DNA of 64,000 nucleotides from Bacteroidales bacterium (GTDB taxonomy: Bacteria > Bacteroidota > Bacteroidia > Bacteroidales > UBA932): the NCBI GenBank assembly GCA_017437755.1, contig JAFRXI010000019.1, positions 1 to 64,000 on the forward strand, read 5' to 3'. The stretch's first letter is position 1. Every line of letters starts with the position of its first letter. Shown one piece after another: positions 1 through 64,000 of this stretch. The translations under genes and the position numbers were made by a program. The notes below the pieces were generated by a model. That model was not told the origin of the DNA. It searched no databases and saw only the letters and a list, made by a program, of their open reading frames with translations.

Positions 1-13
1 GAGTGGTGGATTA

Positions 14-141
14 CCGGCCAGGGGGCTGGTGTGAAGCCGTATGCACCCGCGCATGCAGCGGGAGGGGCCCGCCGGAGCGACAGCGACGGTGGGAGGGTCC
101 GAGGCCGAAGGCCGAGAGCGGAAGACCAGCCTCCTGGCAGG
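14..141. repeat. Structured intergenic repeat, copy 1
   Basis: The core at 33-123 matches 30222-30312 at 89 of 91 positions. It contains a CCCGC/GCGGG hairpin (46-50 with 58-62, 7-base loop) and a GGCC-GAA-GGCC hairpin (103-113). The flanks 14-32 and 123-141 are complementary at 16 of 19 positions, so the element can close into one long stem. One of the two core differences between copies (position 56) falls in the first hairpin loop. I do not recognise the element. It could be a structured RNA, a DNA-hairpin mobile element or a REP-like repeat. It carries no convincing coding sequence, although a GTG-started frame runs through it. Confidence 0.75.
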
Positions 142-165
142 AGACGCGTGGGCTCCCGGGAGCTG

Positions 166-438
166 GTTTTTGGCAAGAAGGGCATTATCAAGAGGATAAG
201 GGACATAACCCCGGAGACAAAACTCGTCTACTGCAAATGGGACGACGCCTTCCAGGCCCAGCCCGTGCCCTACCTCAAGGTGGCACAGTGCGGCAGTTTC
301 ATCACCGAATTCCCGGAAAAGGCCGTGGAGTACCTCATCGGCATAGACATTGACGCCATGCTGGAGTCCGTATGTTCAAATCCTGCCCTCCCAGACGGCT
401 TCAAACAAAAGCTTTCCGCCTGGAGCAGGGATTTTTAA
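166..438 (+). pseudogene. GH31 C-terminal domain fragment
   Basis: This stretch encodes about 90 residues, from VFGKKGIIKRI to the stop, that match the C-terminus of the GH31 protein at 5760-8429 with only a handful of residue changes. No glycosidase catalytic domain precedes it; the upstream sequence is the structured repeat. Most codon differences between the copies are synonymous, so this looks like the remnant of a once-functional paralogue rather than a recent copying artefact. A frame starting at GTG 31 reads into it through the repeat, but that start is not credible. The function of this C-terminal module is unknown to me. Confidence 0.7.
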
Positions 439-450
439 TAAATAATCAAT

Positions 451-506
451 TTTCCATTAGGTGTTCCGCAAGGGTTGCGTGCTTATTGTAATAAGTACTT
501 TTACCC
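451..506 (+). promoter_or_regulatory. Copy of the fecR leader region
   Basis: The sequence from TTTCCATTAG through the TAAGTACTTTTA box is almost the same as the leader in front of intact fecR at 8442-8502, except for a small indel near 488. It keeps the shared segment GGTGTTCCGCAAGGGTTGCG. It now leads into a truncated fecR start, so any promoter activity would read toward the MFS-murQ-kinase genes. Confidence 0.5.
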
Positions 507-722
507 ATGGATACCCATTTGGCAAGGGAAGACGCCGCCGGAGCGCTGATCGTGGAGAAACTGACCGGCACAATAACGCCGGAAGACAATGCAGTGCCGT
601 GGAAGGGTAGACCGGGGACGGAGATGACGCGGCAACCGGACACCGAGCGTGTGGCAGCGTGGATTTTTTGTTGCGAGGGGAAGAGTTATTTATACCTTTG
701 TGGGAGAAAGATAATAAAATGA
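507..722 (+). pseudogene. fecR N-terminal fragment
   Basis: The first 29-30 codons (507-595) match the start of the anti-sigma factor gene at 8503 almost exactly. Identity then stops abruptly after the shared GACAATGCAGT, and the frame continues into unrelated sequence before ending at 722. There is no membrane segment and no FecR domain, so this is a broken gene end. Together with the GH31 fragment it shows that the whole GH31-fecR junction exists twice in the window. Confidence 0.7.
667..700 (+). promoter_or_regulatory. Bacteroidota-type promoter for MurNAc operon
   Basis: A TTTG at 667-670 is followed after 22 bases by TACCTTTG at 693-700, close to the Bacteroidota consensus TTTG/TAnnTTTG. 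A GGGAGAAAG Shine-Dalgarno-like tract follows at 702-710, ahead of the ATG at 719. The predicted 5' leader is very short. Confidence 0.6.
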
Positions 723-2023
723 AAGTAAACACCAGCAAGTCTTTTTATAAGTGGGAGGTGGTGCTGCTCCTGTGGATAGCGTTCTTCCTCAACCAGGCCG
801 ACAGGCAGGCATTCAATATCGTCCTTCCCCAGATCCAGGACCATCTGGGAGCATCCGACAGCACGATGGGCCTGATAGCCATGCTGTTCAACCTGTTCTA
901 TGCCGTGACCGTGCCCTTTGCCGGATTCTTAGCCGACAGGATGAGCCGCAGCCGGCAGATTTGGGTAAGCACGCTGATATTCTCCACCGCAACCCTGTTT
1001 ACAGGCCTTTCAGGAGGCATTTTCTCGTTCATTATGTTCCGATGCCTTGGAATGGGAATCGGCCAGGGGATGTTCGGCCCGACCTATACGGGAATCATCG
1101 CCGAGTACCACGACACCAGGACCAGGGCCAGGGCGATGTCGCTGCATCAGACATCTTATTACATAGGGGTGATAACCTGCGGATTCCTGGCGGGCTGGGT
1201 GGCCGAGAAACTCGGATGGCAGTACGCGTTCTACATCTTCGGAGGCGCCGGAATCCTGTTCACCGCCGTCCTGGCGATGCGGCTCAAGGACAAGCCGAGG
1301 CAGCAGGCCCCCGCTCTAGCTGTGGGTAACGGAGGAACAGGAGCTGGGGATAACGGAGGAACAGCTACCGGGGAAGAAGTGAAACCAACCCTGTTCCGGG
1401 CGATTGCCGCCATCTTCAAGGTTCCAACGGCAGTGTGCATGCTGGTGGCGTATATAGGTCTGATTTTCGGCCTTAACGGATATCTCACATGGATGCCCAA
1501 ATATCTCAAGGAGACCTTCGGGCTGAGCCTGACCGCTGCGGGGTTCCATTCCATGTTCTGGACCCACGCGGCCGCGTTCGTGGGCGTGCTCGTGGCCGGA
1601 GCTCTCTCCGACAGGATGGCGGCCAGGCCCTCGGGAGCCCGGAACAGGCTGCTCCTCCAGGCGGCCGGACTGCTGCTGGCGTCGCCCTGCATCGTCCTGA
1701 TGGGCATGTCCGGGTCATTCGGGACAGTTTGCGCCGCCCTCGCGGGATTCGGCTTCTTCAGGGCCTTCTTCGATGCCGGGACCTACGCGGTGCTGTACGA
1801 CGTAATCGAGCCCAAGTACTATTCGCTTTCGTCGGCGGTGCTGATCCTGTTCGGATTCGGGATCGGCTCCCTGGCACCCTGGATCCTGGGAATGATAAGC
1901 GACGCCTTCGGGCTATCCGGCGGAATCGCCTCCCTGGGAGCCGTCTGGGCCGTTGCCAGCGTAGCGCTCCTCATAGCCCGCACCGCATTTTTTGACAAGG
2001 ACGCAAAAAAAATCGCAAAATGA
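719..2023 (+). CDS. murT: MFS transporter, probable MurNAc importer (MurT-like)
   Basis: The 434-residue product is a major facilitator with about twelve hydrophobic segments and a typical central cytoplasmic loop near residues 200-225. An NQADRQAFNIVLPQIQ segment near residue 28 and a DRMSRSRQ loop fit the cytoplasmic-loop signature of the superfamily. I start at ATG 719 because it follows the promoter and ribosome site; an in-frame upstream start at 659 lacks both. The gene overlaps murQ by four bases (ATGA). The order transporter-etherase-kinase matches the MurNAc operon described in Tannerella forsythia, so MurNAc import across the inner membrane is the best inference; sequence alone cannot give the substrate. 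The central loop carries a 24-base tandem repeat encoding Gly/Asn/Thr-rich residues. Confidence 0.75.
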   Translation: MKVNTSKSFYKWEVVLLLWIAFFLNQADRQAFNIVLPQIQDHLGASDSTMGLIAMLFNLFYAVTVPFAGFLADRMSRSRQIWVSTLIFSTATLFTGLSGGIFSFIMFRCLGMGIGQGMFGPTYTGIIAEYHDTRTRARAMSLHQTSYYIGVITCGFLAGWVAEKLGWQYAFYIFGGAGILFTAVLAMRLKDKPRQQAPALAVGNGGTGAGDNGGTATGEEVKPTLFRAIAAIFKVPTAVCMLVAYIGLIFGLNGYLTWMPKYLKETFGLSLTAAGFHSMFWTHAAAFVGVLVAGALSDRMAARPSGARNRLLLQAAGLLLASPCIVLMGMSGSFGTVCAALAGFGFFRAFFDAGTYAVLYDVIEPKYYSLSSAVLILFGFGIGSLAPWILGMISDAFGLSGGIASLGAVWAVASVALLIARTAFFDKDAKKIAK

Positions 2024-2847
2024 TAAAGGAAACCGAGAAAGCCTCGCTGTACGACAACCTGGAAAAGATGTCCACCGTGGACATCCTCAAGGGGATCAAT
2101 GCCCAGGACAGTTCCGTACCCGCCGCAGTGGCACAGTCGATCAGTCAGATCGCAGCCCTGGTGGACGGAATCGTGGAGAGGATGGAACGGGGAGGAAGGG
2201 TGTTTTATATCGGCGCCGGCACCAGCGGCAGGCTGGGTGTTACGGACGCATCGGAAATACCGCCCACATACGGTGTTTACGATAAATTCATAGGCATAAT
2301 CGCAGGAGGCGACAAGGCCTTCCGCACCGCCGTGGAAGGTGCCGAGGACGACCCGGTTCAGGGATGGAAGGACATTCTGCAGTTCAACCCGGTTCCCGAC
2401 GATACGGTGATAGGCATATCGGCCTCCGGAGGCGCCCCATACGTGGTCGGGGCCCTGGAGAAAGCCAGGGAGGCGGGACTTCTGACCGCATGCGTCTGCT
2501 GCAACGAGGACTCTCCCGCGGCGGCGGTGTCAGACATCCCGATAGTGTCGGTGGTGGGGCCGGAATTCGTTACCGGAAGCACCAGGATGAAATCCGGGAC
2601 CGCGGCAAAACTCACCCTGAACATGATTTCCACCGCCGTGATGATCCGCCTGGGGCATGTCCACGGCAACAGGATGGTGGACATGCAGCTTTCCAACGCC
2701 AAACTGGTTGACCGCGGCGCCCGGATGATAATGGAAGAGTCAGGGATTGACGACTACGAAAGGGCCAAGGACCTGCTGCTACGGTACGGCTCCGTACGTG
2801 CCGCGGTGGACTCACTTCCTCAAGAGGCGTGGAACACAAAACATTAA
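2020..2847 (+). CDS. murQ: N-acetylmuramic acid 6-phosphate etherase
   Basis: The 275-residue SIS-fold enzyme cleaves the lactyl ether of MurNAc-6-phosphate to give GlcNAc-6-phosphate and D-lactate in the cytoplasm. The sugar-phosphate loop GAGTSGRLGV lies near residues 65-75 and is followed by DASEIPPTYG, which carries the catalytic glutamate region. AVEGAEDDP holds the second acidic residue of the family, and GPEFVTGSTRMKSGTA is the typical distal signature. Length is slightly below the E. coli enzyme, as is common in Bacteroidota. It is translationally coupled to the transporter by the ATGA overlap and lies 57 bases before the kinase. Confidence 0.95.
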   Translation: MIKETEKASLYDNLEKMSTVDILKGINAQDSSVPAAVAQSISQIAALVDGIVERMERGGRVFYIGAGTSGRLGVTDASEIPPTYGVYDKFIGIIAGGDKAFRTAVEGAEDDPVQGWKDILQFNPVPDDTVIGISASGGAPYVVGALEKAREAGLLTACVCCNEDSPAAAVSDIPIVSVVGPEFVTGSTRMKSGTAAKLTLNMISTAVMIRLGHVHGNRMVDMQLSNAKLVDRGARMIMEESGIDDYERAKDLLLRYGSVRAAVDSLPQEAWNTKH

Positions 2848-2904
2848 CACACAATACATTACATAAAACAGCATGCTGTTCCCGCCGCATGCACCTTTAC
2901 GCAA

Positions 2905-3780
2905 ATGAATAATAATCAAGACATTACGCTCCACGCTCAGATAGTGATAGTTGAAAGCGGGGCCACCAAGAGCGACTGGAGGGTTCTCGACGGTGACGGA
3001 AAGCAGGTTAAACAGTTCCTGCGCAGCGGAATGAATGTCTCCACCATGCAGCTTTCAGGCATAAAGGACATCATCTCCGAGGCTGTAGGATCGGAAGGGC
3101 TACATGGGATCCTGGGCTTCTATATGTATACCGCCGGAGTCGTAACGGATGCCATCCGGGGGGAACTGACAGACGCGGTAAGGGACCTTTGCCCTGATGC
3201 CCGGATAGACATCCAGAACGACCTGATGGGCGCCGCCAGAAGCGCCTGCGGCCACTCTCCCGGAATCGCAGCGATCCTCGGAACCGGCTCGAACACATGC
3301 TTTTACGACGGCATAACCCTAAGCCAGAAGGTCTATTCAGGAGGATTTGTGATCGGGGACGACGGCAGCGGCGCCTCCCTTGGAAGACTCTTCCTTTCCG
3401 ACTTCATCAAGGGCATTGTCCCGGAAGCCGTGGCGGCAGACTTTTCCAGGGAATTCGACTCCTCCTACGCGGCCATCGTGGAGGGCGTATACCGCTCCCC
3501 TTCCCCTTCCGGCTACCTGGGAAGCCTTGCCCCGTTCATAATCGCCCGATACGGCGACCCCTACATCAAAGAACTGGTGGACAATAACTTCCGCCGCTTC
3601 ATAGACAGGTCCCTGCTGCGTTACGACGTAAAGGACTACCCGGTTGGGATAGTGGGGGGCTTTGGCTGGGCATGCCGCGATATCCTCCGTCCCCTGCTGG
3701 ACAGGGCCGGAATCCGCGTCTCCCGCTTCATCAAGGCCCCAATCGACGGTCTCTGCGAATACCACAAGCCAGTATGCTGA
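2905..3780 (+). CDS. murK: BadF/BadG-type sugar kinase, probable MurNAc kinase
   Basis: The 291-residue protein belongs to the actin-like ATPase superfamily (BadF/BadG/BcrA, N-acetylglucosamine kinase group). The phosphate-1 loop is VESGATKSDW near residue 16, ILGTGSNTC near residue 125 is phosphate-2, and GGFVIGDDGSGASLG near residue 147 is the sugar/adenosine region. In Tannerella forsythia the equivalent third gene is MurK, which makes MurNAc-6-phosphate, the substrate of MurQ. The same family also holds GlcNAc kinases, so the acceptor is inferred from context. The 57-base gap upstream shows no clear promoter or Shine-Dalgarno site. The stop overlaps the first possible start of the next gene. 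Confidence 0.8.
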   Translation: MNNNQDITLHAQIVIVESGATKSDWRVLDGDGKQVKQFLRSGMNVSTMQLSGIKDIISEAVGSEGLHGILGFYMYTAGVVTDAIRGELTDAVRDLCPDARIDIQNDLMGAARSACGHSPGIAAILGTGSNTCFYDGITLSQKVYSGGFVIGDDGSGASLGRLFLSDFIKGIVPEAVAADFSREFDSSYAAIVEGVYRSPSPSGYLGSLAPFIIARYGDPYIKELVDNNFRRFIDRSLLRYDVKDYPVGIVGGFGWACRDILRPLLDRAGIRVSRFIKAPIDGLCEYHKPVC

Positions 3781-3791
3781 TTTTCAATGAC

Positions 3792-5165
3792 ATGAAGACT
3801 TTTGGGGAAATACTGACAGCGGCGGCCGTACTCGCCGTTTCCTGCGGAGGACCGCGTGTGACAGACGGAGCGGATAACAGGCAAACGGGAAGCGGGCCCG
3901 GCGGAAGCCTTGACACAAGGACGGAAATCAGCGCCGATCCCGCCAAGGCCGGCAACTTTTACTACATCTACGACGACTGCGACGAGGCGCCCATGACAAA
4001 ACCTCCCAGAGGATATAAGCCATTCTATATCAGTCATCTGGGCCGACATGGCGCCAGGTGGGGCCTGCTCTATCAGTATGATACTGTCATGAATGCCCTC
4101 GCCCGGGCGGAAAAGGCCGGTGCACTCACGCCCAGGGGGGAAAAGTTGCTCCGGGACTACCGTCCCTTCTATGAAAGGGCCTCCCTGATGGAAGGCGAAC
4201 TGACCGGCAAGGGGGCAAGACAGCTTAAAAGCATCGCCGCAAGGATGTACCGCCGCTTCCCGGAAGTGTTCCGGGGCCCAACCAGGGGAACGGCTATCGC
4301 CACCACCGTACCAAGGGTGATAATGAGCATGGAAAACACCGTGGAAGAGCTTCACAGGCAGGATCCCTCCCTAGATATAGATGCGGCGGCCTCGAACGCA
4401 CTCCTGGAAGTCCTCACCCCCAACGTCAGCACCCTGGACTTCACAAGGCCGCTTACCGTCCGGGAAATCCAGAAGCCGGCGTGGGAGTGGCAGCGTGACA
4501 GCGTCGACATCGGCGGAATCACATCAAGGCTCTTCTCCCGTCCGGAAGCAGCAGGTACCGACCTCTCCGTTTTCACCGGTTGGCTCCATGCCATAAAGTG
4601 CTCGGTCCTGTGCCTGGACGATCCGCAGGAGGACATGTTTGAAGGATTGTTCACGCCCGAAGAAGAATACGCCCTGGCAAAGGCCTACGGCTACCGGATA
4701 TTGAGTTATCTGGGAAATATCGAGGGCTCCGGCACGCTCTTCCCCGTGTTCTCGGCCTATACCCTCAAGGATATCCTGGACAGGGCGCAAGAGGACATTG
4801 CCTCGGGCGAAACCCAGCTCCGGCTGCGATTCACCCACGATTCGGCGTTGCTGCCGATGATAGTGCTGATGGACATCGACGGCCTTGGAAAGCAGACCTA
4901 CGGTCCCGACGACAGCTACGAACTCTTCCCCCTGTACAAGGTTCCCATGGCGTCGTCGCTGCAGTTTGTCTTTTTCCGGAACGGGAAGGGCGACATACTC
5001 CTGAAGGTACTGTTCAACGAAAGGGAGGCCACGCTGCCCCTGGAACCCGTATCAGGCCCGTATTACCGCTGGTCCGATGTCCTGGAACACTATGGCGGAG
5101 TCATCGGAAACGCCCTTGCGGAGGTTGATTCGGCAAGGGAAGCGGCAAAACTTTTTCAAAAGTAG
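3792..5165 (+). CDS. Histidine-type acid phosphatase, lipoprotein
   Basis: The 457-residue product starts with a lipoprotein signal (LAVSC at about residue 20), so it should sit on the periplasmic or outer-membrane face. The LGRHGARW motif is the RHGxR signature of the histidine phosphatase superfamily, and FTHDSALLP carries the second catalytic HD pair typical of branch-2 acid phosphatases and phytases. I start at ATG 3792 because it gives a clean signal peptide; ATG 3774 overlaps the end of the kinase. Its place behind the MurNAc genes suggests removal of phosphate before import, but phytate or other phosphate esters are equally possible. The HD pair differs from the HAE motif of Minpp-type inositol phosphatases. 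Confidence 0.8.
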   Translation: MKTFGEILTAAAVLAVSCGGPRVTDGADNRQTGSGPGGSLDTRTEISADPAKAGNFYYIYDDCDEAPMTKPPRGYKPFYISHLGRHGARWGLLYQYDTVMNALARAEKAGALTPRGEKLLRDYRPFYERASLMEGELTGKGARQLKSIAARMYRRFPEVFRGPTRGTAIATTVPRVIMSMENTVEELHRQDPSLDIDAAASNALLEVLTPNVSTLDFTRPLTVREIQKPAWEWQRDSVDIGGITSRLFSRPEAAGTDLSVFTGWLHAIKCSVLCLDDPQEDMFEGLFTPEEEYALAKAYGYRILSYLGNIEGSGTLFPVFSAYTLKDILDRAQEDIASGETQLRLRFTHDSALLPMIVLMDIDGLGKQTYGPDDSYELFPLYKVPMASSLQFVFFRNGKGDILLKVLFNEREATLPLEPVSGPYYRWSDVLEHYGGVIGNALAEVDSAREAAKLFQK

Positions 5166-5187
5166 GAGACAAGACTTATAATTTGAT

Positions 5188-5195
5188 TATTTTTG
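5188..5195 (+). promoter_or_regulatory. -7 promoter box before sigma factor gene
   Basis: TATTTTTG matches the Bacteroidota TAnnTTTG box and lies 23 bases before the sigma factor ATG. I see no good TTTG at the expected distance upstream, so only the -7 element is supported. Confidence 0.45.
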
Positions 5196-5217
5196 CAGAA
5201 GACCATAACCAGACGCT

Positions 5218-5763
5218 TTGATGACATCCTTTGATTTTATTTTCCGGCAGCACTTCGCGGCCCTTGTATCCTACGCCCGCCTCATGGTGGAGGAGGAGGA
5301 TGCAAAGGACGTGGTGCAGGATGTCTTTGTCTGGCTTCTGAGGCATCCCGACAGATTCCAGGGCATCTCGCGCGGGGGCGACGTCTCGCTCTACCTGCTC
5401 CGAAGCGTCTACAACGGCTGCCTGAACAAGATACGCCATAAGGGGGCGGACAACACGCACCGGATATGGACCGGCAACCGCCTGGAAAGGGAATACGCCG
5501 CTTACGATCCCGACAACGACCCTATTATCAAGGACTTATACACCAAGGACCTGCGCTCGGTGATAGCCCGTACCCTGGACAGTCTGCCGCCCAGATGCCG
5601 CGAGGTCTTTATCCTGTCACGGTTCGAGGGCATCCCCCACCGGCGCATAGCCGACATCCTGGGAATATCGCTTTCAACCGTAGACAATCATATCTACAAC
5701 GCCCTCAAGGTCATCAGAAAGGCCCTTGGAGAGAGCATGGCTGAAAAAAAGGCCTCCTTATGA
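5218..5763 (+). CDS. ECF-family RNA polymerase sigma factor
   Basis: The 181-residue protein has sigma region 2 at roughly residues 5-75 (HFAALVSYARLMV, EDAKDVVQDVFVWLL) and region 4 at about 120-175 (LPPRCREVFILSRFEGIPHR, with ISLSTVDNHIYNAL as the recognition helix). It lacks the other sigma-70 regions, as expected for an extracytoplasmic-function factor. Downstream lie fecR and a SusC with an STN domain, the usual trans-envelope cascade in which the outer-membrane transporter signals through FecR to release the sigma factor. The stop overlaps the start of the GH31 gene (ATGA), so a glycosidase is translated between the sigma and anti-sigma genes, which is not the usual order. Confidence 0.95.
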   Translation: MMTSFDFIFRQHFAALVSYARLMVEEEDAKDVVQDVFVWLLRHPDRFQGISRGGDVSLYLLRSVYNGCLNKIRHKGADNTHRIWTGNRLEREYAAYDPDNDPIIKDLYTKDLRSVIARTLDSLPPRCREVFILSRFEGIPHRRIADILGISLSTVDNHIYNALKVIRKALGESMAEKKASL

Positions 5764-8429
5764 TTTTCCTTACAGCCCTCCTGGCCGGTGCTGCCCTGTC
5801 CGCGAATCCGGTTGCACGGCCCGAGGCCGTGGTCCCGTCGTCACATGCCCGTTTCACCGTCCTCACGCCCAGGCTGATAAGGATGGAATGGGCTTCCGAC
5901 CAGGTATTTGAAGACCGGGCCACCCTTGCCGTGGTCAACCGGAACCTTCCCGTCCCGAGTTTCACCTCAATCCGCTCCGGCGATGTCCTTTCCATCCGGA
6001 CCGACAGCCTCCTGCTGGAGTACCGGGGCGACTCCGTGTTCAACGCCAACAACCTCAGCGTCAGGTTCTTCCTGGAAGGCAAGGAGGTTATCTGGCATCC
6101 CGGCATGGACGATTCCGGCAACCTCATGGGAACGGCGCGCACCCTTGACCGGTGCGACGGGACACCCGAACATCCCGCCCGCGACTTTGGGAAGGGGCTC
6201 ATCTCCAGAGACGGTTGGGCGATTGTCGACGAGAGCAACCGCCACGTTTTCGTGGAAGACGATTCCGACTGGAAGCAGTGGGTATCCCCGAGGGACACTT
6301 CCGCCCTCAGGAAGGACCTCTACATCTTTGCCTACGGGCACGATTACAAGCAAGCCATAAAGGACTATATCCTCATCGGCGGAAAGATTCCCATGCCGCC
6401 ACGGTGGGCCTTTGGCTACTGGTGGAGCCGGTACTGGCAGTATTCCGATTATGAATTCCTGGACCTTGCCAGGACTATCCGCGGTTTAGGAATCCCTGCC
6501 GACGTGATGATAATCGACATGGACTGGCACGAGAGGTACACCCTCCGGAAGGGAGGCGCCCCGCGCGACGCGGCCGGGCAGAAGGTGGGCTGGACCGGAT
6601 ACACCTGGCAGAAACAGCTGTTCCCGTCACCTGGCGACTTCCTGCAAGACCTCCACGGGCTTGGCTACAAGACGGCACTAAACCTTCATCCCGCATCGGG
6701 CATCACCCCTTTGGAAGACTGTTACGATACCTTTGTAAAGGATTATCTTTCAAGAACTTCCGATTACGACGGGCCTCCCGGGTACATCAATCCCGACGGC
6801 TCAAAGGCCCAGGTTTTCTTCCGGGCGAGCCAGAGGGAATGGACCGACGCCTGGTTCAACAGCGTCCTGCATCCCCTGGAAGACCAGGGAGTTGATTTCT
6901 GGTGGATGGACTGGCAGCAGTGGAAGACCAGCAAATACATGGAAGGCCTCAACATCACCTTCTGGCTCAACCACCTGTTCTTCAACGACAAGGTCCGCAG
7001 GAGCGTTTCCGAAGGGATCCATGCCCCCAGGCCTATGATCTACCACCGCTGGGGCGGTCTGGGAAGCCACCGTTACCAGGTGGGCTTCAGCGGCGACGTC
7101 TACGAAGAGTGGACGGCCCTGCAGTTCATCCCCTACTTCACCGCCACCGCCTCGAACGTGGGATTCGGCTACTGGGGACACGACATCGGAGGACTCCGGC
7201 AATGGGTACCGCACTTCACCAACTCCGAACTGTACACCAGGTGGTTCCAGAGCGCCGTCTTCACCCCAATCTTCAAGACTCACTGGAACAAGAGCGAAGT
7301 GTCGGAGAAGAGGATGTGGATGCACCCCGGGTATTTCCCTTACATGAAAGAGGCGGTAAGGCTCCGCTACGACCTCTTCCCATACATTTACAATGCAGCC
7401 AGAAAAGCCTGGGAAACAGGCATCTGCATCTGTCGGCCGATGTATTACGAAGACCCCGGGGAGGAGCTTGCATACTCCATGAAGGAGCAGTATTATTTTG
7501 GCGACGATATCATCGCCTCGACCATCTGCGAGGGTGCCGACCCGGTTACCGGCCTCAGCAAAAGGACCGTTTGGTTCCCTCCGGGAAGCGACTGGTACGA
7601 CGTCTCATCCGGCGCCGTCCGCCACGGCGGCAGCCTCGACACCCTTTCCTTTACTATCGCCGAGAATCCCTGGTTCATCCGCGCCGGAGCCATAATCCCC
7701 ATGTCGGACCCCGGAATTACTTCACTCCAGGAACCATCCGACGTCCTCAGGCTCTTCATCGCCCCGGGCGACGGCGAAACCACCATCGATTATTACGAAG
7801 ATGACGGAATCTCCCAGGCCTATCCCGAGGAATGGGCGCTAACCCGCATCACCAAGGTTTCCGACGCCTCCGGGGTTAAGGTGAAGGTGGGGGGCCGCAA
7901 AGGGTCATTCAAGGGGATGTCCCGCCGCAGGACCCTCAGCCTTACTTTCGAGGGGGTGCTTCCTCCCGAAAGCGTCACCGTGAACGGACGCAGGGCCGAA
8001 TATTCCCGCCATCCCCGCAAGGACTCCCGCAAGCCATGGTGGACCTACGACGGCTACAACCTCGCATGGACGCTCCACCTTCCCAAGACCCGCTGCCGGA
8101 AGACGGTCAAAGTCGAAGCCCGCTATCCGGAAGAGTCCGCCGCAGCCCGTGAGCAAGTCTTTGGCAAGAAGGGCATCATCAAGAGGATCAGGGACATAAC
8201 CCCGGAGACAAAACTCGTCTACTGCAAATGGGACGACGCCTTCCAGGCCCAGCCCGTGCCCTACCTCAAGGTGGCGCAGTGCGGGAGCTTCATCACCGAA
8301 TTCCCGGAAAAGGCCCTGGAGTACCTCCGCGGCATGGACATCGACGCCATGCTGGAGTCCGTCTGCTCCAATCCTGCCCTCCCTGACGGTTTCAAGCAAA
8401 AGCTTTCCGCCTGGAGCAGGAAGTTTTAA
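5760..8429 (+). CDS. Secreted GH31 glycoside hydrolase with extra C-terminal module
   Basis: The 889-residue protein has a short signal peptide, an N-terminal beta domain, a GH31 barrel at about residues 200-590 and a DUF5110-like domain around 650-700 (TTIDYYEDDGISQAYPEEW). The predicted nucleophile is the Asp in FWWMDWQQW and the predicted acid/base is in VGFSGDVYEEW; YWGHDIGGL follows. GH31 includes alpha-glucosidases, alpha-xylosidases and alpha-galactosidases, and the substrate cannot be assigned here. The last 90 residues, from VFGKKGIIKRI, form a module I do not recognise, and it recurs as a fragment at 166-438. The start overlaps the sigma factor stop. It probably acts in the periplasm on oligosaccharides imported by the SusCD pair. 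Confidence 0.88.
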   Translation: MIFLTALLAGAALSANPVARPEAVVPSSHARFTVLTPRLIRMEWASDQVFEDRATLAVVNRNLPVPSFTSIRSGDVLSIRTDSLLLEYRGDSVFNANNLSVRFFLEGKEVIWHPGMDDSGNLMGTARTLDRCDGTPEHPARDFGKGLISRDGWAIVDESNRHVFVEDDSDWKQWVSPRDTSALRKDLYIFAYGHDYKQAIKDYILIGGKIPMPPRWAFGYWWSRYWQYSDYEFLDLARTIRGLGIPADVMIIDMDWHERYTLRKGGAPRDAAGQKVGWTGYTWQKQLFPSPGDFLQDLHGLGYKTALNLHPASGITPLEDCYDTFVKDYLSRTSDYDGPPGYINPDGSKAQVFFRASQREWTDAWFNSVLHPLEDQGVDFWWMDWQQWKTSKYMEGLNITFWLNHLFFNDKVRRSVSEGIHAPRPMIYHRWGGLGSHRYQVGFSGDVYEEWTALQFIPYFTATASNVGFGYWGHDIGGLRQWVPHFTNSELYTRWFQSAVFTPIFKTHWNKSEVSEKRMWMHPGYFPYMKEAVRLRYDLFPYIYNAARKAWETGICICRPMYYEDPGEELAYSMKEQYYFGDDIIASTICEGADPVTGLSKRTVWFPPGSDWYDVSSGAVRHGGSLDTLSFTIAENPWFIRAGAIIPMSDPGITSLQEPSDVLRLFIAPGDGETTIDYYEDDGISQAYPEEWALTRITKVSDASGVKVKVGGRKGSFKGMSRRRTLSLTFEGVLPPESVTVNGRRAEYSRHPRKDSRKPWWTYDGYNLAWTLHLPKTRCRKTVKVEARYPEESAAAREQVFGKKGIIKRIRDITPETKLVYCKWDDAFQAQPVPYLKVAQCGSFITEFPEKALEYLRGMDIDAMLESVCSNPALPDGFKQKLSAWSRKF

Positions 8430-8441
8430 CAAAAAAATCGA

Positions 8442-8502
8442 TTTTCCATTAGGTGTTCCGCAAGGGTTGCGTGCTTATTTATAATAATAAGTACTTTTAC
8501 CC
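8442..8502 (+). promoter_or_regulatory. fecR leader with possible promoter
   Basis: This 61-base gap contains GGTGTTCCGCAAGGGTTGCG, then an AT-rich stretch with TAAGTACTTTTA just before the ATG at 8503. The same block precedes the fecR fragment at 507. Conservation of non-coding sequence in both copies suggests a control role, perhaps a promoter read by the cognate ECF factor, but I cannot assign the box exactly. Confidence 0.45.
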
Positions 8503-9489
8503 ATGGATACCCATTTGGCAAGGGAAGACGCCGCCGGAGCGCTGATCGTGGAGAAGCTGACCGGCACAATAACGCCGGAAGACAATGCAGTCCTCCGGTC
8601 CTGGCTCGACGAATCCCCTTCAAACAGAAAGACATATGCGGAGTATGCGGCCATTTTCCAAAGGCTGCAGGCACCATCGGAGATGTCCTCCGCTGAAACC
8701 GAGGAAACCCTTGAAAGCATTTATCAGAAGGCCGGAAAACCGCGCCGGAAGTCTCATTGGGGCGCCTTCCTGAAGATTGCAGCGGCTGCCGCGGCAGTGG
8801 CCGCCATTGTAGCCCTTCCGTTTTTGCTGCCCCGCAAGGAGAGCCTCCCGGCCGTGCACACCATCGCAAACCTGGACAACCCCACGATGCATGCAACCCT
8901 TCCGGACGGCACCGACATCTGGCTCCGCCCGGGTTCCACCCTTGAATACGACAACCTCTTCGGGACCACCGACAGGAGCGTCCGCCTCACGGGAGAAGCC
9001 TATTTCGACGTCAGCCACAATCCCGACCTGCCGTTCTACGTAACCACCGGCTCCATGCGGCTGAAGGTCCTCGGCACCATGTTCAACGTCAAGGATTCGG
9101 ATTCAGGCGAGGCCGAGGTGGTCCTCGCCAAGGGCTCCGTGGCGATGCAGGACAGCTTTGGCAACAACATGCTCCGCCTCCGCCCCGGCCAGAAGGCCTC
9201 CTGGGACTCATCCGACAAGGCTTTTGACGTATCGGAAGTGCCTGTGGGCGACATCCTGCTCATCAAATACGGAGTGGTATCCATCGTGGACGCCACAATC
9301 GAGGAAATAGTCTCGGAAATCGAGTCCCAGCTGGGCATCAGGATAATCATGGGAGAGAGCGACGGCACCGGTTCCGACAAACTCTACAACTTCAACTTCC
9401 TGAAGGATGCGACTCCGCAAAGCGTTGTGGAACTGCTGGGCTTCCTTTGCAAGGACAGGACATTCTCAATAGAGGAAAATATCATTTAA
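8503..9489 (+). CDS. FecR-family anti-sigma factor
   Basis: The 328-residue inner-membrane protein has a cytoplasmic N-terminus of about 85 residues that should bind the sigma factor, one membrane helix at about 87-110 (an alanine-rich run ending in ALPFLLP), a periplasmic FecR domain near 115-210 (ATLPDGTDIWLRPGSTLEY, GEAYFDVSHN) and a C-terminal DUF4974-like segment after about 255. It would receive the signal from the STN domain of the SusC encoded nine bases downstream. The gene begins after its own leader, separated from its sigma factor by the GH31 gene. Confidence 0.93.
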   Translation: MDTHLAREDAAGALIVEKLTGTITPEDNAVLRSWLDESPSNRKTYAEYAAIFQRLQAPSEMSSAETEETLESIYQKAGKPRRKSHWGAFLKIAAAAAAVAAIVALPFLLPRKESLPAVHTIANLDNPTMHATLPDGTDIWLRPGSTLEYDNLFGTTDRSVRLTGEAYFDVSHNPDLPFYVTTGSMRLKVLGTMFNVKDSDSGEAEVVLAKGSVAMQDSFGNNMLRLRPGQKASWDSSDKAFDVSEVPVGDILLIKYGVVSIVDATIEEIVSEIESQLGIRIIMGESDGTGSDKLYNFNFLKDATPQSVVELLGFLCKDRTFSIEENII

Positions 9490-9497
9490 CACACGAT

Positions 9498-12400
9498 ATG
9501 AAACGATTAACTAAACTGATTCCAATCATCGTCGTCCTTCTCCTGGGTAGCGGCGGAGTCCTTATGGCGCAGGACAGTTACAACCTGAACCTGAACCTCA
9601 AGGACGCCACCATCAAGGAGATAATTGACTCGTTCAAGCAGCAGACCGGCGTGGTTTTCTCGTCGGAAGCCTCCCTGCTTGACAAGAAAATCCCTGCGGT
9701 AAAGGTAGCCCTTTCCGGAGCCTCCCTCGACAAATGCGTCGAGGCCGTGTTTGCCGGCACCGGCGTCACCTACCGCGTCTCTGACAAGATGGTAGCCCTT
9801 TCGGGAAGCCCCAAGGCCCCCCAGGCTGCCCAGCAGGCATCCACCGGCAAAGGTCCCAGGGCCCGTACCGGCGTAGTGGTCGATTACAACGGTGATCCCA
9901 TCCCGGGCGCCGCGGTAATGATTTCCGGAAAGACCACCGGCGCCGGCCTGACCGACGAAAAAGGCCAGTTCTCGATCATGGCGGCCGACAACGAGGAACT
10001 CTCGTTCATGTGCCTTGGCTATGAAACCAGGAACATCCAGGCCAATTCCTCCGAGGTCAAGAGGGTCGTCCTCCGCGAGGACGCCGTGCTGCTGGAGGGA
10101 ACTGTGGTCACAGCCCTCGGTATCAAGAGGGACGAGAAGGCCATCGGCTACTCGGTTACCAAGGTCGAGAGCGAGAAATTCGCCAACGCGGGAACCACCG
10201 GAAACTGGCTCAACGGTATGACCGGACAGGTTGCCGGTCTTAACATCGACCGTACCAACAGCGGTCCCAACGGCTCCATGAGGGTCACGGTCCGAGGCGA
10301 GTCCACCGCCGACCTTGAGAACAACACCGCCCTGTTCGTCATCGACGGCGTGCCCATGTACAACACTGCCACCATGTCCGATGCGGGCGGCGACGGTTCT
10401 TCCTATGCAATCGACTACGGTAACGGTACCGCCGACGTGGACCCTGACAACATCGAGAGCGTAACCGTCCTCAAGGGTGCAGCGGCAACCGCGCTTTACG
10501 GCTCCCAGGCCGCCAACGGCGCCATTATCATCACCACCAAGGATGCCAGCAGCCAGGAATCCAACTTCCAGGTGTCCTTCAAGTCCAGCTGGGCCATGGA
10601 CAAGGTCCTCTCATCGCCGGACCTCCAGTACGTCTACGGCCAGGGCAGCGACGCATATCCATATTACTATTACCTTCCTTCATCAGCCGACGAGGATGTG
10701 TCCGGTATCAACCCCAGGGCCGACTATTCCTCAACCTCCTCTCTCGAGCAGTGGGGACCCAAGATGGATGGAACTCCTTATTATCAATATTATAACATTG
10801 AAAAGGGAATCGGCGGCCACGTGGACGACATGGGCAATTTCGTCCGTGACGAGACTCCGTTCATCAGCCGCGGCGACTGGTTCAAGAGGTATTTCGAGAC
10901 CGGGCTCACCGCCCAGAACTCCCTTACCCTCTCCGGAAAGATCAACAAGGACAACAACGTAAGGCTTTCCGTTTCCGACTCCAGGATCAAGGGAATAGTC
11001 CCTAATTCGCCTTCAAGGACCAACTACCTGTCCCTGAGGACAAAGAGCAACCTCACCAAGTGGATGACCGTGGAAAGCGCCGTCAATTACAAGAGGACGG
11101 TCAACGGCAACATCCCCACATCGTCGGGATACGGCTCCACGGCCATAATGTACGGCCTGTGGTGCTACGCTCCCAACCTTGACATGGAATGGGCCAAGGA
11201 TTACTGGAGGGACGAGGCCGCAGTCAAGCAGGACGCCTCCCTCTCCGGCGGCAAGAACAACCCCTACTTCCTTGCATACCAGTGTATCAACGACCAGAAG
11301 AGGGACCGTATCTACGGCAACGTAAAGATGGACGCCACCATCACCAAGGGGCTCACGCTCACGGTCCGCGGCGGTCTTGACATGACGCACGACTTCCGTA
11401 CCCAGAGGCAGGCCACCTCAACCCAAGCCAAGCCCGACGGCTTCTACCGCGAGCAGGTGGTGACTTCCAAGCAGTACAGCGCGGACTTCCTGCTGAGGTA
11501 CAACAAGCATTTCGGCGAGTTCGAGTTCACCGGCAACATCGGCGGCAGCATAATCAACCGCTCCTACGACCGCCACGACCAGTACGCCTCCACCCTGAAG
11601 ATCCCCGGAGTCTACACCCTTGCAAACTCCACCACCGACCTCAAGACCTTCAACTCGGCAAACACCCGCCAGACCAACTCCCTGTACGGGCTGTTCTCGC
11701 TGTCCTGGAAGAACGCCATCTTCCTCGACATCACCGGCCGAAACGACTGGTCCTCAACCCTCAAGAAGGGCAACCGCTCCTATTTCTACCCTTCCGTATC
11801 GGGAAGTGTGGCCCTCAACGACCTCTTTGACTTCGGTCGTACGAACGGCCTCATCAACCTAATGAAGATCAGGGCCTCCTGGGCCCAGGTGGGCCACGAC
11901 ACGGCACCTTACCGCATTGTGGACTACCTCCAGACCACCGGCTTCCCCGGAACCATCGCCATCCAGACCACCAAGTCAAACACCGACCTCCGTCCGGAGA
12001 TCGTGACTTCCTGGGAGGTGGGCCTTGAACTCAAGATGTTCAAGAACCGCTTCTCGCTGGATGCCGCCTACTACGACCAGGTCACCAAGGACCTCATCTC
12101 CCAGATGCCTATCTCCTACGCCAACGGCGTGAGCGGCATATACATCAATGCCGGTTCCATCCGCAACAGGGGTGTCGAGATCACCGCCAACGGTTCCATC
12201 ATAAAGACCAGGAACATCCTCTGGAAGGTGGGCGTCAACTGGACCAAGAACGTCAACAGCGTCATCTCGCTGGGCGATGGCATCGACTCATGGATCGTGG
12301 CGAGCTATTCGACGCATGCCTACATGACCGCCTACGAGGGCGGGAGCCTTACCTGCATGTACGGCAAGGGCTACAAGAGGGCGCCGCAGGGCTCCACGGC

Positions 12401-13052
12401 AATCGACGCTGAAGGAAACATGGTGGACGTCTCCGGCATGATGCTCCTTGACAGCCAGAACCTCCCGCAGACTGACACCGAGCTCAAGTTCATGGGCGAC
12501 TGCGCCCCCAAGTGGAAGGGCGGTTTCAACACCAGCTTCAAGTGGAAGGGCCTCACCCTCTCGGTGGCCTTCGACGGCCAGCTGGGCGGCCACGTCTTCT
12601 CCTACACCAACTGGGTCCTCAACTACCGCGGCAAAGGAATCAAGACCGTGGAAGGACGTGAGGGCGGAATGGTTCCGGTTGGCGTTCGGGAAACTCCTGA
12701 CGGCAACTTCATCATCAACACCGACGCCATTCCCAAGGAGAACATCGGAACCTATTACCACTGCCTCTACGAGCAGACCAATTGCGAGGCCAATTTCGTG
12801 AGCACCCAGTTCCTGAAGCTCCGCAACGTGAGCCTCGAGTACAAGTTCCCCAAGAAACTCCTGGCCAAGACCAAGGTCATTTCCGACTGCTCGCTGACCC
12901 TTTACGGCTCCAATATCTGGTGCTGGACCGAGTTCCCGGGCTTCGATCCCGAGGGCGTCACCATGAGGGGCGCCGCCGTTATCCCGGGCTTCGACATCCT
13001 CCAGATGCCTTCTTCGGCACAGTTCGGAGCTACTCTCAATATAGTATTCTAA
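9498..13052 (+). CDS. SusC/RagA TonB-dependent transporter with STN domain
   Basis: The 1184-residue outer-membrane transporter has a signal peptide ending near LMAQD, an STN signalling domain at about residues 25-105, a carboxypeptidase-regulatory-like domain near 125-200 (VVVDYNGDPIPGAAVMISGK), a plug starting around 215 and a long beta-barrel ending in a hydrophobic NIVF. The STN domain makes it a transducer that can contact FecR. I use ATG 9498; the frame opens earlier inside fecR but without a signal peptide. It pairs with the SusD-like lipoprotein 12 bases downstream to import glycan fragments using TonB energy. Confidence 0.95.
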   Translation: MKRLTKLIPIIVVLLLGSGGVLMAQDSYNLNLNLKDATIKEIIDSFKQQTGVVFSSEASLLDKKIPAVKVALSGASLDKCVEAVFAGTGVTYRVSDKMVALSGSPKAPQAAQQASTGKGPRARTGVVVDYNGDPIPGAAVMISGKTTGAGLTDEKGQFSIMAADNEELSFMCLGYETRNIQANSSEVKRVVLREDAVLLEGTVVTALGIKRDEKAIGYSVTKVESEKFANAGTTGNWLNGMTGQVAGLNIDRTNSGPNGSMRVTVRGESTADLENNTALFVIDGVPMYNTATMSDAGGDGSSYAIDYGNGTADVDPDNIESVTVLKGAAATALYGSQAANGAIIITTKDASSQESNFQVSFKSSWAMDKVLSSPDLQYVYGQGSDAYPYYYYLPSSADEDVSGINPRADYSSTSSLEQWGPKMDGTPYYQYYNIEKGIGGHVDDMGNFVRDETPFISRGDWFKRYFETGLTAQNSLTLSGKINKDNNVRLSVSDSRIKGIVPNSPSRTNYLSLRTKSNLTKWMTVESAVNYKRTVNGNIPTSSGYGSTAIMYGLWCYAPNLDMEWAKDYWRDEAAVKQDASLSGGKNNPYFLAYQCINDQKRDRIYGNVKMDATITKGLTLTVRGGLDMTHDFRTQRQATSTQAKPDGFYREQVVTSKQYSADFLLRYNKHFGEFEFTGNIGGSIINRSYDRHDQYASTLKIPGVYTLANSTTDLKTFNSANTRQTNSLYGLFSLSWKNAIFLDITGRNDWSSTLKKGNRSYFYPSVSGSVALNDLFDFGRTNGLINLMKIRASWAQVGHDTAPYRIVDYLQTTGFPGTIAIQTTKSNTDLRPEIVTSWEVGLELKMFKNRFSLDAAYYDQVTKDLISQMPISYANGVSGIYINAGSIRNRGVEITANGSIIKTRNILWKVGVNWTKNVNSVISLGDGIDSWIVASYSTHAYMTAYEGGSLTCMYGKGYKRAPQGSTAIDAEGNMVDVSGMMLLDSQNLPQTDTELKFMGDCAPKWKGGFNTSFKWKGLTLSVAFDGQLGGHVFSYTNWVLNYRGKGIKTVEGREGGMVPVGVRETPDGNFIINTDAIPKENIGTYYHCLYEQTNCEANFVSTQFLKLRNVSLEYKFPKKLLAKTKVISDCSLTLYGSNIWCWTEFPGFDPEGVTMRGAAVIPGFDILQMPSSAQFGATLNIVF

Positions 13053-13064
13053 AGGAAGGAGGAC

Positions 13065-14807
13065 ATGAAAATGAAAAAGCATATAATTGTTCCGGCAGCG
13101 CTGATCTGCGCCATCCTTTTCCCCGGTTGCAGCAAGTTTGACGAGATGAGCAAGAACCCGTACGCCCTGTACGACGCTCCGGCAGAGTCATTCGTCCAGC
13201 CCATACTGTTCAAGACCGAGTCCAACCTCATCAGCGTATTCCGTTCCACCACGGCGCACCTCATGCAGTATGCGGTGAGCACCTCGTCGGAAGTCACCTC
13301 GAGGATCGTGGCCAACTACAACATTCCTGAAGGTACCTCGGATGATATTTGGACCGGCCTCTACCTCCAGTACGGAAACGCCATGAAGATGTACGAGGTG
13401 GCCGTCAAGGAGGACAGCAAGCCCATGCAGGCCGTGGCCCTGATACTCCGCAACATGATTGCCATGAACATCACCGACACCTACGGCAACGTCCCTTATT
13501 TCGAGGCGGGACTCCTCTCGCTTGACAACGCCGAGGACAGGTATGTCACCAGGTATGATAACCAGAAGGACATTTACAGCAACATAATCTGCAATTTCGA
13601 AGAAGCCAACGAACTGCTGGCGTCTTCGGAAGAAACCTCCTTCTCCGAGCTCTGCGACAAGACCTACAAGGGCGACCTCGACAAGTGGCGCCGCTTTGGA
13701 AACGCCCTCTATGCCAGGGCCCTCCTCCGCATAGCCAACAAGGTCATCGAGGAGGACGGCGGAGTGCTTTCGCTAGGTGATGAAAAATGGGAGACGGTTG
13801 ACGTCAAGACCAAGCTTGCCGAGCTTTTCAACTGTTTCCAGACAGGAAGCGGCGACTATCCCGTCATGCGTGACCTGGACGACCGCGCCGTGGTTCCTTT
13901 TGACAAGGACAACGAGACCGCCCAGACCCCGTTCTACTCCATCACCAGCGGCAACTGGAACAACTGCGCCGCATGCGACGTCCTCGTCCGCAGGATGCTT
14001 GACACCTCGGAGCATGTGGATTCCGACGGACAGGTCTACTACTCGTACCTCACGTCTGCGAGCGGCGGCCATCCCGAGGATCCCCGTTACGACGCCTACT
14101 GGCGCAAGGCAAACGGAGCGCCCACACAGATGCTCAGCACTGCGTCGGCCCGCTTCTTTGCCAGCACGGACCACCGCTCAAATGCCGGTAACTCCCTCAT
14201 AGGCAGGATGCCTGAAGGATCGACGGCGTCGGCCATCACGGGCAAGATTTACGACGTGAAGAACGCTCCGTACTATCCTCTGATGAACTTCTCGGAGCTC
14301 TGCTTCATCTTTGCTGAAGCCGGTGCAAGGGGATGGATCCCCGCAGCCGCGGGCCTTGGGTCCTACATAGGCCTCTTCAAGCAGGGCATAACCGCCAGCA
14401 TCCTCGAGTGGAACCCTTACGTCAACGAGGAATCTCCCGAGGTGGTTGACTTTGTGAATTACATCGTCAACGGCGAGCAGTTCAGCGGCCAGACCTTCAA
14501 CTCCGACAATGCGGTTGAGGCCATCGTGACGCAGAAATGGGTCTCGCTTTACTTCTCCGGAATCCAGTCCTGGGCCGATTACCGCCGTACCGGATATCCT
14601 CTTCTCAAGACCAACGGCCCCGCCGCCCAGAACAAGGGGATCCTTCCCACAAGGCTCCGCTATCCCTCGGACGAGGCTTATCGTAACGTTGAATACTATC
14701 AGGAGGCCCTTGACTCCTGGCTCGGCGGCACCAACAACATCCAGACCGACGTCTGGTGGGCCGATACCAAACAGAGCAAGGCCATAAGGCTTCTTGGAAG
14801 ACAATAA
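13065..14807 (+). CDS. SusD/RagB-family glycan-binding lipoprotein
   Basis: The product of about 580 residues has a lipoprotein signal (LFPGCSK) and the helical fold signatures of the SusD-like_2 branch: NPYALYDAP near the N-terminus, YGNVPYFEAGL around residue 140, ISGIQSWADYRRTGYP-like text near 500 and TRLRYPSDEAYRN near the end. An AAGGAAGGAGG ribosome site at 13052-13062 fits the second ATG at 13071 better than the first at 13065. The protein is the lid of the SusC transporter. Two bases separate its stop from the next lipoprotein gene if that begins at 14809. Confidence 0.93.
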   Translation: MKMKKHIIVPAALICAILFPGCSKFDEMSKNPYALYDAPAESFVQPILFKTESNLISVFRSTTAHLMQYAVSTSSEVTSRIVANYNIPEGTSDDIWTGLYLQYGNAMKMYEVAVKEDSKPMQAVALILRNMIAMNITDTYGNVPYFEAGLLSLDNAEDRYVTRYDNQKDIYSNIICNFEEANELLASSEETSFSELCDKTYKGDLDKWRRFGNALYARALLRIANKVIEEDGGVLSLGDEKWETVDVKTKLAELFNCFQTGSGDYPVMRDLDDRAVVPFDKDNETAQTPFYSITSGNWNNCAACDVLVRRMLDTSEHVDSDGQVYYSYLTSASGGHPEDPRYDAYWRKANGAPTQMLSTASARFFASTDHRSNAGNSLIGRMPEGSTASAITGKIYDVKNAPYYPLMNFSELCFIFAEAGARGWIPAAAGLGSYIGLFKQGITASILEWNPYVNEESPEVVDFVNYIVNGEQFSGQTFNSDNAVEAIVTQKWVSLYFSGIQSWADYRRTGYPLLKTNGPAAQNKGILPTRLRYPSDEAYRNVEYYQEALDSWLGGTNNIQTDVWWADTKQSKAIRLLGRQ

Positions 14808-14808
14808 A

Positions 14809-17724
14809 ATGAATTGGCTTATGAAACGCTACAGTATATTCATTCTTCTCGCTGCGGCCGTTGCCATGGCTGCATGCCAGGAAAAGGAACTTTCAGACAA
14901 GGAAAAGCTCGACAGCCTTCCCAGGGTTCCCGTCGAAGTCAGCTATTCGGTTGACGGGCAGGATATTACGTCGCTTTCCTGGACGTCGTCTCCGATGATT
15001 CAGGAGATTGACGTGAACGTCAACGACGAGAACCTCCGCTGGAACCTGGAGTCCAACCGCGAGTGGTGCAAGGTACGCCAGGAGTCCCACAGGGGCCCCG
15101 GCAAGGTCATCCTCGAGGTGCTTTCCAACGAGGATTTCGAACCTCGTCAGGAGGCTACGCTCACCTTCGTGGCGGGCGACTACCGCGGCTTCCGCATCAA
15201 GGCCAACCAGAATGCGGCCGCTTTCATCGTGGGCCAGCCCTACTTCGTGTTGGGCAAGGAAGAAGGCTTCTTCTCGGTGAATGTAACCACCAGGGAGGGC
15301 GCTGACTGGACTATCAGTCCGGACAGCTGGCTCGCGGCAACCAAGGGGGCTTCCTCCACGGTGGGCGGTTTTACCACCACGGAGGTAACCTGCACCACCT
15401 CGGTTAACAATTCGGCCACCCGCTTCGGGTCGGTCACCCTCAAGTCCGGAGCTGAAACGGGCCACATCTACGTTTCCCAGTTCGGAACCGACCTTCAGTA
15501 CGACGAGGATGGCAATATCTTCTTCGCCAAGGGCAAGCCGGCCGTGCTGCAGTTCGATGCCCCGAGGTATACCATCAGTTCCTTCGATGTCCCGTCCTTC
15601 GCAACCGCGGAGGTCGATGAAAGCGGGAACGGAGAAACAGTTAAGGTAACGATAACCCTCGAAGACAACTACAGCGACTGCGGCGAACTCCGTGAGGCCA
15701 ATGTCTCCATGACACTCACCAACCTCTCCGCCTCCACCGTTGCCCTGCCCAAGATCCAGCAGGATTATACGGCGGCAAACGGTCTCATGACCGGACTCGG
15801 CTTCCAGAGGTTCGCCCAGGCAGTCAACTCCGGCGAGAGCACAGCCGACTGGGAGAAGAACGGGAAGGTGGTCATGCTCAAGGATATAGACATGTCCGAA
15901 ATCGAGGGCTGGGAAGGCATCGGCACCGCCGAGCATCCTTTCTCAGGCACCTTCGACGGCAACGGTTATGCCATTGTCAACATGAAGAAGGCCCTCTCCG
16001 GTATTTTCAACGTTGTCAAGGATGCCTCCATCAGCAACGTTTCCTTCGGCAAGGGCTGCAGCATCTACAACGGTGCTACATTCTCCGGCGACGCCAGGAT
16101 AGGCGGAGTCGCCAACCAGGCAACCGGTTCAACCTTCACCTCCTGCACGGCCGTGGGAACCGTTGAGTTCGCCGGCAAGTCCGAGGACGAAGGCACCCTC
16201 TGCGTTGGCGGAATCGTGGGCTGGTGCGATCCTTCCAGCAAGGTCACCACCTCCAAGACCACCGGAAACGTCATATTCTCCAGCACCGGCACCGGCGACA
16301 GCAGGGCATGCGTTGGCGGAATAGTGGGTTATACCAAGGGAGAAGTCTCCAACTGCGAGTTCTCCGGCACCCTGAAGAATTCTTCGGGCGCCACGATGGT
16401 TTCCGTGGGCGGTATACTCTCCGATGTCACTGCAGACACCAAGGTGAGTGGAAACGCCTTCCTCGGGACAATTATCCTTGCCGGAGCTGCCGCCAAGGTA
16501 GATATCGGAGGCCTCTACGGAGTGGTTTCTTCCGGAACCAGGACCTTTGACAACGCCTCTGACAAGTCCCTGGCAATGGGCTCAATAGAGATTGAATCCT
16601 ACCTGTCGGACAGGACCGAAACCTTCATCCTTGCCGGAGGCATGGTGGGAAGGGCAGGGACGGGAGTGACCCTTGGAATAAAGGGCTACGAGGTCCAGAC
16701 CAACTTCACCATGAAGGAGACTTCCGCCATCTACTCGGCCCTGTTCGCAACCGGCGGAGCTCTCGGTGGCTGCCGCCTTGACGATGAAAAGGCTGCCTCC
16801 ATTACCATCGACGATGTCAAGAACTCCGGTGTCACCACCATCAACTATCCTTCCGGCATCAAGACGCAGCACCTCCTGGGATTCAATGGCGGAGTTGCGG
16901 GCTTCATCAACGGCCCTGCCGTAATAAAGGACTGCACCAATGAAGGCGGAATAGGAAAGACAGGGTCCAACGGAGCTTCGTCCAACGACCTCCTCAAGAT
17001 GATAGGCGGAATCGTTGGCGGTGCCGAGGGCGGCGACATGAACATTTCGGGCTGCGTCAACAAGGGCACCCTCTACTGCGGCCAGTACTGCAACCGTCTT
17101 CCCAAGGTGACCTACCAGGGAAGGTATTGCACTGCCGGAGCCGCCGGAATAATCGGTGTGTTCGAGTACACTCCCACCCCTTCCGGAAGCAAGATCACCA
17201 TAGACAAGTGTTCCAGCCTCAATGCCCTGGGTGCATACCGCGGATACACCGCAGGCATGGTGTGCTACGCCAATAACGCCACCATAACCAATTGTGTGTC
17301 AAGAGGTGACATGCTCGGTACCAACTCCTCCCACAAGGGCGGAATCGCCGGGGCCCTCACCGGTACCTGCGTGGTGAGCGACTGCGAGGTCAAGTGCAGC
17401 ATGCATTCGGCATCGCAGGGAGGCGCCACCGGTTCGCCGGGCGGAATAGTCTCCATAGACCTCAACGGCGACGTGAGCGGAAACAATGCCACCTCCGGAA
17501 GCGTCACTATCCAGAACTGCTCCTACTTTGGTTCCATCGACGGCGCCGGCACCCCTACCAACGCGGGAATCATAGGCATAGCCTCCGACGTTACGGTGGT
17601 CAAGGACTGCAAGTACGGCGGCAAGCAGCAGGGTGTGGACGTGTCAGAGAACAACGTGGCATCGTTCATAACCGGAAACGGCAAGGGAACCGTCTCGGGC
17701 GTAACGTATTGGAACGGTGGTTAG
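14809..17724 (+). CDS. BACON/GLUG-repeat surface lipoprotein
   Basis: The 971-residue protein has a lipoprotein signal (AMAACQ). Two BACON-like domains occur around residues 45-130 and 145-225 (for example GADWTISPDSWLAATKG). From about 350 to the end it is built of glycine-rich GLUG-type repeats of the form GGIVGxxxxxxxxxC, predicted to form a long beta-helix. It sits directly after SusD, the usual place of a surface glycan-binding protein. A second start at 14821 gives a shorter signal peptide and is equally good. No catalytic motif is visible. The repeats share a Cys position with four other proteins in the window. Confidence 0.82.
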   Translation: MNWLMKRYSIFILLAAAVAMAACQEKELSDKEKLDSLPRVPVEVSYSVDGQDITSLSWTSSPMIQEIDVNVNDENLRWNLESNREWCKVRQESHRGPGKVILEVLSNEDFEPRQEATLTFVAGDYRGFRIKANQNAAAFIVGQPYFVLGKEEGFFSVNVTTREGADWTISPDSWLAATKGASSTVGGFTTTEVTCTTSVNNSATRFGSVTLKSGAETGHIYVSQFGTDLQYDEDGNIFFAKGKPAVLQFDAPRYTISSFDVPSFATAEVDESGNGETVKVTITLEDNYSDCGELREANVSMTLTNLSASTVALPKIQQDYTAANGLMTGLGFQRFAQAVNSGESTADWEKNGKVVMLKDIDMSEIEGWEGIGTAEHPFSGTFDGNGYAIVNMKKALSGIFNVVKDASISNVSFGKGCSIYNGATFSGDARIGGVANQATGSTFTSCTAVGTVEFAGKSEDEGTLCVGGIVGWCDPSSKVTTSKTTGNVIFSSTGTGDSRACVGGIVGYTKGEVSNCEFSGTLKNSSGATMVSVGGILSDVTADTKVSGNAFLGTIILAGAAAKVDIGGLYGVVSSGTRTFDNASDKSLAMGSIEIESYLSDRTETFILAGGMVGRAGTGVTLGIKGYEVQTNFTMKETSAIYSALFATGGALGGCRLDDEKAASITIDDVKNSGVTTINYPSGIKTQHLLGFNGGVAGFINGPAVIKDCTNEGGIGKTGSNGASSNDLLKMIGGIVGGAEGGDMNISGCVNKGTLYCGQYCNRLPKVTYQGRYCTAGAAGIIGVFEYTPTPSGSKITIDKCSSLNALGAYRGYTAGMVCYANNATITNCVSRGDMLGTNSSHKGGIAGALTGTCVVSDCEVKCSMHSASQGGATGSPGGIVSIDLNGDVSGNNATSGSVTIQNCSYFGSIDGAGTPTNAGIIGIASDVTVVKDCKYGGKQQGVDVSENNVASFITGNGKGTVSGVTYWNGG

Positions 17725-17740
17725 AAGGAAATCGTCAATA

Positions 17741-19405
17741 ATGAAAAGATACATATTCATAATCTTTGCGGGCCTGCTCCTTGCCGCCTCATGCGGCAAG
17801 GAGCCCGTCCCGTCCAACGGGAATGGCCAGGTAAAACCCGCCTCCGGAACCATTTCAGGTTCAGTCGTGGGCAATGACGGCAAAGCCCTCGCCGGGGTGA
17901 TTGTCTCCGACGGACTGAACTGCGTGAAAACCTCTTCCGACGGCACCTTCAGCCTTAACTCGGACCTTGAGAATACGGACTATGTTTACGTCTCCACACC
18001 CAAGGACTATTCGGCCCCGGTGGAGAACGGAATCGCCGTGTTCTGGAAGTTCCTAAAGGACCTTCCCAAGGGCTCCGACGGCAAGTACAGGGACGTGAAG
18101 TTCACCCTGAACAAAAACCCCAATCCGGAGAGGTTCGTCATACTTTTCTACGGCGACCCACAGCCCCGCTCCAGCGGCGCCGGATATGACAAACTGGCCT
18201 ACCATGCCCTGGATTGCTGCAACGACATGTACAAGGACATGAAGGAATACGTTGACGCACAAGGTGGCGTGAAGGTTTACGGCATAGGGCTAGGGGACAT
18301 AGTACACCGTGCAATGGACCTGATTCCCCGCTACAAAAACGGCATGGAATCGGCCGGAGTGGTCACTTACAGTGTCCTTGGAAACCATGACCACGATCCC
18401 GAGAACACGGTCGGTGACAGGGATGCGGCGCGTACCTTTGAGTCTCATCTCGGCCCGGTTAACTACTCGTTCGACCTGGGTGATTTCCATATCATCTGCC
18501 TGGACGACATGATCGTGACCCAGTTCAATTCCGACGGCACCATTTCCGACGAGTGCGCAACCGGCCTCACCGACGAGATCTGGCAGTGGTTCCAGAACGA
18601 CCTCGCCCTGGTGCCCACCACCACCCCGCTGATGATCTGCGCCCATTCGCCCATGTTCCGCCGTTCTGGAGGGAAGGAAACCTCCGGAAAGCACCTTGCC
18701 GACGTGCGCCAGCTGGTTTCACGGTATCCCAAGGTCCACCATTGGGCCGGGCATCACCACTCCACTTTCAATTATGCCGGAGACCCGGTGATAGAGAGCC
18801 ATACAGTAACTCGCGTGACGGGTGAACTTTGGACCAACGAGTACATCGGAAGCAACGGAACACCAAGGGGTTACATTCCTTTCCAGTACGACCATGGCGA
18901 GTACAGCTGGAAGTTCAAGCCCATTATCTACCAGACCGGTTCCTTCACCGGAACCAACGGCGGCGGAGGCAAGCAGCCTTCCTACGAGTATCGCGACTGG
19001 GATTATGACGCTTCCGGAAAGGCAGTCCTCAAGTCAACGGGAAAAGTCCTTGACGACAGCTACCAGATGCAGGCTTTCGCCCCCGGTACCTACGGCGACG
19101 ACTACCTCTACGTGAACATCTTCCTCTGGGACGAACAGTGGTCAACCCCCAAGTTTACCAGCAGCGCAACCTTCCAGACCATGAAGAGGGTCACGGACAA
19201 GAAATACATGTATGCCTACAACACCCGGGAAATCAGGGAGTTCTACAATACATACAATACGGTTCTTGCAGCTGCGGATTACAGTTTCTCAACCGACAAT
19301 ACGGATTCCATGTTCCGTGTGTTCGTGGCCGACCTCCATGGCAGCGGCACGGTGAGCGTAAACGACCGTTTTGGAAACACATACAATTATAGCATTTCAT
19401 GGTAA
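17741..19405 (+). CDS. Calcineurin-like phosphoesterase lipoprotein 1
   Basis: The 554-residue lipoprotein (signal LLAASC) has an N-terminal carboxypeptidase-regulatory-like/MetallophosN domain at about 30-110, the metallophosphoesterase core at about 120-370 and a MetallophosC-like end. All five metal-site motifs are present: GDPQP, GLGDIV, LGNHDHD, CAHSPM and AGHHHS. It should hydrolyse phosphomono- or diesters at the cell surface or in the periplasm. I start at ATG 17741, which yields the lipobox. It is the first of three related enzymes in this locus, with 17 bases to the upstream gene and an overlap with the next start. The substrate is unknown. Confidence 0.88.
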   Translation: MKRYIFIIFAGLLLAASCGKEPVPSNGNGQVKPASGTISGSVVGNDGKALAGVIVSDGLNCVKTSSDGTFSLNSDLENTDYVYVSTPKDYSAPVENGIAVFWKFLKDLPKGSDGKYRDVKFTLNKNPNPERFVILFYGDPQPRSSGAGYDKLAYHALDCCNDMYKDMKEYVDAQGGVKVYGIGLGDIVHRAMDLIPRYKNGMESAGVVTYSVLGNHDHDPENTVGDRDAARTFESHLGPVNYSFDLGDFHIICLDDMIVTQFNSDGTISDECATGLTDEIWQWFQNDLALVPTTTPLMICAHSPMFRRSGGKETSGKHLADVRQLVSRYPKVHHWAGHHHSTFNYAGDPVIESHTVTRVTGELWTNEYIGSNGTPRGYIPFQYDHGEYSWKFKPIIYQTGSFTGTNGGGGKQPSYEYRDWDYDASGKAVLKSTGKVLDDSYQMQAFAPGTYGDDYLYVNIFLWDEQWSTPKFTSSATFQTMKRVTDKKYMYAYNTREIREFYNTYNTVLAAADYSFSTDNTDSMFRVFVADLHGSGTVSVNDRFGNTYNYSISW

Positions 19406-22251
19406 TGAAAAGACTATCAGTTATTTTGCTTCTGCTAGCCACAGTGGCGGGGATTCCCGGTCGAGCCGGGAATGACGGAATCGGTACGGTAAAGGACTTG
19501 CAGGATTTCATAGCGGCATGCAACGCCGGAGGTGACATCTCCGCGTGGTGCAATGCGGATACCGTGGTTGTCATCACAGCCGACCTGGACCTTTCCAAGG
19601 TCAAGAAGATGGAGCAGATAGCCCTCTTCTCCGGCCGCCTGGACGGTCAGGGACACCGCATCACCGGCTGGAAGACCGACCACGGCCTCTTCCATGAAAT
19701 CCAGTACGGCGGTATAGTCAAGGGGATCATCATAGACAAGACCTGCTCCATGTAGGTCTCCAGCAAGACCACGGATTTCGCACTGGGTTTTATTGCCGAC
19801 ATAAACAACGGGCAGATAGAGAATTGCGAGAACCACGCCCCCATCACCCATAAGTCGGGCTATACCTCCAATGCCGTATACATCGGCGGTATAGCCGGGC
19901 AGAACGGCTACGTGGTCCTGTCCTGCACCAACACCGGAGACATCACCTCCGACGTCAACGGAGAGCAGAGGGCCGACCTTCCCGCGGGCGTGGGAGGCAT
20001 CTTCGGGGGACCGTCCAAGAAGGTCCTGGTGGGAGCAACCGCCGCCCGATGCACCAACACCGGAAACATCTACATCAATAGTTGCATAAACGCCGTCTAT
20101 GCCGGCGGCATCGGAGGGAACTCTGCCGCCTGTACAATTAAATACAGCATCAACAGGGGCTCTGTAAAGGCCGAAAGCCGTCTTTCCGACGAGGGAGTCA
20201 ACAAGACCACCAGCCGCGTGGGAGGCATAGTGGGCCAATCCAAGAGTGACATCCTCACCTGTGACAATTTCGGGGATGTAACATCCCTTGGCACAGGCGG
20301 TTCCAATACCGGAGGCATAGTTGGCATGCCCCATGCCGCAATGGTGATTGCCGACTGCATGAACTTTGGCGCGGTGACCTCCAAGGGCGAGCTTCCCTCG
20401 CAGACCGGAGGCATAGCCGGAGTGGCCGGACGTCCAGTACACTTTGTGGGATGTGTCAATTACGGAGCTGTCACCTTCGACGGAATCAGCTCGCGCTCAA
20501 GGAGTTGCGTCGGAGGCATCGTGGGTTCGACCTATGTCACCAAGGACGCCGCGTCCGGTGCCTATATCCGCCACTGCTTCAACCACGGCCTGGTCAAGGC
20601 ATCGAACGGTGGAAACAAGTACGACGCCACCAACAACAACTGCATCCATGCAGGCGGCATAGTGGGATACTTCGGCTGCAGGAACGACATCCGCGGCCAG
20701 GTTACCGACAACGGCAACGACGGTCCCGTCTCCTGCCCTTCCGGGCGCAGGGGCGAAATAGCCGCATGGTCCGATGTCAAGCCCGCCGGAAGCTGGCCTG
20801 ACGACATCGCAGTAAAGGCGGCAAAGCCCGCACCCGGGGCCCCCACCATCACAGGTGTGGTGAAAACCCCTGAAGGACAGCCTCTTAAAGGTATACCCGT
20901 CACAGACGGCGTGCAGGTTACGACTACCGCAGCCGACGGCTCTTACTCCCTTGTAAGCGACCTCTCCAAGGTGAAATTCGTATCGCTGAGTCTTCCTACC
21001 AACGTACGGATTCCCTCCAGGAGCAGTCTCCCGCAGTTTTTCAAGAGGATCGAGAGATATTCCGACGCTGTAAGGGCCGACTTCACCCTGGAAACCAGGC
21101 CCCCTTACGAAGACTACACCGTGATAATGATCGCCGATCCGCAGGTCCGTCCTTACGGCGTGGACAATTCCATGGAGACATGGGTGAGGGACGTTGCTCC
21201 CGACGCCGAAGCCTTCAGGGCCTCCTGCACCGGCGACGTCTTTTCCATAAACCTCGGCGACCTGGTGTACAATTACATGTATGCCTGGGATGATTACCTT
21301 GACGGCGCCGCCCAGGTCAAATGCCCCACTTTCAATGTTATAGGCAATCACGACTACGACCAGGCCAACCTCTTTGAGACCGCCTTCGGCAATGTCCATT
21401 ACGAGAGCTACGTGGGTCCGGACCATTTCTCCTTCGACCTTGGAAAGATCCACTACGTGGTGATCAACACCATTCTCTACGACAGGAAGAACGCCCGGCA
21501 GAGTTACCACTACGGTCTTGACGACGACACCATGACCTGGCTGGAGAACGACCTCGCGCTGGTGCCCAGGGACAGGATAATCGTAACCTGCTCGCATTCC
21601 TCTCCGTTCAAGCATCCGGGGACCAGCCCCAACGGCTCCCACGGCGTGTATAACCTCAACTACTCCAAGTACTTGAAGCTCCTGTCTTCATACAAGGAGG
21701 TTTATGCATGGAACGGCCATTACCACAAGAATTTCTACTATAACTATGCAGGTAAGAATGTACGGCACGGAGCTTCCAACATCCAGGACATCAGCGTAGC
21801 CCGCTGTACCGGAGCCCTGAGGCTGAACAAATACTTCAGCGCCCACGGCGAGCCGCAGGGCTACATGGTGATGGAGGTCCGCGGGAACGACATCTCATGG
21901 TACTACAAGCCTGTGGGAAGGGACGGCTCCTGGCAGATGAAGGCCTATCCCCCTTCCAGGACCGGCGACGGAACCGTCCTTGCCAACATCTGGAACTGGT
22001 CTGAGGGCTGGAGTACACCTGAGTGGTACGAAGGCGGGACCAGGGTGGCCGCAATGGAAGAGACCACCATGATCGACCCTGATTACCAGATTATTTATGA
22101 CGGCGTGACCAACAAGACCACCCGCAAGTACTGCACCCCTGCCGAGGCCCGTATGTGGAAGGTGACACCCACTCCCGGCGCGACCGGCGGAGAAATAAGG
22201 GTAACCGACATGTTCGGCAAGACTTACACCCAGACCATATCATGGCAATAA
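19405..22251 (+). pseudogene. GLUG-phosphoesterase fusion interrupted by in-frame TAG
   Basis: Read through, this frame encodes about 948 residues: a signal peptide, a GLUG beta-helix section to about residue 450, a MetallophosN-like domain and a calcineurin-like core with IADPQV, LGDLVYN, GNHDYD, CSHSSP and NGHYHK. A single TAG at 19753-19755 splits it after 116 codons; the frame stays open on both sides and the repeat pattern continues across it. CAG to TAG is the simplest change. TAG ends other genes here, so it is a normal stop. The second ATG (19405, overlapping the upstream TAA) is preferred over 19399. Unlike its relatives it has no lipobox. A 21-base palindrome encodes residues 17-23. 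If not a sequencing error it is a recent pseudogene, or the C-terminal part is separately started. Confidence 0.8.
19453..19473. repeat. Palindrome inside a signal-peptide region
   Basis: ATTCCCGG-TCGAG-CCGGGAAT is a perfect 8-base inverted repeat with a 5-base loop. It encodes exactly I-P-G-R-A-G-N in the interrupted phosphoesterase, just after the hydrophobic signal segment where the two relatives have a lipobox cysteine. It resembles a mobile REP-like palindrome that landed in frame. Confidence 0.6.
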
Positions 22252-22271
22252 CCAAAACATCCATACATATT

Positions 22272-22403
22272 ATGACCAACGACAGAATGACAGATGCCCT
22301 GCGGTATGTCCGGCCTGCAGTACGCATCCGCGACCTGAACCTTGAAACAAGCTTCATGTCGCCCCAACTTCCGGACTACACTGAAATAGAGGAGGAATGG
22401 TAA
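22272..22403 (+). CDS. Tiny Y-P/acidic-W protein upstream of surface lipoprotein (copy A)
   Basis: This frame encodes 43 residues with no signal peptide. It has the core LRYVRPAVRIRDL and ends in EIEEEW. The last codons GAG-GAG-GAA-TGG form a strong Shine-Dalgarno tract, and the TAA overlaps the ATG of the next gene at 22403 (TAATG), so its translation should be coupled to the lipoprotein. Three other frames in the window share the same layout and residues (26656, 37492, 60041). I know no named family for it, though similar short hypothetical proteins occur near fimbrillin genes in Bacteroidales. It could be a leader peptide, a small regulator or a chaperone-like partner. Confidence 0.65.
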   Translation: MTNDRMTDALRYVRPAVRIRDLNLETSFMSPQLPDYTEIEEEW

Positions 22404-25393
22404 TGAAAAAGATCCTGACCCTTTGCCTCGGAGCAGCGGTGCTGCTCGCGGGCTGCGCCAAGGAGATCGACTCTCCCAAGGCCACCATCGGAAAGACGGT
22501 CATTACCGTCTCCACCCCCCAGACCAAGACATCGTTCGGTGAACTGGACGGAACCAAGCGCCCTGTGTATTGGGCAAGCGGCGACAAGATTGCCGTAAAC
22601 GGAGTCACTTCGGCAGCTGTTCCCGCCGAAGCCGTTGGCACCGCATCAGCCGAGTTCACCTTTGAAGGTGTCCTTGAGACCCCTTACAAGATCGTCTATC
22701 CCTCAACCATTTGGAAAGACGCTTCCACCATCACCCTCCCCGCAGTGGCGACCAGCGGAGTGGTTCCCCTCATAGGATACAGCGCCGACAATGCCAACGC
22801 CGACCTCACCGCGGGTACCGCCGTTGTGAAGATCTCCGTGAAGGCCGCGGCCGCCACTCCGGCCGCAGCTCCCGACACCGACCCGCTGAGCTACATCCAG
22901 ATTTCAGCCGACAACCGCCTCAGCGGCGACTTCTCGGTTGATTTCGAGAGCGGCGCACTCACCCCTGCAGCTAGCCCCGCCGACAAAGACAAATCCGTTA
23001 CTGTCAGCACAAGTGTCACCCTTGGCGACACTCCCGTGGAGTACTACATCCCCGTTCCTGCAGGAACCTATTCCTTCACGGTGAAGATTGCCGACAAGGC
23101 AGGCCACTTCATGGAAAAGACCACCACCTCGGCAAAGACCCTGGTGGCAGGCCAGATTTCGGCCTTCCCCGTGATCGAGTTTGTCCCGACCGGCACCCAG
23201 ATCGACGCGGAAATCCATAATGCAGCCGAGCTCATCGCCTTTGCAAAGGATTGGAATTCAGAGAAATGGCCTGTGAGCGCCATTGCCAAGGTGGTTGAGG
23301 ACATTGTCTTTGACGAGACCTCCTCGGCCGAGTTCAACGCCACCGGCGGTATCGGAAACATCATCAGTGACGACAATACCAACTACTTCAACGGCGACTT
23401 CGACGGCGGAGACCACACCATCTCCGGCCTTGCTGCCAGTGTTCCGCTGTTCGCCTACACCGGCAGCGCAGGAATAGTCCACAACGTCAAGATAGCCCAA
23501 TCCACCACCCTTACCGTTCCTGCAGGGGCAAATGGCCAGTTCGGCATGATTGTGGGACGCCACAAGGGTGCTCTCAAGAATTGCGAGAGCGCAGGTAAAC
23601 TTGTGATCCAGAACATCGACGCGGAAGATACCCAGTACTATGGAGGCCTGGTTGGACGCAGCGTGGGCGGTTCTATAGAGAACTGCAGCATGACGGGTGA
23701 GGTCAGCTATACGGGAGATGCCACTGCAAATTCCGGCTTTACCGCTTATATCGGCGGCTTGACCGGGACGGTGGAAAGCGGCGCTTCCGTAAAGACATCC
23801 AAGTTCGGCGGAAAAATCTTTATCGGAGACCCGTCAAGTTCAGAAGCCGGGCCTAATATGGCCGGAAAATACTTGAACATAGGAGGAATATCAGGCAGCA
23901 TCCACTCAGAAGCAAAGTCTGAAATCAGTGGTTGCGAGACTTTGGAAGGAGCAACCATTAAACTTCAGGGCGTCATGAAGTCAAGGATCGGAGGTATTGT
24001 GGGCTATGCAAATGATGCTGACTCAAAGGTTTCGGATTGCGTGAACCGGGCTCCGCTATCCTTTGCTTCCAGTGGTGCGCGTGCTGATACCACACCTATT
24101 AGCATCGGTGGAATTGTGGGAGACAGCGTTTCCGACATTACCGGCTGCACCAACTACGGAAGTATTTCGTCCTTGTGCAACAGTACCACAGTCGGCCTCG
24201 GAGGAATCGTTTCCACGGCATTCTGCAATGTCAAGGACTGCATCAATGAAGAGACTGGGACCATCACCCGTACCTGCCAGACTGCAGGTACGCAGTCCAA
24301 CCGCTACAACGCCTTTGGAGGAATAGTAGCTCAACTTAAAAATGAATCAGGATCCATGCTAGTCGAGAACTGCGAGAACAAGGCTGCCATCACCCACAAC
24401 CTCCCCGGAACGCAGGCATTGACCTCACAGTGCCTCGGCGGTATTGTCGGCAAGAATGACTATTCAGGATCCCTGATAGTCAAGGGCTGCAAGAACAGCG
24501 GCAAGTTATATGCGGAAGACAAGACCAATAAGACCAAGTTCTACCTTACCGCAATCGGAGGCATCCTAGGATGTTGCAAAGGTCAAGTAACCATAGAGGA
24601 CAGTCATAACACTGCTGAAATCAACTGCTCATACACAAAGGGAGGCACAAATAACCGTAATTCACATGTTGGAGGAATAGCTGGTATTATCGCCAAGTTT
24701 GACGCTCCAAATAATCCACAGGTGAATGGGGAATCTACTCCAAGCGGTATAACTAACCCTGTAGGAATTGCCGGGATTAGTATTACGGGATGTTCAAGTA
24801 CAGGATTGATCCACAATCAGAACTACAACAACACACTAACTATGGTTGGTGGTCCTGTGGGAGGAGGAATTGTCGGCACCGTAATCGGTACCGATGACAG
24901 CAAGGCCAAGATTTCCGACTGCACCGCTTCACCAAGCCCAATGGTAGAACTAAGAGGATACCTGGGCGGCATTGCCGGTTATATCCAAGACGTAAACATG
25001 ACTAACTGTATCATGGACGGCAACTCCACCACATCCAATCCCAACTCCACATATCTGGCCGGCCTGGCCGCATGGGTGATAGCATCATCCATCGAGAAAT
25101 GCACCGTAAAGGGAAGCACCCTGGCTGGTCCCAAGAATGTGGCAGGCTTCGTGGGAATACTTGATGCCACTTCCTCAATCATCGGTTGCAAGGCCGAGGG
25201 CGTTACGCTTACTTCCGGTACGCATGACGCAGCCCTTGACGCAGCCGTATTCGTATCCAATGCCGAGGCTGGAGCAAAGATTACAGACTGCGGCGCTTCC
25301 GGAACTCTTGATGGTGACGCTATCTCTATGGATTCCAGATTCATCACCACTGATGCCGGTGCTGTCGTAAGCGGTACGTACATTATCGAATAA
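22403..25393 (+). CDS. Fimbrillin-like/GLUG giant surface lipoprotein A
   Basis: The 996-residue lipoprotein (VLLAGCAKE) begins with a fimbrillin-like domain at about residues 20-260 (KTSFGELDG, VYWASGDKIAVNGV, YKIVYPSTIW). About 680 residues of GLUG-type repeats follow, each with a conserved Cys after a short I-x-x or V-x-x stretch. The end (GTLDGDAIS...ITTDAGAVVSGTY) is shared with the paralogue at 26787. ATG 22403 is chosen over 22397 because of the spacing to GGAGGAATGG. It is probably a surface adhesin or glycan-binding scaffold; no catalytic motif is seen. Codon use becomes noticeably more AT-rich around 23850-24850. Confidence 0.8.
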   Translation: MKKILTLCLGAAVLLAGCAKEIDSPKATIGKTVITVSTPQTKTSFGELDGTKRPVYWASGDKIAVNGVTSAAVPAEAVGTASAEFTFEGVLETPYKIVYPSTIWKDASTITLPAVATSGVVPLIGYSADNANADLTAGTAVVKISVKAAAATPAAAPDTDPLSYIQISADNRLSGDFSVDFESGALTPAASPADKDKSVTVSTSVTLGDTPVEYYIPVPAGTYSFTVKIADKAGHFMEKTTTSAKTLVAGQISAFPVIEFVPTGTQIDAEIHNAAELIAFAKDWNSEKWPVSAIAKVVEDIVFDETSSAEFNATGGIGNIISDDNTNYFNGDFDGGDHTISGLAASVPLFAYTGSAGIVHNVKIAQSTTLTVPAGANGQFGMIVGRHKGALKNCESAGKLVIQNIDAEDTQYYGGLVGRSVGGSIENCSMTGEVSYTGDATANSGFTAYIGGLTGTVESGASVKTSKFGGKIFIGDPSSSEAGPNMAGKYLNIGGISGSIHSEAKSEISGCETLEGATIKLQGVMKSRIGGIVGYANDADSKVSDCVNRAPLSFASSGARADTTPISIGGIVGDSVSDITGCTNYGSISSLCNSTTVGLGGIVSTAFCNVKDCINEETGTITRTCQTAGTQSNRYNAFGGIVAQLKNESGSMLVENCENKAAITHNLPGTQALTSQCLGGIVGKNDYSGSLIVKGCKNSGKLYAEDKTNKTKFYLTAIGGILGCCKGQVTIEDSHNTAEINCSYTKGGTNNRNSHVGGIAGIIAKFDAPNNPQVNGESTPSGITNPVGIAGISITGCSSTGLIHNQNYNNTLTMVGGPVGGGIVGTVIGTDDSKAKISDCTASPSPMVELRGYLGGIAGYIQDVNMTNCIMDGNSTTSNPNSTYLAGLAAWVIASSIEKCTVKGSTLAGPKNVAGFVGILDATSSIIGCKAEGVTLTSGTHDAALDAAVFVSNAEAGAKITDCGASGTLDGDAISMDSRFITTDAGAVVSGTYIIE

Positions 25394-25436
25394 CCCTTGC
25401 CCTTTGCACAATCGGGCGAGTTTTAACGTCTTTTCG

Positions 25437-25470
25437 GTCCCGTCCGTGACAGCAGTGTCACGGACGGGAC
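25437..25470. terminator. Perfect 15-base-pair hairpin
   Basis: GTCCCGTCCGTGACA and its exact complement at 25456-25470 enclose a 4-base GCAG loop, 44 bases after the lipoprotein stop. There is no T-run directly after it, so it may be a terminator, a transcript-stabilising hairpin or a REP-like element. GATTC/GAATC and a second GGTCCCG follow at once. Confidence 0.55.
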
Positions 25471-25525
25471 TGATTCGTTTGAGAATCGGTCCCGCTCATG
25501 CAAACCGCCGCTGCCCGCAGGGTTT

Positions 25526-25556
25526 TTTGGAGAAATCTGGGGAAATGCCTACCTTG
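25526..25556 (+). promoter_or_regulatory. Possible promoter of msrA fusion
   Basis: TTTG at 25526-25529 is followed after 20 bases by TACCTTG, one base short of TAnnTTTG. The ATG at 25561 lies almost at the predicted transcript start, so the message may be nearly leaderless. Confidence 0.4.
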
Positions 25557-25560
25557 CGGC

Positions 25561-26505
25561 ATGGCTGAAAGAATCATTTATTTTGCCGGAGGATGCTTCT
25601 GGGGGGTGGAGCATTTCTTCCAGGGCGTGGACGGTGTCCTGGAGACTACCCCCGGTTACGCAAACGGCAACATTGGAAGGGCGCCTTCCTACGAAGAAGT
25701 TTACACCGACCGGACCGGCTTTGCGGAGACCGTCCGCATAAAGTACAATCCCGCCCGGATCGGCCTCCCGGACCTCGTGGACCTGTATTTCACCATAATC
25801 GATCCTCTTTCCCAGAACAAACAGGGCCCCGACGAAGGCACCCGCTACCGCACCGGGATATACTATACCAACCAGGAGGACGCCGATGCGATAATCCCTC
25901 GATACAACCTTGAAAGTACCCGGCTTGGCGCCCCGCTCAAAGTGGAGCTCATGCCCCTTAGGGATTTTTACCCCGCTGAAGAGCGCCACAGCCACTATCT
26001 TGACAAAAATCCCGGAGGATACTGCCATATCCCCCTCCTCACATTCCGCTATCTGCGCCTGTATCAAGACATTAAGAATCTGCTTGGAGACGAGCCGGAC
26101 CTTGTGGCAAGGATGGCGGAGGCCGCCTCGATGATTGGAAAAAGGATGAAGTTCTTCTGGACCGGGTTCTACCGCGTGGACGGGGACTCCCTTGTCCTTG
26201 GGCCGTTTTGCGGAGACGAAGCCTGCCTGAGGATAGGCTACGGCCGCGGAGTCTGCGGTACGGCATGGAAAGAAAGGAGGACGGTCATAGTCCCGGACGT
26301 GGAGCGCTTCCCGGGGCATATCGCATGCAGCAGCCTGTCACGCTCGGAAATCGTCGTGCCCGTATTCACCGCCGGACACGACGTGGTCGCCGTACTTGAC
26401 ATTGACTCCACGGAAACAGACACATTCTCCCCGGTGGACGCCCTGTGGCTTGACAGAATCGCCCGGATCGTCTTCGGGGTGGAAACTGGGGATATAGCCT
26501 TTTGA
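25561..26505 (+). CDS. msrA: MsrA fused to GAF-type free methionine-R-sulfoxide reductase
   Basis: The 314-residue protein joins two methionine repair activities. Residues 1-155 are peptide methionine-S-sulfoxide reductase: the catalytic GGCFWG is at residues 9-14, with YANG and EERHSHYLDKNP further on. Residues about 170-310 form a GAF domain of the free Met-R-sulfoxide reductase type, with cysteines in GRGVCGTAW and HIACSS and the hallmark SEIVVPVF. I start at ATG 25561 because the longer frame adds only unrelated residues. There is no signal peptide, so it acts in the cytoplasm. It lies between two paralogous giant lipoproteins and appears to be its own transcription unit. Confidence 0.9.
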   Translation: MAERIIYFAGGCFWGVEHFFQGVDGVLETTPGYANGNIGRAPSYEEVYTDRTGFAETVRIKYNPARIGLPDLVDLYFTIIDPLSQNKQGPDEGTRYRTGIYYTNQEDADAIIPRYNLESTRLGAPLKVELMPLRDFYPAEERHSHYLDKNPGGYCHIPLLTFRYLRLYQDIKNLLGDEPDLVARMAEAASMIGKRMKFFWTGFYRVDGDSLVLGPFCGDEACLRIGYGRGVCGTAWKERRTVIVPDVERFPGHIACSSLSRSEIVVPVFTAGHDVVAVLDIDSTETDTFSPVDALWLDRIARIVFGVETGDIAF

Positions 26506-26613
26506 TTGCATTTTATCAAGGTTTTCTTTCCGTGAGAACGGGAGCGCCCCCTATACCTTTGAGACTCAACACGAAAGTCGCGTCAGGGGTGTTCACTTTT
26601 TCGAGATTATTAC

Positions 26614-26621
26614 TAACTTTG
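26614..26621 (+). promoter_or_regulatory. -7 promoter box
   Basis: TAACTTTG is an exact TAnnTTTG match 35 bases before the tiny gene at 26656. No clear TTTG lies at the expected distance upstream. It would drive the tiny gene and the giant lipoprotein at 26787. Confidence 0.55.
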
Positions 26622-26655
26622 TAAAACTTACCTATTGATATAAATTATTACGAAA

Positions 26656-26769
26656 ATGCAACTGAAGTATTTCCCTCCGCTGACGGAGATTGTAACTTTC
26701 CAGATGGAAAGAAGTTTGTGCGATTCCCTTCCTGAAGTCAAGGAAGAAAACCTTGAATGGGACGACTGA
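26656..26769 (+). CDS. Tiny Y-P/acidic-W protein (copy B)
   Basis: This 37-residue frame shares the pattern of the other three tiny proteins: YFPPLTEIVTF, a stretch with SLCDS, then an acidic tail ending EENLEWDD. It lies between a good -7 box and the giant lipoprotein gene, ending 17 bases before that gene's MKK start. The window's other copies overlap the downstream start, so coupling here is looser. The frame is short, so the evidence is the shared motif and position rather than length. Confidence 0.55.
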   Translation: MQLKYFPPLTEIVTFQMERSLCDSLPEVKEENLEWDD

Positions 26770-26786
26770 CCTTAAACACTTTTGCC

Positions 26787-29700
26787 ATGAAAAAGACAAA
26801 CTACATCCTTTGGATAGCGGGAGCCGTCATGATGCTCTCCGCAGTTTCGTGTGCCAGGCCGGAAATGGATGCCCCGGAAACCGTGAAACCCTCTGCCGGA
26901 ATGACGTTCCGCCTTGGTATTCCCGATGTGAAAACCAGCCTGGGCCCTTCTGAGAACCAGAGCCGCAAGGTCTTCTGGTCCAACGGTGACAAGGTTGCCA
27001 TCAATGGAATTGAATCAGTGGCGCTTTCTAACCTTCCCGACAACGCTACCACGGCGGACTTCATGCTGCCTCCCGACACTCAAGAGCCAGCGGCTCCATA
27101 TAAAATCATCTATCCTTCAGCTATTTACAAGGATGCTTCAACCGTCACCCTTCCTGCCGTACAGACTTGGAAGAGCGGCACCTTCGCCGACGGGATGTTC
27201 CCCATGGCCGGTTATTCCGAGGAAGGCTTCGATGCGGGCATGAAGTATCTCTGCGCCACGCTGAAGATTTCCGTAAAACTTGCCTCGGGCGACAACCCCG
27301 ATACCGACAAGATAACCCTCGTGACCTTCAAGGGAAAGGGCGGGGAACAGGTTTCGGGCGACTTTACCGTGGACTATGAGAACGCCACCCTTACCGGAGC
27401 TTCCCAGGCCGATGCGGACAAGTCGGTCTCCGTCAGCCTCAACCAGGCCCTTTCAAGCACGGCTCTGGATATCTTTGTGGTAGTCCCCGCCGGCACCTAT
27501 TCCGGCTTCACCGTCACCGTCCAGGACGCCAAGGGCCACACCATGGAAAAGAACCTCAACCACAACCAGGAACTCGTCGCCGGCAAACTCTACAATCTCC
27601 CCGAATTCGCCTTTGTGCCTACAGGAGAAGCCACCGGCATCGAAATCTGGAACGCCGAGCAGTTGATTAAGTTTGCAGAGGATTATAACAGCGGTGCTCT
27701 CGCCGATTATCCAGGTGGCCTAATCGCCACAGTAATGGATGACATTGATTTTGATGCTGAATGTACTAGTTATGAGAATGCTTCAGTGGCTTTCAATGCT
27801 ACAGGTGGCATCGGTACAGACGACGATGGTAACGGAGGTACTAATTATTTCAACGGTATTTTTAACGGAAACAACCATACTATCAGCAACCTGGCAGCCA
27901 CTGTTCCTGTCTTTGCATATACAGGTGGCAACGGGATTATACAGGATCTGACACTAGATTCTTCCTGTTCTCTCACTGTCAATACTTCTTCCGGCGTGAT
28001 TCATGGCGTTTTGATAGGCCGCCACAAAGGTCTAGTACAAAATTGCACAAGTAGTGTTTCTGTCACCATCAACAATATCCAGGACGTCTCGGTTAATGCC
28101 CAACACTATGGCGGACTGGTTGGCTATGTTCATGAAGGCACTATAAAGGACTGCTCTGTGACAGGCAGTATCACCTGCTCACAAACTGGACAGACAATAT
28201 CAGCCAACGAGGCCTACATTGGAGGTATTGCTGGTCGTATAACTCCTTCTGGTATTATTAATACTTGCTCGTTCACTGGCAATATCACTATTTCAGATGG
28301 TACCAACTATGGAGGCATTACTGCAGATAGCAAGAATTTTTATATCGGCGGTGTATTGGGGCGGGGCGAAAAAGCTATTATTTCTGGTTGTGATGCCGGT
28401 AAAGATGGGATATCAACCGCTATAGATGCACGTGGTACATTTATCCCTGCAGTCGGAGGTATTGTCGGATGGCTTGCACAAGCTACAGATTCTGAGATTC
28501 GTAACTGCAACAACTATATGTCCCTGAGTGTCTCAAACAATGGGGCGAGAGCCAACACAACTCCTTGTCGTATCGGGGGTATCGCAGCCCGCTCTGCTGC
28601 ATATATCACGGGTTGCACGAATAACGGAGCCCTTTCTTCTGTATCCAATTCGACCACACTGAATCTCGGCGGAATTGTTGCGGATGGAGTCAATGTTAGC
28701 AACTGTACCAATAACGCAGGTGGCACCATAACAAGGTCAAACGCGTCAGCAGCAGTTGGTCAAACAAACAGATACATGTATATCGGAGGTATCATGGGGC
28801 TCCCAAATGCTTCCGGTGATATCGTCGACTGCACCAATCATGCAGCCATTACCAGCAATATCCTTGGTACTGCCACTCAAACGACAATCGACATGGGCGG
28901 TATTGTTGGAGGAGGCAATGCTTCTCAGATAGATATTTCAGGTTGTGTTAATGACGGCGAAATAAAGCTTGACAATGACAACGAAGCTGCGGTTGCAACA
29001 GCAAGAAACGCCATTGGCGGCATTCTGGGCAATGCATCTCAAGCCGGCACCACCGTTTCGGGCTGCAGCAATAGCGGAAAGGTTTGGTGTAAAAACAATG
29101 CTGCCGGAACATATGGCAATATTCAAATCGGCGGAGGCATCGGTCATACTGCTGCTGAGACTTCCGTAACGGATTGTACCAACAGCGGAGAGATTATGTG
29201 TCAAAATCCTGGCGCTGCCATTTCGGCTTACGTAGATCTGGGTGGTATAGTCGGCTGTGCGGAAGCCTCAATTACTATTTCAGGGACAGCGGAAGATGCT
29301 ACCCTCAACAGCGGGCCTGTTACAGTTGTTCAGGCTAGTTCTAATGTTGCATATGCCCGTAACACACTGGGCGGCATCCTGGGCTACGGGAAAGGCGACA
29401 ACACCAAAATCAACAATTGCAAGAACACCGCAAAGATATATTGCAATCTGAGTGGCACTCTTGCCAATGGCCGTCCATCATATACAGGGGGCATAGTAGG
29501 ACTGCTTGCCAGCCTTTCATATACAGATAATGCTGCTTCTGGCCTTTCAGGGTTATCCGGCGCGGAAATTGGTCATTGCAACAATACTGGCGAGGTTAAT
29601 TCTGCAAATTATAATAACAGGGCCGGTAACAAGAATTCTCCTTTTGCTGGTGGTATTGCCGGACTTGTTTGCGGAAATAGTGAGAGCAGGGCTTCCATTC

Positions 29701-30188
29701 ACGACTGTATTGTTGGAACACAGACGGCCTATTTTTACAGAGGAGTAGGCGGTGGACTAATTGCGTATGCTAATAATTGCACCATTGAAGATAACACGAC
29801 ATCTGCAAACATGTCAGGGGCTAACGCCAATGTCAATGGAGTAGGCGGTATTGTCGGCCGTCTTTTCGATAGTTCAATGAACAACTGTACATTCAGCGGA
29901 AAAATTGCAAGGGCAAAGAATATAGGCGGCCTTGTTTACACTTTGAGTGAACAAGCAACCGGCTCTACCATCACTGAGTGCAAGGTTAACGGTGCTGTTT
30001 TGACGACTGGAACTGCAAGTGATAAAACCGCTGCAGCTGTGCTGGTCAGTATAACTGATGACAAAACAAATACCATCACCAATTGCGGAGTCAAGGGTAC
30101 GCTTGATGGAGCCGCGATCACCCTGTCATCCAACATGATCACAACAGATGGAGGGGCAACGGTGACAGGAACCTATCTGCTTGATTAG
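26787..30188 (+). CDS. Fimbrillin-like/GLUG giant surface lipoprotein B
   Basis: The 1133-residue lipoprotein (LSAVSC) has the same plan as the protein at 22403: a fimbrillin-like N-terminal domain to about residue 280 (VKTSLGPSEN, VFWSNGDKVAINGI, YKIIYPSAIY), then GLUG repeats to the end, and a matching C-terminus (GTLDGAAITL...ITTDGGATVTGTY). About seventeen repeats carry a Cys at the same place, for example IKDCSVTG, ITGCTNNG and VTDCTNSG. I start at ATG 26787 for the lipobox; 26757 overlaps the tiny upstream gene. The N-terminal part is GC-rich like its neighbours, while the repeat part from about 27650 is clearly AT-richer, suggesting acquisition or repeat exchange. Probable surface adhesin or binding scaffold. 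Confidence 0.8.
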   Translation: MKKTNYILWIAGAVMMLSAVSCARPEMDAPETVKPSAGMTFRLGIPDVKTSLGPSENQSRKVFWSNGDKVAINGIESVALSNLPDNATTADFMLPPDTQEPAAPYKIIYPSAIYKDASTVTLPAVQTWKSGTFADGMFPMAGYSEEGFDAGMKYLCATLKISVKLASGDNPDTDKITLVTFKGKGGEQVSGDFTVDYENATLTGASQADADKSVSVSLNQALSSTALDIFVVVPAGTYSGFTVTVQDAKGHTMEKNLNHNQELVAGKLYNLPEFAFVPTGEATGIEIWNAEQLIKFAEDYNSGALADYPGGLIATVMDDIDFDAECTSYENASVAFNATGGIGTDDDGNGGTNYFNGIFNGNNHTISNLAATVPVFAYTGGNGIIQDLTLDSSCSLTVNTSSGVIHGVLIGRHKGLVQNCTSSVSVTINNIQDVSVNAQHYGGLVGYVHEGTIKDCSVTGSITCSQTGQTISANEAYIGGIAGRITPSGIINTCSFTGNITISDGTNYGGITADSKNFYIGGVLGRGEKAIISGCDAGKDGISTAIDARGTFIPAVGGIVGWLAQATDSEIRNCNNYMSLSVSNNGARANTTPCRIGGIAARSAAYITGCTNNGALSSVSNSTTLNLGGIVADGVNVSNCTNNAGGTITRSNASAAVGQTNRYMYIGGIMGLPNASGDIVDCTNHAAITSNILGTATQTTIDMGGIVGGGNASQIDISGCVNDGEIKLDNDNEAAVATARNAIGGILGNASQAGTTVSGCSNSGKVWCKNNAAGTYGNIQIGGGIGHTAAETSVTDCTNSGEIMCQNPGAAISAYVDLGGIVGCAEASITISGTAEDATLNSGPVTVVQASSNVAYARNTLGGILGYGKGDNTKINNCKNTAKIYCNLSGTLANGRPSYTGGIVGLLASLSYTDNAASGLSGLSGAEIGHCNNTGEVNSANYNNRAGNKNSPFAGGIAGLVCGNSESRASIHDCIVGTQTAYFYRGVGGGLIAYANNCTIEDNTTSANMSGANANVNGVGGIVGRLFDSSMNNCTFSGKIARAKNIGGLVYTLSEQATGSTITECKVNGAVLTTGTASDKTAAAVLVSITDDKTNTITNCGVKGTLDGAAITLSSNMITTDGGATVTGTYLLD

Positions 30189-30202
30189 TTTTGATTTCGG
30201 AG

Positions 30203-30330
30203 GACCAGGGGTCCCTGTTATGGAGCCGTATGCACCCGCGCATGTAGCGGGAGGGGCCCGCCGGAGCGACAGCGACGGTGGGAGGGTCCGAGGCCGAAGG
30301 CCGAGAGCGGAATAACAGGGATCCCCGGTC
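30203..30330. repeat. Structured intergenic repeat, copy 2
   Basis: The core 30222-30312 is the partner of 33-123. Here the arms are GACCAGGGGTCCCTGTTAT (30203-30221) and ATAACAGGGATCCCCGGTC (30312-30330), complementary at 17 of 19 positions yet different from the arms of copy 1. It lies 14 bases after the giant lipoprotein stop, so it may also end that transcript. It occupies most of the first half of a 313-base gap. Confidence 0.8.
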
Positions 30331-30376
30331 AAAACGGGAATTAAGGCCAGGAAGGGCCGGGGACTGAATGTGTGAC

Positions 30377-30458
30377 TGCGCCCAACGTCCCAAATTATGG
30401 GACGGGCGAAGCAGAAAAAGGGCATTTTTGCGCCCAACGTCCCAAAAAATGGGACGGG
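30377..30458. repeat. Two direct copies of a 30-base palindromic box
   Basis: TGCGCCCAACGTCCCA starts at 30377 and again at 30429, a period of 52. Each copy holds CGTCCCA-5 bases-TGGGACG, a perfect 7-base inverted repeat, with loops AATTA and AAAAA. A half-site TTGGACGTTGG follows near 30470. Tandem palindromes upstream of the phosphoesterase at 30502 look like operator sites for a dimeric regulator, though hairpins in RNA are possible. Confidence 0.6.
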
Positions 30459-30501
30459 AAACACAAAAAATTGGACGTTGGAAGCATTTGAATGCAATTA
30501 T

Positions 30502-33027
30502 ATGAAGAAAAGTATCTTTAGCCTGACCATATTGGCATCCATACTTCTGCCGGCAGGATGCAATCGGGAGGAAATGCAGGAAACTGTGCCTGCCCAAATG
30601 GAAAAGACCGTCCTCACAGTCGGCCTGCCGGAAACCAGGATCAACCTTGGCGCCTCAACCGACGGAAAGAGGAAACTCTACTGGAACAACGGGGACCGCA
30701 TCTGCGTCAACGGCGCCACTTCCGACGCGCTGGAAAACCTCCAAGAGAATTCCGCATCGGCGGATTTTACGTTCAGCGGCACCCTGGAAGCGCCCTACAG
30801 CATCCTGTATCCTGCAAGTGCCTGGGTGGACGGCTCCCATATCAGCCTGCCGTCGGGCCAGACCTTTACCGAAGGGTCCTTTGACCCGTCGGCCTTCCCG
30901 CTGGCCGGATATTCCGCCACCCTGGAAGGCTCCCCCTCCCTGAGCCACCTGGCTTCCATAATCCACATCGCCGTAAAGGCTGCGGAAGGTGCGTCGGTCA
31001 CACTTGCGTCGGTATCGTTCCAAGGGCAGGACTCAGAGCAGGTCTGCGGCAGCTTTGCCATTGATTATCAAACAGCAACGCTCACCGGAAACTCCTCCGA
31101 CGAGGCCTGCAGGAAGGTAACCATGACGGTAAACCAGGCCCTCTCCGACGAGGACCCGCTGGATATCTTCCTGGCCGTTCCCTCGGGCACGTACGCAAAG
31201 GGCTTCCGGGTGATACTGAAGGACTCCGAGGGGCATCCCATGAAAAAGACACGGAGCGCCTCCACCACCCTCACCCCCGGGAACCTCTCCAACCTCCCTG
31301 TTTTCGCCTTTGCCGCCAACACGTCGACCAAATTGGAACTTCCTGAAATCGAGGAAGTTGACCTGCCATTTGACGACTACAACGTAACCGGTTCGGTGGT
31401 TGACATCAACGGCAATCCCATCGGGGGCGTAGTGGTTTCCGACGGCGAGCAGTGCGTCCAAACCACCTCGGAAGGCAGTTTCTTCATGTATTCCGACCTC
31501 ACCTCCACCAAGTTCATCCAAATAAGCACCCCTTCCGGCTACCTCCCTCCCGTAGAGGGCGGAATCCCCAGGTTCTACAAACGGCTCGTAGATGTCACCC
31601 CTTCCGGTGGAGTCTACGACATGGGATCCTTCACGCTGACTCCCGTTGCCAATCCCGACCGGTTCACCATCCTGGTTACGGCAGACCCCCAGCCGCGGAA
31701 GTTCAACTGGACTCTGGACAGGATCGCCTACAAATCCCTTGACATCTGTCAGGACCTCTACCAGGAACTCTATGACGTTTCGCGGTCGATAAGCGGACGC
31801 CAGGTATTCGGCATCTGCCTGGGCGACCTGGTCCATGAAGACATGGACCTGTATGCGAATTACGCATCGGCCCTGTCTATCCTGGAATATCCCACCTACA
31901 ATATCATCGGCAATCACGACAACGATCCTTCAGCGGACAGCGACGAACAAGGCGCAGCCACGTTTGAATCCTACTTCGGCCCGCGCAATTACTCCTTCAA
32001 CATGGGCGGCATACATTTCGTGATGCTGGACAACCTGATAATGAAAGATAACGGAGAGGGCAAGCTGTCGGCCTATGACCAGGGCCTTACCGACAGAATC
32101 TGGACGTGGCTGCAGGCGGACATGTCCTTCATCCCCACCAGTACCACCGTGATGGTTTGCGCCCACTCACCGATGTTCAAGCAGCAGAGCGGGAGCGAAC
32201 GGACCAATACCGCCTACCATGCAGGCACCCGCAGCGACAAGGACAACGGCGCCTACGGTTATGGCGACCTGTTTGACAAATACAGCGTGGTACATGCCTG
32301 GGCGGGCCACACCCATTCAGGCTTCAATTACATCTATCCGTCCACACACCGCCATAGGCGCGTCCAGGTCCATACCCTTGCCCGTTCCACGGGTGAGCTG
32401 TACACGAATGAATATCTCGCGAACGGAACGCCCCGCGGGTTTACCATTGTGGATGTGGACAACGGAGATATCACATGGAGATTCCATCCCGTCACCCGCC
32501 AGAGGGGGGCCTTCCAAGGCGAAAACACCGGATACTGCTCTGCCGGGGCTCCTGCATACGACTGGCGCGACTGGGACTACAACTCCTCCGGGGTGGCCGT
32601 CATGAAAAACGGCGGCGGAGCACTGGACGAGAACTATCAGATGCACGTGTATCCACGTGGCGCGTATGGTGACAACCATGTCTATGCCAACGTTTTCCTG
32701 TGGGACGAGAATTGGGGAACTCCCGTGTGGACCCCCACAGGCGGTACACCCGTCGACATGACCAGGATCTATTCGCCCGACAACCATAATATCATCTCCG
32801 ATGTGGACAAGGTCTACGACAAGGCTGATACTGAATTCAGGACATGGTACAAGGCATACGCAAACAAGAGCGGCGGCAGCCTGCATGACATGCCGGGGTA
32901 CACCACCGTAGCAGACGATAAGATAACCACTATCTTCCGTGCCCCGGCGACCGATACCCACGGCAGCGGAACAGTCAGCGTCACCGACCGCTTTGGCAAT
33001 ACTTGGACAAGAAGCGTTTCATGGTAG
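30502..33027 (+). CDS. Calcineurin-like phosphoesterase lipoprotein 3 with fimbrillin-like N-domain
   Basis: The 841-residue lipoprotein (LLPAGC) starts with the same fimbrillin-like domain as the two giant lipoproteins (LYWNNGDRICVNGA, YSILYPASAW; residues about 25-275). A MetallophosN-like domain (about 290-390) and a phosphoesterase core follow, with TADPQP, LGDLVH, IGNHDND, CAHSPM and AGHTHS, then a C-terminal domain ending like enzyme 1 (DRFGNTW). ATG 30502 gives the lipobox; the frame opens at 30397 without one. All metal ligands appear intact. The borrowed N-domain suggests it is displayed in the same way as the scaffold proteins. Confidence 0.87.
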   Translation: MKKSIFSLTILASILLPAGCNREEMQETVPAQMEKTVLTVGLPETRINLGASTDGKRKLYWNNGDRICVNGATSDALENLQENSASADFTFSGTLEAPYSILYPASAWVDGSHISLPSGQTFTEGSFDPSAFPLAGYSATLEGSPSLSHLASIIHIAVKAAEGASVTLASVSFQGQDSEQVCGSFAIDYQTATLTGNSSDEACRKVTMTVNQALSDEDPLDIFLAVPSGTYAKGFRVILKDSEGHPMKKTRSASTTLTPGNLSNLPVFAFAANTSTKLELPEIEEVDLPFDDYNVTGSVVDINGNPIGGVVVSDGEQCVQTTSEGSFFMYSDLTSTKFIQISTPSGYLPPVEGGIPRFYKRLVDVTPSGGVYDMGSFTLTPVANPDRFTILVTADPQPRKFNWTLDRIAYKSLDICQDLYQELYDVSRSISGRQVFGICLGDLVHEDMDLYANYASALSILEYPTYNIIGNHDNDPSADSDEQGAATFESYFGPRNYSFNMGGIHFVMLDNLIMKDNGEGKLSAYDQGLTDRIWTWLQADMSFIPTSTTVMVCAHSPMFKQQSGSERTNTAYHAGTRSDKDNGAYGYGDLFDKYSVVHAWAGHTHSGFNYIYPSTHRHRRVQVHTLARSTGELYTNEYLANGTPRGFTIVDVDNGDITWRFHPVTRQRGAFQGENTGYCSAGAPAYDWRDWDYNSSGVAVMKNGGGALDENYQMHVYPRGAYGDNHVYANVFLWDENWGTPVWTPTGGTPVDMTRIYSPDNHNIISDVDKVYDKADTEFRTWYKAYANKSGGSLHDMPGYTTVADDKITTIFRAPATDTHGSGTVSVTDRFGNTWTRSVSW

Positions 33028-33045
33028 AGGGATAAAGTCAAATAA

Positions 33046-36000
33046 ATGAAAATCAGGATTTCAGTTCTACTCATCGCCGCTGCGGCACTGCTGTCCGCCT
33101 CCGGCACAAAAACTCCTTCAGGACAGGATCGTACACAGGTATTCTCTTCAGTGGCAAAGCGTTTTGCCGAGCCGGGCAACGAGTTCCGCCCGGCGCCGTT
33201 CTGGGTTTGGAACGGCAATGTGACCAGGGAAGACGCGGACCGGATGCTGGAGGACTTCAAGGAACAGGGGTTCGGCGGCGTGTTCATACATCCGAGGCCA
33301 GGAATGGAGACCATCTACCTGTCCGACGAGTGGTTCGACCTTTGGCTCTACAGCCTGGAAAAGTGCAGGCAGCTGGGGCTTGAGACCTGGATCTACGACG
33401 AGAATTCATACCCGAGCGGCTTTGCCGGAGGCCATGTCCAGACGGACTGGCCCGAGTCGTGGAACCATCCCACAGAACTGGAACCCACTGTTACTGAAAA
33501 GCTTCCGGAGGACCTTTCGCCCTACTGCATATGTCTGAAACAGGAAGGGGAATCGTTCAGGGATATCACCGGGGAACCCCGTACCGACGACCCGGGACGG
33601 TATTACCTGTACAAGGGGATCATCCCGCCTTCGCAGCGCTGGCTGGGCGGATTCCCGTATGTGGACCTGCTTTATCCGGGGACCACGCAGCACTTCATAG
33701 ACATCACCATGGGGCCCTACAAACGGGAACTGGGCAAGGAGCTGGGGAGATCGGTAAAGGGCTCTTTCACCGACGAACCCCACTGGCAGAAGTGGACTCC
33801 CGGAATGACCGAAGCATTCAGGGATGACTGGGGATACGACCTTACCACCAGTCTCCCCCTGATGAAAGAGGAAACCGGGGACTGGAAGCAGTTCCGGTAC
33901 AGGTTCCACGCCACAAAGCTCCGCCTTTTCATCGACAACTGGTCCAAACCCTGGAACCGGTACTGCGAGGACAACAACCTCATCTGGACCGGGCACTACT
34001 GGGAACATGAGTGGCCGAACCTCCGCAACGGGGGCGACAACATGGCCATGTACGAATACCACCAGATGCCGGGCATTGACATGCTGTTCAATGTCTACGA
34101 CCCTGTCTCTCCCCTGGCCCAGTGGGGCAACGTCCGCTCCGTCAAGGAGTTGCGCAGCGCCGCCAACCAGACCGGACAGACCAGGACCCTCAGCGAGAGC
34201 TACGGTGGCGGAGGCTGGGACCTGACGTTCCAGGACTTCAAGAGGTACGCCGACTGGGAATATGCCCTGGGGGTGAATTTCATGTGCCAGCACTATTCCG
34301 GCGTCACCATCGAAGGGGTTCGCAAGTTCGACTATCCGGACTTCTTCACCCGGTACTCCCCCTGGTGGAGCAATTACAAGGTCCTCAACGACCATGTGGC
34401 CAGGTTGTCCCTGGTCCTCAGCCAGGGCGAACAGCGTAACGACATACTGCTGATAGAGCCCAATTCCACCGTGTGGATGTACGCCAGCCACAGGTACACG
34501 CAGCCCCGCGTGATGAAAATAGGGAAGGCTTTCCAGTCGCTTGTAACATCCCTCAACAGCGACCAGGTGGAGTTCGACCACGGCTCCGAAACCATTATCC
34601 GGAACCTTGGAAGCGTCCGGGACGGACGCCTTGTGGTGGGTAAGCGGGAGTATTCCACCGTCATAATCCCCCCGATGTGCGAAAACCTCTTCCCCTCCAC
34701 AGCTGCGCTGCTGGCGGATTTCGCCAAAAACGGCGGCAGGATAATCGCCCTCAGCGAGCCATGCCTGGAAGACGCCGTGGAAAGCGGCAGGCTCCGCGCC
34801 CTGTGGCAGCTTCCATCGGTTTCCCGCAGCCTTGACATCCCCGGAAACGGGCACATACGCATCCAGCAGGTGGAAAGGGGCGACCTCCAGCACCAGAGAC
34901 GGGAATTCAGCGACGGGGAACTGCTGTTCCTGGCCAATTCATCGCTTGAGAAAAAGGCGGCCGGGCGTGTGGAACTCATCGGCGCCGGACTTGAGGTACT
35001 GGACACTTTCACCGGAGAGATCTTCCGGGACGACCACGCATTGGTCTCCGACGGGAAAGTCAGCTTTGAATATGACCTTCCGCCGGCGGGGCACCTGCTG
35101 GTCTTCGCCCCCCGGAAAGGCAAAGGCCTGAAACGGCTGCCGGCACTGCAGAGGGTTTCCTCCGATGGCGCCGTTCCCCTTGAACCGGCCTCCTCCCTTG
35201 AAGTCAAACGATTGGAAGACAATTACCTGACACTGGAATTCTGCGACCTTACCGTGGATGGCAAGACCACCGGGGACCTTTTTGTAGCCGATGCCAACCT
35301 GTCCCTCTTTGACCATTTCGGCTGGACCGACCCGTGGGAGAAAAGGGTGCAGTACAAGGACGATATCATAGCCTGCGACACGCTTTCAACCGGAGACATC
35401 ACCGTGACCTACCGGTTTGAGGCAAAGGGCGGCACGGACTGGTCGGGACTGGAATTCGTATGCGAAAAGCCCCGCCTGTGGGAAGTCAGGATAAACGGGA
35501 ATGAGGTCCTCCCCATGGAGGGTGTGCACCCGCTGGATTCCAGGAACGGATGCTACGCCATCGGGAAACATGTCCGGAACGGAACCAACACGATCACCCT
35601 CCACCGGAATCCGATGTCGGTCTATGCCGAGATTTCCTTCGCCTTCATAAAGGGCGGTTTCAGCGTGGAACCTTCCGATACCGGCTGGACCATAGTCCCC
35701 GCCCGCGAGATTGGACCGGGTTCGTGGAAGGACCAGGGAATGCCGTTCTATTCCTGGGGAGTATCGTACAGCCAGACCTTCGACGTCCCCGCCGCCGGAA
35801 GCAAGTTCCTCAGGCTTGGCGGATGGAACGGCACCGTGTGCGAGGTCCTCGTAAACGGCAAAAAGGCCGGAACCATCTTTGCAAGACCCTGGGAGATAGA
35901 TTTGAGCGATGCCTTGAAGACAGGCACGAACCATGTGGAGGTCCGCTGCACCGGCAGCCTGGCAAACCTTTACGGGCCCCATTTCAAACCCCGTTACGGG

Positions 36001-36111
36001 AAGATGTGCCCCAACGACTGGTATACCGGAGCCCGTCCCTGCGCCGCCTCACGGTATATCCTGGAAGACTACGGACTGGATGGGGGATTCTCGCTTCTGG
36101 TCAAGCAGTGA
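33046..36111 (+). CDS. Secreted GH106-like glycoside hydrolase
   Basis: The 1021-residue protein has a signal peptide without a lipobox cysteine, so it is probably a soluble periplasmic enzyme. The N-terminal barrel carries FRPAPFWVWNG, GGVFIHPRPG and TWIYDENSYPSGFAGG, patterns typical of proteins annotated as alpha-L-rhamnosidase/GH106-related. The C-terminal third (about 780-1000) holds galactose-binding-like beta-sandwich sequence (LRLGGWNGTVCEVLVNGKKA). The linkage cleaved cannot be read from sequence; rhamnose is the family-based guess. It follows phosphoesterase 3 by 18 bases and is the last gene of the locus. Confidence 0.75.
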   Translation: MKIRISVLLIAAAALLSASGTKTPSGQDRTQVFSSVAKRFAEPGNEFRPAPFWVWNGNVTREDADRMLEDFKEQGFGGVFIHPRPGMETIYLSDEWFDLWLYSLEKCRQLGLETWIYDENSYPSGFAGGHVQTDWPESWNHPTELEPTVTEKLPEDLSPYCICLKQEGESFRDITGEPRTDDPGRYYLYKGIIPPSQRWLGGFPYVDLLYPGTTQHFIDITMGPYKRELGKELGRSVKGSFTDEPHWQKWTPGMTEAFRDDWGYDLTTSLPLMKEETGDWKQFRYRFHATKLRLFIDNWSKPWNRYCEDNNLIWTGHYWEHEWPNLRNGGDNMAMYEYHQMPGIDMLFNVYDPVSPLAQWGNVRSVKELRSAANQTGQTRTLSESYGGGGWDLTFQDFKRYADWEYALGVNFMCQHYSGVTIEGVRKFDYPDFFTRYSPWWSNYKVLNDHVARLSLVLSQGEQRNDILLIEPNSTVWMYASHRYTQPRVMKIGKAFQSLVTSLNSDQVEFDHGSETIIRNLGSVRDGRLVVGKREYSTVIIPPMCENLFPSTAALLADFAKNGGRIIALSEPCLEDAVESGRLRALWQLPSVSRSLDIPGNGHIRIQQVERGDLQHQRREFSDGELLFLANSSLEKKAAGRVELIGAGLEVLDTFTGEIFRDDHALVSDGKVSFEYDLPPAGHLLVFAPRKGKGLKRLPALQRVSSDGAVPLEPASSLEVKRLEDNYLTLEFCDLTVDGKTTGDLFVADANLSLFDHFGWTDPWEKRVQYKDDIIACDTLSTGDITVTYRFEAKGGTDWSGLEFVCEKPRLWEVRINGNEVLPMEGVHPLDSRNGCYAIGKHVRNGTNTITLHRNPMSVYAEISFAFIKGGFSVEPSDTGWTIVPAREIGPGSWKDQGMPFYSWGVSYSQTFDVPAAGSKFLRLGGWNGTVCEVLVNGKKAGTIFARPWEIDLSDALKTGTNHVEVRCTGSLANLYGPHFKPRYGKMCPNDWYTGARPCAASRYILEDYGLDGGFSLLVKQ

Positions 36112-36130
36112 CAGCGGGAAGCGGATAAAT

Positions 36131-36161
36131 TTTGAAAGGAAATATAATGTTGCTATTTTTG
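36131..36161 (+). promoter_or_regulatory. Strong Bacteroidota-type promoter
   Basis: TTTG (36131-36134), a 19-base spacer and TATTTTTG (36154-36161) form one of the best promoter matches in the window, 34 bases before the small gene at 36196. Confidence 0.7.
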
Positions 36162-36195
36162 CAGTTGCATTCAAAGGCAATAAAAAAAACGCAAT

Positions 36196-36435
36196 ATGAG
36201 AGACTATGATCTTGAAACCTGGTGGGCGTCCCTGCCCGTCAGCGAGAAGGAAAGGATTGCCGGGAAGGCGCTTTCCAGGGCAGGAGAGGACCTTTCCCTG
36301 GCCAAATATCCGTCATGCACAATCTGGTGGAACTGCCTGCCGGATATCCGCAAGCAGAGAATTCACGACCACTGCGTACAACGCCACGGCGACGTCCTCA
36401 AGGAATGGAACGACGCTGACCCCTACGGAGACTGA
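36196..36435 (+). CDS. Small cytoplasmic protein of unknown function
   Basis: The 79-residue protein has no signal peptide or membrane segment. It is rich in charged and aromatic residues (DLETWWASLP, CTIWWNCLPDIRKQR, ending DADPYGD). I do not recognise a family. A strong promoter immediately upstream and normal codon use support a real gene. It is transcribed toward the TSCPD-upp pair on the other strand, leaving only 14 bases between stops. Confidence 0.7.
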   Translation: MRDYDLETWWASLPVSEKERIAGKALSRAGEDLSLAKYPSCTIWWNCLPDIRKQRIHDHCVQRHGDVLKEWNDADPYGD

Positions 36436-36449
36436 TACCTGTTACGGGA

Positions 36450-36737
36450 TTATAATTGTTTGAGTGCCCTGGCCAGCTGGTCGGGGCAGCTTGTTCCACG
36501 GCCCTTGCAGTCAATCCCGTCAAGGGCCGTGATTATATCATTGACCTTCATCCCCTTGCAGAGGGCCGCCAAGCCCTGGGTATTCCCGTGGCAGCCCTTC
36601 GTGTACCTGACTTCCCTGACGGTGTCGCCCTCCAGGGCGATGTCTATCTGCATCGAGCAGACCACGTCGCAGGTCCGGAAGGAAACCTTGCGGATTCCGT
36701 CCTCGGTGGAGTCGGAAATGAGCGTTGGGGAAAACAT
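36450..36737 (-). CDS. TSCPD-domain protein (TIGR03905-like)
   Basis: The 95-residue protein contains the name-giving TSCPD motif near its C-terminus (GTSCPDQLARAL), a central CHGNTQGLAALCKGM and two further cysteines near the N-terminus (RTCDVVCSMQ). Such small proteins resemble a segment of class II ribonucleotide reductases, and the cysteines suggest metal or redox chemistry, but the role is unknown. I start at ATG 36737, two bases after the upp stop, since the longer frame is a shadow of upp. It is probably co-transcribed with upp. Confidence 0.85.
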   Translation of the reverse strand: MFSPTLISDSTEDGIRKVSFRTCDVVCSMQIDIALEGDTVREVRYTKGCHGNTQGLAALCKGMKVNDIITALDGIDCKGRGTSCPDQLARALKQL

Positions 36738-36739
36738 GG

Positions 36740-37369
36740 CTACTTTGTTCCGAAGATCCTGTCGCCGGCATCGCCGAGGCCGGGAACTATGTAGGCGTTC
36801 TCGTTGAGGCGCTCGTCCACCGCTGCGAGATATATGTCCACGTCGGGATGTGCCGCCTGCACCTTGGCGATACCTTCCGGCGCCCCTACCAGGCACATCA
36901 GCCGGATATTGGTGCAGCCCCTTTGCTTCAGCATGTCAATCGCGTCGCAGGCGCTTCCGCCGGTTGCGAGCATGGGGTCGGTTATGATGACCAGCCTGTC
37001 CTGGATATCCTCGGGGAGCTTGCAATAATAGACCACGGGGAGGTGCGTCTGCTCGTTGCGGTACAGGCCTATATGGCCTACCTTGGCAACGGGAACCAGC
37101 ATCTGGAGCCCCTCGACCATGCCCATTCCGGCGCGCAGTATGGGCACTATCGCCAACTTGCGGCCATTGATTTTCTTTGCCTTCATGGGGCAGATGGGCG
37201 TTTCAATCTCAACCTCGATCAGAGGCAGGTCGCGGGTTACCTCATAACCCATAAGCAGGGAGATTTCCTTAAGCAGTTCACGGAAATCCTTGGCTCCGGT
37301 TTCCCGATCCCTCATGATGGTCAGCTTGTGCTGGATCATGGGGTGGTCTATGATATGCAATTGGCTCAT
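36740..37369 (-). CDS. upp: Uracil phosphoribosyltransferase
   Basis: The 209-residue enzyme converts uracil and PRPP to UMP in pyrimidine salvage. The PRPP-binding loop is [18 protein letters not shown] near residue 128, [15 protein letters not shown] lies around residue 70 and the uracil-site end reads [17 protein letters not shown]. Length is normal for the family. It is the first gene of a two-gene minus-strand unit with the TSCPD protein and faces a -7 box at 37397-37404. Confidence 0.96.
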
Positions 37370-37396
37370 GGCAATAGTGTTGAAAAATTATTTTCC

Positions 37397-37404
37397 CAAA
37401 GTTA
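37397..37404 (-). promoter_or_regulatory. -7 promoter box of upp
   Basis: On the minus strand this reads TAACTTTG, an exact TAnnTTTG match 27 bases before the upp ATG. The 122-base gap to the tiny gene at 37492 also contains TTTG at 37431 and TATATTAG near 37455 on the plus strand, a weaker promoter candidate for the divergent surface lipoprotein. Confidence 0.55.
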
Positions 37405-37491
37405 GCGATTACTGCTCAAATTAGCAATTATTTGCACTTACCGATATCATTTTCTATATTAGGAGCCGGAATCTTAACCATATACGCCATA

Positions 37492-37629
37492 ATGGAAAAA
37501 CTTGATTTACAGACCTATGTACGCCCGGTAACAAGGGTGACGGTCCTGGACTCTAAACTCTCTTTCCTTTCACCTTTCACAACGGAAGGAAACGAAGATT
37601 ATTCCGAGGGAGGGGAATACGTATGGTAA
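37492..37629 (+). CDS. Tiny Y-P/acidic-W protein (copy C)
   Basis: The 45-residue frame has LQTYVRPVTRVTVL, a hydrophobic SFLSPF and an acidic tail ending EGGEYVW. Its last codons contain GAGGGAGGGG, a Shine-Dalgarno-like tract, and its TAA lies inside the start of the next gene, whose ATG is at 37623 (ATGGTAA). This seven-base overlap implies coupled translation with the 1388-residue lipoprotein. Motif and arrangement match the copies at 22272, 26656 and 60041. No signal peptide. Confidence 0.65.
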   Translation: MEKLDLQTYVRPVTRVTVLDSKLSFLSPFTTEGNEDYSEGGEYVW

Positions 37630-40600
37630 AGCGCATATCATCCGCCATCGCGTGCTGCCTGATACTGTTGGCGGCATCCTGCGTAAAAGAACAGTTCCAG
37701 CCCAGGGAGGACGGTCCGGCCAGGGAAGCGAGGATGGAAGCCGTCACATTCGAGGCATCCTTTTCGGAAACCGTAAAGACCACGCTCGACGGCCTCAAGC
37801 CGGTCTGGCTGGAAGGCGACCGGATAAGCCTGTTCGGTGCCACCGGAGTCAACAGTCCCCTATCGGTCGAGAATCCCGACGGCGGCAATGCCACCTTCTC
37901 CGGAACCGCAGAGGCCGACGGCCCGTTCACGGCTGTATATCCATACAGCGATGGCAACGCCATGGAAAGCGGGTCAGTGGTCGCCACCGTTCCAACGGAG
38001 CAGAAACTTGACGGTTCGGCAGTGGCCCCAGGAGCCATGCTGTCCGTAGCCAGGACTGAAGGTAAAAAGCTGAGTTTCAAGAATATTTGCGGACTGCTTA
38101 GGATTACTGTCGCCGATGAAGGCGTAACGGCCATAACCATCCGGTCGCTTGACGGAAGTCCCTTGTCGGGAACCGTCGCCGTAAATCCGGAAACCGCTGA
38201 AATCAAGGAAGTCAAGAACGGATCGGACCAGATAGTCCTGCTTCCAAAGGAAGCCTCATTCGCCCCCGGTACATACTCGGTGGCAGCCATCCCGGGCAAA
38301 AAGAAGGGTATAACCGTGGCCCTTTCCCGCGCCACCGATGCCAGGAAGGGGGCAAAGTCGTCCGCCAATACACTGGACCTTCCCAGGAATACCTCCATAT
38401 CGCTGGGCTCATTCCGCACCACCGGCCTGGAATGGGGCTACAGGATAGGCAATTATGCTGACCTTCTGGCATGGAAGAACGACAAGGCCAACTGGGACAG
38501 TGAAGGCGAAACGGTCCTGTTCACCGGCGACGTGGACATGAAGGACGAGCCATGGACAACCCTCACCGACAGCTATCCCGGCGAGATCCAGGGCAACGGC
38601 CACTGCATCAGCCATATCAACATCCAGTCTTCCTCGTCGGCCAACGTGGGCTTCTTCGGAAAGAACTATGCAAAGGAGATCCACGACCTGACATTTGGCT
38701 CCGAAGACGGCAAGACATACGACGGAACTTCCTGCATCATAAGCAGTTACCAGACCACCAGCACAAGCGCATACTGGAGCTACACGGCTCCCATAACGCT
38801 CCCCGGGGCCGACGTGATGAACGTCACCAATTTCATCCCCATAACCGTCAAGTCCACCATGAACCGTAGCAGCCGCACCGGAGGCATCGCCGCATGGGTA
38901 ACCTCCAAGGTGAGCATAATAGGATGCCACAATTACGGGACAATCACGGTGGAAGACCATACCATAACCGAAGGAAGCTCATACAAATACTTAGCTGCGG
39001 GAGGGATCCTCGGAGGAGCCAATACCGCAGATGCGGTTGTAACCGTCTCCGACTGCCACAACCACGCCACCATCCACAGCAACAACCACAGCATGATGGG
39101 GATGGGAGGCATAGTGGGCTTTTCCTATGCCACCCCCACTTCGGTAACAGTGACCGGATGCACCAACGACGGGAATCTGGAACTGGTATATTCGGCAACC
39201 CAGAATGATTTCTTCGCGGCGGGAGGCATATTCGGACGGTCGGCCAGCAAGGCCGCATCGGACGGCGGCCCCACCTGCGTCATCAGCGACTGCACCAACA
39301 AAGGGAAGGTCTACAGCGAGGCCGTCCACCAGCACTACGTGGGCGGGATCGTGGGACGCTCCGACGGAACCGACATATCTTCGTGCAGGAACGAGGGGGT
39401 GGTGGAGATCGACCATACGGCGCACCCTACCACACGCTTCCAGCACATGGGCGGAATCGTTGGAGGGACGATGACCGACGGAGGGTCCAATTCGCTGCGA
39501 AACAATGACAACAGCGGCACCCTGACCATGAAGGTGGCCTCGTCAGGACACAACAAGACGCCCAGTTCGTCCACTACCTACTATGGAGTGAACGCCGGAG
39601 GCATAATCGGGATGGCCAACAAGGTTTCCGCCATAGAGGGCAACACCAACAGCGGCACCATCCTGGCGGAAAACGCCTTCTCGGCTTCCAATGCAGCCTA
39701 TCCTGCAACCGTAAACGCCGGCGGGATACTGGGTTATGACTTTGGCACCGTCGACCGCTTTGCCGACAACACTTCCACAGGAACGGTCCAGGCAAAGACC
39801 ACAAAGGCCACTTCGGTTCCCGCTGAGGTTTACGCCGGAGGCAACATCGGCCGGATCCGCGAGGCTACCATCCTGAGCGGGAACGGGACCGGTACCGTCA
39901 AGGCGGAGTCCTCCGACGCGGCTGCACACCTGTGGGCCGGATCCATCGCCGGATACAATGGCGGGACCATCGTCACATGCTCCTACGGCGGAACCGTGAA
40001 CGGCGCAACTGCCGACGATACCAATATCGTGGGTGGCGGAAACGCACCCCAGTCAAGCGGTGGGGATCCCCTCCAGGGCGGAGAGTTCTCGGTGAGCGAA
40101 ACCGCAGTTGAGTTCCCCGGAGGCGGATTCAGCCGGAAACAGCTTACGGCCTCGGCCGGCGACAAGCCCGTAACCATCACTGCTGAAGGCCTTGACTGGC
40201 TCAAACTGGAAAGCATTCCAGAGGGGATCGAGGCCGGCAGCGCCACCATCATCACCCTGCTTCCAGCCACCGGAAACGTTTGCGACACAAGGGAAGGAAC
40301 CCTCACCTTCACCGAGCAGGGAGGCGAAACCAGGACCGTCACCATTACTCAGGGGGACCTCTACACGCCTGTCGACGGCTTCCCGGCCCGGTGGGAAATC
40401 GTCAAGGGATCCACCTACACCGAGGGTAACACCGCCGGGAAACGCTGGCTGAACGAGGGCGTGGCGGAAACGGTCTGTGCCGACGCAGCGGCCTCATCGC
40501 CTGGAACAGGCTATATATCAGCAGGTTCCACCACGGGCAACAAGCTGGTTTACTCTGTGGCGCCCAGCGGCACCCAGAACATCAGCATAGGAAACATGGG

Positions 40601-41789
40601 CGAGGGCGACTACATCCAGTTCAGCGTACCCACCGTCTCCATGCCCGCCGGCACCGACATCGACTTCATGGTCACCATCAATACAAACAACAACAAGACT
40701 CCAAAGTACTGGCTGTTCGAGTATTGGGACGGCGGCGAGTGGAAGGCGCAGCCCCGGTATACCGCAACCGAGGACGGCACCACGCGCTACTCTCTGGACG
40801 TATTTGACTATGACAGCAAGAATCACCGGACCTACATCACCACGTTCCGGCTGGGCAGCGCGGTGAACAACGACTTTGTGAAGATGCGCCTGAGGGCGGT
40901 GGGTCCCTTCAACTGCAACGGCGACGCCCTTGTGCCCACTCCCAACGCCTACATGAACTTCCCGTGCATGACCTACCACTCGTGCGTGATAGCCGCCTAC
41001 CCCGGCATCCCGGCCAAGGAAAGCACCCCGGTGAAACTGCTCCAACTTGGAAACAGCTTCACATACTATAACGGTTCGGCATTCAAACTCAAGCAGATAT
41101 GCCGTGCCGAGGGACATGCCACCGACGTAAGGATCAATGTCAAGGGCTCGCAGGAATTCGAGCATCACCTGGACCTGCTGCCATTCTCGCAGAGGCTGGT
41201 GGCAGAGGGCGGATATGACAAAGCCATACTCCAGGACGGTTCCTACTTCCATGCCGAATATGGCGCCGGAGACGCCTCCGCAATCCAGGGCGTCGAGGCC
41301 AAGTACTCTCCGGAGGAGATACTGGCCCTTACCAAACGGATGACCGCGGCCGTAAAGGCCAATTCATCCGGAGCCGATATCATACTGGAAAGTACCTGGT
41401 CATACCCGTACAAGACCGTCGGAAACTTCCTCGGATTCGGGAGTTATGAGAATTTTGACGCCATGATGTGGAAAGGCGTAACCGAGATTGCCGCAGCCGA
41501 TCCCAACGTAAACTGGATATCTCCCATCGGCAAGGCCTTCGCCCTGGCCCGCAGCGACACCTACGGCTACAAGGACAGCGTCAATTACCTGCTTTACACC
41601 GACAATTACCATCCCCACAGGTACGGTTCATACCTGAAAGCCTGCGTGAATTACCTGATACTGTTCGGGGAACCCTTCGGCTCACATCCCGCCGACTGCG
41701 ACATTCCCGCCGCGGATGCCGCCAAACTGCGGGAAATCGCCACGAAGATAGTCCTGGACGCGGGCCGTGACACCTACCACGTAAGGTAG
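37623..41789 (+). CDS. Fimbrillin-GLUG lipoprotein with C-terminal SGNH-like (DUF4886) domain
   Basis: The 1388-residue lipoprotein (LLAASC) has a fimbrillin-like domain (about 35-260; VKTTLDGLKPVWLEGDRISL), GLUG repeats (about 270-800), a BACON-like domain (about 820-915), a beta-sandwich-like region (about 930-1120) and a DUF4886 domain from about 1135. That domain has LLQLGNSFTYYNG, matching the GDS block of SGNH hydrolases, and DNYHPHRYGSYL, matching the Asp-x-x-His block. It may therefore deacylate surface glycans while the front part binds them. The stop is two bases from the pfkA stop on the other strand. It lies outside both PULs but shares their surface modules and upstream tiny gene. 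Confidence 0.8.
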   Translation: MVKRISSAIACCLILLAASCVKEQFQPREDGPAREARMEAVTFEASFSETVKTTLDGLKPVWLEGDRISLFGATGVNSPLSVENPDGGNATFSGTAEADGPFTAVYPYSDGNAMESGSVVATVPTEQKLDGSAVAPGAMLSVARTEGKKLSFKNICGLLRITVADEGVTAITIRSLDGSPLSGTVAVNPETAEIKEVKNGSDQIVLLPKEASFAPGTYSVAAIPGKKKGITVALSRATDARKGAKSSANTLDLPRNTSISLGSFRTTGLEWGYRIGNYADLLAWKNDKANWDSEGETVLFTGDVDMKDEPWTTLTDSYPGEIQGNGHCISHINIQSSSSANVGFFGKNYAKEIHDLTFGSEDGKTYDGTSCIISSYQTTSTSAYWSYTAPITLPGADVMNVTNFIPITVKSTMNRSSRTGGIAAWVTSKVSIIGCHNYGTITVEDHTITEGSSYKYLAAGGILGGANTADAVVTVSDCHNHATIHSNNHSMMGMGGIVGFSYATPTSVTVTGCTNDGNLELVYSATQNDFFAAGGIFGRSASKAASDGGPTCVISDCTNKGKVYSEAVHQHYVGGIVGRSDGTDISSCRNEGVVEIDHTAHPTTRFQHMGGIVGGTMTDGGSNSLRNNDNSGTLTMKVASSGHNKTPSSSTTYYGVNAGGIIGMANKVSAIEGNTNSGTILAENAFSASNAAYPATVNAGGILGYDFGTVDRFADNTSTGTVQAKTTKATSVPAEVYAGGNIGRIREATILSGNGTGTVKAESSDAAAHLWAGSIAGYNGGTIVTCSYGGTVNGATADDTNIVGGGNAPQSSGGDPLQGGEFSVSETAVEFPGGGFSRKQLTASAGDKPVTITAEGLDWLKLESIPEGIEAGSATIITLLPATGNVCDTREGTLTFTEQGGETRTVTITQGDLYTPVDGFPARWEIVKGSTYTEGNTAGKRWLNEGVAETVCADAAASSPGTGYISAGSTTGNKLVYSVAPSGTQNISIGNMGEGDYIQFSVPTVSMPAGTDIDFMVTINTNNNKTPKYWLFEYWDGGEWKAQPRYTATEDGTTRYSLDVFDYDSKNHRTYITTFRLGSAVNNDFVKMRLRAVGPFNCNGDALVPTPNAYMNFPCMTYHSCVIAAYPGIPAKESTPVKLLQLGNSFTYYNGSAFKLKQICRAEGHATDVRINVKGSQEFEHHLDLLPFSQRLVAEGGYDKAILQDGSYFHAEYGAGDASAIQGVEAKYSPEEILALTKRMTAAVKANSSGADIILESTWSYPYKTVGNFLGFGSYENFDAMMWKGVTEIAAADPNVNWISPIGKAFALARSDTYGYKDSVNYLLYTDNYHPHRYGSYLKACVNYLILFGEPFGSHPADCDIPAADAAKLREIATKIVLDAGRDTYHVR

Positions 41790-41791
41790 CG

Positions 41792-42781
41792 CTACATTGA
41801 AAGTACGTTCAGGACTGAGATGAGTTCCTGCTTGATGGGCTTGTCGGTCTTGACGGCGCGGGTGATGGGGACATAGACGATTTCATCGTTCTTGATCCCT
41901 ATCATCACGTTGCGCTGCCCTTCCATGAGGGCCTCGATGGCGGCGAACCCCATCCTGGATGCCAGGATCCGGTCATACGCCGACGGGGTTCCGCCCCTCT
42001 GGAGATGCCCCAGGATGGTTACCTTGGCATCGAACTGGGGAAATTCCCGGCGTATTCGGTCGGCATAGTAGAATGCACCGCCCGCGCCGTTCTTCTGGGC
42101 TTCGCTCACCAGGACGATGGCGCTGTTCTTGCTCTTGCGCTTGCCCCGCTCGATGAACTCGGCCAGCTGGTCCACGTCGGTATCGCCCTCGGGGATTATT
42201 GCCGCCTCCGCACCGGACGCTATTGCGCTGTTCTGGGCAAGGAAACCCGCGTCGCGGCCCATCACCTCGATGAAGAAGATGCGGTCGTGGGAATTTGCGG
42301 TGTCGCGGATCTTGTCCACGCACTCCACGATGGTATTGAGGGCACTGTCGTATCCAATTGTGGAGTCGGTTCCGTAGAGGTCGTTGTCGATGGTACCGGG
42401 GAGGCCGATTATGGGGATGTCGTACTCGCGGGCGAACAGCTGGGCGCCGGTCAGGGTGCCGTTGCCGCCTATCACTATCAGGGCGTCAATCCCCTCTTCC
42501 ACCATGTTCTCATAGGCCTTTCTCCGCCCCTCTGCGGTCATGAAAGCCTGGGAGCGGGCAGTCTTCAGGATGGTTCCGCCCCTCTGTATGGTGTTGGAGA
42601 CCGATGACGAGGTGAATGTCACGAACTCCTTGTTGATGAGGCCCTCGTAACCACGCATTATGCCAATCACGTTGAGGTCGTTGAAACGGGCCGAGCGGGT
42701 GACGGCCCTGATGGCGGCATTCATGCCGGGGGCGTCTCCGCCGGAGGTGAGAACCCCGATTGTCTTGAGTTTCCTTTCCAT
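41792..42781 (-). CDS. pfkA: ATP-dependent 6-phosphofructokinase
   Basis: The 329-residue enzyme phosphorylates fructose-6-phosphate in glycolysis. [15 protein letters not shown] binds [12 protein letters not shown] follows near residue 104, [18 protein letters not shown] holds the catalytic Asp and VMGRDAG and [13 protein letters not shown] complete the family signatures. The glycine in GGNGT suggests use of ATP rather than pyrophosphate. It is transcribed alone from a promoter that lies back-to-back with that of the hybrid regulator. Confidence 0.96.
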
Positions 42782-42803
42782 ACCACTGTGAGCTATGATG
42801 GTA

Positions 42804-42811
42804 CAAAGGTA
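42804..42811 (-). promoter_or_regulatory. -7 promoter box of pfkA
   Basis: Read on the minus strand this is TACCTTTG, an exact TAnnTTTG match 22 bases before the pfkA ATG. It lies within the 76-base divergent gap shared with the regulator gene. Confidence 0.6.
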
Positions 42812-42843
42812 TTATTTTTTCGCATAATACCGATGTTTTTACA

Positions 42844-42851
42844 TACCTTTG
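42844..42851 (+). promoter_or_regulatory. -7 promoter box of hybrid regulator
   Basis: TACCTTTG lies only six bases before the ATG at 42858, so the transcript would be leaderless or nearly so. TTTTTTCG near 42815-42822 is the possible upstream element. Confidence 0.55.
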
Positions 42852-42857
42852 CCACGT

Positions 42858-45800
42858 ATGCGCCCACGGACACTTATTTGCCTGATTTTATTTTTCTTAC
42901 CCGCGATGTGGGCGGGAGCGCAGGTGCGTACTCTCAGCGACCTGCCAAACCTCAAGGTCAACGACTTCTGCCAGGACAGCCGGCATTATGTCTGGATATC
43001 AACCGATTACGGGCTCTGCCGTTTCAACGGGACCGATTGTGTGCACTATTTCCATTCGGCCTCGGATCCGTCTTCACTGCTCTCGAACAAGGTCCTCTGC
43101 GCCCGCCAGGACCGGAACGGACGCCTCTGGGTCCTCACCGACGAGGGGCTCTGCCGTATGGACCGCCGCAGCGGAAGCTTTGAATGCATACTCAGCGACA
43201 AGAACCTGAACGGGATGGTCTCGGTCCCGGGGAAGATGGTCTGTTACGGGCAGTCGGGCTTTGTAAGCGTGGATACGGAAAGCGCCGCGGTTTCCATAAA
43301 CAGCGCCGGCGACAGGGACGCCATAAGCTTTGCCGCCGTCCAGAAGGATTCCCTCATCTGGGCCATCTCGGAGAACGACGGCAGCATCTCCTGCTACGAC
43401 CTGGATTTCTACCGGCACGACCGGATAGTCCCGGAAAACGGGGCCGGATTCCTTTGCGCCGCGGCGGAAGAAGAATGGCTGTGGCTGGGAACCGAAAGGG
43501 GCGTGAAGGTATATGATACCGCCACCCGGAAGTTCCTGGACGGCGATCCCAGGCTGGCCAGCCTGGATTATCTCCGGAACGAAAGTATAGTGCTACTCTT
43601 TCCTTACGAGGATAAGGTGTGCATCTGCGCCCGGAACCAGGACATCCATATATGGTCCAGGCCACATGGGGCCCTGAACCGGAACCTGGCCCAGCGGAGC
43701 TTTTTCAACCTCAGCTATACCAGCGATTTCAGTTGCGCCCTGTATTCCGATGACGGACAGGTGTGGATAGGAACCGCCGACAGGGGATACGCCATCTACA
43801 ACCCCGGCGAGATAGAATTCTGCAAGGGCAAGGCCCTGAAGCGCGTTACCAAAGGGAAGTATTTCAACAGCATGACGTCGGCCGACGGCCCTGTCATCTG
43901 GATGGCCAGCCGCTATAAGGGCCTCCTGGCCGTGGACGTCCAACCAGCCCGGTTCCAATGGTACAAGTTCGTGGATGACACGGAGTTGCGCAAATTGGGG
44001 ACCACCGGCCTCTCGACCGTATTCTGCGACCACACCCAGAACCTGTGGCTGAACATGGACGACAAGCTGGGGGTTGCCCCGGTAAAGGGGATGGAGCTGG
44101 GCCGGGTGCGGCCTCTGCCCGTCAGCCTCCGGTCCAGGGCCGCCTGCGAAGACCTCAGGGGGCAGGTCTGGATTGCCGCGGAAGACGGCCTGTACTGCTT
44201 CCGGAACCAGATCCTGGCCAAAACCCTTTTCAACGGGAGCGAGGTTTCCGACGTCACCACCGACGCCGGCGGGCGGGTCGTATGCTGCGTGGTTGGGCAG
44301 GGCGTCGTTTCCGTGGATCCCGGGTCCTTCCAGACCACCCCGTCGTTCCGCGAGCACCAGTTCACCCGGGAACTGAATTCCATCCGGTTCCACCCCGACG
44401 GTTCAGTATGGTTCGCAACCCACAGCGACGGACTCTACGTCCTGGAAGACGGGAAACTCACCCACTACGGACCCGATGAAAACCACCTCAGCCAGGATGT
44501 GGAATCAATCGTTTTCGATCCCGCCGGAAATGCCTGGCTGGGGACGGCTTTCGGTCTGTCGCTGATTCCTGCAGGAAGGGACAAGATAATATCATACGGA
44601 CTAAGCGAATCACTTCAGGTCCAGCAGTTTACATCGCGCTGCGCCACGGCCGTGGGAGAATACGTAAGCCTTGGTGGGGTGAGCGGCATCGCCCTTTTCT
44701 CTTCCGAAAAGCTCATTTCCAAGGTGTCCGACGAGCCCGTGGACGTTAAGATCACTTCGCTCAAATCCAGCGAACGGAGGATGGACGAAGTCCTGAAAGA
44801 CGGGGTGGACTCCTTTGACGAACTCCGTCAGGTGGTCATCCCGTACAAGGACAGGAACCTGACCATCGACTACGAAGCCGTGCAGTTCTTCCATCCCGAG
44901 GCAGTCAAATTCGCCTACCGGCTGGGCGGGCTTGAAAAGGAATGGCACTATGTGGACAAGTCCAGAAGCGCCAACTGGTCCCATCTGCCAAACGGGCACT
45001 ATACCTTTGAGGTTATGGCCATGAACTACGACGGTTTCTGGAACGAAGTTCCAAAGCGGCTGGAAATCGTAATCAAGCCATCCCCCTTCCTGTCGTGGTA
45101 CGCCATCCTCGCCTACATCCTGCTGTTCCTCACCGGCGTCTCAGCCATAATGAAGTTCACCGTTGACCGTAAAGTCCAGAACAAGAAGCTGGAGCTGACC
45201 ATGGAAGCCCTGGAGCAGGAAAAGAAAATGGCCGGCATGAAAGTGGGCTTCTTCACCAACATATCGCACGAGCTCCGGACTTCCCTTTCGCTGATCTACG
45301 GCCCCGTAAAGATGCTGGAAACCGCTGACACCGGAAAGCGGAAAGGCCTCATCAAACTGATCCAGGGGAACACCAACAGCCTGCTCGTACTCATCGACCA
45401 GCTCCTCAATATCAGCAGGATAGAGAACGACTGCCTCCCCCTGATGGTGTCCGATGTGGACGTGGATCCCCTGCTGCGCAGGATGATCACCGCCTTCACC
45501 CCCCTTGCCGACGAAAAGGGGATCACCCTTACCCTTGACAACAGCGTCCCCCCCGGGAAACTGCTGCCACTGGATGCCGACAAATTCACCAAAATCCTGC
45601 AGAACCTGCTTTCCAATGCCATCAAATATACCGGTAGCTGCGGCCAGGTGGACGTGGTGGCAGGCCTTGTCCATGACGACGTGCTGAGGGTGTCGGTATT
45701 TGACAACGGAATCGGGATGGAGCCGGAAGAGGCCAAGGTGATATTCGAGCGCTACCGGAGGCTAAAGGCCGGAGAGATGAGCGGGAAGGGCAACGGCATC

Positions 45801-46781
45801 GGCCTTCACTTCGTAAAGCAGCTGGTCCTCCTCCACAAGGGCGGAATCGAGGCGCTGGTGAGGAAGGAAGGCGGGATGGAATTCCGGTTTGAACTGCCGG
45901 TCTCTCCCGAAATGTATTCCGCTGCCGAGAGGCATGAGCAGCCTGCGGGCCTGATTGACGGGATGATGCACGTAGAGGACCAGGAAGGTGCCATGACCGT
46001 TCCTGACGGAAGCGACGACAGTTCGCGTCCCCTGGTGGCCGTGGTGGAAGACAATCCCCAGCTTCGTTCCTACCTTAAAAGCATCCTCGGCGAGGAGTTC
46101 AGGGTAATCACCGCCGATAACGGGAAGGACGGCCTGGACATGATATTCGCGGAGATGCCCGACATAGTGACCACCGACGTCATGATGGAGGGGATGGACG
46201 GTTATGAACTGTGCCGGAAGATTAAGGACAACCCCATCCTGAGCCATATCCCGGTTGTGATACTCACGGCCAAGGTTGCCGAGGAGGACAAGCTGTCGGG
46301 CTACCGGAACAAGGCCAACGCATACATAACCAAGCCATTCAACCCGGAAATCCTGCTGGCCGTGCTCCGCAATAACATAGAGGAGGTCCAGAAGCTCCGC
46401 AAAGATATCCTTTCCCCTGACGCCGACGGTTCCGACAATCTCCTGTCCAGGATGTCGCAGCACGACAGCCGGTTCCTTCACCGCCTGAACGACATCATAA
46501 ATGCCCACCTGTCCGAACCGCCGATAGGGATCAACGAACTCTCGGAGATGATGCAGATCTCCCGGTCCAGCCTGTTCCGCAAGATGAAGGCGCTGACCGG
46601 AGTCTCGCCCAACGAATACGTCATTATCTACAAACTGAACAAATCGGTGGAACTCCTCCGGGAGGACCGGCTGACAATCAGCGAAATCTCCTATTCGCTG
46701 GGATTCAGTTCACCGTCGCATTTCTCCAACACTTTCAAGAACCGCTTTGGCGTAAGTCCCAGGAATTTCCTGCAAAAATAG
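42858..46781 (+). CDS. Hybrid two-component system regulator (HTCS)
   Basis: The 1307-residue protein has a signal peptide, a periplasmic propeller of two-component-regulator blades (for example FHPDGSVWFATHSDGLYVLE), a Y_Y_Y domain (about 650-735), one membrane helix (about 740-765), HisKA with predicted His804 (NISHELRTSLSL), HATPase with NLLSNAIKYT and GKGNGIGLHF, a receiver with predicted Asp1107 (TTDVMMEGMDGYE) and an AraC-type DNA-binding end. It should sense a periplasmic oligosaccharide and activate the adjacent PUL. I start at ATG 42858 rather than an upstream TTG that lies in the promoter box. The residue after HELRT is Ser instead of the usual Pro. Confidence 0.95.
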   Translation: MRPRTLICLILFFLPAMWAGAQVRTLSDLPNLKVNDFCQDSRHYVWISTDYGLCRFNGTDCVHYFHSASDPSSLLSNKVLCARQDRNGRLWVLTDEGLCRMDRRSGSFECILSDKNLNGMVSVPGKMVCYGQSGFVSVDTESAAVSINSAGDRDAISFAAVQKDSLIWAISENDGSISCYDLDFYRHDRIVPENGAGFLCAAAEEEWLWLGTERGVKVYDTATRKFLDGDPRLASLDYLRNESIVLLFPYEDKVCICARNQDIHIWSRPHGALNRNLAQRSFFNLSYTSDFSCALYSDDGQVWIGTADRGYAIYNPGEIEFCKGKALKRVTKGKYFNSMTSADGPVIWMASRYKGLLAVDVQPARFQWYKFVDDTELRKLGTTGLSTVFCDHTQNLWLNMDDKLGVAPVKGMELGRVRPLPVSLRSRAACEDLRGQVWIAAEDGLYCFRNQILAKTLFNGSEVSDVTTDAGGRVVCCVVGQGVVSVDPGSFQTTPSFREHQFTRELNSIRFHPDGSVWFATHSDGLYVLEDGKLTHYGPDENHLSQDVESIVFDPAGNAWLGTAFGLSLIPAGRDKIISYGLSESLQVQQFTSRCATAVGEYVSLGGVSGIALFSSEKLISKVSDEPVDVKITSLKSSERRMDEVLKDGVDSFDELRQVVIPYKDRNLTIDYEAVQFFHPEAVKFAYRLGGLEKEWHYVDKSRSANWSHLPNGHYTFEVMAMNYDGFWNEVPKRLEIVIKPSPFLSWYAILAYILLFLTGVSAIMKFTVDRKVQNKKLELTMEALEQEKKMAGMKVGFFTNISHELRTSLSLIYGPVKMLETADTGKRKGLIKLIQGNTNSLLVLIDQLLNISRIENDCLPLMVSDVDVDPLLRRMITAFTPLADEKGITLTLDNSVPPGKLLPLDADKFTKILQNLLSNAIKYTGSCGQVDVVAGLVHDDVLRVSVFDNGIGMEPEEAKVIFERYRRLKAGEMSGKGNGIGLHFVKQLVLLHKGGIEALVRKEGGMEFRFELPVSPEMYSAAERHEQPAGLIDGMMHVEDQEGAMTVPDGSDDSSRPLVAVVEDNPQLRSYLKSILGEEFRVITADNGKDGLDMIFAEMPDIVTTDVMMEGMDGYELCRKIKDNPILSHIPVVILTAKVAEEDKLSGYRNKANAYITKPFNPEILLAVLRNNIEEVQKLRKDILSPDADGSDNLLSRMSQHDSRFLHRLNDIINAHLSEPPIGINELSEMMQISRSSLFRKMKALTGVSPNEYVIIYKLNKSVELLREDRLTISEISYSLGFSSPSHFSNTFKNRFGVSPRNFLQK

Positions 46782-46808
46782 GACTTTGGGATTCTGACGC
46801 ATGTTTTG

Positions 46809-46842
46809 GGACTGCCCGTAATTTCTTCTCAGCGGGCAGTCC
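46809..46842. promoter_or_regulatory. Perfect 10-base inverted repeat over the PUL 2 promoter
   Basis: GGACTGCCCG (46809-46818) and CGGGCAGTCC (46833-46842) flank a 14-base AT-rich centre. The right arm ends two bases before the -7 box, and the -33 position falls inside the centre. This position suits an operator, though the hairpin could also end the regulator transcript; no T-run follows. Confidence 0.6.
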
Positions 46843-46844
46843 TG

Positions 46845-46852
46845 TAATTTTG
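46845..46852 (+). promoter_or_regulatory. -7 promoter box of PUL 2 operon
   Basis: TAATTTTG matches TAnnTTTG 19 bases before the ATG at 46872. The expected upstream element would be the weak TTTC at 46822-46825, which suggests that the promoter needs an activator. Confidence 0.55.
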
Positions 46853-46871
46853 CATCGTAGACTTGAAATCC

Positions 46872-49800
46872 ATGAAAACGATGGCGATGAACAGATTCCG
46901 TCTTGCGGCCGCACTTGCGCTCCTGCTTTCAGCAGGGCCTGTTTTTTCACAGGGATACCGGGGCATATGGTACACCCTCGGACAGGTGGAAACGGAATAT
47001 GGGGACAAATATTCCGGCGGACTGGGAACCTATACCGTCAAGCACATCCCCATGGCAATCTATGCACCGCAGGTAAACAAGACCTTCTTCGTCTACGGCG
47101 GGACCACCGACGAAACCCGGAAATACCTCCTCTGCATGGCCGGATGCTTCGACCATTCCACAGGCATGCTGCGCCGCCCCGTCGTAGTCCACGACAAGGG
47201 GGCATACGGGGTGATTGACCCGCACGACAATCCAACCATCCAGATTGACAGGGACGGATACATCTGGGTGTTCGTGGCCGGCAGGGGAAATACCCGCCCA
47301 GGCATCCGATACCGCAGTTCAAAGCCCTATGACATCAGCTCCTTTGAATACGTTAACGAGAGTATAATGGCCTATCCCCAAGTGTTTTACGACAAGGACA
47401 AGGGCTTTTTCCTCTTTTTCACCCGCTACGACGGCAAGCGCCGCACCTTCTTCCAGACCAGTCCCGACGGGGTCAACTGGAGCGAGCGCCAGCCCATCGC
47501 CTCCATCATGGAGCCCGGCGAAACCCTCTCCGGCCACTACCAGCTCACCAATTACGACGGCAGGAAGCTCGTATGCTGCTTCAACCGGCACATAGACGGC
47601 AGCTGCGACACCAGGACCAACATCTACTACATCCAGTCGGAAGACTGGGGCAAGACCTGGACAAATGCCGCAGGAGAGAAGGTCGAGCTGCCTGTAACCC
47701 GGGAAGAGAATCCCGCCCTGGTCAGGAATTTCCACCGCGAAGGCCGGAACTGCTACATCAAGGACATCAACTTCGACAAGGACGGCCGCCCCGTCATACT
47801 CTACCTTACGAGCGACAACCACATCACCGGCCCCCGCGGCGGCGAAAGGAACTGGGAGACAGTCAGTTGGAACGGGAAAGACTGGGAATACAGCTTCATA
47901 ACCCGCTCCACCCACTGCTACGACAGCGGTTCCATCTACATCGATGGCGACACCTGGAGCGTAATCGCCCCTACCGGGCCGGGGCCGCAATACTGGGGAA
48001 CCGGCGGGGAGATGGCTCTCTGGTGCACCGAGAACAGGGGTGTCATCTGGGAGAAGTTCAAGGACCTTACCCGGAACAGCCGGTTCAACCATGCATACGC
48101 CCGGCGGCCCGTCAACGCCCATGACGGATTCTATTCCTTCTGGGCCGACGGGGACCCCGACAGCCTGAGCATTTCCCACCTGTACTTCTGCAACAAGGCC
48201 GGGGACGTATTCCGGATGCCATACACCATGGAGGAAGAATGGCAGAAGCCGGAAACCGTGTCATTCCCCTCGGAGTTCGACCATTCCGCCATTACAAGGA
48301 GCCCGCACCCCAGGCTGCTGATGGACCGCAAGGGCATGAAGGACTTCAGGAAGAAACTCTCCGGAAAGGGCCTCCCATACAGCAGCCTGCGGCAGCTCGA
48401 CGGTATCATACGCGACACCGCCGCAAGCATACTCAAGGGGAACAAACCAGTGGCGATGAACCAGATCCTTTCGCTCGCCTACTGCTGCAGTGTCCACGGC
48501 GACAGGAAGATGCTGCCCAGGCTTAAAGCCGACCTGGTATCGTTCTGCCGCAGCGACTGGGGGAAGGGATTCCTCTCCATTTCAGAGAATGCGGTGGCCG
48601 TCTCCCTGGCCTACGACTGGCTCTGGGACAAACTGACCCGGGAAGAGCGCAGCATCATCCGCCAGGCCCTCGTGGACAAGGTCATACTCGCCTCGGACCG
48701 CAACCATTTCCGCGGATTCAAGGGTAACTGGTCGTCGATATGCAACTGCGGGGTGATAATGGCCTGCCTCGCAATCTATGAAGACGAGCCCGAACTGGCC
48801 GGCAGGTACCTGGAAACCAGTTACCGGAACAACAAGGAAAACATCTCCATAGTATACAAGGACGGCGGCTACCCCGAGGGAATAAGCTACTGGAACTACG
48901 GCACCCAGTACCAGATCTGCCTCAACGAGGCCCTCAGGGGGGTGTTCGGCCATGACGGAGGCCTTTCCGACACGCCCGGATTCATGGAGTCCGCCTGGTT
49001 CGCCCTGTATGCCCATGCCACTGGCGGCGGGACCTTCTCGTTCGCCGACGGAGGGGCCAAATACGACCATCCCATGGCAGCCTCCTGGTGGTTTGCATCG
49101 CACCTTGCAAACCCCACCCTGGCATTCGCGGAAAAGCGCTTCCTGGACCGCGGCGACTATGCCTCGCGCTACCCCAGGCTGCTTCCTGCCCTGATCGGGC
49201 TGTTCCGGGAATCCGACCTGGACACTCCCGGTTTCGCTCCCCCATCCGATGAAGTCTGGACCTGCCAGGGCGAAATGCCTTTGTACATAGTCCGACGCGG
49301 CTGGAACTACGACAATACCGACACCTATCTTGGAATCAAGGGCGGCAACTGCAACACCTGGAAGACCATGGTCACCTCCCACGGCCACATGGATGCCGGA
49401 TCATTCGTCTTCGAGGCAGAAGGGCTGCGCTGGTCCGACGACGTGATGCGCCCCTCCTACGACTCCTGGTTCAGGGCCCTCCGGGAAGCGGGATCGCACA
49501 GCGGGGCCACCGGCCAGGGCGGCCTGCGATGGAATACATTCGAGGTGAGCAACCTCTGCCACAGCTGCCTCATAGCGGGTTGCAACGACGGTTCGGTCCG
49601 GGGCAAGCTGCATCCCGGCGACTACGACGTGGACGGCTATGCCACCCTCACTCCCCTGGACGGGAAAGACCGGCAGGGTGCAGTGATCGATATGACAGCC
49701 CCCATGAAGGGACAGGTCAAATCGGCCGTCAGGACCATCGTACTGCTTCCTGACGGAACCCTGGAAGTGACCGACAGCATCGAGGCACTGCCCGGACTGG

Positions 49801-50081
49801 ACTGCCCCCTTGAATGGCGGATGCTCACCAAGGCCAAGGCCAAACCGTCCGGCAAACACCTGGTACTCAGCCGCGACGGTGCCAAAAGGGTGCTCACGGC
49901 CACCAGTTCCGACAAAAGCGCCGTCCCCGAATTCGCGGTCCTCAAAACCGAAGTGCCCGATTCGTGGAAAGACGGATTCTACTACATCCAGGGCTTGAAA
50001 GGCAGGAGCATCGCCTCGTGGCATGCCACCGTTCCTGCCGGGAAGACAGTAACATTCAAGACCACCCTGCGGAAACCATGA
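46872..50081 (+). CDS. BNR-4 propeller fused to heparinase II/III lyase
   Basis: The 1069-residue secreted protein has a signal peptide ending near VFSQG. Residues about 25-465 form a BNR-4 domain (DPHDNPTIQIDRDGYIWVF, SIMAYPQVFYDKDKGFF), the fold found in PL24-like ulvan lyases. Residues about 475-1065 are heparinase II/III-like, with HPRLLMDRKG, GGYPEGISYWNYGTQ and SHGHMDAGSFVFEAEGLRW holding the likely Tyr and His residues. Either half may be a lyase, or the propeller may only bind. I start at ATG 46872, just after the promoter; ATGs at 46881 and 46887 are alternatives. The stop overlaps the next start (ATGA), and that gene encodes a paralogue of its second half. Confidence 0.8.
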   Translation: MKTMAMNRFRLAAALALLLSAGPVFSQGYRGIWYTLGQVETEYGDKYSGGLGTYTVKHIPMAIYAPQVNKTFFVYGGTTDETRKYLLCMAGCFDHSTGMLRRPVVVHDKGAYGVIDPHDNPTIQIDRDGYIWVFVAGRGNTRPGIRYRSSKPYDISSFEYVNESIMAYPQVFYDKDKGFFLFFTRYDGKRRTFFQTSPDGVNWSERQPIASIMEPGETLSGHYQLTNYDGRKLVCCFNRHIDGSCDTRTNIYYIQSEDWGKTWTNAAGEKVELPVTREENPALVRNFHREGRNCYIKDINFDKDGRPVILYLTSDNHITGPRGGERNWETVSWNGKDWEYSFITRSTHCYDSGSIYIDGDTWSVIAPTGPGPQYWGTGGEMALWCTENRGVIWEKFKDLTRNSRFNHAYARRPVNAHDGFYSFWADGDPDSLSISHLYFCNKAGDVFRMPYTMEEEWQKPETVSFPSEFDHSAITRSPHPRLLMDRKGMKDFRKKLSGKGLPYSSLRQLDGIIRDTAASILKGNKPVAMNQILSLAYCCSVHGDRKMLPRLKADLVSFCRSDWGKGFLSISENAVAVSLAYDWLWDKLTREERSIIRQALVDKVILASDRNHFRGFKGNWSSICNCGVIMACLAIYEDEPELAGRYLETSYRNNKENISIVYKDGGYPEGISYWNYGTQYQICLNEALRGVFGHDGGLSDTPGFMESAWFALYAHATGGGTFSFADGGAKYDHPMAASWWFASHLANPTLAFAEKRFLDRGDYASRYPRLLPALIGLFRESDLDTPGFAPPSDEVWTCQGEMPLYIVRRGWNYDNTDTYLGIKGGNCNTWKTMVTSHGHMDAGSFVFEAEGLRWSDDVMRPSYDSWFRALREAGSHSGATGQGGLRWNTFEVSNLCHSCLIAGCNDGSVRGKLHPGDYDVDGYATLTPLDGKDRQGAVIDMTAPMKGQVKSAVRTIVLLPDGTLEVTDSIEALPGLDCPLEWRMLTKAKAKPSGKHLVLSRDGAKRVLTATSSDKSAVPEFAVLKTEVPDSWKDGFYYIQGLKGRSIASWHATVPAGKTVTFKTTLRKP

Positions 50082-52042
50082 CCATACCATCCCGACACAT
50101 ACTGCTGCTGATGGCTGCGGGCCTTGCACTCTCTTGCAGAACCCATGAGGTTCCGCAGGAGCCCGACGTGGTCCCGCCATCTCCCGAAACGCCGGAAGTA
50201 TTTGATTATACAGTACTTGAGAATGCCGGTCATCCCAGGCTGCTTATGACGGAGAAGGATTTCACCGCCCTGAAAAAACGGCTTGGGTCCGACAAGGCAT
50301 CCAACGTCACCCTCTGCAATATACATCATGTGATAATAGTCAAGGCCCAGGCATACGCCGCCGCGGCACAGATCACTTCCGACCCCTCCTCGCACGAGAA
50401 CAACGTGTCGGAGATACTGGCCCTGTGCTATGCCTGGCGCACCACAGGGAACGCCGTTTTCCTGACAAAGGTGCTCAAGGACATCGACGCGGTTATCGGA
50501 TGGAAGAACCTCGGAAGCTCCGACCTGGGGGTTGGAGAGCACAGCCTTGCGCTGGCCGTCGCCTACGACTGGCTGTATCAGGAACTCAGCGAGAAGCAGC
50601 GCTACGGACTATGTAAACTATTGATGGACAAGGCTGTAAAGGCCAGCCTCAAATCCAGTTTCCGCCAGTTCTGCGGCAACTGGAACCAGGTAGGGAACGG
50701 AGGGATAATGTCGGCGGCCCTGGCCCTGTACGAGCAGGACAAGACATCCTGCATGGTCAACATCGAAACCGGCCTGGTGGACAACAGGAAGGTACTCCGC
50801 AAGCTGATGGCAGGAGGGGGCGGATACCCCGAAGGGCCCTCCTACTGGAACTACGGGATGACCTATCAGGCGGCCCTTCTCCAGTCCATGCTCAACATCT
50901 TCAACCACACCGCCACCATAATGGATATCCAAGGCCTGATGGATTCCGGGATGTACGCCCTGATGAGCCACGGCACAATGAACACCTGCTTTTCCTATGC
51001 CGACGGCGGGGCAAGTTCCGACCAGCACATGCTGGCGTCGTGGTGGTATGCCGCCATGAAGCAGGACGCCTCGCTCTGCTTTGCCGAAAAGCACCTCCTG
51101 GAACAGGACAAATACCTCTCAGGCTATTCCAGGCTGCTGCCGCTGGTTCCGGCCTTCCTCAAGGATTTCAATCCGGACGCCCCCGGCAGCGTCCCCACGG
51201 CGACCCTGTGGCACTGCGACGGGGAAATGCCTCTATGCATCGTGCGCCGGGGCTGGACATACAGTCCCTCGGACCTGTACCTGGGGATCAAGGGCGGCAA
51301 CTGCAATACCTGGAAGACCATGAGCACGGCCCACGGCCACATGGACGCCGGTTCCTTTGTCTTTGAGGCGGAAGGGGTGCGCTGGTCCGACGACATAATG
51401 CGCCCGTCGTACTCCAACTGGTTCGATGCCCTGCAAAAGGCCGGAAGCCGGAGCGGCGACACCTCCCAGACCGGGCTCAGGTGGAGCACTTTCAACGTTA
51501 ACGTACTGTGCCACAGCACTTTGGTATCCTATACCAACGACGGCAGCGTCAGCGGCAAACTCCATCCGTCGGACCAGTACGTGGACGGACACGCCTCTAT
51601 CCTGGAAATCCATGACGACCCTGCCCGCCAGGGCGCCGTGCTGGACATGTCCGGCCCCATGAAGGGCCAGGTCAAGAGTGCCCGGAGGGAAATCGACCTT
51701 CTGGCTGACGGCACCCTTGAGGTGACCGACCGGATCCAGGCACTGGACGGACAGGACTGCGTCCTGGAATGGAGGATGCTGTCCATGGCGAACGCCGCAG
51801 TGCAGGGGCAGGGCATCAAGCTCACCTCAAGGGACGATGCGGGAATCAGCCGCACCCTGACCGTAAGGAGCTCGCAAAGCGGCGTTTCCCCAGTGTACGC
51901 CACCTGGCAGACTGCCGTCCCTTCCGACTGGAGCGGGTTCACCTATTACCAGACCATCAGCAAACGCGTGATAGCCGGATGGAAAGCAACCGTCCCCGCC
52001 GGCACAACCGTAACATTCACCACACAGCTCAAAAAGAACTGA
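50078..52042 (+). CDS. Heparinase II/III-family lyase, lipoprotein
   Basis: The 654-residue lipoprotein (GLALSC) is homologous to the C-terminal half of the preceding protein. It has HPRLLMTEKDF near residue 50, GGGYPEGPSYWNYGMTYQ around residue 250 and AHGHMDAGSFVFEAEGVRW around residue 420. It should cleave a uronic-acid-containing polysaccharide by beta-elimination, giving unsaturated ends for the GH88 enzyme encoded at 62010. The ATG at 50078 overlaps the upstream TGA; the frame opens earlier without a signal peptide. The lipoprotein anchor suggests a different location from its soluble neighbour. Confidence 0.85.
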   Translation: MTIPSRHILLLMAAGLALSCRTHEVPQEPDVVPPSPETPEVFDYTVLENAGHPRLLMTEKDFTALKKRLGSDKASNVTLCNIHHVIIVKAQAYAAAAQITSDPSSHENNVSEILALCYAWRTTGNAVFLTKVLKDIDAVIGWKNLGSSDLGVGEHSLALAVAYDWLYQELSEKQRYGLCKLLMDKAVKASLKSSFRQFCGNWNQVGNGGIMSAALALYEQDKTSCMVNIETGLVDNRKVLRKLMAGGGGYPEGPSYWNYGMTYQAALLQSMLNIFNHTATIMDIQGLMDSGMYALMSHGTMNTCFSYADGGASSDQHMLASWWYAAMKQDASLCFAEKHLLEQDKYLSGYSRLLPLVPAFLKDFNPDAPGSVPTATLWHCDGEMPLCIVRRGWTYSPSDLYLGIKGGNCNTWKTMSTAHGHMDAGSFVFEAEGVRWSDDIMRPSYSNWFDALQKAGSRSGDTSQTGLRWSTFNVNVLCHSTLVSYTNDGSVSGKLHPSDQYVDGHASILEIHDDPARQGAVLDMSGPMKGQVKSARREIDLLADGTLEVTDRIQALDGQDCVLEWRMLSMANAAVQGQGIKLTSRDDAGISRTLTVRSSQSGVSPVYATWQTAVPSDWSGFTYYQTISKRVIAGWKATVPAGTTVTFTTQLKKN

Positions 52043-52043
52043 C

Positions 52044-52454
52044 ATGAGAAAGGCCATCCTCACAATCCTGATGATCCTGCTCTGGGCACTGCCCGGATGC
52101 AGGAAAAACAGCTTTGAAGACAGCAGCACGTTCGCAATCCACTACATGGGCATTTCCAACATACATCCCGGCGAGACGGCCACCTCATCGCCCTCATACC
52201 TGGGAGCCGCCCCCACCGGATTCAGCATCTACTCCGTGGTTTTCAACGGGAACATATTCTACGACCCCAGGATCGACGGCCCGCTGGACGGGAACAGCAT
52301 TTTCTATGTGGACCCGGGCACCGGTACCTTCAAGATACAGAACACCTCTTCGCTGAAGGCGGGTACCTACAAGGTAAGCGTCAAATGCAGCTCGGCCGGA
52401 AAGCAATACGACTGCCCGGACGCAATCACAATCATAATGTTAAAGGAAAAGTAG
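52044..52454 (+). CDS. Small Ig-like surface lipoprotein
   Basis: The 136-residue lipoprotein (LPGCRK) consists of one predicted beta-sandwich: GISNIHPGE, YVDPGTGTFKIQNTSSLKAG and YKVSVKCSSAG resemble the N-terminal Ig/cadherin-like repeat of surface glycan-binding proteins in PULs. It is too short to contain the usual binding domain, so it may be a reduced relative or a spacer protein. It starts one base after the lyase stop and ends six bases before SusC, so it belongs to the operon. Confidence 0.75.
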   Translation: MRKAILTILMILLWALPGCRKNSFEDSSTFAIHYMGISNIHPGETATSSPSYLGAAPTGFSIYSVVFNGNIFYDPRIDGPLDGNSIFYVDPGTGTFKIQNTSSLKAGTYKVSVKCSSAGKQYDCPDAITIIMLKEK

Positions 52455-52460
52455 AACGCC

Positions 52461-55400
52461 ATGCCAAAGAAATTGCTTTCCCTGCTTCTGTTCGCCCTGT
52501 CCTGCATGACGGCGGCCGCCCAGGACAAGATCACCGTCCGGGGCACCGTCCTTGACGGGGAAGGCCAGCCGCTTCCCGGAGTCACCGTCATGATTGAAAA
52601 CACCACCGACGGAACCGTCACCGACGACAAGGGCCAGTTCAGTCTGAGGGCGGCCAAATCCGCCGTCCTGGTGTTCGACTGCATGGGCTTCCGGCAGCTG
52701 AAGGAGCCCGTCCGGGGGCAGGCCCGTATCGACGTAACCATGGACACCGACGAAAACTTCCTGGACGAGGCCGTGGTCATCGGCTACGGTACAATGAGGC
52801 GGTCCGACCTCACCGGCGCCATATCGTCGGTTTCGGCCAAAAACCTCGAGAATTTCAAGACCGGAAGCGTGGCGGGGGCCCTCGGCGGGCAGATTGCCGG
52901 CGTGAGCGTCACCACCGACGACGGTACCCCGGGATCGGGATACAACATCATAATCAGGGGCGTTGGAACCGTCAACGGCGACGCCTCCCCCCTCTACATC
53001 GTGGACGGATTCGAGGTTGAAGACATCAACTACCTGGCCAACCAGGACATAGCCTCGATCGAGGTCCTCAAAGACGCTTCAGCCTCGGCCATCTACGGGG
53101 CCCGGGCCGCCAACGGCGTGGTGCTCGTCACCACCAAATCGGGCCGCGAGGGCCGTCTGAGCGTGTCCTACAACGGTTCCGTCAGTTACCGGACCCTCTC
53201 CAGGAGACTGGACGTCCTCTCCCCTTACGAATATGTCCGGCTCCAGCACGACCTCAACAGCGACAGCGACAACGTGTATTTCCGCCCCGGAACCAACGCC
53301 GACGGAGTCCCCTACAGGTACCAGAGCATGGATGACTACCGGAACGTGGCCGGAATCAACTGGCAGGACCAGGCTTTCCGGAACACCTGGTCGCAGAACC
53401 ACGACATAAGCCTGCAGGGCGGGATCAAGCAGGCAAAATACACCGCCAGCTTCTCCCATTTTGACGAGAACGGTATCTTCGTCAACTCGGGCTACCGGAA
53501 GAACGCGGCCAGGGTGAAGTTCAACAACAACCTGGCAAAGTGGCTTACGATGGATGTCAACGTCAGCTACACCCAGCAGAAGAAATACGGCCTCGGTACC
53601 TCGGGCTACGTACTCAGGAACATCCTCGGCTACCGTCCCACCGGAGGCCTCAAGACCCCCGACGAAGTGCTGATTGAGAGTGCCTACGACCCCGACGACG
53701 AGAATTCCTACAACGACCATTTCAATCCGGTTTCGGCCGCCTATACCACCGACGCGGTCACCAGGACCAGGACATGGATGGCCAGCGGGGCCTTTACTTT
53801 CAAGATAATCAAGAACCTGACGCTCAAGACCTCCGGAAGCTATTACGAGTCGTCGATCAGGTCCGACAATTTCTACTACGCCGAGAGCCAGACCGCCAAG
53901 AGGGCAGGCGGGGCATACGGACAGTCCAAGATCCAGATAAACAACAACTGGTCGGTGAACAATGTCCTCACCTACGACCGGAAATTCAACAAGAAACACA
54001 GGCTGGTGGCCACCCTGGGCCAGGAATTCACCTTCAACGGCCAGGAATACCTGCAGGGGCAGGCCAAGGAATTCCTGATAGACGAACTTGGCGTGGACCA
54101 GCTCGGAATCGGCACCGCCACCCTCACTGAAACGTCCCGGACCGAAAAGAAGCGGCTGTCGTTCTTCGCCAGGGGGTTCTACAGTTTCGCCGACCGCTAC
54201 ATGATAACGGCGACCCTCCGCGCCGACGCCTCCACGGTATTCGCAGTGGGCAACAAATGGGGATTCTTCCCCTCGTTCTCCATGGCCTGGACACTCAGCA
54301 ACGAACCCTGGATGGAGTGGAGCCGCAGATGGCTGGACAGCTTCAAGATGAGGGCAGGCTGGGGCACGGTGGGCAACGACCGTATCGGAAACTACCTTTC
54401 CAACGACCTCTACACCGACGTCAAATACGGGCACGGAGCTTCCAGCATCACCGTACTGGTACCCCGGCAGCTGGCCAATCCCGACCTTCGCTGGGAGGGT
54501 TCATCCACGGTGAACATCGGCCTTGACATGAGCTTTTTCTCGTCGCGCCTGAGCATTAACACCGACGCCTTCATAAAGGACACCCGCGACCTGCTCCTGG
54601 CCCAGAACCTGGCCTACGTAACCGGATGGGGGTCCCAGTGGCAGAACATCGGAAAGATCCGCAACAAGGGTATAGAACTGACAGTCAAGGGAATAGTCTT
54701 CAACAAGAAGAACTTCTCCTGGACCCTGGACGGGAACATCTCCCTCATCCGGAACAAACTCCTGAAGCTCCAGGACGGTACCGGCTACATGCTGAGCCGC
54801 TCAGGATTCGACTCCAACAACACCAACAACGACTATATCGCCATGGTGGGCGAGGCCCTGGGCAACATGTACGGCTATGTCTGGGACGGAGTATACCAGT
54901 ACGACGACTTCAACATCCACCCCGACCTGGGCATGTCGCTCAAGAGCGGTGTCGCCGACAACTCCACCCACCTGGGCGAAACCGTCAAGCCCGGCTACGT
55001 CAAGTACAAGGACCTGGACGGTGACAACGTCATCACCGACAACGACAGGACGATAATCGGCAACGGCTATCCCGACATCTTCGGCGGATTCGCCTCCACC
55101 TTCCACGTCTACGGATTCGACCTCTCCGCCGTGTTCCAGTTCTCCTGCGGCAACGACATTTTCAACGTCACCCGCTACATGGCCACCAAGAGCAACAACA
55201 AGAGCCGTAACATGCTGGCCGAAGTGGCTGACCGCTGGACCGCCACGCACGCCTCCAACACCGTCCATTCCCTCAAGGGCTACGGGATGCACGACATCTA
55301 TTCCCGCTTCATCGAGGACGGTTCCTACCTGAGGCTCAAGAACCTCACCCTGGGTTATACCCTGCCCCACAAGATTGCCGGCAAGGTGCGTCTGAGCAAG

Positions 55401-55562
55401 GCCAGGATATATGCCTCGGCCACCAACCTCTTCTGCATCACCCGCTACAGCGGCTTTGACCCGGAGGTGAACTCCAATTCCAGTCCCCTGATGCCGGGAC
55501 TTGATGCAAGCAGCTATCCCAAGAACACCGCCTATGTCTTTGGCCTTGAACTCACATTCTGA
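52461..55562 (+). CDS. SusC-like TonB-dependent transporter
   Basis: The 1033-residue outer-membrane transporter has a signal peptide ending at AAAQD, a carboxypeptidase-regulatory-like domain (about 25-105; GEGQPLPGVTVMIENTTDG), the linker DEAVVIGYGTMRRSDLTG, a plug to about residue 225 and a beta-barrel ending GLELTF. Unlike the PUL 1 transporter it has no STN domain, which fits control by the hybrid two-component system rather than a sigma/FecR pair. It imports the lyase products with the SusD partner encoded four bases downstream. Confidence 0.95.
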   Translation: MPKKLLSLLLFALSCMTAAAQDKITVRGTVLDGEGQPLPGVTVMIENTTDGTVTDDKGQFSLRAAKSAVLVFDCMGFRQLKEPVRGQARIDVTMDTDENFLDEAVVIGYGTMRRSDLTGAISSVSAKNLENFKTGSVAGALGGQIAGVSVTTDDGTPGSGYNIIIRGVGTVNGDASPLYIVDGFEVEDINYLANQDIASIEVLKDASASAIYGARAANGVVLVTTKSGREGRLSVSYNGSVSYRTLSRRLDVLSPYEYVRLQHDLNSDSDNVYFRPGTNADGVPYRYQSMDDYRNVAGINWQDQAFRNTWSQNHDISLQGGIKQAKYTASFSHFDENGIFVNSGYRKNAARVKFNNNLAKWLTMDVNVSYTQQKKYGLGTSGYVLRNILGYRPTGGLKTPDEVLIESAYDPDDENSYNDHFNPVSAAYTTDAVTRTRTWMASGAFTFKIIKNLTLKTSGSYYESSIRSDNFYYAESQTAKRAGGAYGQSKIQINNNWSVNNVLTYDRKFNKKHRLVATLGQEFTFNGQEYLQGQAKEFLIDELGVDQLGIGTATLTETSRTEKKRLSFFARGFYSFADRYMITATLRADASTVFAVGNKWGFFPSFSMAWTLSNEPWMEWSRRWLDSFKMRAGWGTVGNDRIGNYLSNDLYTDVKYGHGASSITVLVPRQLANPDLRWEGSSTVNIGLDMSFFSSRLSINTDAFIKDTRDLLLAQNLAYVTGWGSQWQNIGKIRNKGIELTVKGIVFNKKNFSWTLDGNISLIRNKLLKLQDGTGYMLSRSGFDSNNTNNDYIAMVGEALGNMYGYVWDGVYQYDDFNIHPDLGMSLKSGVADNSTHLGETVKPGYVKYKDLDGDNVITDNDRTIIGNGYPDIFGGFASTFHVYGFDLSAVFQFSCGNDIFNVTRYMATKSNNKSRNMLAEVADRWTATHASNTVHSLKGYGMHDIYSRFIEDGSYLRLKNLTLGYTLPHKIAGKVRLSKARIYASATNLFCITRYSGFDPEVNSNSSPLMPGLDASSYPKNTAYVFGLELTF

Positions 55563-55566
55563 CACG

Positions 55567-57249
55567 ATGAAAAGAACCGCCACCATATTCATCGCCCTGC
55601 TGCTCGGGGTCACCTCCTGCAGGATGGAGGAAACATTCTATAACTACATCGACGCCACCGATTACATAAAGGACGCCACAAGCGCCAGGAACGTGCTGTA
55701 CGGGGTTTACAGGAACATGAGCACCAACGACCTGTACGGCTACCACCTGTCCATCATCTTTGACATGCCCACCGACATTTCCAAGGTGGACGAGGCTTCC
55801 GTTGTCAACGGGCGCGACGTGTGCTGGAACGCCCACACCGCCGACAATTCCCGCGTCCTGGGCACCTGGTCGGCCGCATACAACGTCATATACAACGCCA
55901 ACGACTTCCTGGAGAAAGTGACTGCCGCCAGGGAGGATATGCCGGAGGATGACAAGGAAATCGTGGACCTGTACATAGCCGAAGCCCGCTCGATCAGGGC
56001 CCTCATGTACTTTGAGCTGGTGAGGCTCTTCGGCGGGGTGACCCTCATCACTTCCACGGCCCAGTCGTTCCAGCATCCCTCCACCTTTGTAAGGAACGAC
56101 CCGGAAGAGATCTACTCCTTCATAGAGGGAGAGTTGGAAGAATGCGCCGGAATCCTGCCCTGGGCCCAGGACGACCAGGTCCGCTCCGACAACAGCTTCA
56201 TGTTCTCCAAGGCCGGAGTACTGGGACTGCTGGCAAGGGTGTACGCCACCCATGCCGGCTACCCGCAGCGGAAAACCGGGAAATGGCCGGATTGCGAGAA
56301 TTGCTGCCGGCAGATAATAGAGGCCGGTTACAATTCGCTCCTCACCGACTACGAAACCCTATGGAAAAACTGCTGCAACGGAGTCTGGGACCCCACGGAA
56401 GCATTGATACAGATATGTTTCTATTCCAAAAGCATATCCTCCCTGTCGTCCCAGAACAACAGCGGATACATCGGGAAATGGAACGGCGTACACGTAAAGA
56501 CCAACAGTTCCAAACTGGTCAGGGTTGACGCGCGCCAGAGGGCCGTGAGCGTCTTCATGGCCAGGTGGAAAGACCTGGAGATGGACAAGCGGTGGGCCCT
56601 CAGCGCAGCCGACTATTCCTACGACGGGGAGGATTTGGTTCCGATGTGCACTTCCAAAGCCGGGGAGTACATACCTTTCTCCCAGGCCATGTACGGCTCC
56701 TCCACGCAGAGGGACAACTTCAAGAAAGGCCTTTACATAGCCAAGTACGACCTCACCAAATACCAGGACAAGGCCAACATGATATCCGACGGCAACTATT
56801 CCAATGCCAACTGGTACCTCCTGCGCTATTCCGACGTCCTGCTCCTCTTTGCGGAGGCCCTGAACGAGATCAACGGCGGCCCCACCGACGAGGCCTACGA
56901 GGCCGTGAACACTGTGCGCCGCAGGGCATTCGGACTGCCCGTGGACGAGCCCTCGGAAGCGGCCGACCTTGAACCCGGGATGGACCATGACCGCTTCCTG
57001 ACGGCCCTGCAGGACGAAAGGGCCTATGAACTCTGCTTTGAAGGGAACCGCAAGCAGGACCTCATCCGCTGGGGCATCTATTACCGGAAAATCCAGAACA
57101 CGATTTACGAGCTGGAAGACTTCCGCGAGGGCTTCGGCATCAAGTCGACCCTCTACGACAAGACTGTGGAAGGGAAGCATGAACTCCAGCCCATCCCCCA
57201 GAGGGAGAAAGACCTCATGACGCAATATACCCAGAATCCCAATTGGTAA
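55567..57249 (+). CDS. SusD/RagB-family lipoprotein
   Basis: The 560-residue lipoprotein (GVTSCRM) is a classic SusD: ARNVLYGVYRNM near residue 45, AEARSIRALMYFELVRLFGG near 145, YPQRKTGKWPD near 235, LLRYSDVLLLFAEALNEING near 420, ERAYELCFEGNRKQDLIRWG near 490 and QPIPQREKDLM at the end. I use ATG 55567; the frame begins earlier inside susC. It forms the lid of the upstream transporter. Confidence 0.94.
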   Translation: MKRTATIFIALLLGVTSCRMEETFYNYIDATDYIKDATSARNVLYGVYRNMSTNDLYGYHLSIIFDMPTDISKVDEASVVNGRDVCWNAHTADNSRVLGTWSAAYNVIYNANDFLEKVTAAREDMPEDDKEIVDLYIAEARSIRALMYFELVRLFGGVTLITSTAQSFQHPSTFVRNDPEEIYSFIEGELEECAGILPWAQDDQVRSDNSFMFSKAGVLGLLARVYATHAGYPQRKTGKWPDCENCCRQIIEAGYNSLLTDYETLWKNCCNGVWDPTEALIQICFYSKSISSLSSQNNSGYIGKWNGVHVKTNSSKLVRVDARQRAVSVFMARWKDLEMDKRWALSAADYSYDGEDLVPMCTSKAGEYIPFSQAMYGSSTQRDNFKKGLYIAKYDLTKYQDKANMISDGNYSNANWYLLRYSDVLLLFAEALNEINGGPTDEAYEAVNTVRRRAFGLPVDEPSEAADLEPGMDHDRFLTALQDERAYELCFEGNRKQDLIRWGIYYRKIQNTIYELEDFREGFGIKSTLYDKTVEGKHELQPIPQREKDLMTQYTQNPNW

Positions 57250-57265
57250 CAAACCTAATAAACAT

Positions 57266-57724
57266 ATGAGAATGAATCGAATACTGATCCCGATCGCGGC
57301 AGCCCTCCTGCTTCTCTCCTGCGGCAAGCCCAAAGAGGAGCCAAAGGCTGCCATCAACATCGCGGTTACGGAAATCGGCAGCAGGACCGCCACCGTGAAC
57401 GTCACCTGCGAGGGGCCTTCACCGGCCCTGGTCAGGTTGACGGATCCCATCCTGAAAGAGGAGTTTCCCTCTTCGGCCGCCGAGGAGCAGATGACCGACT
57501 TCATCAAGACGCACGGGTCGGCCGTGAGCGTCCCCTACACCAGCGCCCTGAAGGACCTGTTTCCCGGACATGACTATGTGATAGGCGCGGTCTCTTTCAA
57601 CGGGAACATGGAACTCATGGCCTGGACCACCATGGAATTCAGGACCGAGGACCTGGGCACCACCACGGTAGGCGACCCCAGCGGAGCAGGTTCACTGACC
57701 GGCAATGAATTGGAGGACCTGTAA
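57266..57724 (+). CDS. Small lipoprotein, FN3-like
   Basis: The 152-residue lipoprotein (LLLLSCGK) has one predicted beta domain resembling a fibronectin-III or Ig fold (AVTEIGSRTATVNVTCEG) and a Gly/Thr-rich tail ending GNELEDL. No catalytic motif is visible. It follows susD by 16 bases and its last codons supply a GGAGG tract for the next gene, which begins one base after the stop. Probably an accessory surface protein of the PUL; ATG 57272 is an alternative start. Confidence 0.75.
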   Translation: MRMNRILIPIAAALLLLSCGKPKEEPKAAINIAVTEIGSRTATVNVTCEGPSPALVRLTDPILKEEFPSSAAEEQMTDFIKTHGSAVSVPYTSALKDLFPGHDYVIGAVSFNGNMELMAWTTMEFRTEDLGTTTVGDPSGAGSLTGNELEDL

Positions 57725-57725
57725 T

Positions 57726-60032
57726 ATGAAAAAGCTGATACTGATATGCCTGGCGGCCCTTTCAGCGGGCGCCTGCGTGATGGAACAGATGGAAGCCCCT
57801 GCCGGAAAGGCCGGGGGTAAGGGCCTGGTGTTCGAGGGCGGCTTCGCCCCCGAGACCAGAATCGCCTACGGGGACGCCGTGAACGGCATTTATCCGCTCC
57901 AATGGACCCGCGGCGACATGATAGGCATCTTCTCTTACAAGGCCTCCGAAACCTCCAACAAGAACATAAAGGGCGAGTTGTACGAGGATTACATCGGCGA
58001 GAACAAGGGAATCTTCATCCCGGTTGACGTCATCCATGAAATCCCGCCTGAAATCGAAGGCGGAGCACCCGTGGAGATTGTGGAAAGGATCCAGTATCCA
58101 CAGGGGTCCGACGAGGATTTCTTTGTCTACTACCCCTTCAAGGACGGAGCCGAACTGGTTCCCGACGAGGAAAGCGACGCCATCTGCTTCCTTTCCAGGC
58201 TGGACAAGGTCCAGTCGCAGCAGGAACTGGGCGACAGGATAGTCGGTAACAACGGCTTCTCCGCCGCCTTCGCCAGCGTGAAGGCCGGTTCCGGGAAAGC
58301 TACATTCGAGTTGCAGCACAAGATGGCGTACATCTGCTTCAAGGCCACCTCCTCGGAATTCAGCGGATACCAGCTCCATTCCGTCCAGCTTTACGACGCC
58401 GCCAAGGAGGCCAGTCTCTGCGGAAGCTACAGCTACAACCTCGCCACGGGAACCCTGAAGGCCGCCCCGGGCAAATCCGAATCGAGTGCCAAGGTGGTCG
58501 CGGCCCATCACGACTGGTCCCGCACTCCGGAGCGTAACGAACTCTGTCTCACCGTATTCCCCGGCGACTACTCCGCCGCCGACATGTATGTCATAGTAAC
58601 CTTCATGAACCAGGCGGGAGAGACCCAGACCATCCCCTTCAAGCTTCAGAAGAAGTGCCGGTTCCCCGCCGCATCGCTTACGGTGCTGGACCTCGGCGAC
58701 ATCGGCACCGCCGACAACCGGTTCCCCTGGTTCGAGACCCACGAGGTCCGCTCCCTGGTGGACATGTACGCCTACGGTTCTGAGAACACCTACATGGCCC
58801 AGCACTTTATCCGCAAGGTCTCAACCGAGAGACCCAAGGACCATGTGGTGATAGACGTGAAGCCCCGCGGCGACTTCAGCAAGGTTACCGAGCCCAAGTA
58901 CTACGCCCTGCTGGTTCCCTCCGAGATGGGCTGCACCAGCATCGCCAGCAACACCCGCAAGCTCCTCTGCCTCAACGACAGCGGTAACCAGTTCAAGCGC
59001 GAGGCAACGCCCACCCACGTGGTGAATGCCGACTACACCATTGACGTATGGACCCTCGACACCACCGCCGGAACCGGCACCTGGGGCGTTGTGGGCCTGT
59101 ACGACGCGGACTACAACCTCATCTGGTCGTACCTGGTCTGCACCTATCTTGAAGGGCAGCCGGTGGGCGACGTGACCTACGGGCCGGGCATGACAGTCAT
59201 GGACAGGTGGCTGGGTCAGGAGAATAGCAACAGGCGCTGCGCCCAGCTCAAGACCTTCGTCACCGACAAGACCGACACCACCCGTGCAATCAGCGGTGTG
59301 CTTCCATTCTTCCAGTGGGGCCGGAAAGATGCCTTCAACTGGTCCAATTCCGGCGGAGCGGAAGGTATTTATAAATCCGTCCTGGCCGATGACAACACCA
59401 CCATCGAGGACGGAATCAAGAACCCCACCACCCACCTGGGCTATTCCAGCGGGGCAACCAGCTGGGATTCGCACGGCGACTGGCATAGTGAGGGAATCCG
59501 CACCGACCTCTGGGGTGGCTACAACGACAACGGCAGCGAATGGTACGACCCGGATGCAACCGGCCACAAGACAGTGTTCGACCCCTGCCCTGCCGGATAC
59601 CGCGTCCCGGATGCCAAAGTGCTGAAGTTCGTCGGGGACCATGCCGAGATCTGGGAATCCCCCAACGAGCATGCCTACCAGGTGACGGATCCCGCCAGCA
59701 GCAGCTGTTACCTCAATCCGGAATCGCCTTTCTACAAGACCAGCAAGGGCTTCTCGGTCCTGGCCGTCAAGGATATCTTCGGCGAATACGACTACTGGTA
59801 CTTTGCCGGCTTCAGCGGCAACGGCGACAACTACAACAGCCGTACGGACAACTCCAAGAATAAGGCTCTGGAAACCTGGAGCAACGCCGTGAGCAATGCC
59901 GACAACAGGGCCTTCGGCCGTGCCGCAGTCCTGGAATACGGCTATTGGAGCACCCAGCGGCTGTTCAACGAACGCCATTCCGCACAGCGGGCCTATCGCT
60001 ACCCCGTACGTTGTCAGAAAATCGATAACTAA
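57726..60032 (+). CDS. Fimbrillin-like surface lipoprotein with FISUMP-like C-terminus, 1
   Basis: The 768-residue lipoprotein (SAGACVME) has a fimbrillin-like N-terminal half (about 30-330; ETRIAYGDAVNG, LQWTRGDMIGIFS). The C-terminal half (about 480-765) has the Trp- and Gly-rich pattern of FISUMP-type modules: FFQWGRKDAFNW, RTDLWGGYND, FDPCPAGYRVP and a final YRYPVRCQ. It is probably displayed on the cell surface and may bind the target glycan. The protein encoded at 60178 has the same plan. ATG 57726 gives the lipobox. Confidence 0.78.
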   Translation: MKKLILICLAALSAGACVMEQMEAPAGKAGGKGLVFEGGFAPETRIAYGDAVNGIYPLQWTRGDMIGIFSYKASETSNKNIKGELYEDYIGENKGIFIPVDVIHEIPPEIEGGAPVEIVERIQYPQGSDEDFFVYYPFKDGAELVPDEESDAICFLSRLDKVQSQQELGDRIVGNNGFSAAFASVKAGSGKATFELQHKMAYICFKATSSEFSGYQLHSVQLYDAAKEASLCGSYSYNLATGTLKAAPGKSESSAKVVAAHHDWSRTPERNELCLTVFPGDYSAADMYVIVTFMNQAGETQTIPFKLQKKCRFPAASLTVLDLGDIGTADNRFPWFETHEVRSLVDMYAYGSENTYMAQHFIRKVSTERPKDHVVIDVKPRGDFSKVTEPKYYALLVPSEMGCTSIASNTRKLLCLNDSGNQFKREATPTHVVNADYTIDVWTLDTTAGTGTWGVVGLYDADYNLIWSYLVCTYLEGQPVGDVTYGPGMTVMDRWLGQENSNRRCAQLKTFVTDKTDTTRAISGVLPFFQWGRKDAFNWSNSGGAEGIYKSVLADDNTTIEDGIKNPTTHLGYSSGATSWDSHGDWHSEGIRTDLWGGYNDNGSEWYDPDATGHKTVFDPCPAGYRVPDAKVLKFVGDHAEIWESPNEHAYQVTDPASSSCYLNPESPFYKTSKGFSVLAVKDIFGEYDYWYFAGFSGNGDNYNSRTDNSKNKALETWSNAVSNADNRAFGRAAVLEYGYWSTQRLFNERHSAQRAYRYPVRCQKIDN

Positions 60033-60040
60033 TCAGATAT

Positions 60041-60181
60041 ATGGAAAAAATCACATCTACCCAAAGGTGTTACAACACACCCACGCTCAGGATCGTTTCC
60101 CTGTATTCCGAGCAGAACTATTGTGCAACCGGAACCCATCCCGGGGATGCCGGCAACTTTGAAGAAGATCTCTGGTCATGA
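60041..60181 (+). CDS. Tiny Y-P/acidic-W protein (copy D)
   Basis: The 46-residue frame contains CYNTPTLRIVSLY, then an NYCATG stretch and an acidic tail FEEDLWS. Its TGA overlaps the next ATG at 60178 by the ATGA arrangement, so the next lipoprotein is likely translated by coupling. It lies eight bases after the preceding fimbrillin-like gene. It shares core and tail pattern with copies A-C and has no signal peptide. Confidence 0.65.
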   Translation: MEKITSTQRCYNTPTLRIVSLYSEQNYCATGTHPGDAGNFEEDLWS

Positions 60182-62007
60182 AAAAGAATTTGATTTACCT
60201 GCTGGCAGTGGCTGCAGCAGCCATCGCCTGCACCAAGGAAGCTGACTTCCAAACCACCGGGTCCGGCCGTACGGTGTTCTCATGCACCAGCGTGGACACC
60301 AGGATTTCCCTCGGCGACAAGACCGGAGACACCTATCCCGCACTCTGGCAGGCCGATGACAGGATCGACATCTACAACGCTTCCGACAACTCCCTTATCG
60401 GAACGGCCACCCTGTCGCCGGAATATGCCGGCATGCAGCAGGGCGAGTTCATCCTCGACCGGGAGCTGACCGACGGGACCGTCGTAAAGGTGGTCTATCC
60501 AGCCGGTGACGGATTCGCCGTACCGGCCGAGCAGGAAAAGGATTCCGCCGACGACAAGACCCTGGTGACCAAGGCCGAATCCGGCGACGTCACCGTCCAG
60601 GGAGGCAAGGCGTCCTTCACCCTGTCGCACCAGTGCGCCATCATCAAGGTGGACGTGAGCTCCAGCGAGTTCAGCGGCATGCTCCTCAAGAGCGTATGCC
60701 TCTATTCCGCCTCGGCCACGGTTTCCGACCAAGGCGACTACGCCCGCGTGACCTACGGCACCCCCGCGGCGGTATCGGCCGACGGAACCGTGAGCGCAGT
60801 GTTCGTGGCCCGTCCCATCACCGACAGCAAGGATTTCTACGTGGCAGTGAAACTGGTGGACGCCACCGATGCCCTTACCACAGTATGCATCCCCAAGAAG
60901 TTCAGCGGCAAGCAGTTGAATGCCGGCAAGGTGACCAGGGTAGACTTCACTTCCCTGGCCACGTCCGACAATGCCGTAGCCTGGTACAACCCTTCATGCA
61001 AGCGCTATATCCCGGAAGGAGGCTGGTGTTACGGCTCTTCCACCACCATGGTAGTGCCCCCCACAGCCAACGCAACGGCCAACTGGGATGTCCGCGCCTG
61101 CGGCGATTTCCTTGACGTCATCCGCTATGCCGCCGAGCCCAAGAGCCTCCAGCTCCGCTGCGGCGACGTCGTCAATACAGGAAATGCCGGCGTATGGACC
61201 GTGGACGGGACAACACCCAAGAAGAACGCCTACGCCGCCATCAAGTCCTATGCTCCCACCGTCCTGCTGACCGCGGCACCCAAGAACGGCAAGAAGACCG
61301 TTGCCGGATTCTTCAACCTCTGCGATGCCGACAATAAAATCATCTGGTCCTTCATGTTCTGGGGAGCATCCCCCGCCGAAACCGTTTACACCAACGGGAC
61401 GGTGATGAACATGAACCTGGGAGGCAGTTCCCCCGACGGAGCCCTGGCGGAACAGCGAGGCGCCTACTACCAGTGGGGCCGTCCCTTCCCGTTCGGCTAC
61501 GGTTCGGCCCTGCAGACCGTTAATACCAGCCTCAGCATAACCAGCTATGCCATATCGGCCAACAACGCACACAGCATCGGAGTATCCGATGAAACCAACA
61601 ACGACTGGTGGCGTGACGGCACCCACAAATACGACCTCTGGGGCAATACCGAGACCACCAGCACCTCCGCCGGCGGCAAGAAATCCATCTTCGACCCCTG
61701 CCCGCAGGGCTGGAAGGTAGCTTCCGCCGCCATCCTCAACGAGGTGTTCCAGAATGCCCAGTACGACGAGACCAACAAGTGGTATACCTACAAGGGCGAT
61801 GTCTGGCCGGCTAGTTCTTTCTATAACGGCAGCACGGCAACCAGGGGCAGTGACAGCAAAGGCCTATACTGGGCCGACAATGCCCTCAACGACAACCACG
61901 GCCTTCATTTTGAATTCGTCAACGACGGCACCGACCCTGTCTTCCAGGGGACCTGGCGCTCCAATGCCTGCGCGGTCCGTTGCATGAAAGACACCGAAAA
62001 CCGATAG
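60178..62007 (+). CDS. Fimbrillin-like surface lipoprotein with FISUMP-like C-terminus, 2
   Basis: The 609-residue lipoprotein (AAAAIACTKE) parallels the upstream protein: a fimbrillin-like first half (VDTRISLGDKTGD, LWQADDRIDIYN) and a FISUMP-like end (YYQWGRPFPFGYG, KYDLWGNTETT, FDPCPQGWKVAS, final AVRCMKD). The N-terminal region is shorter than in its neighbour. Two such proteins in tandem suggest a surface pair or alternative binding proteins. The stop is two bases before the GTG start of the GH88 gene. Confidence 0.78.
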   Translation: MKKNLIYLLAVAAAAIACTKEADFQTTGSGRTVFSCTSVDTRISLGDKTGDTYPALWQADDRIDIYNASDNSLIGTATLSPEYAGMQQGEFILDRELTDGTVVKVVYPAGDGFAVPAEQEKDSADDKTLVTKAESGDVTVQGGKASFTLSHQCAIIKVDVSSSEFSGMLLKSVCLYSASATVSDQGDYARVTYGTPAAVSADGTVSAVFVARPITDSKDFYVAVKLVDATDALTTVCIPKKFSGKQLNAGKVTRVDFTSLATSDNAVAWYNPSCKRYIPEGGWCYGSSTTMVVPPTANATANWDVRACGDFLDVIRYAAEPKSLQLRCGDVVNTGNAGVWTVDGTTPKKNAYAAIKSYAPTVLLTAAPKNGKKTVAGFFNLCDADNKIIWSFMFWGASPAETVYTNGTVMNMNLGGSSPDGALAEQRGAYYQWGRPFPFGYGSALQTVNTSLSITSYAISANNAHSIGVSDETNNDWWRDGTHKYDLWGNTETTSTSAGGKKSIFDPCPQGWKVASAAILNEVFQNAQYDETNKWYTYKGDVWPASSFYNGSTATRGSDSKGLYWADNALNDNHGLHFEFVNDGTDPVFQGTWRSNACAVRCMKDTENR

Positions 62008-62009
62008 TC

Positions 62010-63188
62010 GTGTTGAAACGGATCATTTATACCATTCTTCTCCTGACAGGGCTTGCAGCATGCAGCAACCAGCGGCAGGAACCGCTGCAGGCCCTGAAGG
62101 AGCGGGTGTTCGCCACTGCTGCCGAACACGCCCGAAACATGGACGCACGGCTGCCGGAAAGGATGACTCCCCGGACAGTCGGACCTGACGGAGAGCCCGT
62201 AAACGCCGGAATCCACTGGTGGTGCAGCGGCTTTTATCCCGGCTCGCTCTGGTATATCTACAAATTCGGCGGCGACGAGGGCATACTCGCCCTTGCCCGG
62301 AAGCATTGCGCCCGCCTGGACTCGCTGTACTATGGCCATACCGACCATGACATCGGCTTCCAGGTGAACTGCAGCTACGGGAACGGCGTGGACGCCAATC
62401 CGGAATACGAGCCATACATGCTCCTGTGCGCCGAGAAACTCGCCGGGAGGTTCTCGCCCGTTACCGGTGTAATCAAAAGCTGGGACAATCCCAAGTGGGA
62501 GTATCCAGTCATCATCGACAACATGATGAACCTGGAACTGCTGATGGTGGAGGCCCGTCGCCACGGACGCGACGACCTTAAGGAAGTGGCTTATACCCAC
62601 GCACTTACAACCATCAAGAACCACTTCAGGGAAGACTTCTCCACCTACCATCTGGTCAATTACTCCCCGGAGGACGGGAGCGTCCTGGGGAAGCAGACCG
62701 TCCAGGGCTATGCCGACTCCTCCGCATGGGCCCGCGGCCAGGCATGGGCCCTTTACGGCTACACCATGATGGCCCGTGAGGCCTCTCTCGCCGGCGATTC
62801 CTCCCGGAGCGAGGTTTTCCTTGCCCAGGCCGAGGCCATTGCCAGGTATCTTCTGGGGCGCCTGCCGGAAGACGGTATCCCCTACTGGGACTATGATGCG
62901 CCGGATATCCCCGACGCCCCGCGCGACGCTTCCGCAGGAGCCATCACGGCGTCGGCCCTGGCCGAACTCTCCGGCCTGACCGGAGATGCCGCCCTGGCGA
63001 AAGACGCCCGCGAGATGGCCCTGAAGCAGGTCCGGACGCTGGCCTCGCCCGAATACATGGCCGAGCCCGGCACCAACGGCGACTTCCTGCTGAAGCACGG
63101 TGTGGGCAACCTCAACACCCACAGCGAAGAGGACGCCCCGCTCACCTACGCCGACTACTACTTCCTGGAAGCCCTCCTGCGGCTCTAG
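62010..63188 (+). CDS. GH88 unsaturated glucuronyl hydrolase, lipoprotein
   Basis: The 392-residue protein removes the 4,5-unsaturated uronate that lyases leave on oligosaccharide ends. Conserved GH88 segments include HWWCSGFYPGSLWY, DHDIGFQ and DNMMNLELL (the two catalytic aspartate regions), GYADSSAWARGQAWALYGY and a final EDAPLTYADYYFLEAL. I start at GTG 62010, which gives a lipoprotein signal (GLAACS) and follows the upstream stop by two bases; TTG at 62013 would serve as well. It completes the lyase pathway encoded from 46872, acting in the periplasm. Confidence 0.92.
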   Translation: MLKRIIYTILLLTGLAACSNQRQEPLQALKERVFATAAEHARNMDARLPERMTPRTVGPDGEPVNAGIHWWCSGFYPGSLWYIYKFGGDEGILALARKHCARLDSLYYGHTDHDIGFQVNCSYGNGVDANPEYEPYMLLCAEKLAGRFSPVTGVIKSWDNPKWEYPVIIDNMMNLELLMVEARRHGRDDLKEVAYTHALTTIKNHFREDFSTYHLVNYSPEDGSVLGKQTVQGYADSSAWARGQAWALYGYTMMAREASLAGDSSRSEVFLAQAEAIARYLLGRLPEDGIPYWDYDAPDIPDAPRDASAGAITASALAELSGLTGDAALAKDAREMALKQVRTLASPEYMAEPGTNGDFLLKHGVGNLNTHSEEDAPLTYADYYFLEALLRL

Positions 63189-63215
63189 CCGCCTGGCTTT
63201 CCCCCCTTTAACGGT

Positions 63216-63273
63216 CAGCCCTCCGGTCCTTCCGGGGGGCTGGTTGCTGTCACCCCCGGCTGCGACCGGGGGT
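63216..63273 (+). terminator. Two GC-rich hairpins ending PUL 2
   Basis: CAGCCCTCCGG/CCGGGGGGCTG (63216-63242, one mismatch) is followed by ACCCCCGG/CCGGGGGT (63252-63273) and a pyrimidine-rich TCTCTTCC. The pair lies in the 136-base gap after the GH88 gene and is the most likely operon end. I see no clear promoter in the rest of the gap. Confidence 0.55.
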
Positions 63274-63324
63274 CTCTTCCTCCCTGCCACGGCTGGAACG
63301 ATTGTTGCAAAATGGCGGTAGGAC

Positions 63325-64000
63325 ATGAAAGGACATCTCATAACAGCATTCCTCCTTGCGGGAACGTTTCTCGCCAGTGCCGCCAGACCGGCCGGCGGGA
63401 AGGCCGGGCCTGTCCGCATTGAAAGGCACGACAGCCTCACTGTCTACTATCCGGACTACTCGCGCATTGACCTGTCCACCGGGCGGATGCCGTCCAAGGA
63501 TAGGACAGATGTCATTTTCTGCTGCGCCGCCGCCTTCACCGGAGAACGCCTTAAAGAATTCAGCCACAGCAACATAGCCGGACATCACGTATCCGGCGGC
63601 AAATACTATCAAGGCTTCCGGTGCGCCACCAACAACGGCATCTTCACATGGAACGGCGCAAACGGCTGGAAGTTCTACAACTTCTCCCACAAGAACTCCG
63701 AGACGCCGCTGAAGGAGTCGGCCCGGAAGGGTGGCATGGGATTCTGCCAGAGCCTGCTGTTCTACAACGGGAAGCAGTTCAAGGGATGCTTCAAACCGTA
63801 TCGGAGCAACCAGTACCGGGCCCTGTGCGAGATCGGAGGCCGGCTTTGCATAGTTGACTGCGCCTGGAGCCTTCCCTTCGGCAGTTTCATGGAAGGCCTC
63901 CGGAAACTCGGCGTCAAAAACGCCATCTACTGCGACATGGGCCGCGGCTGGAACTACTCCTGGTACCGCCGGGACGACGGCACCGTAAAGGAAATCTTCA
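63325..64000 (+). CDS. Partial secreted protein, possibly NAGPA-like
   Basis: The first 225 residues are present and the gene runs off the window. A signal peptide (ITAFLLAGTFLASAA) leads into a domain with TNNGIFTWNGANGWKFYNF, GFCQSLLFYNG and a later RKLGVKNAIYCDMGRGWNYS. The last stretch loosely recalls phosphodiester glycosidase (NAGPA) proteins, in which a similar segment precedes the active site, but I cannot confirm it. It follows the terminator-like hairpins, so it may be a separate unit. Confidence 0.55.
   Translation, partial: MKGHLITAFLLAGTFLASAARPAGGKAGPVRIERHDSLTVYYPDYSRIDLSTGRMPSKDRTDVIFCCAAAFTGERLKEFSHSNIAGHHVSGGKYYQGFRCATNNGIFTWNGANGWKFYNFSHKNSETPLKESARKGGMGFCQSLLFYNGKQFKGCFKPYRSNQYRALCEIGGRLCIVDCAWSLPFGSFMEGLRKLGVKNAIYCDMGRGWNYSWYRRDDGTVKEIF

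Follow-up and report, generated by a model that had tools for sequence, protein, structure and literature searches.

The described RiPP system nearest to the proteins reported here is the linear polyphosphorylated peptide (LPP) pathway, lppAKBSDN of Paenibacillus alginolyticus (PMC13381572). That paper lists an SpI, an RRE, an HprK-like kinase, an NTP transferase and an MsbA-like transporter as core genes, often in capsule loci, gives the leader consensus YxxPxVLxHQxIxFETxxS, limits the family to Bacillota and leaves its biological role open; it also reports that an S3T variant was not phosphorylated by LppK and that LppN had no activity in a heterologous host (PMC13381572). Among open-licence PMC papers, the term "linear polyphosphorylated peptide" was confined to this one, whose main text does not contain "Bacteroid". 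Lasso peptides, the paeninodin type included, share with our system a discrete RRE reading [Y/W]xxP, and a kinase and an NTP transferase also occur there. The GG-leader RiPPs of Bacteroidales are likewise precursors with N-terminal leaders, but in the available portions of their description they differ in having a GG motif and peptidase-containing transporters (PMC10352776), and "fimbri" is absent from its text. The available part of a further survey counts 14 RRE-containing clusters among 81 and does not name an LPP-like type (PMC12806405). No small or precursor peptide tied to fimbrillins appeared among the matches listed, as titles and abstract starts, from open-licence PMC papers.

Two other comparisons are useful. 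In the prochlorosins of Prochlorococcus, one modifying machine serves many precursors with a constant leader and a variable core, an arrangement resembling the one proposed below; their chemistry is that of lanthipeptides, and no pairing of precursors with surface proteins is known there. A second comparison is with type V fimbriae (FimA/Mfa1), because Mfa-like and GLUG lipoproteins are among the neighbours in the window, by which we mean the whole 64,000-nucleotide stretch that was analysed; the tiny proteins differ in lacking a signal peptide, and we know of no small YxxP protein that is a fimbrial component.

We propose that the tiny proteins of this window are precursors of an LPP-like RiPP pathway in Bacteroidales, dispersed through the genome and each paired with a surface lipoprotein, a reading to which we assign a probability of roughly 77%. 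Set against LPP, the likeness lies in the SpI-like peptidase, discrete RRE, HprK/PEPCK-type kinase, NTP transferase, MsbA-like exporter and nearby polysaccharide genes, and, less completely, in short precursors with a conserved YxxP N-terminus, a variable C-terminus and a conserved Ser past the leader. The differences are the phylum (Bacteroidales instead of Bacillota), leaders that fit the consensus only partly (without HQ/FET, and with the Ser one residue later), dozens of dispersed precursors in a single genome, nearly each with a surface lipoprotein, and Thr in some members (e.g. 60041), although LppK did not act on S3T (PMC13381572).

Tiny ORFs and their lipoprotein partners

The window contains four tiny ORFs, each followed by a partner gene:

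22272..22403, + strand: tiny protein 1, 43 residues, predicted RiPP precursor; counted from Tyr12 as position 0, it has a Ser at +18, and its tail is PDYTEIEEEW
22397..25393, + strand: partner lipoprotein of tiny protein 1, 998 residues, GLUG motif (Pfam)
26656..26769, + strand: tiny protein 2, 37 residues, predicted RiPP precursor; Ser at +19, EWDD at the tail end
26757..30188 (start likely 26787), + strand: partner lipoprotein of tiny protein 2, GLUG motif (Pfam)
37492..37629, + strand: tiny protein 3, 45 residues, predicted RiPP precursor; Ser at +18
37623..41789, + strand: partner lipoprotein of tiny protein 3, 1388 residues, GLUG match below the Pfam cut-off
60041..60181, + strand: tiny protein 4, 46 residues, predicted RiPP precursor; Thr at +19
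60178..62007, + strand: partner lipoprotein of tiny protein 4, 609 residues, without Pfam match

An earlier note on this DNA had reported these four frames with these lengths and without signal peptides, and both observations were borne out. None of the four matched a family in Pfam or NCBIfam; 26 family members likewise had no match in NCBIfam and three single-member matches in Pfam, all at E 0.049 or worse, and a plasmid collection searched with one module gave no match. The stop of each tiny ORF overlaps the first ATG of the downstream ORF (22397, 26757, 37623, 60178) by 4–13 bases, with 7 bases at 22272; for the ORF at 26757, the likelier start is ATGAAAAAG at 26787, 17 bases past the tiny ORF stop. 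A TAACTTTG box lies upstream of tiny protein 2. The ORFs at 22272 and 60041 begin only 20 and 8 bases past the stop of the preceding gene and are therefore internal cistrons. Frameshifting or read-through into the lipoprotein was ruled out by the frames and by gaps that differ between copies. The GC content of the window is 57%, and chance short ORFs with YxxP occur there.

All four downstream products start with a lipoprotein-type signal sequence, as judged by eye, and none matches a fimbrillin Pfam family (Mfa_like_1 or FimA) at E<=0.01. Of the eight proteins of the window that were scanned, 57705 alone matched Mfa_like_1, and it has no preceding tiny ORF; neither metallophosphatase-type lipoprotein (17717 and 30397) has one in front. 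Of the earlier description of a giant fimbrillin-like lipoprotein behind each tiny ORF, the lipoprotein thus stands in four of four cases and the fimbrillin label is less secure, given GLUG in two, a sub-threshold GLUG match in one and no match in one. The protein family and its repeated position hold. What the tiny proteins accompany is a surface lipoprotein, in this window either a GLUG protein or one without a name, and the tie to fimbrillins as such is further weakened by two genomes (loci L246 and L247) in which a similar tiny protein, within a cluster for peptide modification, directly precedes a kinase gene.

The pairing extends well beyond the window. In the genome from which the window comes, 29 distinct peptides (E<=0.01) were used after one fragment without YxxP was dropped, and a lipoprotein gene follows 28 of them under a looser lipobox rule that has no control set of its own; the remaining copy (L034) fails the rule because its start lacks K/R. 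The gap from tiny ORF stop to lipoprotein start is mostly −7 to +32. Searching with a DNA pattern modelled on the tiny protein gave 67 matches and 65 distinct peptides, and with four too close to a contig end, 61 loci were testable: under a strict rule a lipoprotein stands behind 55, compared with 56/1460 other short ORFs and 17/181 long ORFs as controls. Of the six failures, L158, L172 and L191 are lipoprotein-like by eye, L188 is ambiguous, and L179 and L197 are without lipoprotein. Gaps in this set reach 83 bases and once 205.

Family extent, motif and selection

A profile built from the four sequences found ten more believable copies in the window's own genome (a 76-contig assembly, 85% complete), and the widest profile gave 31 matches at E<=0.01, the best at E = 4.5e-12, with several matched rows themselves in the profile. 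Homologues beyond this genome were found across Bacteroidales, in 29/392 genomes, with profiles built in part on genomes that were themselves in the search set; an earlier profile had matched 11/247 and a later one 26/392, a subset of the 29. The DNA pattern located the tiny protein at 64 loci. Change within close pairs of tiny ORFs is mainly synonymous (pN/pS 0.12–0.27 in four informative pairs, a fifth pair being identical), which supports purifying selection on the tiny ORFs. The earlier argument against chance, drawn from four copies, is reinforced by the further profile copies and the low pN/pS, so the tiny ORFs are not chance frames.

The Y-x-x-P core of the alignment first proposed for the four proteins was retained, while the "Cys patch" gave way to a better description, Y-x-x-P ... 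E ... [FIL]-x-x-[S/T]. Ser or Thr stands 19 residues past the Tyr in 65/65 intact pattern-selected ORFs, a position not imposed by the pattern, and its Ser codons come from both blocks (49 AGY, 15 TCN); the underlying codon table holds 66 distinct DNA matches, among them L175 with a stop at +9 (66/66 with it, 65/65 without). In the own genome, 27/29 copies have Ser/Thr at +18/+19; YxxP is present in 29/29, since only copies with it were counted. With its YxxP, the N-terminus is similar to leaders bound by RiPP recognition elements (RREs), and at +5 of the RRE motif the residue conforms in 64/66 pattern loci vs 13/29 own copies and 2/4 window copies. On reading the sequences, a double-glycine (C39) leader was also weighed as a possibility, and not adopted. 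The pattern-selected leaders take the form YEAPxVEVIEVxVExGFAxS, and a tiny protein of Phocaeicola vulgatus reads METNNMEMYEAP....

In the own genome, tails co-vary with the downstream lipoprotein, and for leaders such co-variation vanishes when recent duplicates are left out. Mantel r was 0.58 for tail vs lipoprotein (0.38 without recent duplicates, p 0.001) and 0.31 for leader vs lipoprotein (0.03 without them). This co-variation suggests that a mature peptide would most likely act with its co-encoded lipoprotein at the cell surface.

Candidate machinery and its co-occurrence

In the own genome, the candidate machinery centres on one locus:

C63:13944-17446: RRE, signal-peptidase-like protease, nucleotidyltransferase and MsbA-type exporter
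C63:14423-14686 (within genome G000): discrete PqqD RRE, E 6e-45 with a profile containing this RRE, PF05402 2.5e-13

Polysaccharide-export genes (Poly_export, Wzz) lie nearby. The protease (S24/S26) adjoins the RRE; it matches PF00717 (6.2e-7) and, below cut-off, PF10502, its profile matches SEC11A (2.4e-5) and, below cut-off, TIGR02228 sigpep_I_arch, and its SMxP and His are invariant. The nucleotidyltransferase (NTP_transf_5, PF14907 1.4e-38) and the exporter (ABC_membrane/ABC_tran) are in L215; no NTP gene stands beside the RRE at genus loci L218–L221. A PEPCK/HprK-like kinase is on a separate contig, C21, and HprK was not among the 50 structures listed. All five LPP-type components are therefore present in this genome, with the kinase apart and the precursors unlinked to the RRE locus: the profile found no YxxP precursor adjoining the RRE, and regex matches there were judged spurious. 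Precursors within the cluster are found elsewhere:

L246: RRE, tiny, kinase, protease, exporter
L247: tiny, kinase, protease, RRE, NTP, exporter
L248: kinase, protease, RRE, NTP, tiny, lipoprotein
L251 and L252: tiny and lipoprotein within the cluster
P. vulgatus ATCC 8482: tiny, lipoprotein, RRE, NTP, exporter, kinase, protease

Only four positions are invariant in 17 RREs (N35, Y63, A70, D73), and these align with LppB N33, Y60, V67 and D70, the leader Tyr/Pro contacts in the crystal structure, in an alignment that is weak (E 0.014). N33 and D70 are conserved too in many PQQ and lasso RREs and are therefore evidence of YxxP reading, not of LPP membership. The RRE profile also matches TfuB1 and TbiB1, a further likeness to lasso peptides.

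Across 392 Bacteroidales genomes, the RRE occurs in 27/29 with a tiny protein vs 28/363 without (Fisher p 3e-24; 17/19 vs 21/185 by genus, p 1.5e-12; 23/29 vs 7/363 at E<=1e-14 only), and the protease counts are identical (27/29 vs 28/363). These counts were taken by hand from the match lists, several machinery matches are weak or in long frames (e.g. G059, G062), and the RRE and protease profiles (A5, A6) hold sequences from the window's genus only. Conversely, 335/337 RRE-less genomes have no tiny-protein match; the two with a match, G174 and G278, lack RRE and protease matches. Six of 28 strong-protease genomes (G355, G186, G242, G188, G360, G099) have no tiny-protein match, nor one near their clusters. 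Twelve of the 64 DNA-pattern loci led to 12 genomes, all with an RRE; G211 is a second sampling of one of these records, and an internal stop interrupts one of the RRE matches. Within a 6-kb radius, set after the matches were seen, tiny protein and RRE lay together in 8 genomes vs 0.74 expected.

Proposed pathway and alternative readings

The family and its linkage to lipoproteins, the co-occurring and partly linked machinery and the leader-reading RRE residues, all read from sequence, suggest RiPP precursors as a predicted function, where the earlier note knew of none. The N-terminal YxxP stretch would be a leader gripped by the discrete PqqD-type RRE; the near-invariant Ser/Thr about 19 residues past the Tyr would be phosphorylated by the HprK/PEPCK-type kinase, and the phosphate may be extended by the nucleotidyltransferase. 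The signal-peptidase-like Ser/His protease would then remove the leader, and the acidic tail would be released by the MsbA-type exporter. This machinery, encoded once and acting in trans (C63:13944-17446 plus the C21 kinase), would serve some 30 precursors genome-wide.

The tight spacing invites a simpler reading, in which the tiny ORFs are leader cistrons that only couple translation to the lipoprotein gene, the peptide being a by-product. The stops overlap or lie near the lipoprotein start in the window and in most own-genome copies, and even where a tiny ORF is linked to the machinery, a lipoprotein gene mostly comes next (L248–L253); yet purifying selection, a Ser/Thr kept from two codon blocks, RRE co-occurrence, the pattern-set gaps of up to 83 and once 205 bases, and the copies directly before a kinase gene without a lipoprotein (L246, L247) make this improbable. 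We consider it about equally improbable, if anything a shade more so, that the tiny protein is a small cytosolic chaperone or adaptor binding its own lipoprotein before export without any RiPP pathway: this accords with tail–lipoprotein co-variation and with the lipoprotein after 28/29 own copies, but fails to account for the near-invariant Ser/Thr or for the association with RRE, protease and kinase. That the tiny ORFs in front of lipoprotein genes arose by chance or as an artefact of composition has a negligible probability; short YxxP ORFs do arise at this GC content, but the reading is already refuted by own-genome profile E values down to 4.5e-12, the pN/pS values and the RRE-less genomes without a match.

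An alternative that keeps the RiPP pathway concerns the product, which could be a bacteriocin or signal, with the lipoprotein as immunity protein or receptor and not as display partner. RiPPs are often weapons, and tail–lipoprotein co-variation would fit cognate immunity, but around 30 copies per genome beside large surface proteins would be unusual for immunity, and we regard this as unlikely. Returning to the proposed precursors, a tentative and rather doubtful extension is a surface code, in which one machine would make some 30 different phosphopeptides and each, once outside, would bind its own co-encoded giant lipoprotein or be joined to it covalently, arming adhesin-like surface proteins with a modified peptide ligand. 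If the precursor reading is right, this RiPP class would extend to another phylum, P. vulgatus ATCC 8482 included, and gain a first functional lead, with precursors travelling with surface lipoproteins and the predicted released part co-varying with them; tiny hypothetical proteins outside every curated family searched would gain a testable role.

The system differs from lasso peptides in that the search for relatives of the L216 Asn_synthase-type cyclases gave 0/37 loci, with the positive controls in L216 and L207 recovered. The stand-alone RRE loci L216/L207 and L212 each have their own adjacent WxxP ORF.

Precursor-like proteins and their lipoprotein partners

We recovered the four tiny ORFs with exactly the coordinates and lengths that the earlier note had given. 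In every case, the tiny ORF runs over the first ATG of the lipoprotein ORF that comes next:

22272-22403 (+), tiny ORF of 43 residues, before lipoprotein ORF 22397
26656-26769 (+), tiny ORF of 37 residues, before lipoprotein ORF 26757
37492-37629 (+), tiny ORF of 45 residues, before lipoprotein ORF 37623
60041-60181 (+), tiny ORF of 46 residues, before lipoprotein ORF 60178

Searches of Pfam and NCBIfam with the four proteins returned no matches. A profile built from them found more copies elsewhere in the genome (2.88 Mb, 76 contigs), outside the contig of the window, and the widest profile, which includes many of the rows it matched there, gave 38 matches at E<=1 and 31 at E<=0.01, one of the latter with an internal stop. 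Among 29 distinct members, a lipoprotein gene lies directly 3' of 28 (loose lipobox rule), the tail is net acidic in all 29, and Trp occurs among the last eight residues in 21. Ser or Thr stands at +18 or +19, counted from the leader Tyr, in 27/29 copies, and the RRE (RiPP recognition element) motif residue at +5 fits only 13/29. The sequences are under purifying selection, with pN/pS of 0.12-0.27 in four informative close pairs in this genome.

Two side features lie in the window. Same-frame ORFs at 19399-19755 (+) and 19912-22251 (+), the latter matching metallophosphatase-type domains, are divided by an in-frame TAG at 19753-19755, and 19399-22251 is possibly a single broken lipoprotein gene. 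Two copies of a short inverted repeat, CGTCCCA...TGGGACG (30386-30404 and 30438-30456), lie where lipoprotein ORF 30397 begins by mechanical ORF calling; translation of that ORF probably starts further downstream. In the same genome, an ORF of the HicA_toxin family (L014 463-663 (+); Pfam 3.2e-12) lies near a tiny-protein/lipoprotein module.

Spread and linkage to putative RiPP machinery

An early profile matched 12/41 genomes, every one of the window's genus. Order-wide, matches at E<=0.01 were found in 29/392 genomes and 19/204 genera (genomes at least 90% complete, the window's own excepted). A DNA pattern for YEAPxxEVxxVxxExGF, run over the genome_contigs collection, gave 67 matches on 64 stretches. 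With one exception, these bear the labels of Bacteroidales groups, including Bacteroides, Phocaeicola, Mediterranea and Alistipes. The exception has the label 'Clostridia bacterium', but its module is of the usual Bacteroides-like kind and the contig is probably misbinned. By a strict rule, a lipoprotein lies 3' of 55/61 testable peptides of this set vs 56/1460 other short ORFs. Position +19, left free by the pattern, is Ser in 64/66 matches (49 AGY and 15 TCN codons) and Thr in 2/66; in one of these 66 matches, the position comes after a stop.

With profiles built solely from the window's genus, the RRE was present in 27/29 tiny-protein genomes vs 28/363 others (23/29 vs 7/363 at E<=1e-14), and the signal-peptidase-like protease likewise in 27/29 vs 28/363. 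For 12 of the 64 loci from the pattern scan, the genome was searched for the RRE as well, and all 12 have it. No tiny-protein match was found in six of the 28 genomes with a strong protease match, nor machinery in 2/29 genomes with a tiny-protein match. In 8/27 genomes, the distance between a tiny ORF and the RRE or protease is no more than 6 kb, vs 0.74 genomes expected, at a radius set afterwards. One such ORF lies between RRE and kinase (L246), another 38 bases before the kinase (L247), and a third ~120 bases 3' of the NTP transferase, with a lipoprotein gene next in line (L248); the linked copies at L249, L250, L251, L252 and L253 each have a lipoprotein gene 3'. In P. vulgatus ATCC 8482, one strand carries, in order, the tiny ORF, a 943-aa lipoprotein, RRE, NTP transferase, exporter, kinase and protease. 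In the window's genome, two copies lie ~8-11 kb upstream of the kinase gene, which is separate there from the other machinery (L278, G000:C21:78000-97900).

Leader recognition and a probable LPP-like pathway

The tiny proteins are most likely precursors of RRE-guided RiPPs in a pathway resembling that of linear polyphosphorylated peptides (LPP). Across 17 diverse Bacteroidales RREs, only N35, Y63, A70 and D73 are invariant, corresponding to N33, Y60, V67 and D70 of the LPP RRE, LppB, when aligned with 9x8z (we subtracted 18 from its chain numbering, our own offset, which agrees with the residues named in the LPP paper). In LppB, Y60 and V67 form the walls of the pocket for the leader Tyr, which D70 hydrogen-bonds, and N33 holds the leader kinked at its Pro (PMC13381572). 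Given that N33 and D70 are also conserved in other YxxP-reading RREs (PMC13381572), the invariant positions support a reading of YxxP leaders by Bacteroidales RREs in a general sense.

Among the 29 own-genome modules, similarity between tails tracked similarity between lipoproteins more closely than similarity between leaders did (Mantel r 0.58 vs 0.31), also in the 27 left without recent duplicates (0.38, p 0.001, vs 0.03, p 0.31). Tail and leader both correlated with the lipoprotein in the 59 cross-species modules, the tail more, and in the 54 left without recent duplicates (0.30 vs 0.19, both p 0.001). Since shared descent of whole modules contributes, these values are no more than suggestive of a leader kept constant for a shared machine and a variable core fitted to its own lipoprotein. 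At L246 and L247, the precursor stands directly 5' of a kinase gene, with no lipoprotein gene in that place; therefore, the tiny protein is not simply one of the translation signals of the lipoprotein gene.

Several findings count against the LPP-like reading. The LPP leader consensus differs from that of the Bacteroidales tiny proteins, and some of these have Thr for Ser, although the LPP kinase, LppK, did not accept Thr (PMC13381572). The low fit at +5 and the genomes that have only the protease or only the tiny protein weigh in the same direction. No report of such a pathway in Bacteroidota was found in searches of open-licence PMC papers, and the pairing of precursors with surface lipoproteins is unexpected. 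At loci in relatives (L216 and L207, G013:C1; L212), a stand-alone RRE adjoins a WxxP precursor-like ORF; L216 also has two Asn_synthase proteins, as do paeninodin-type lasso clusters.
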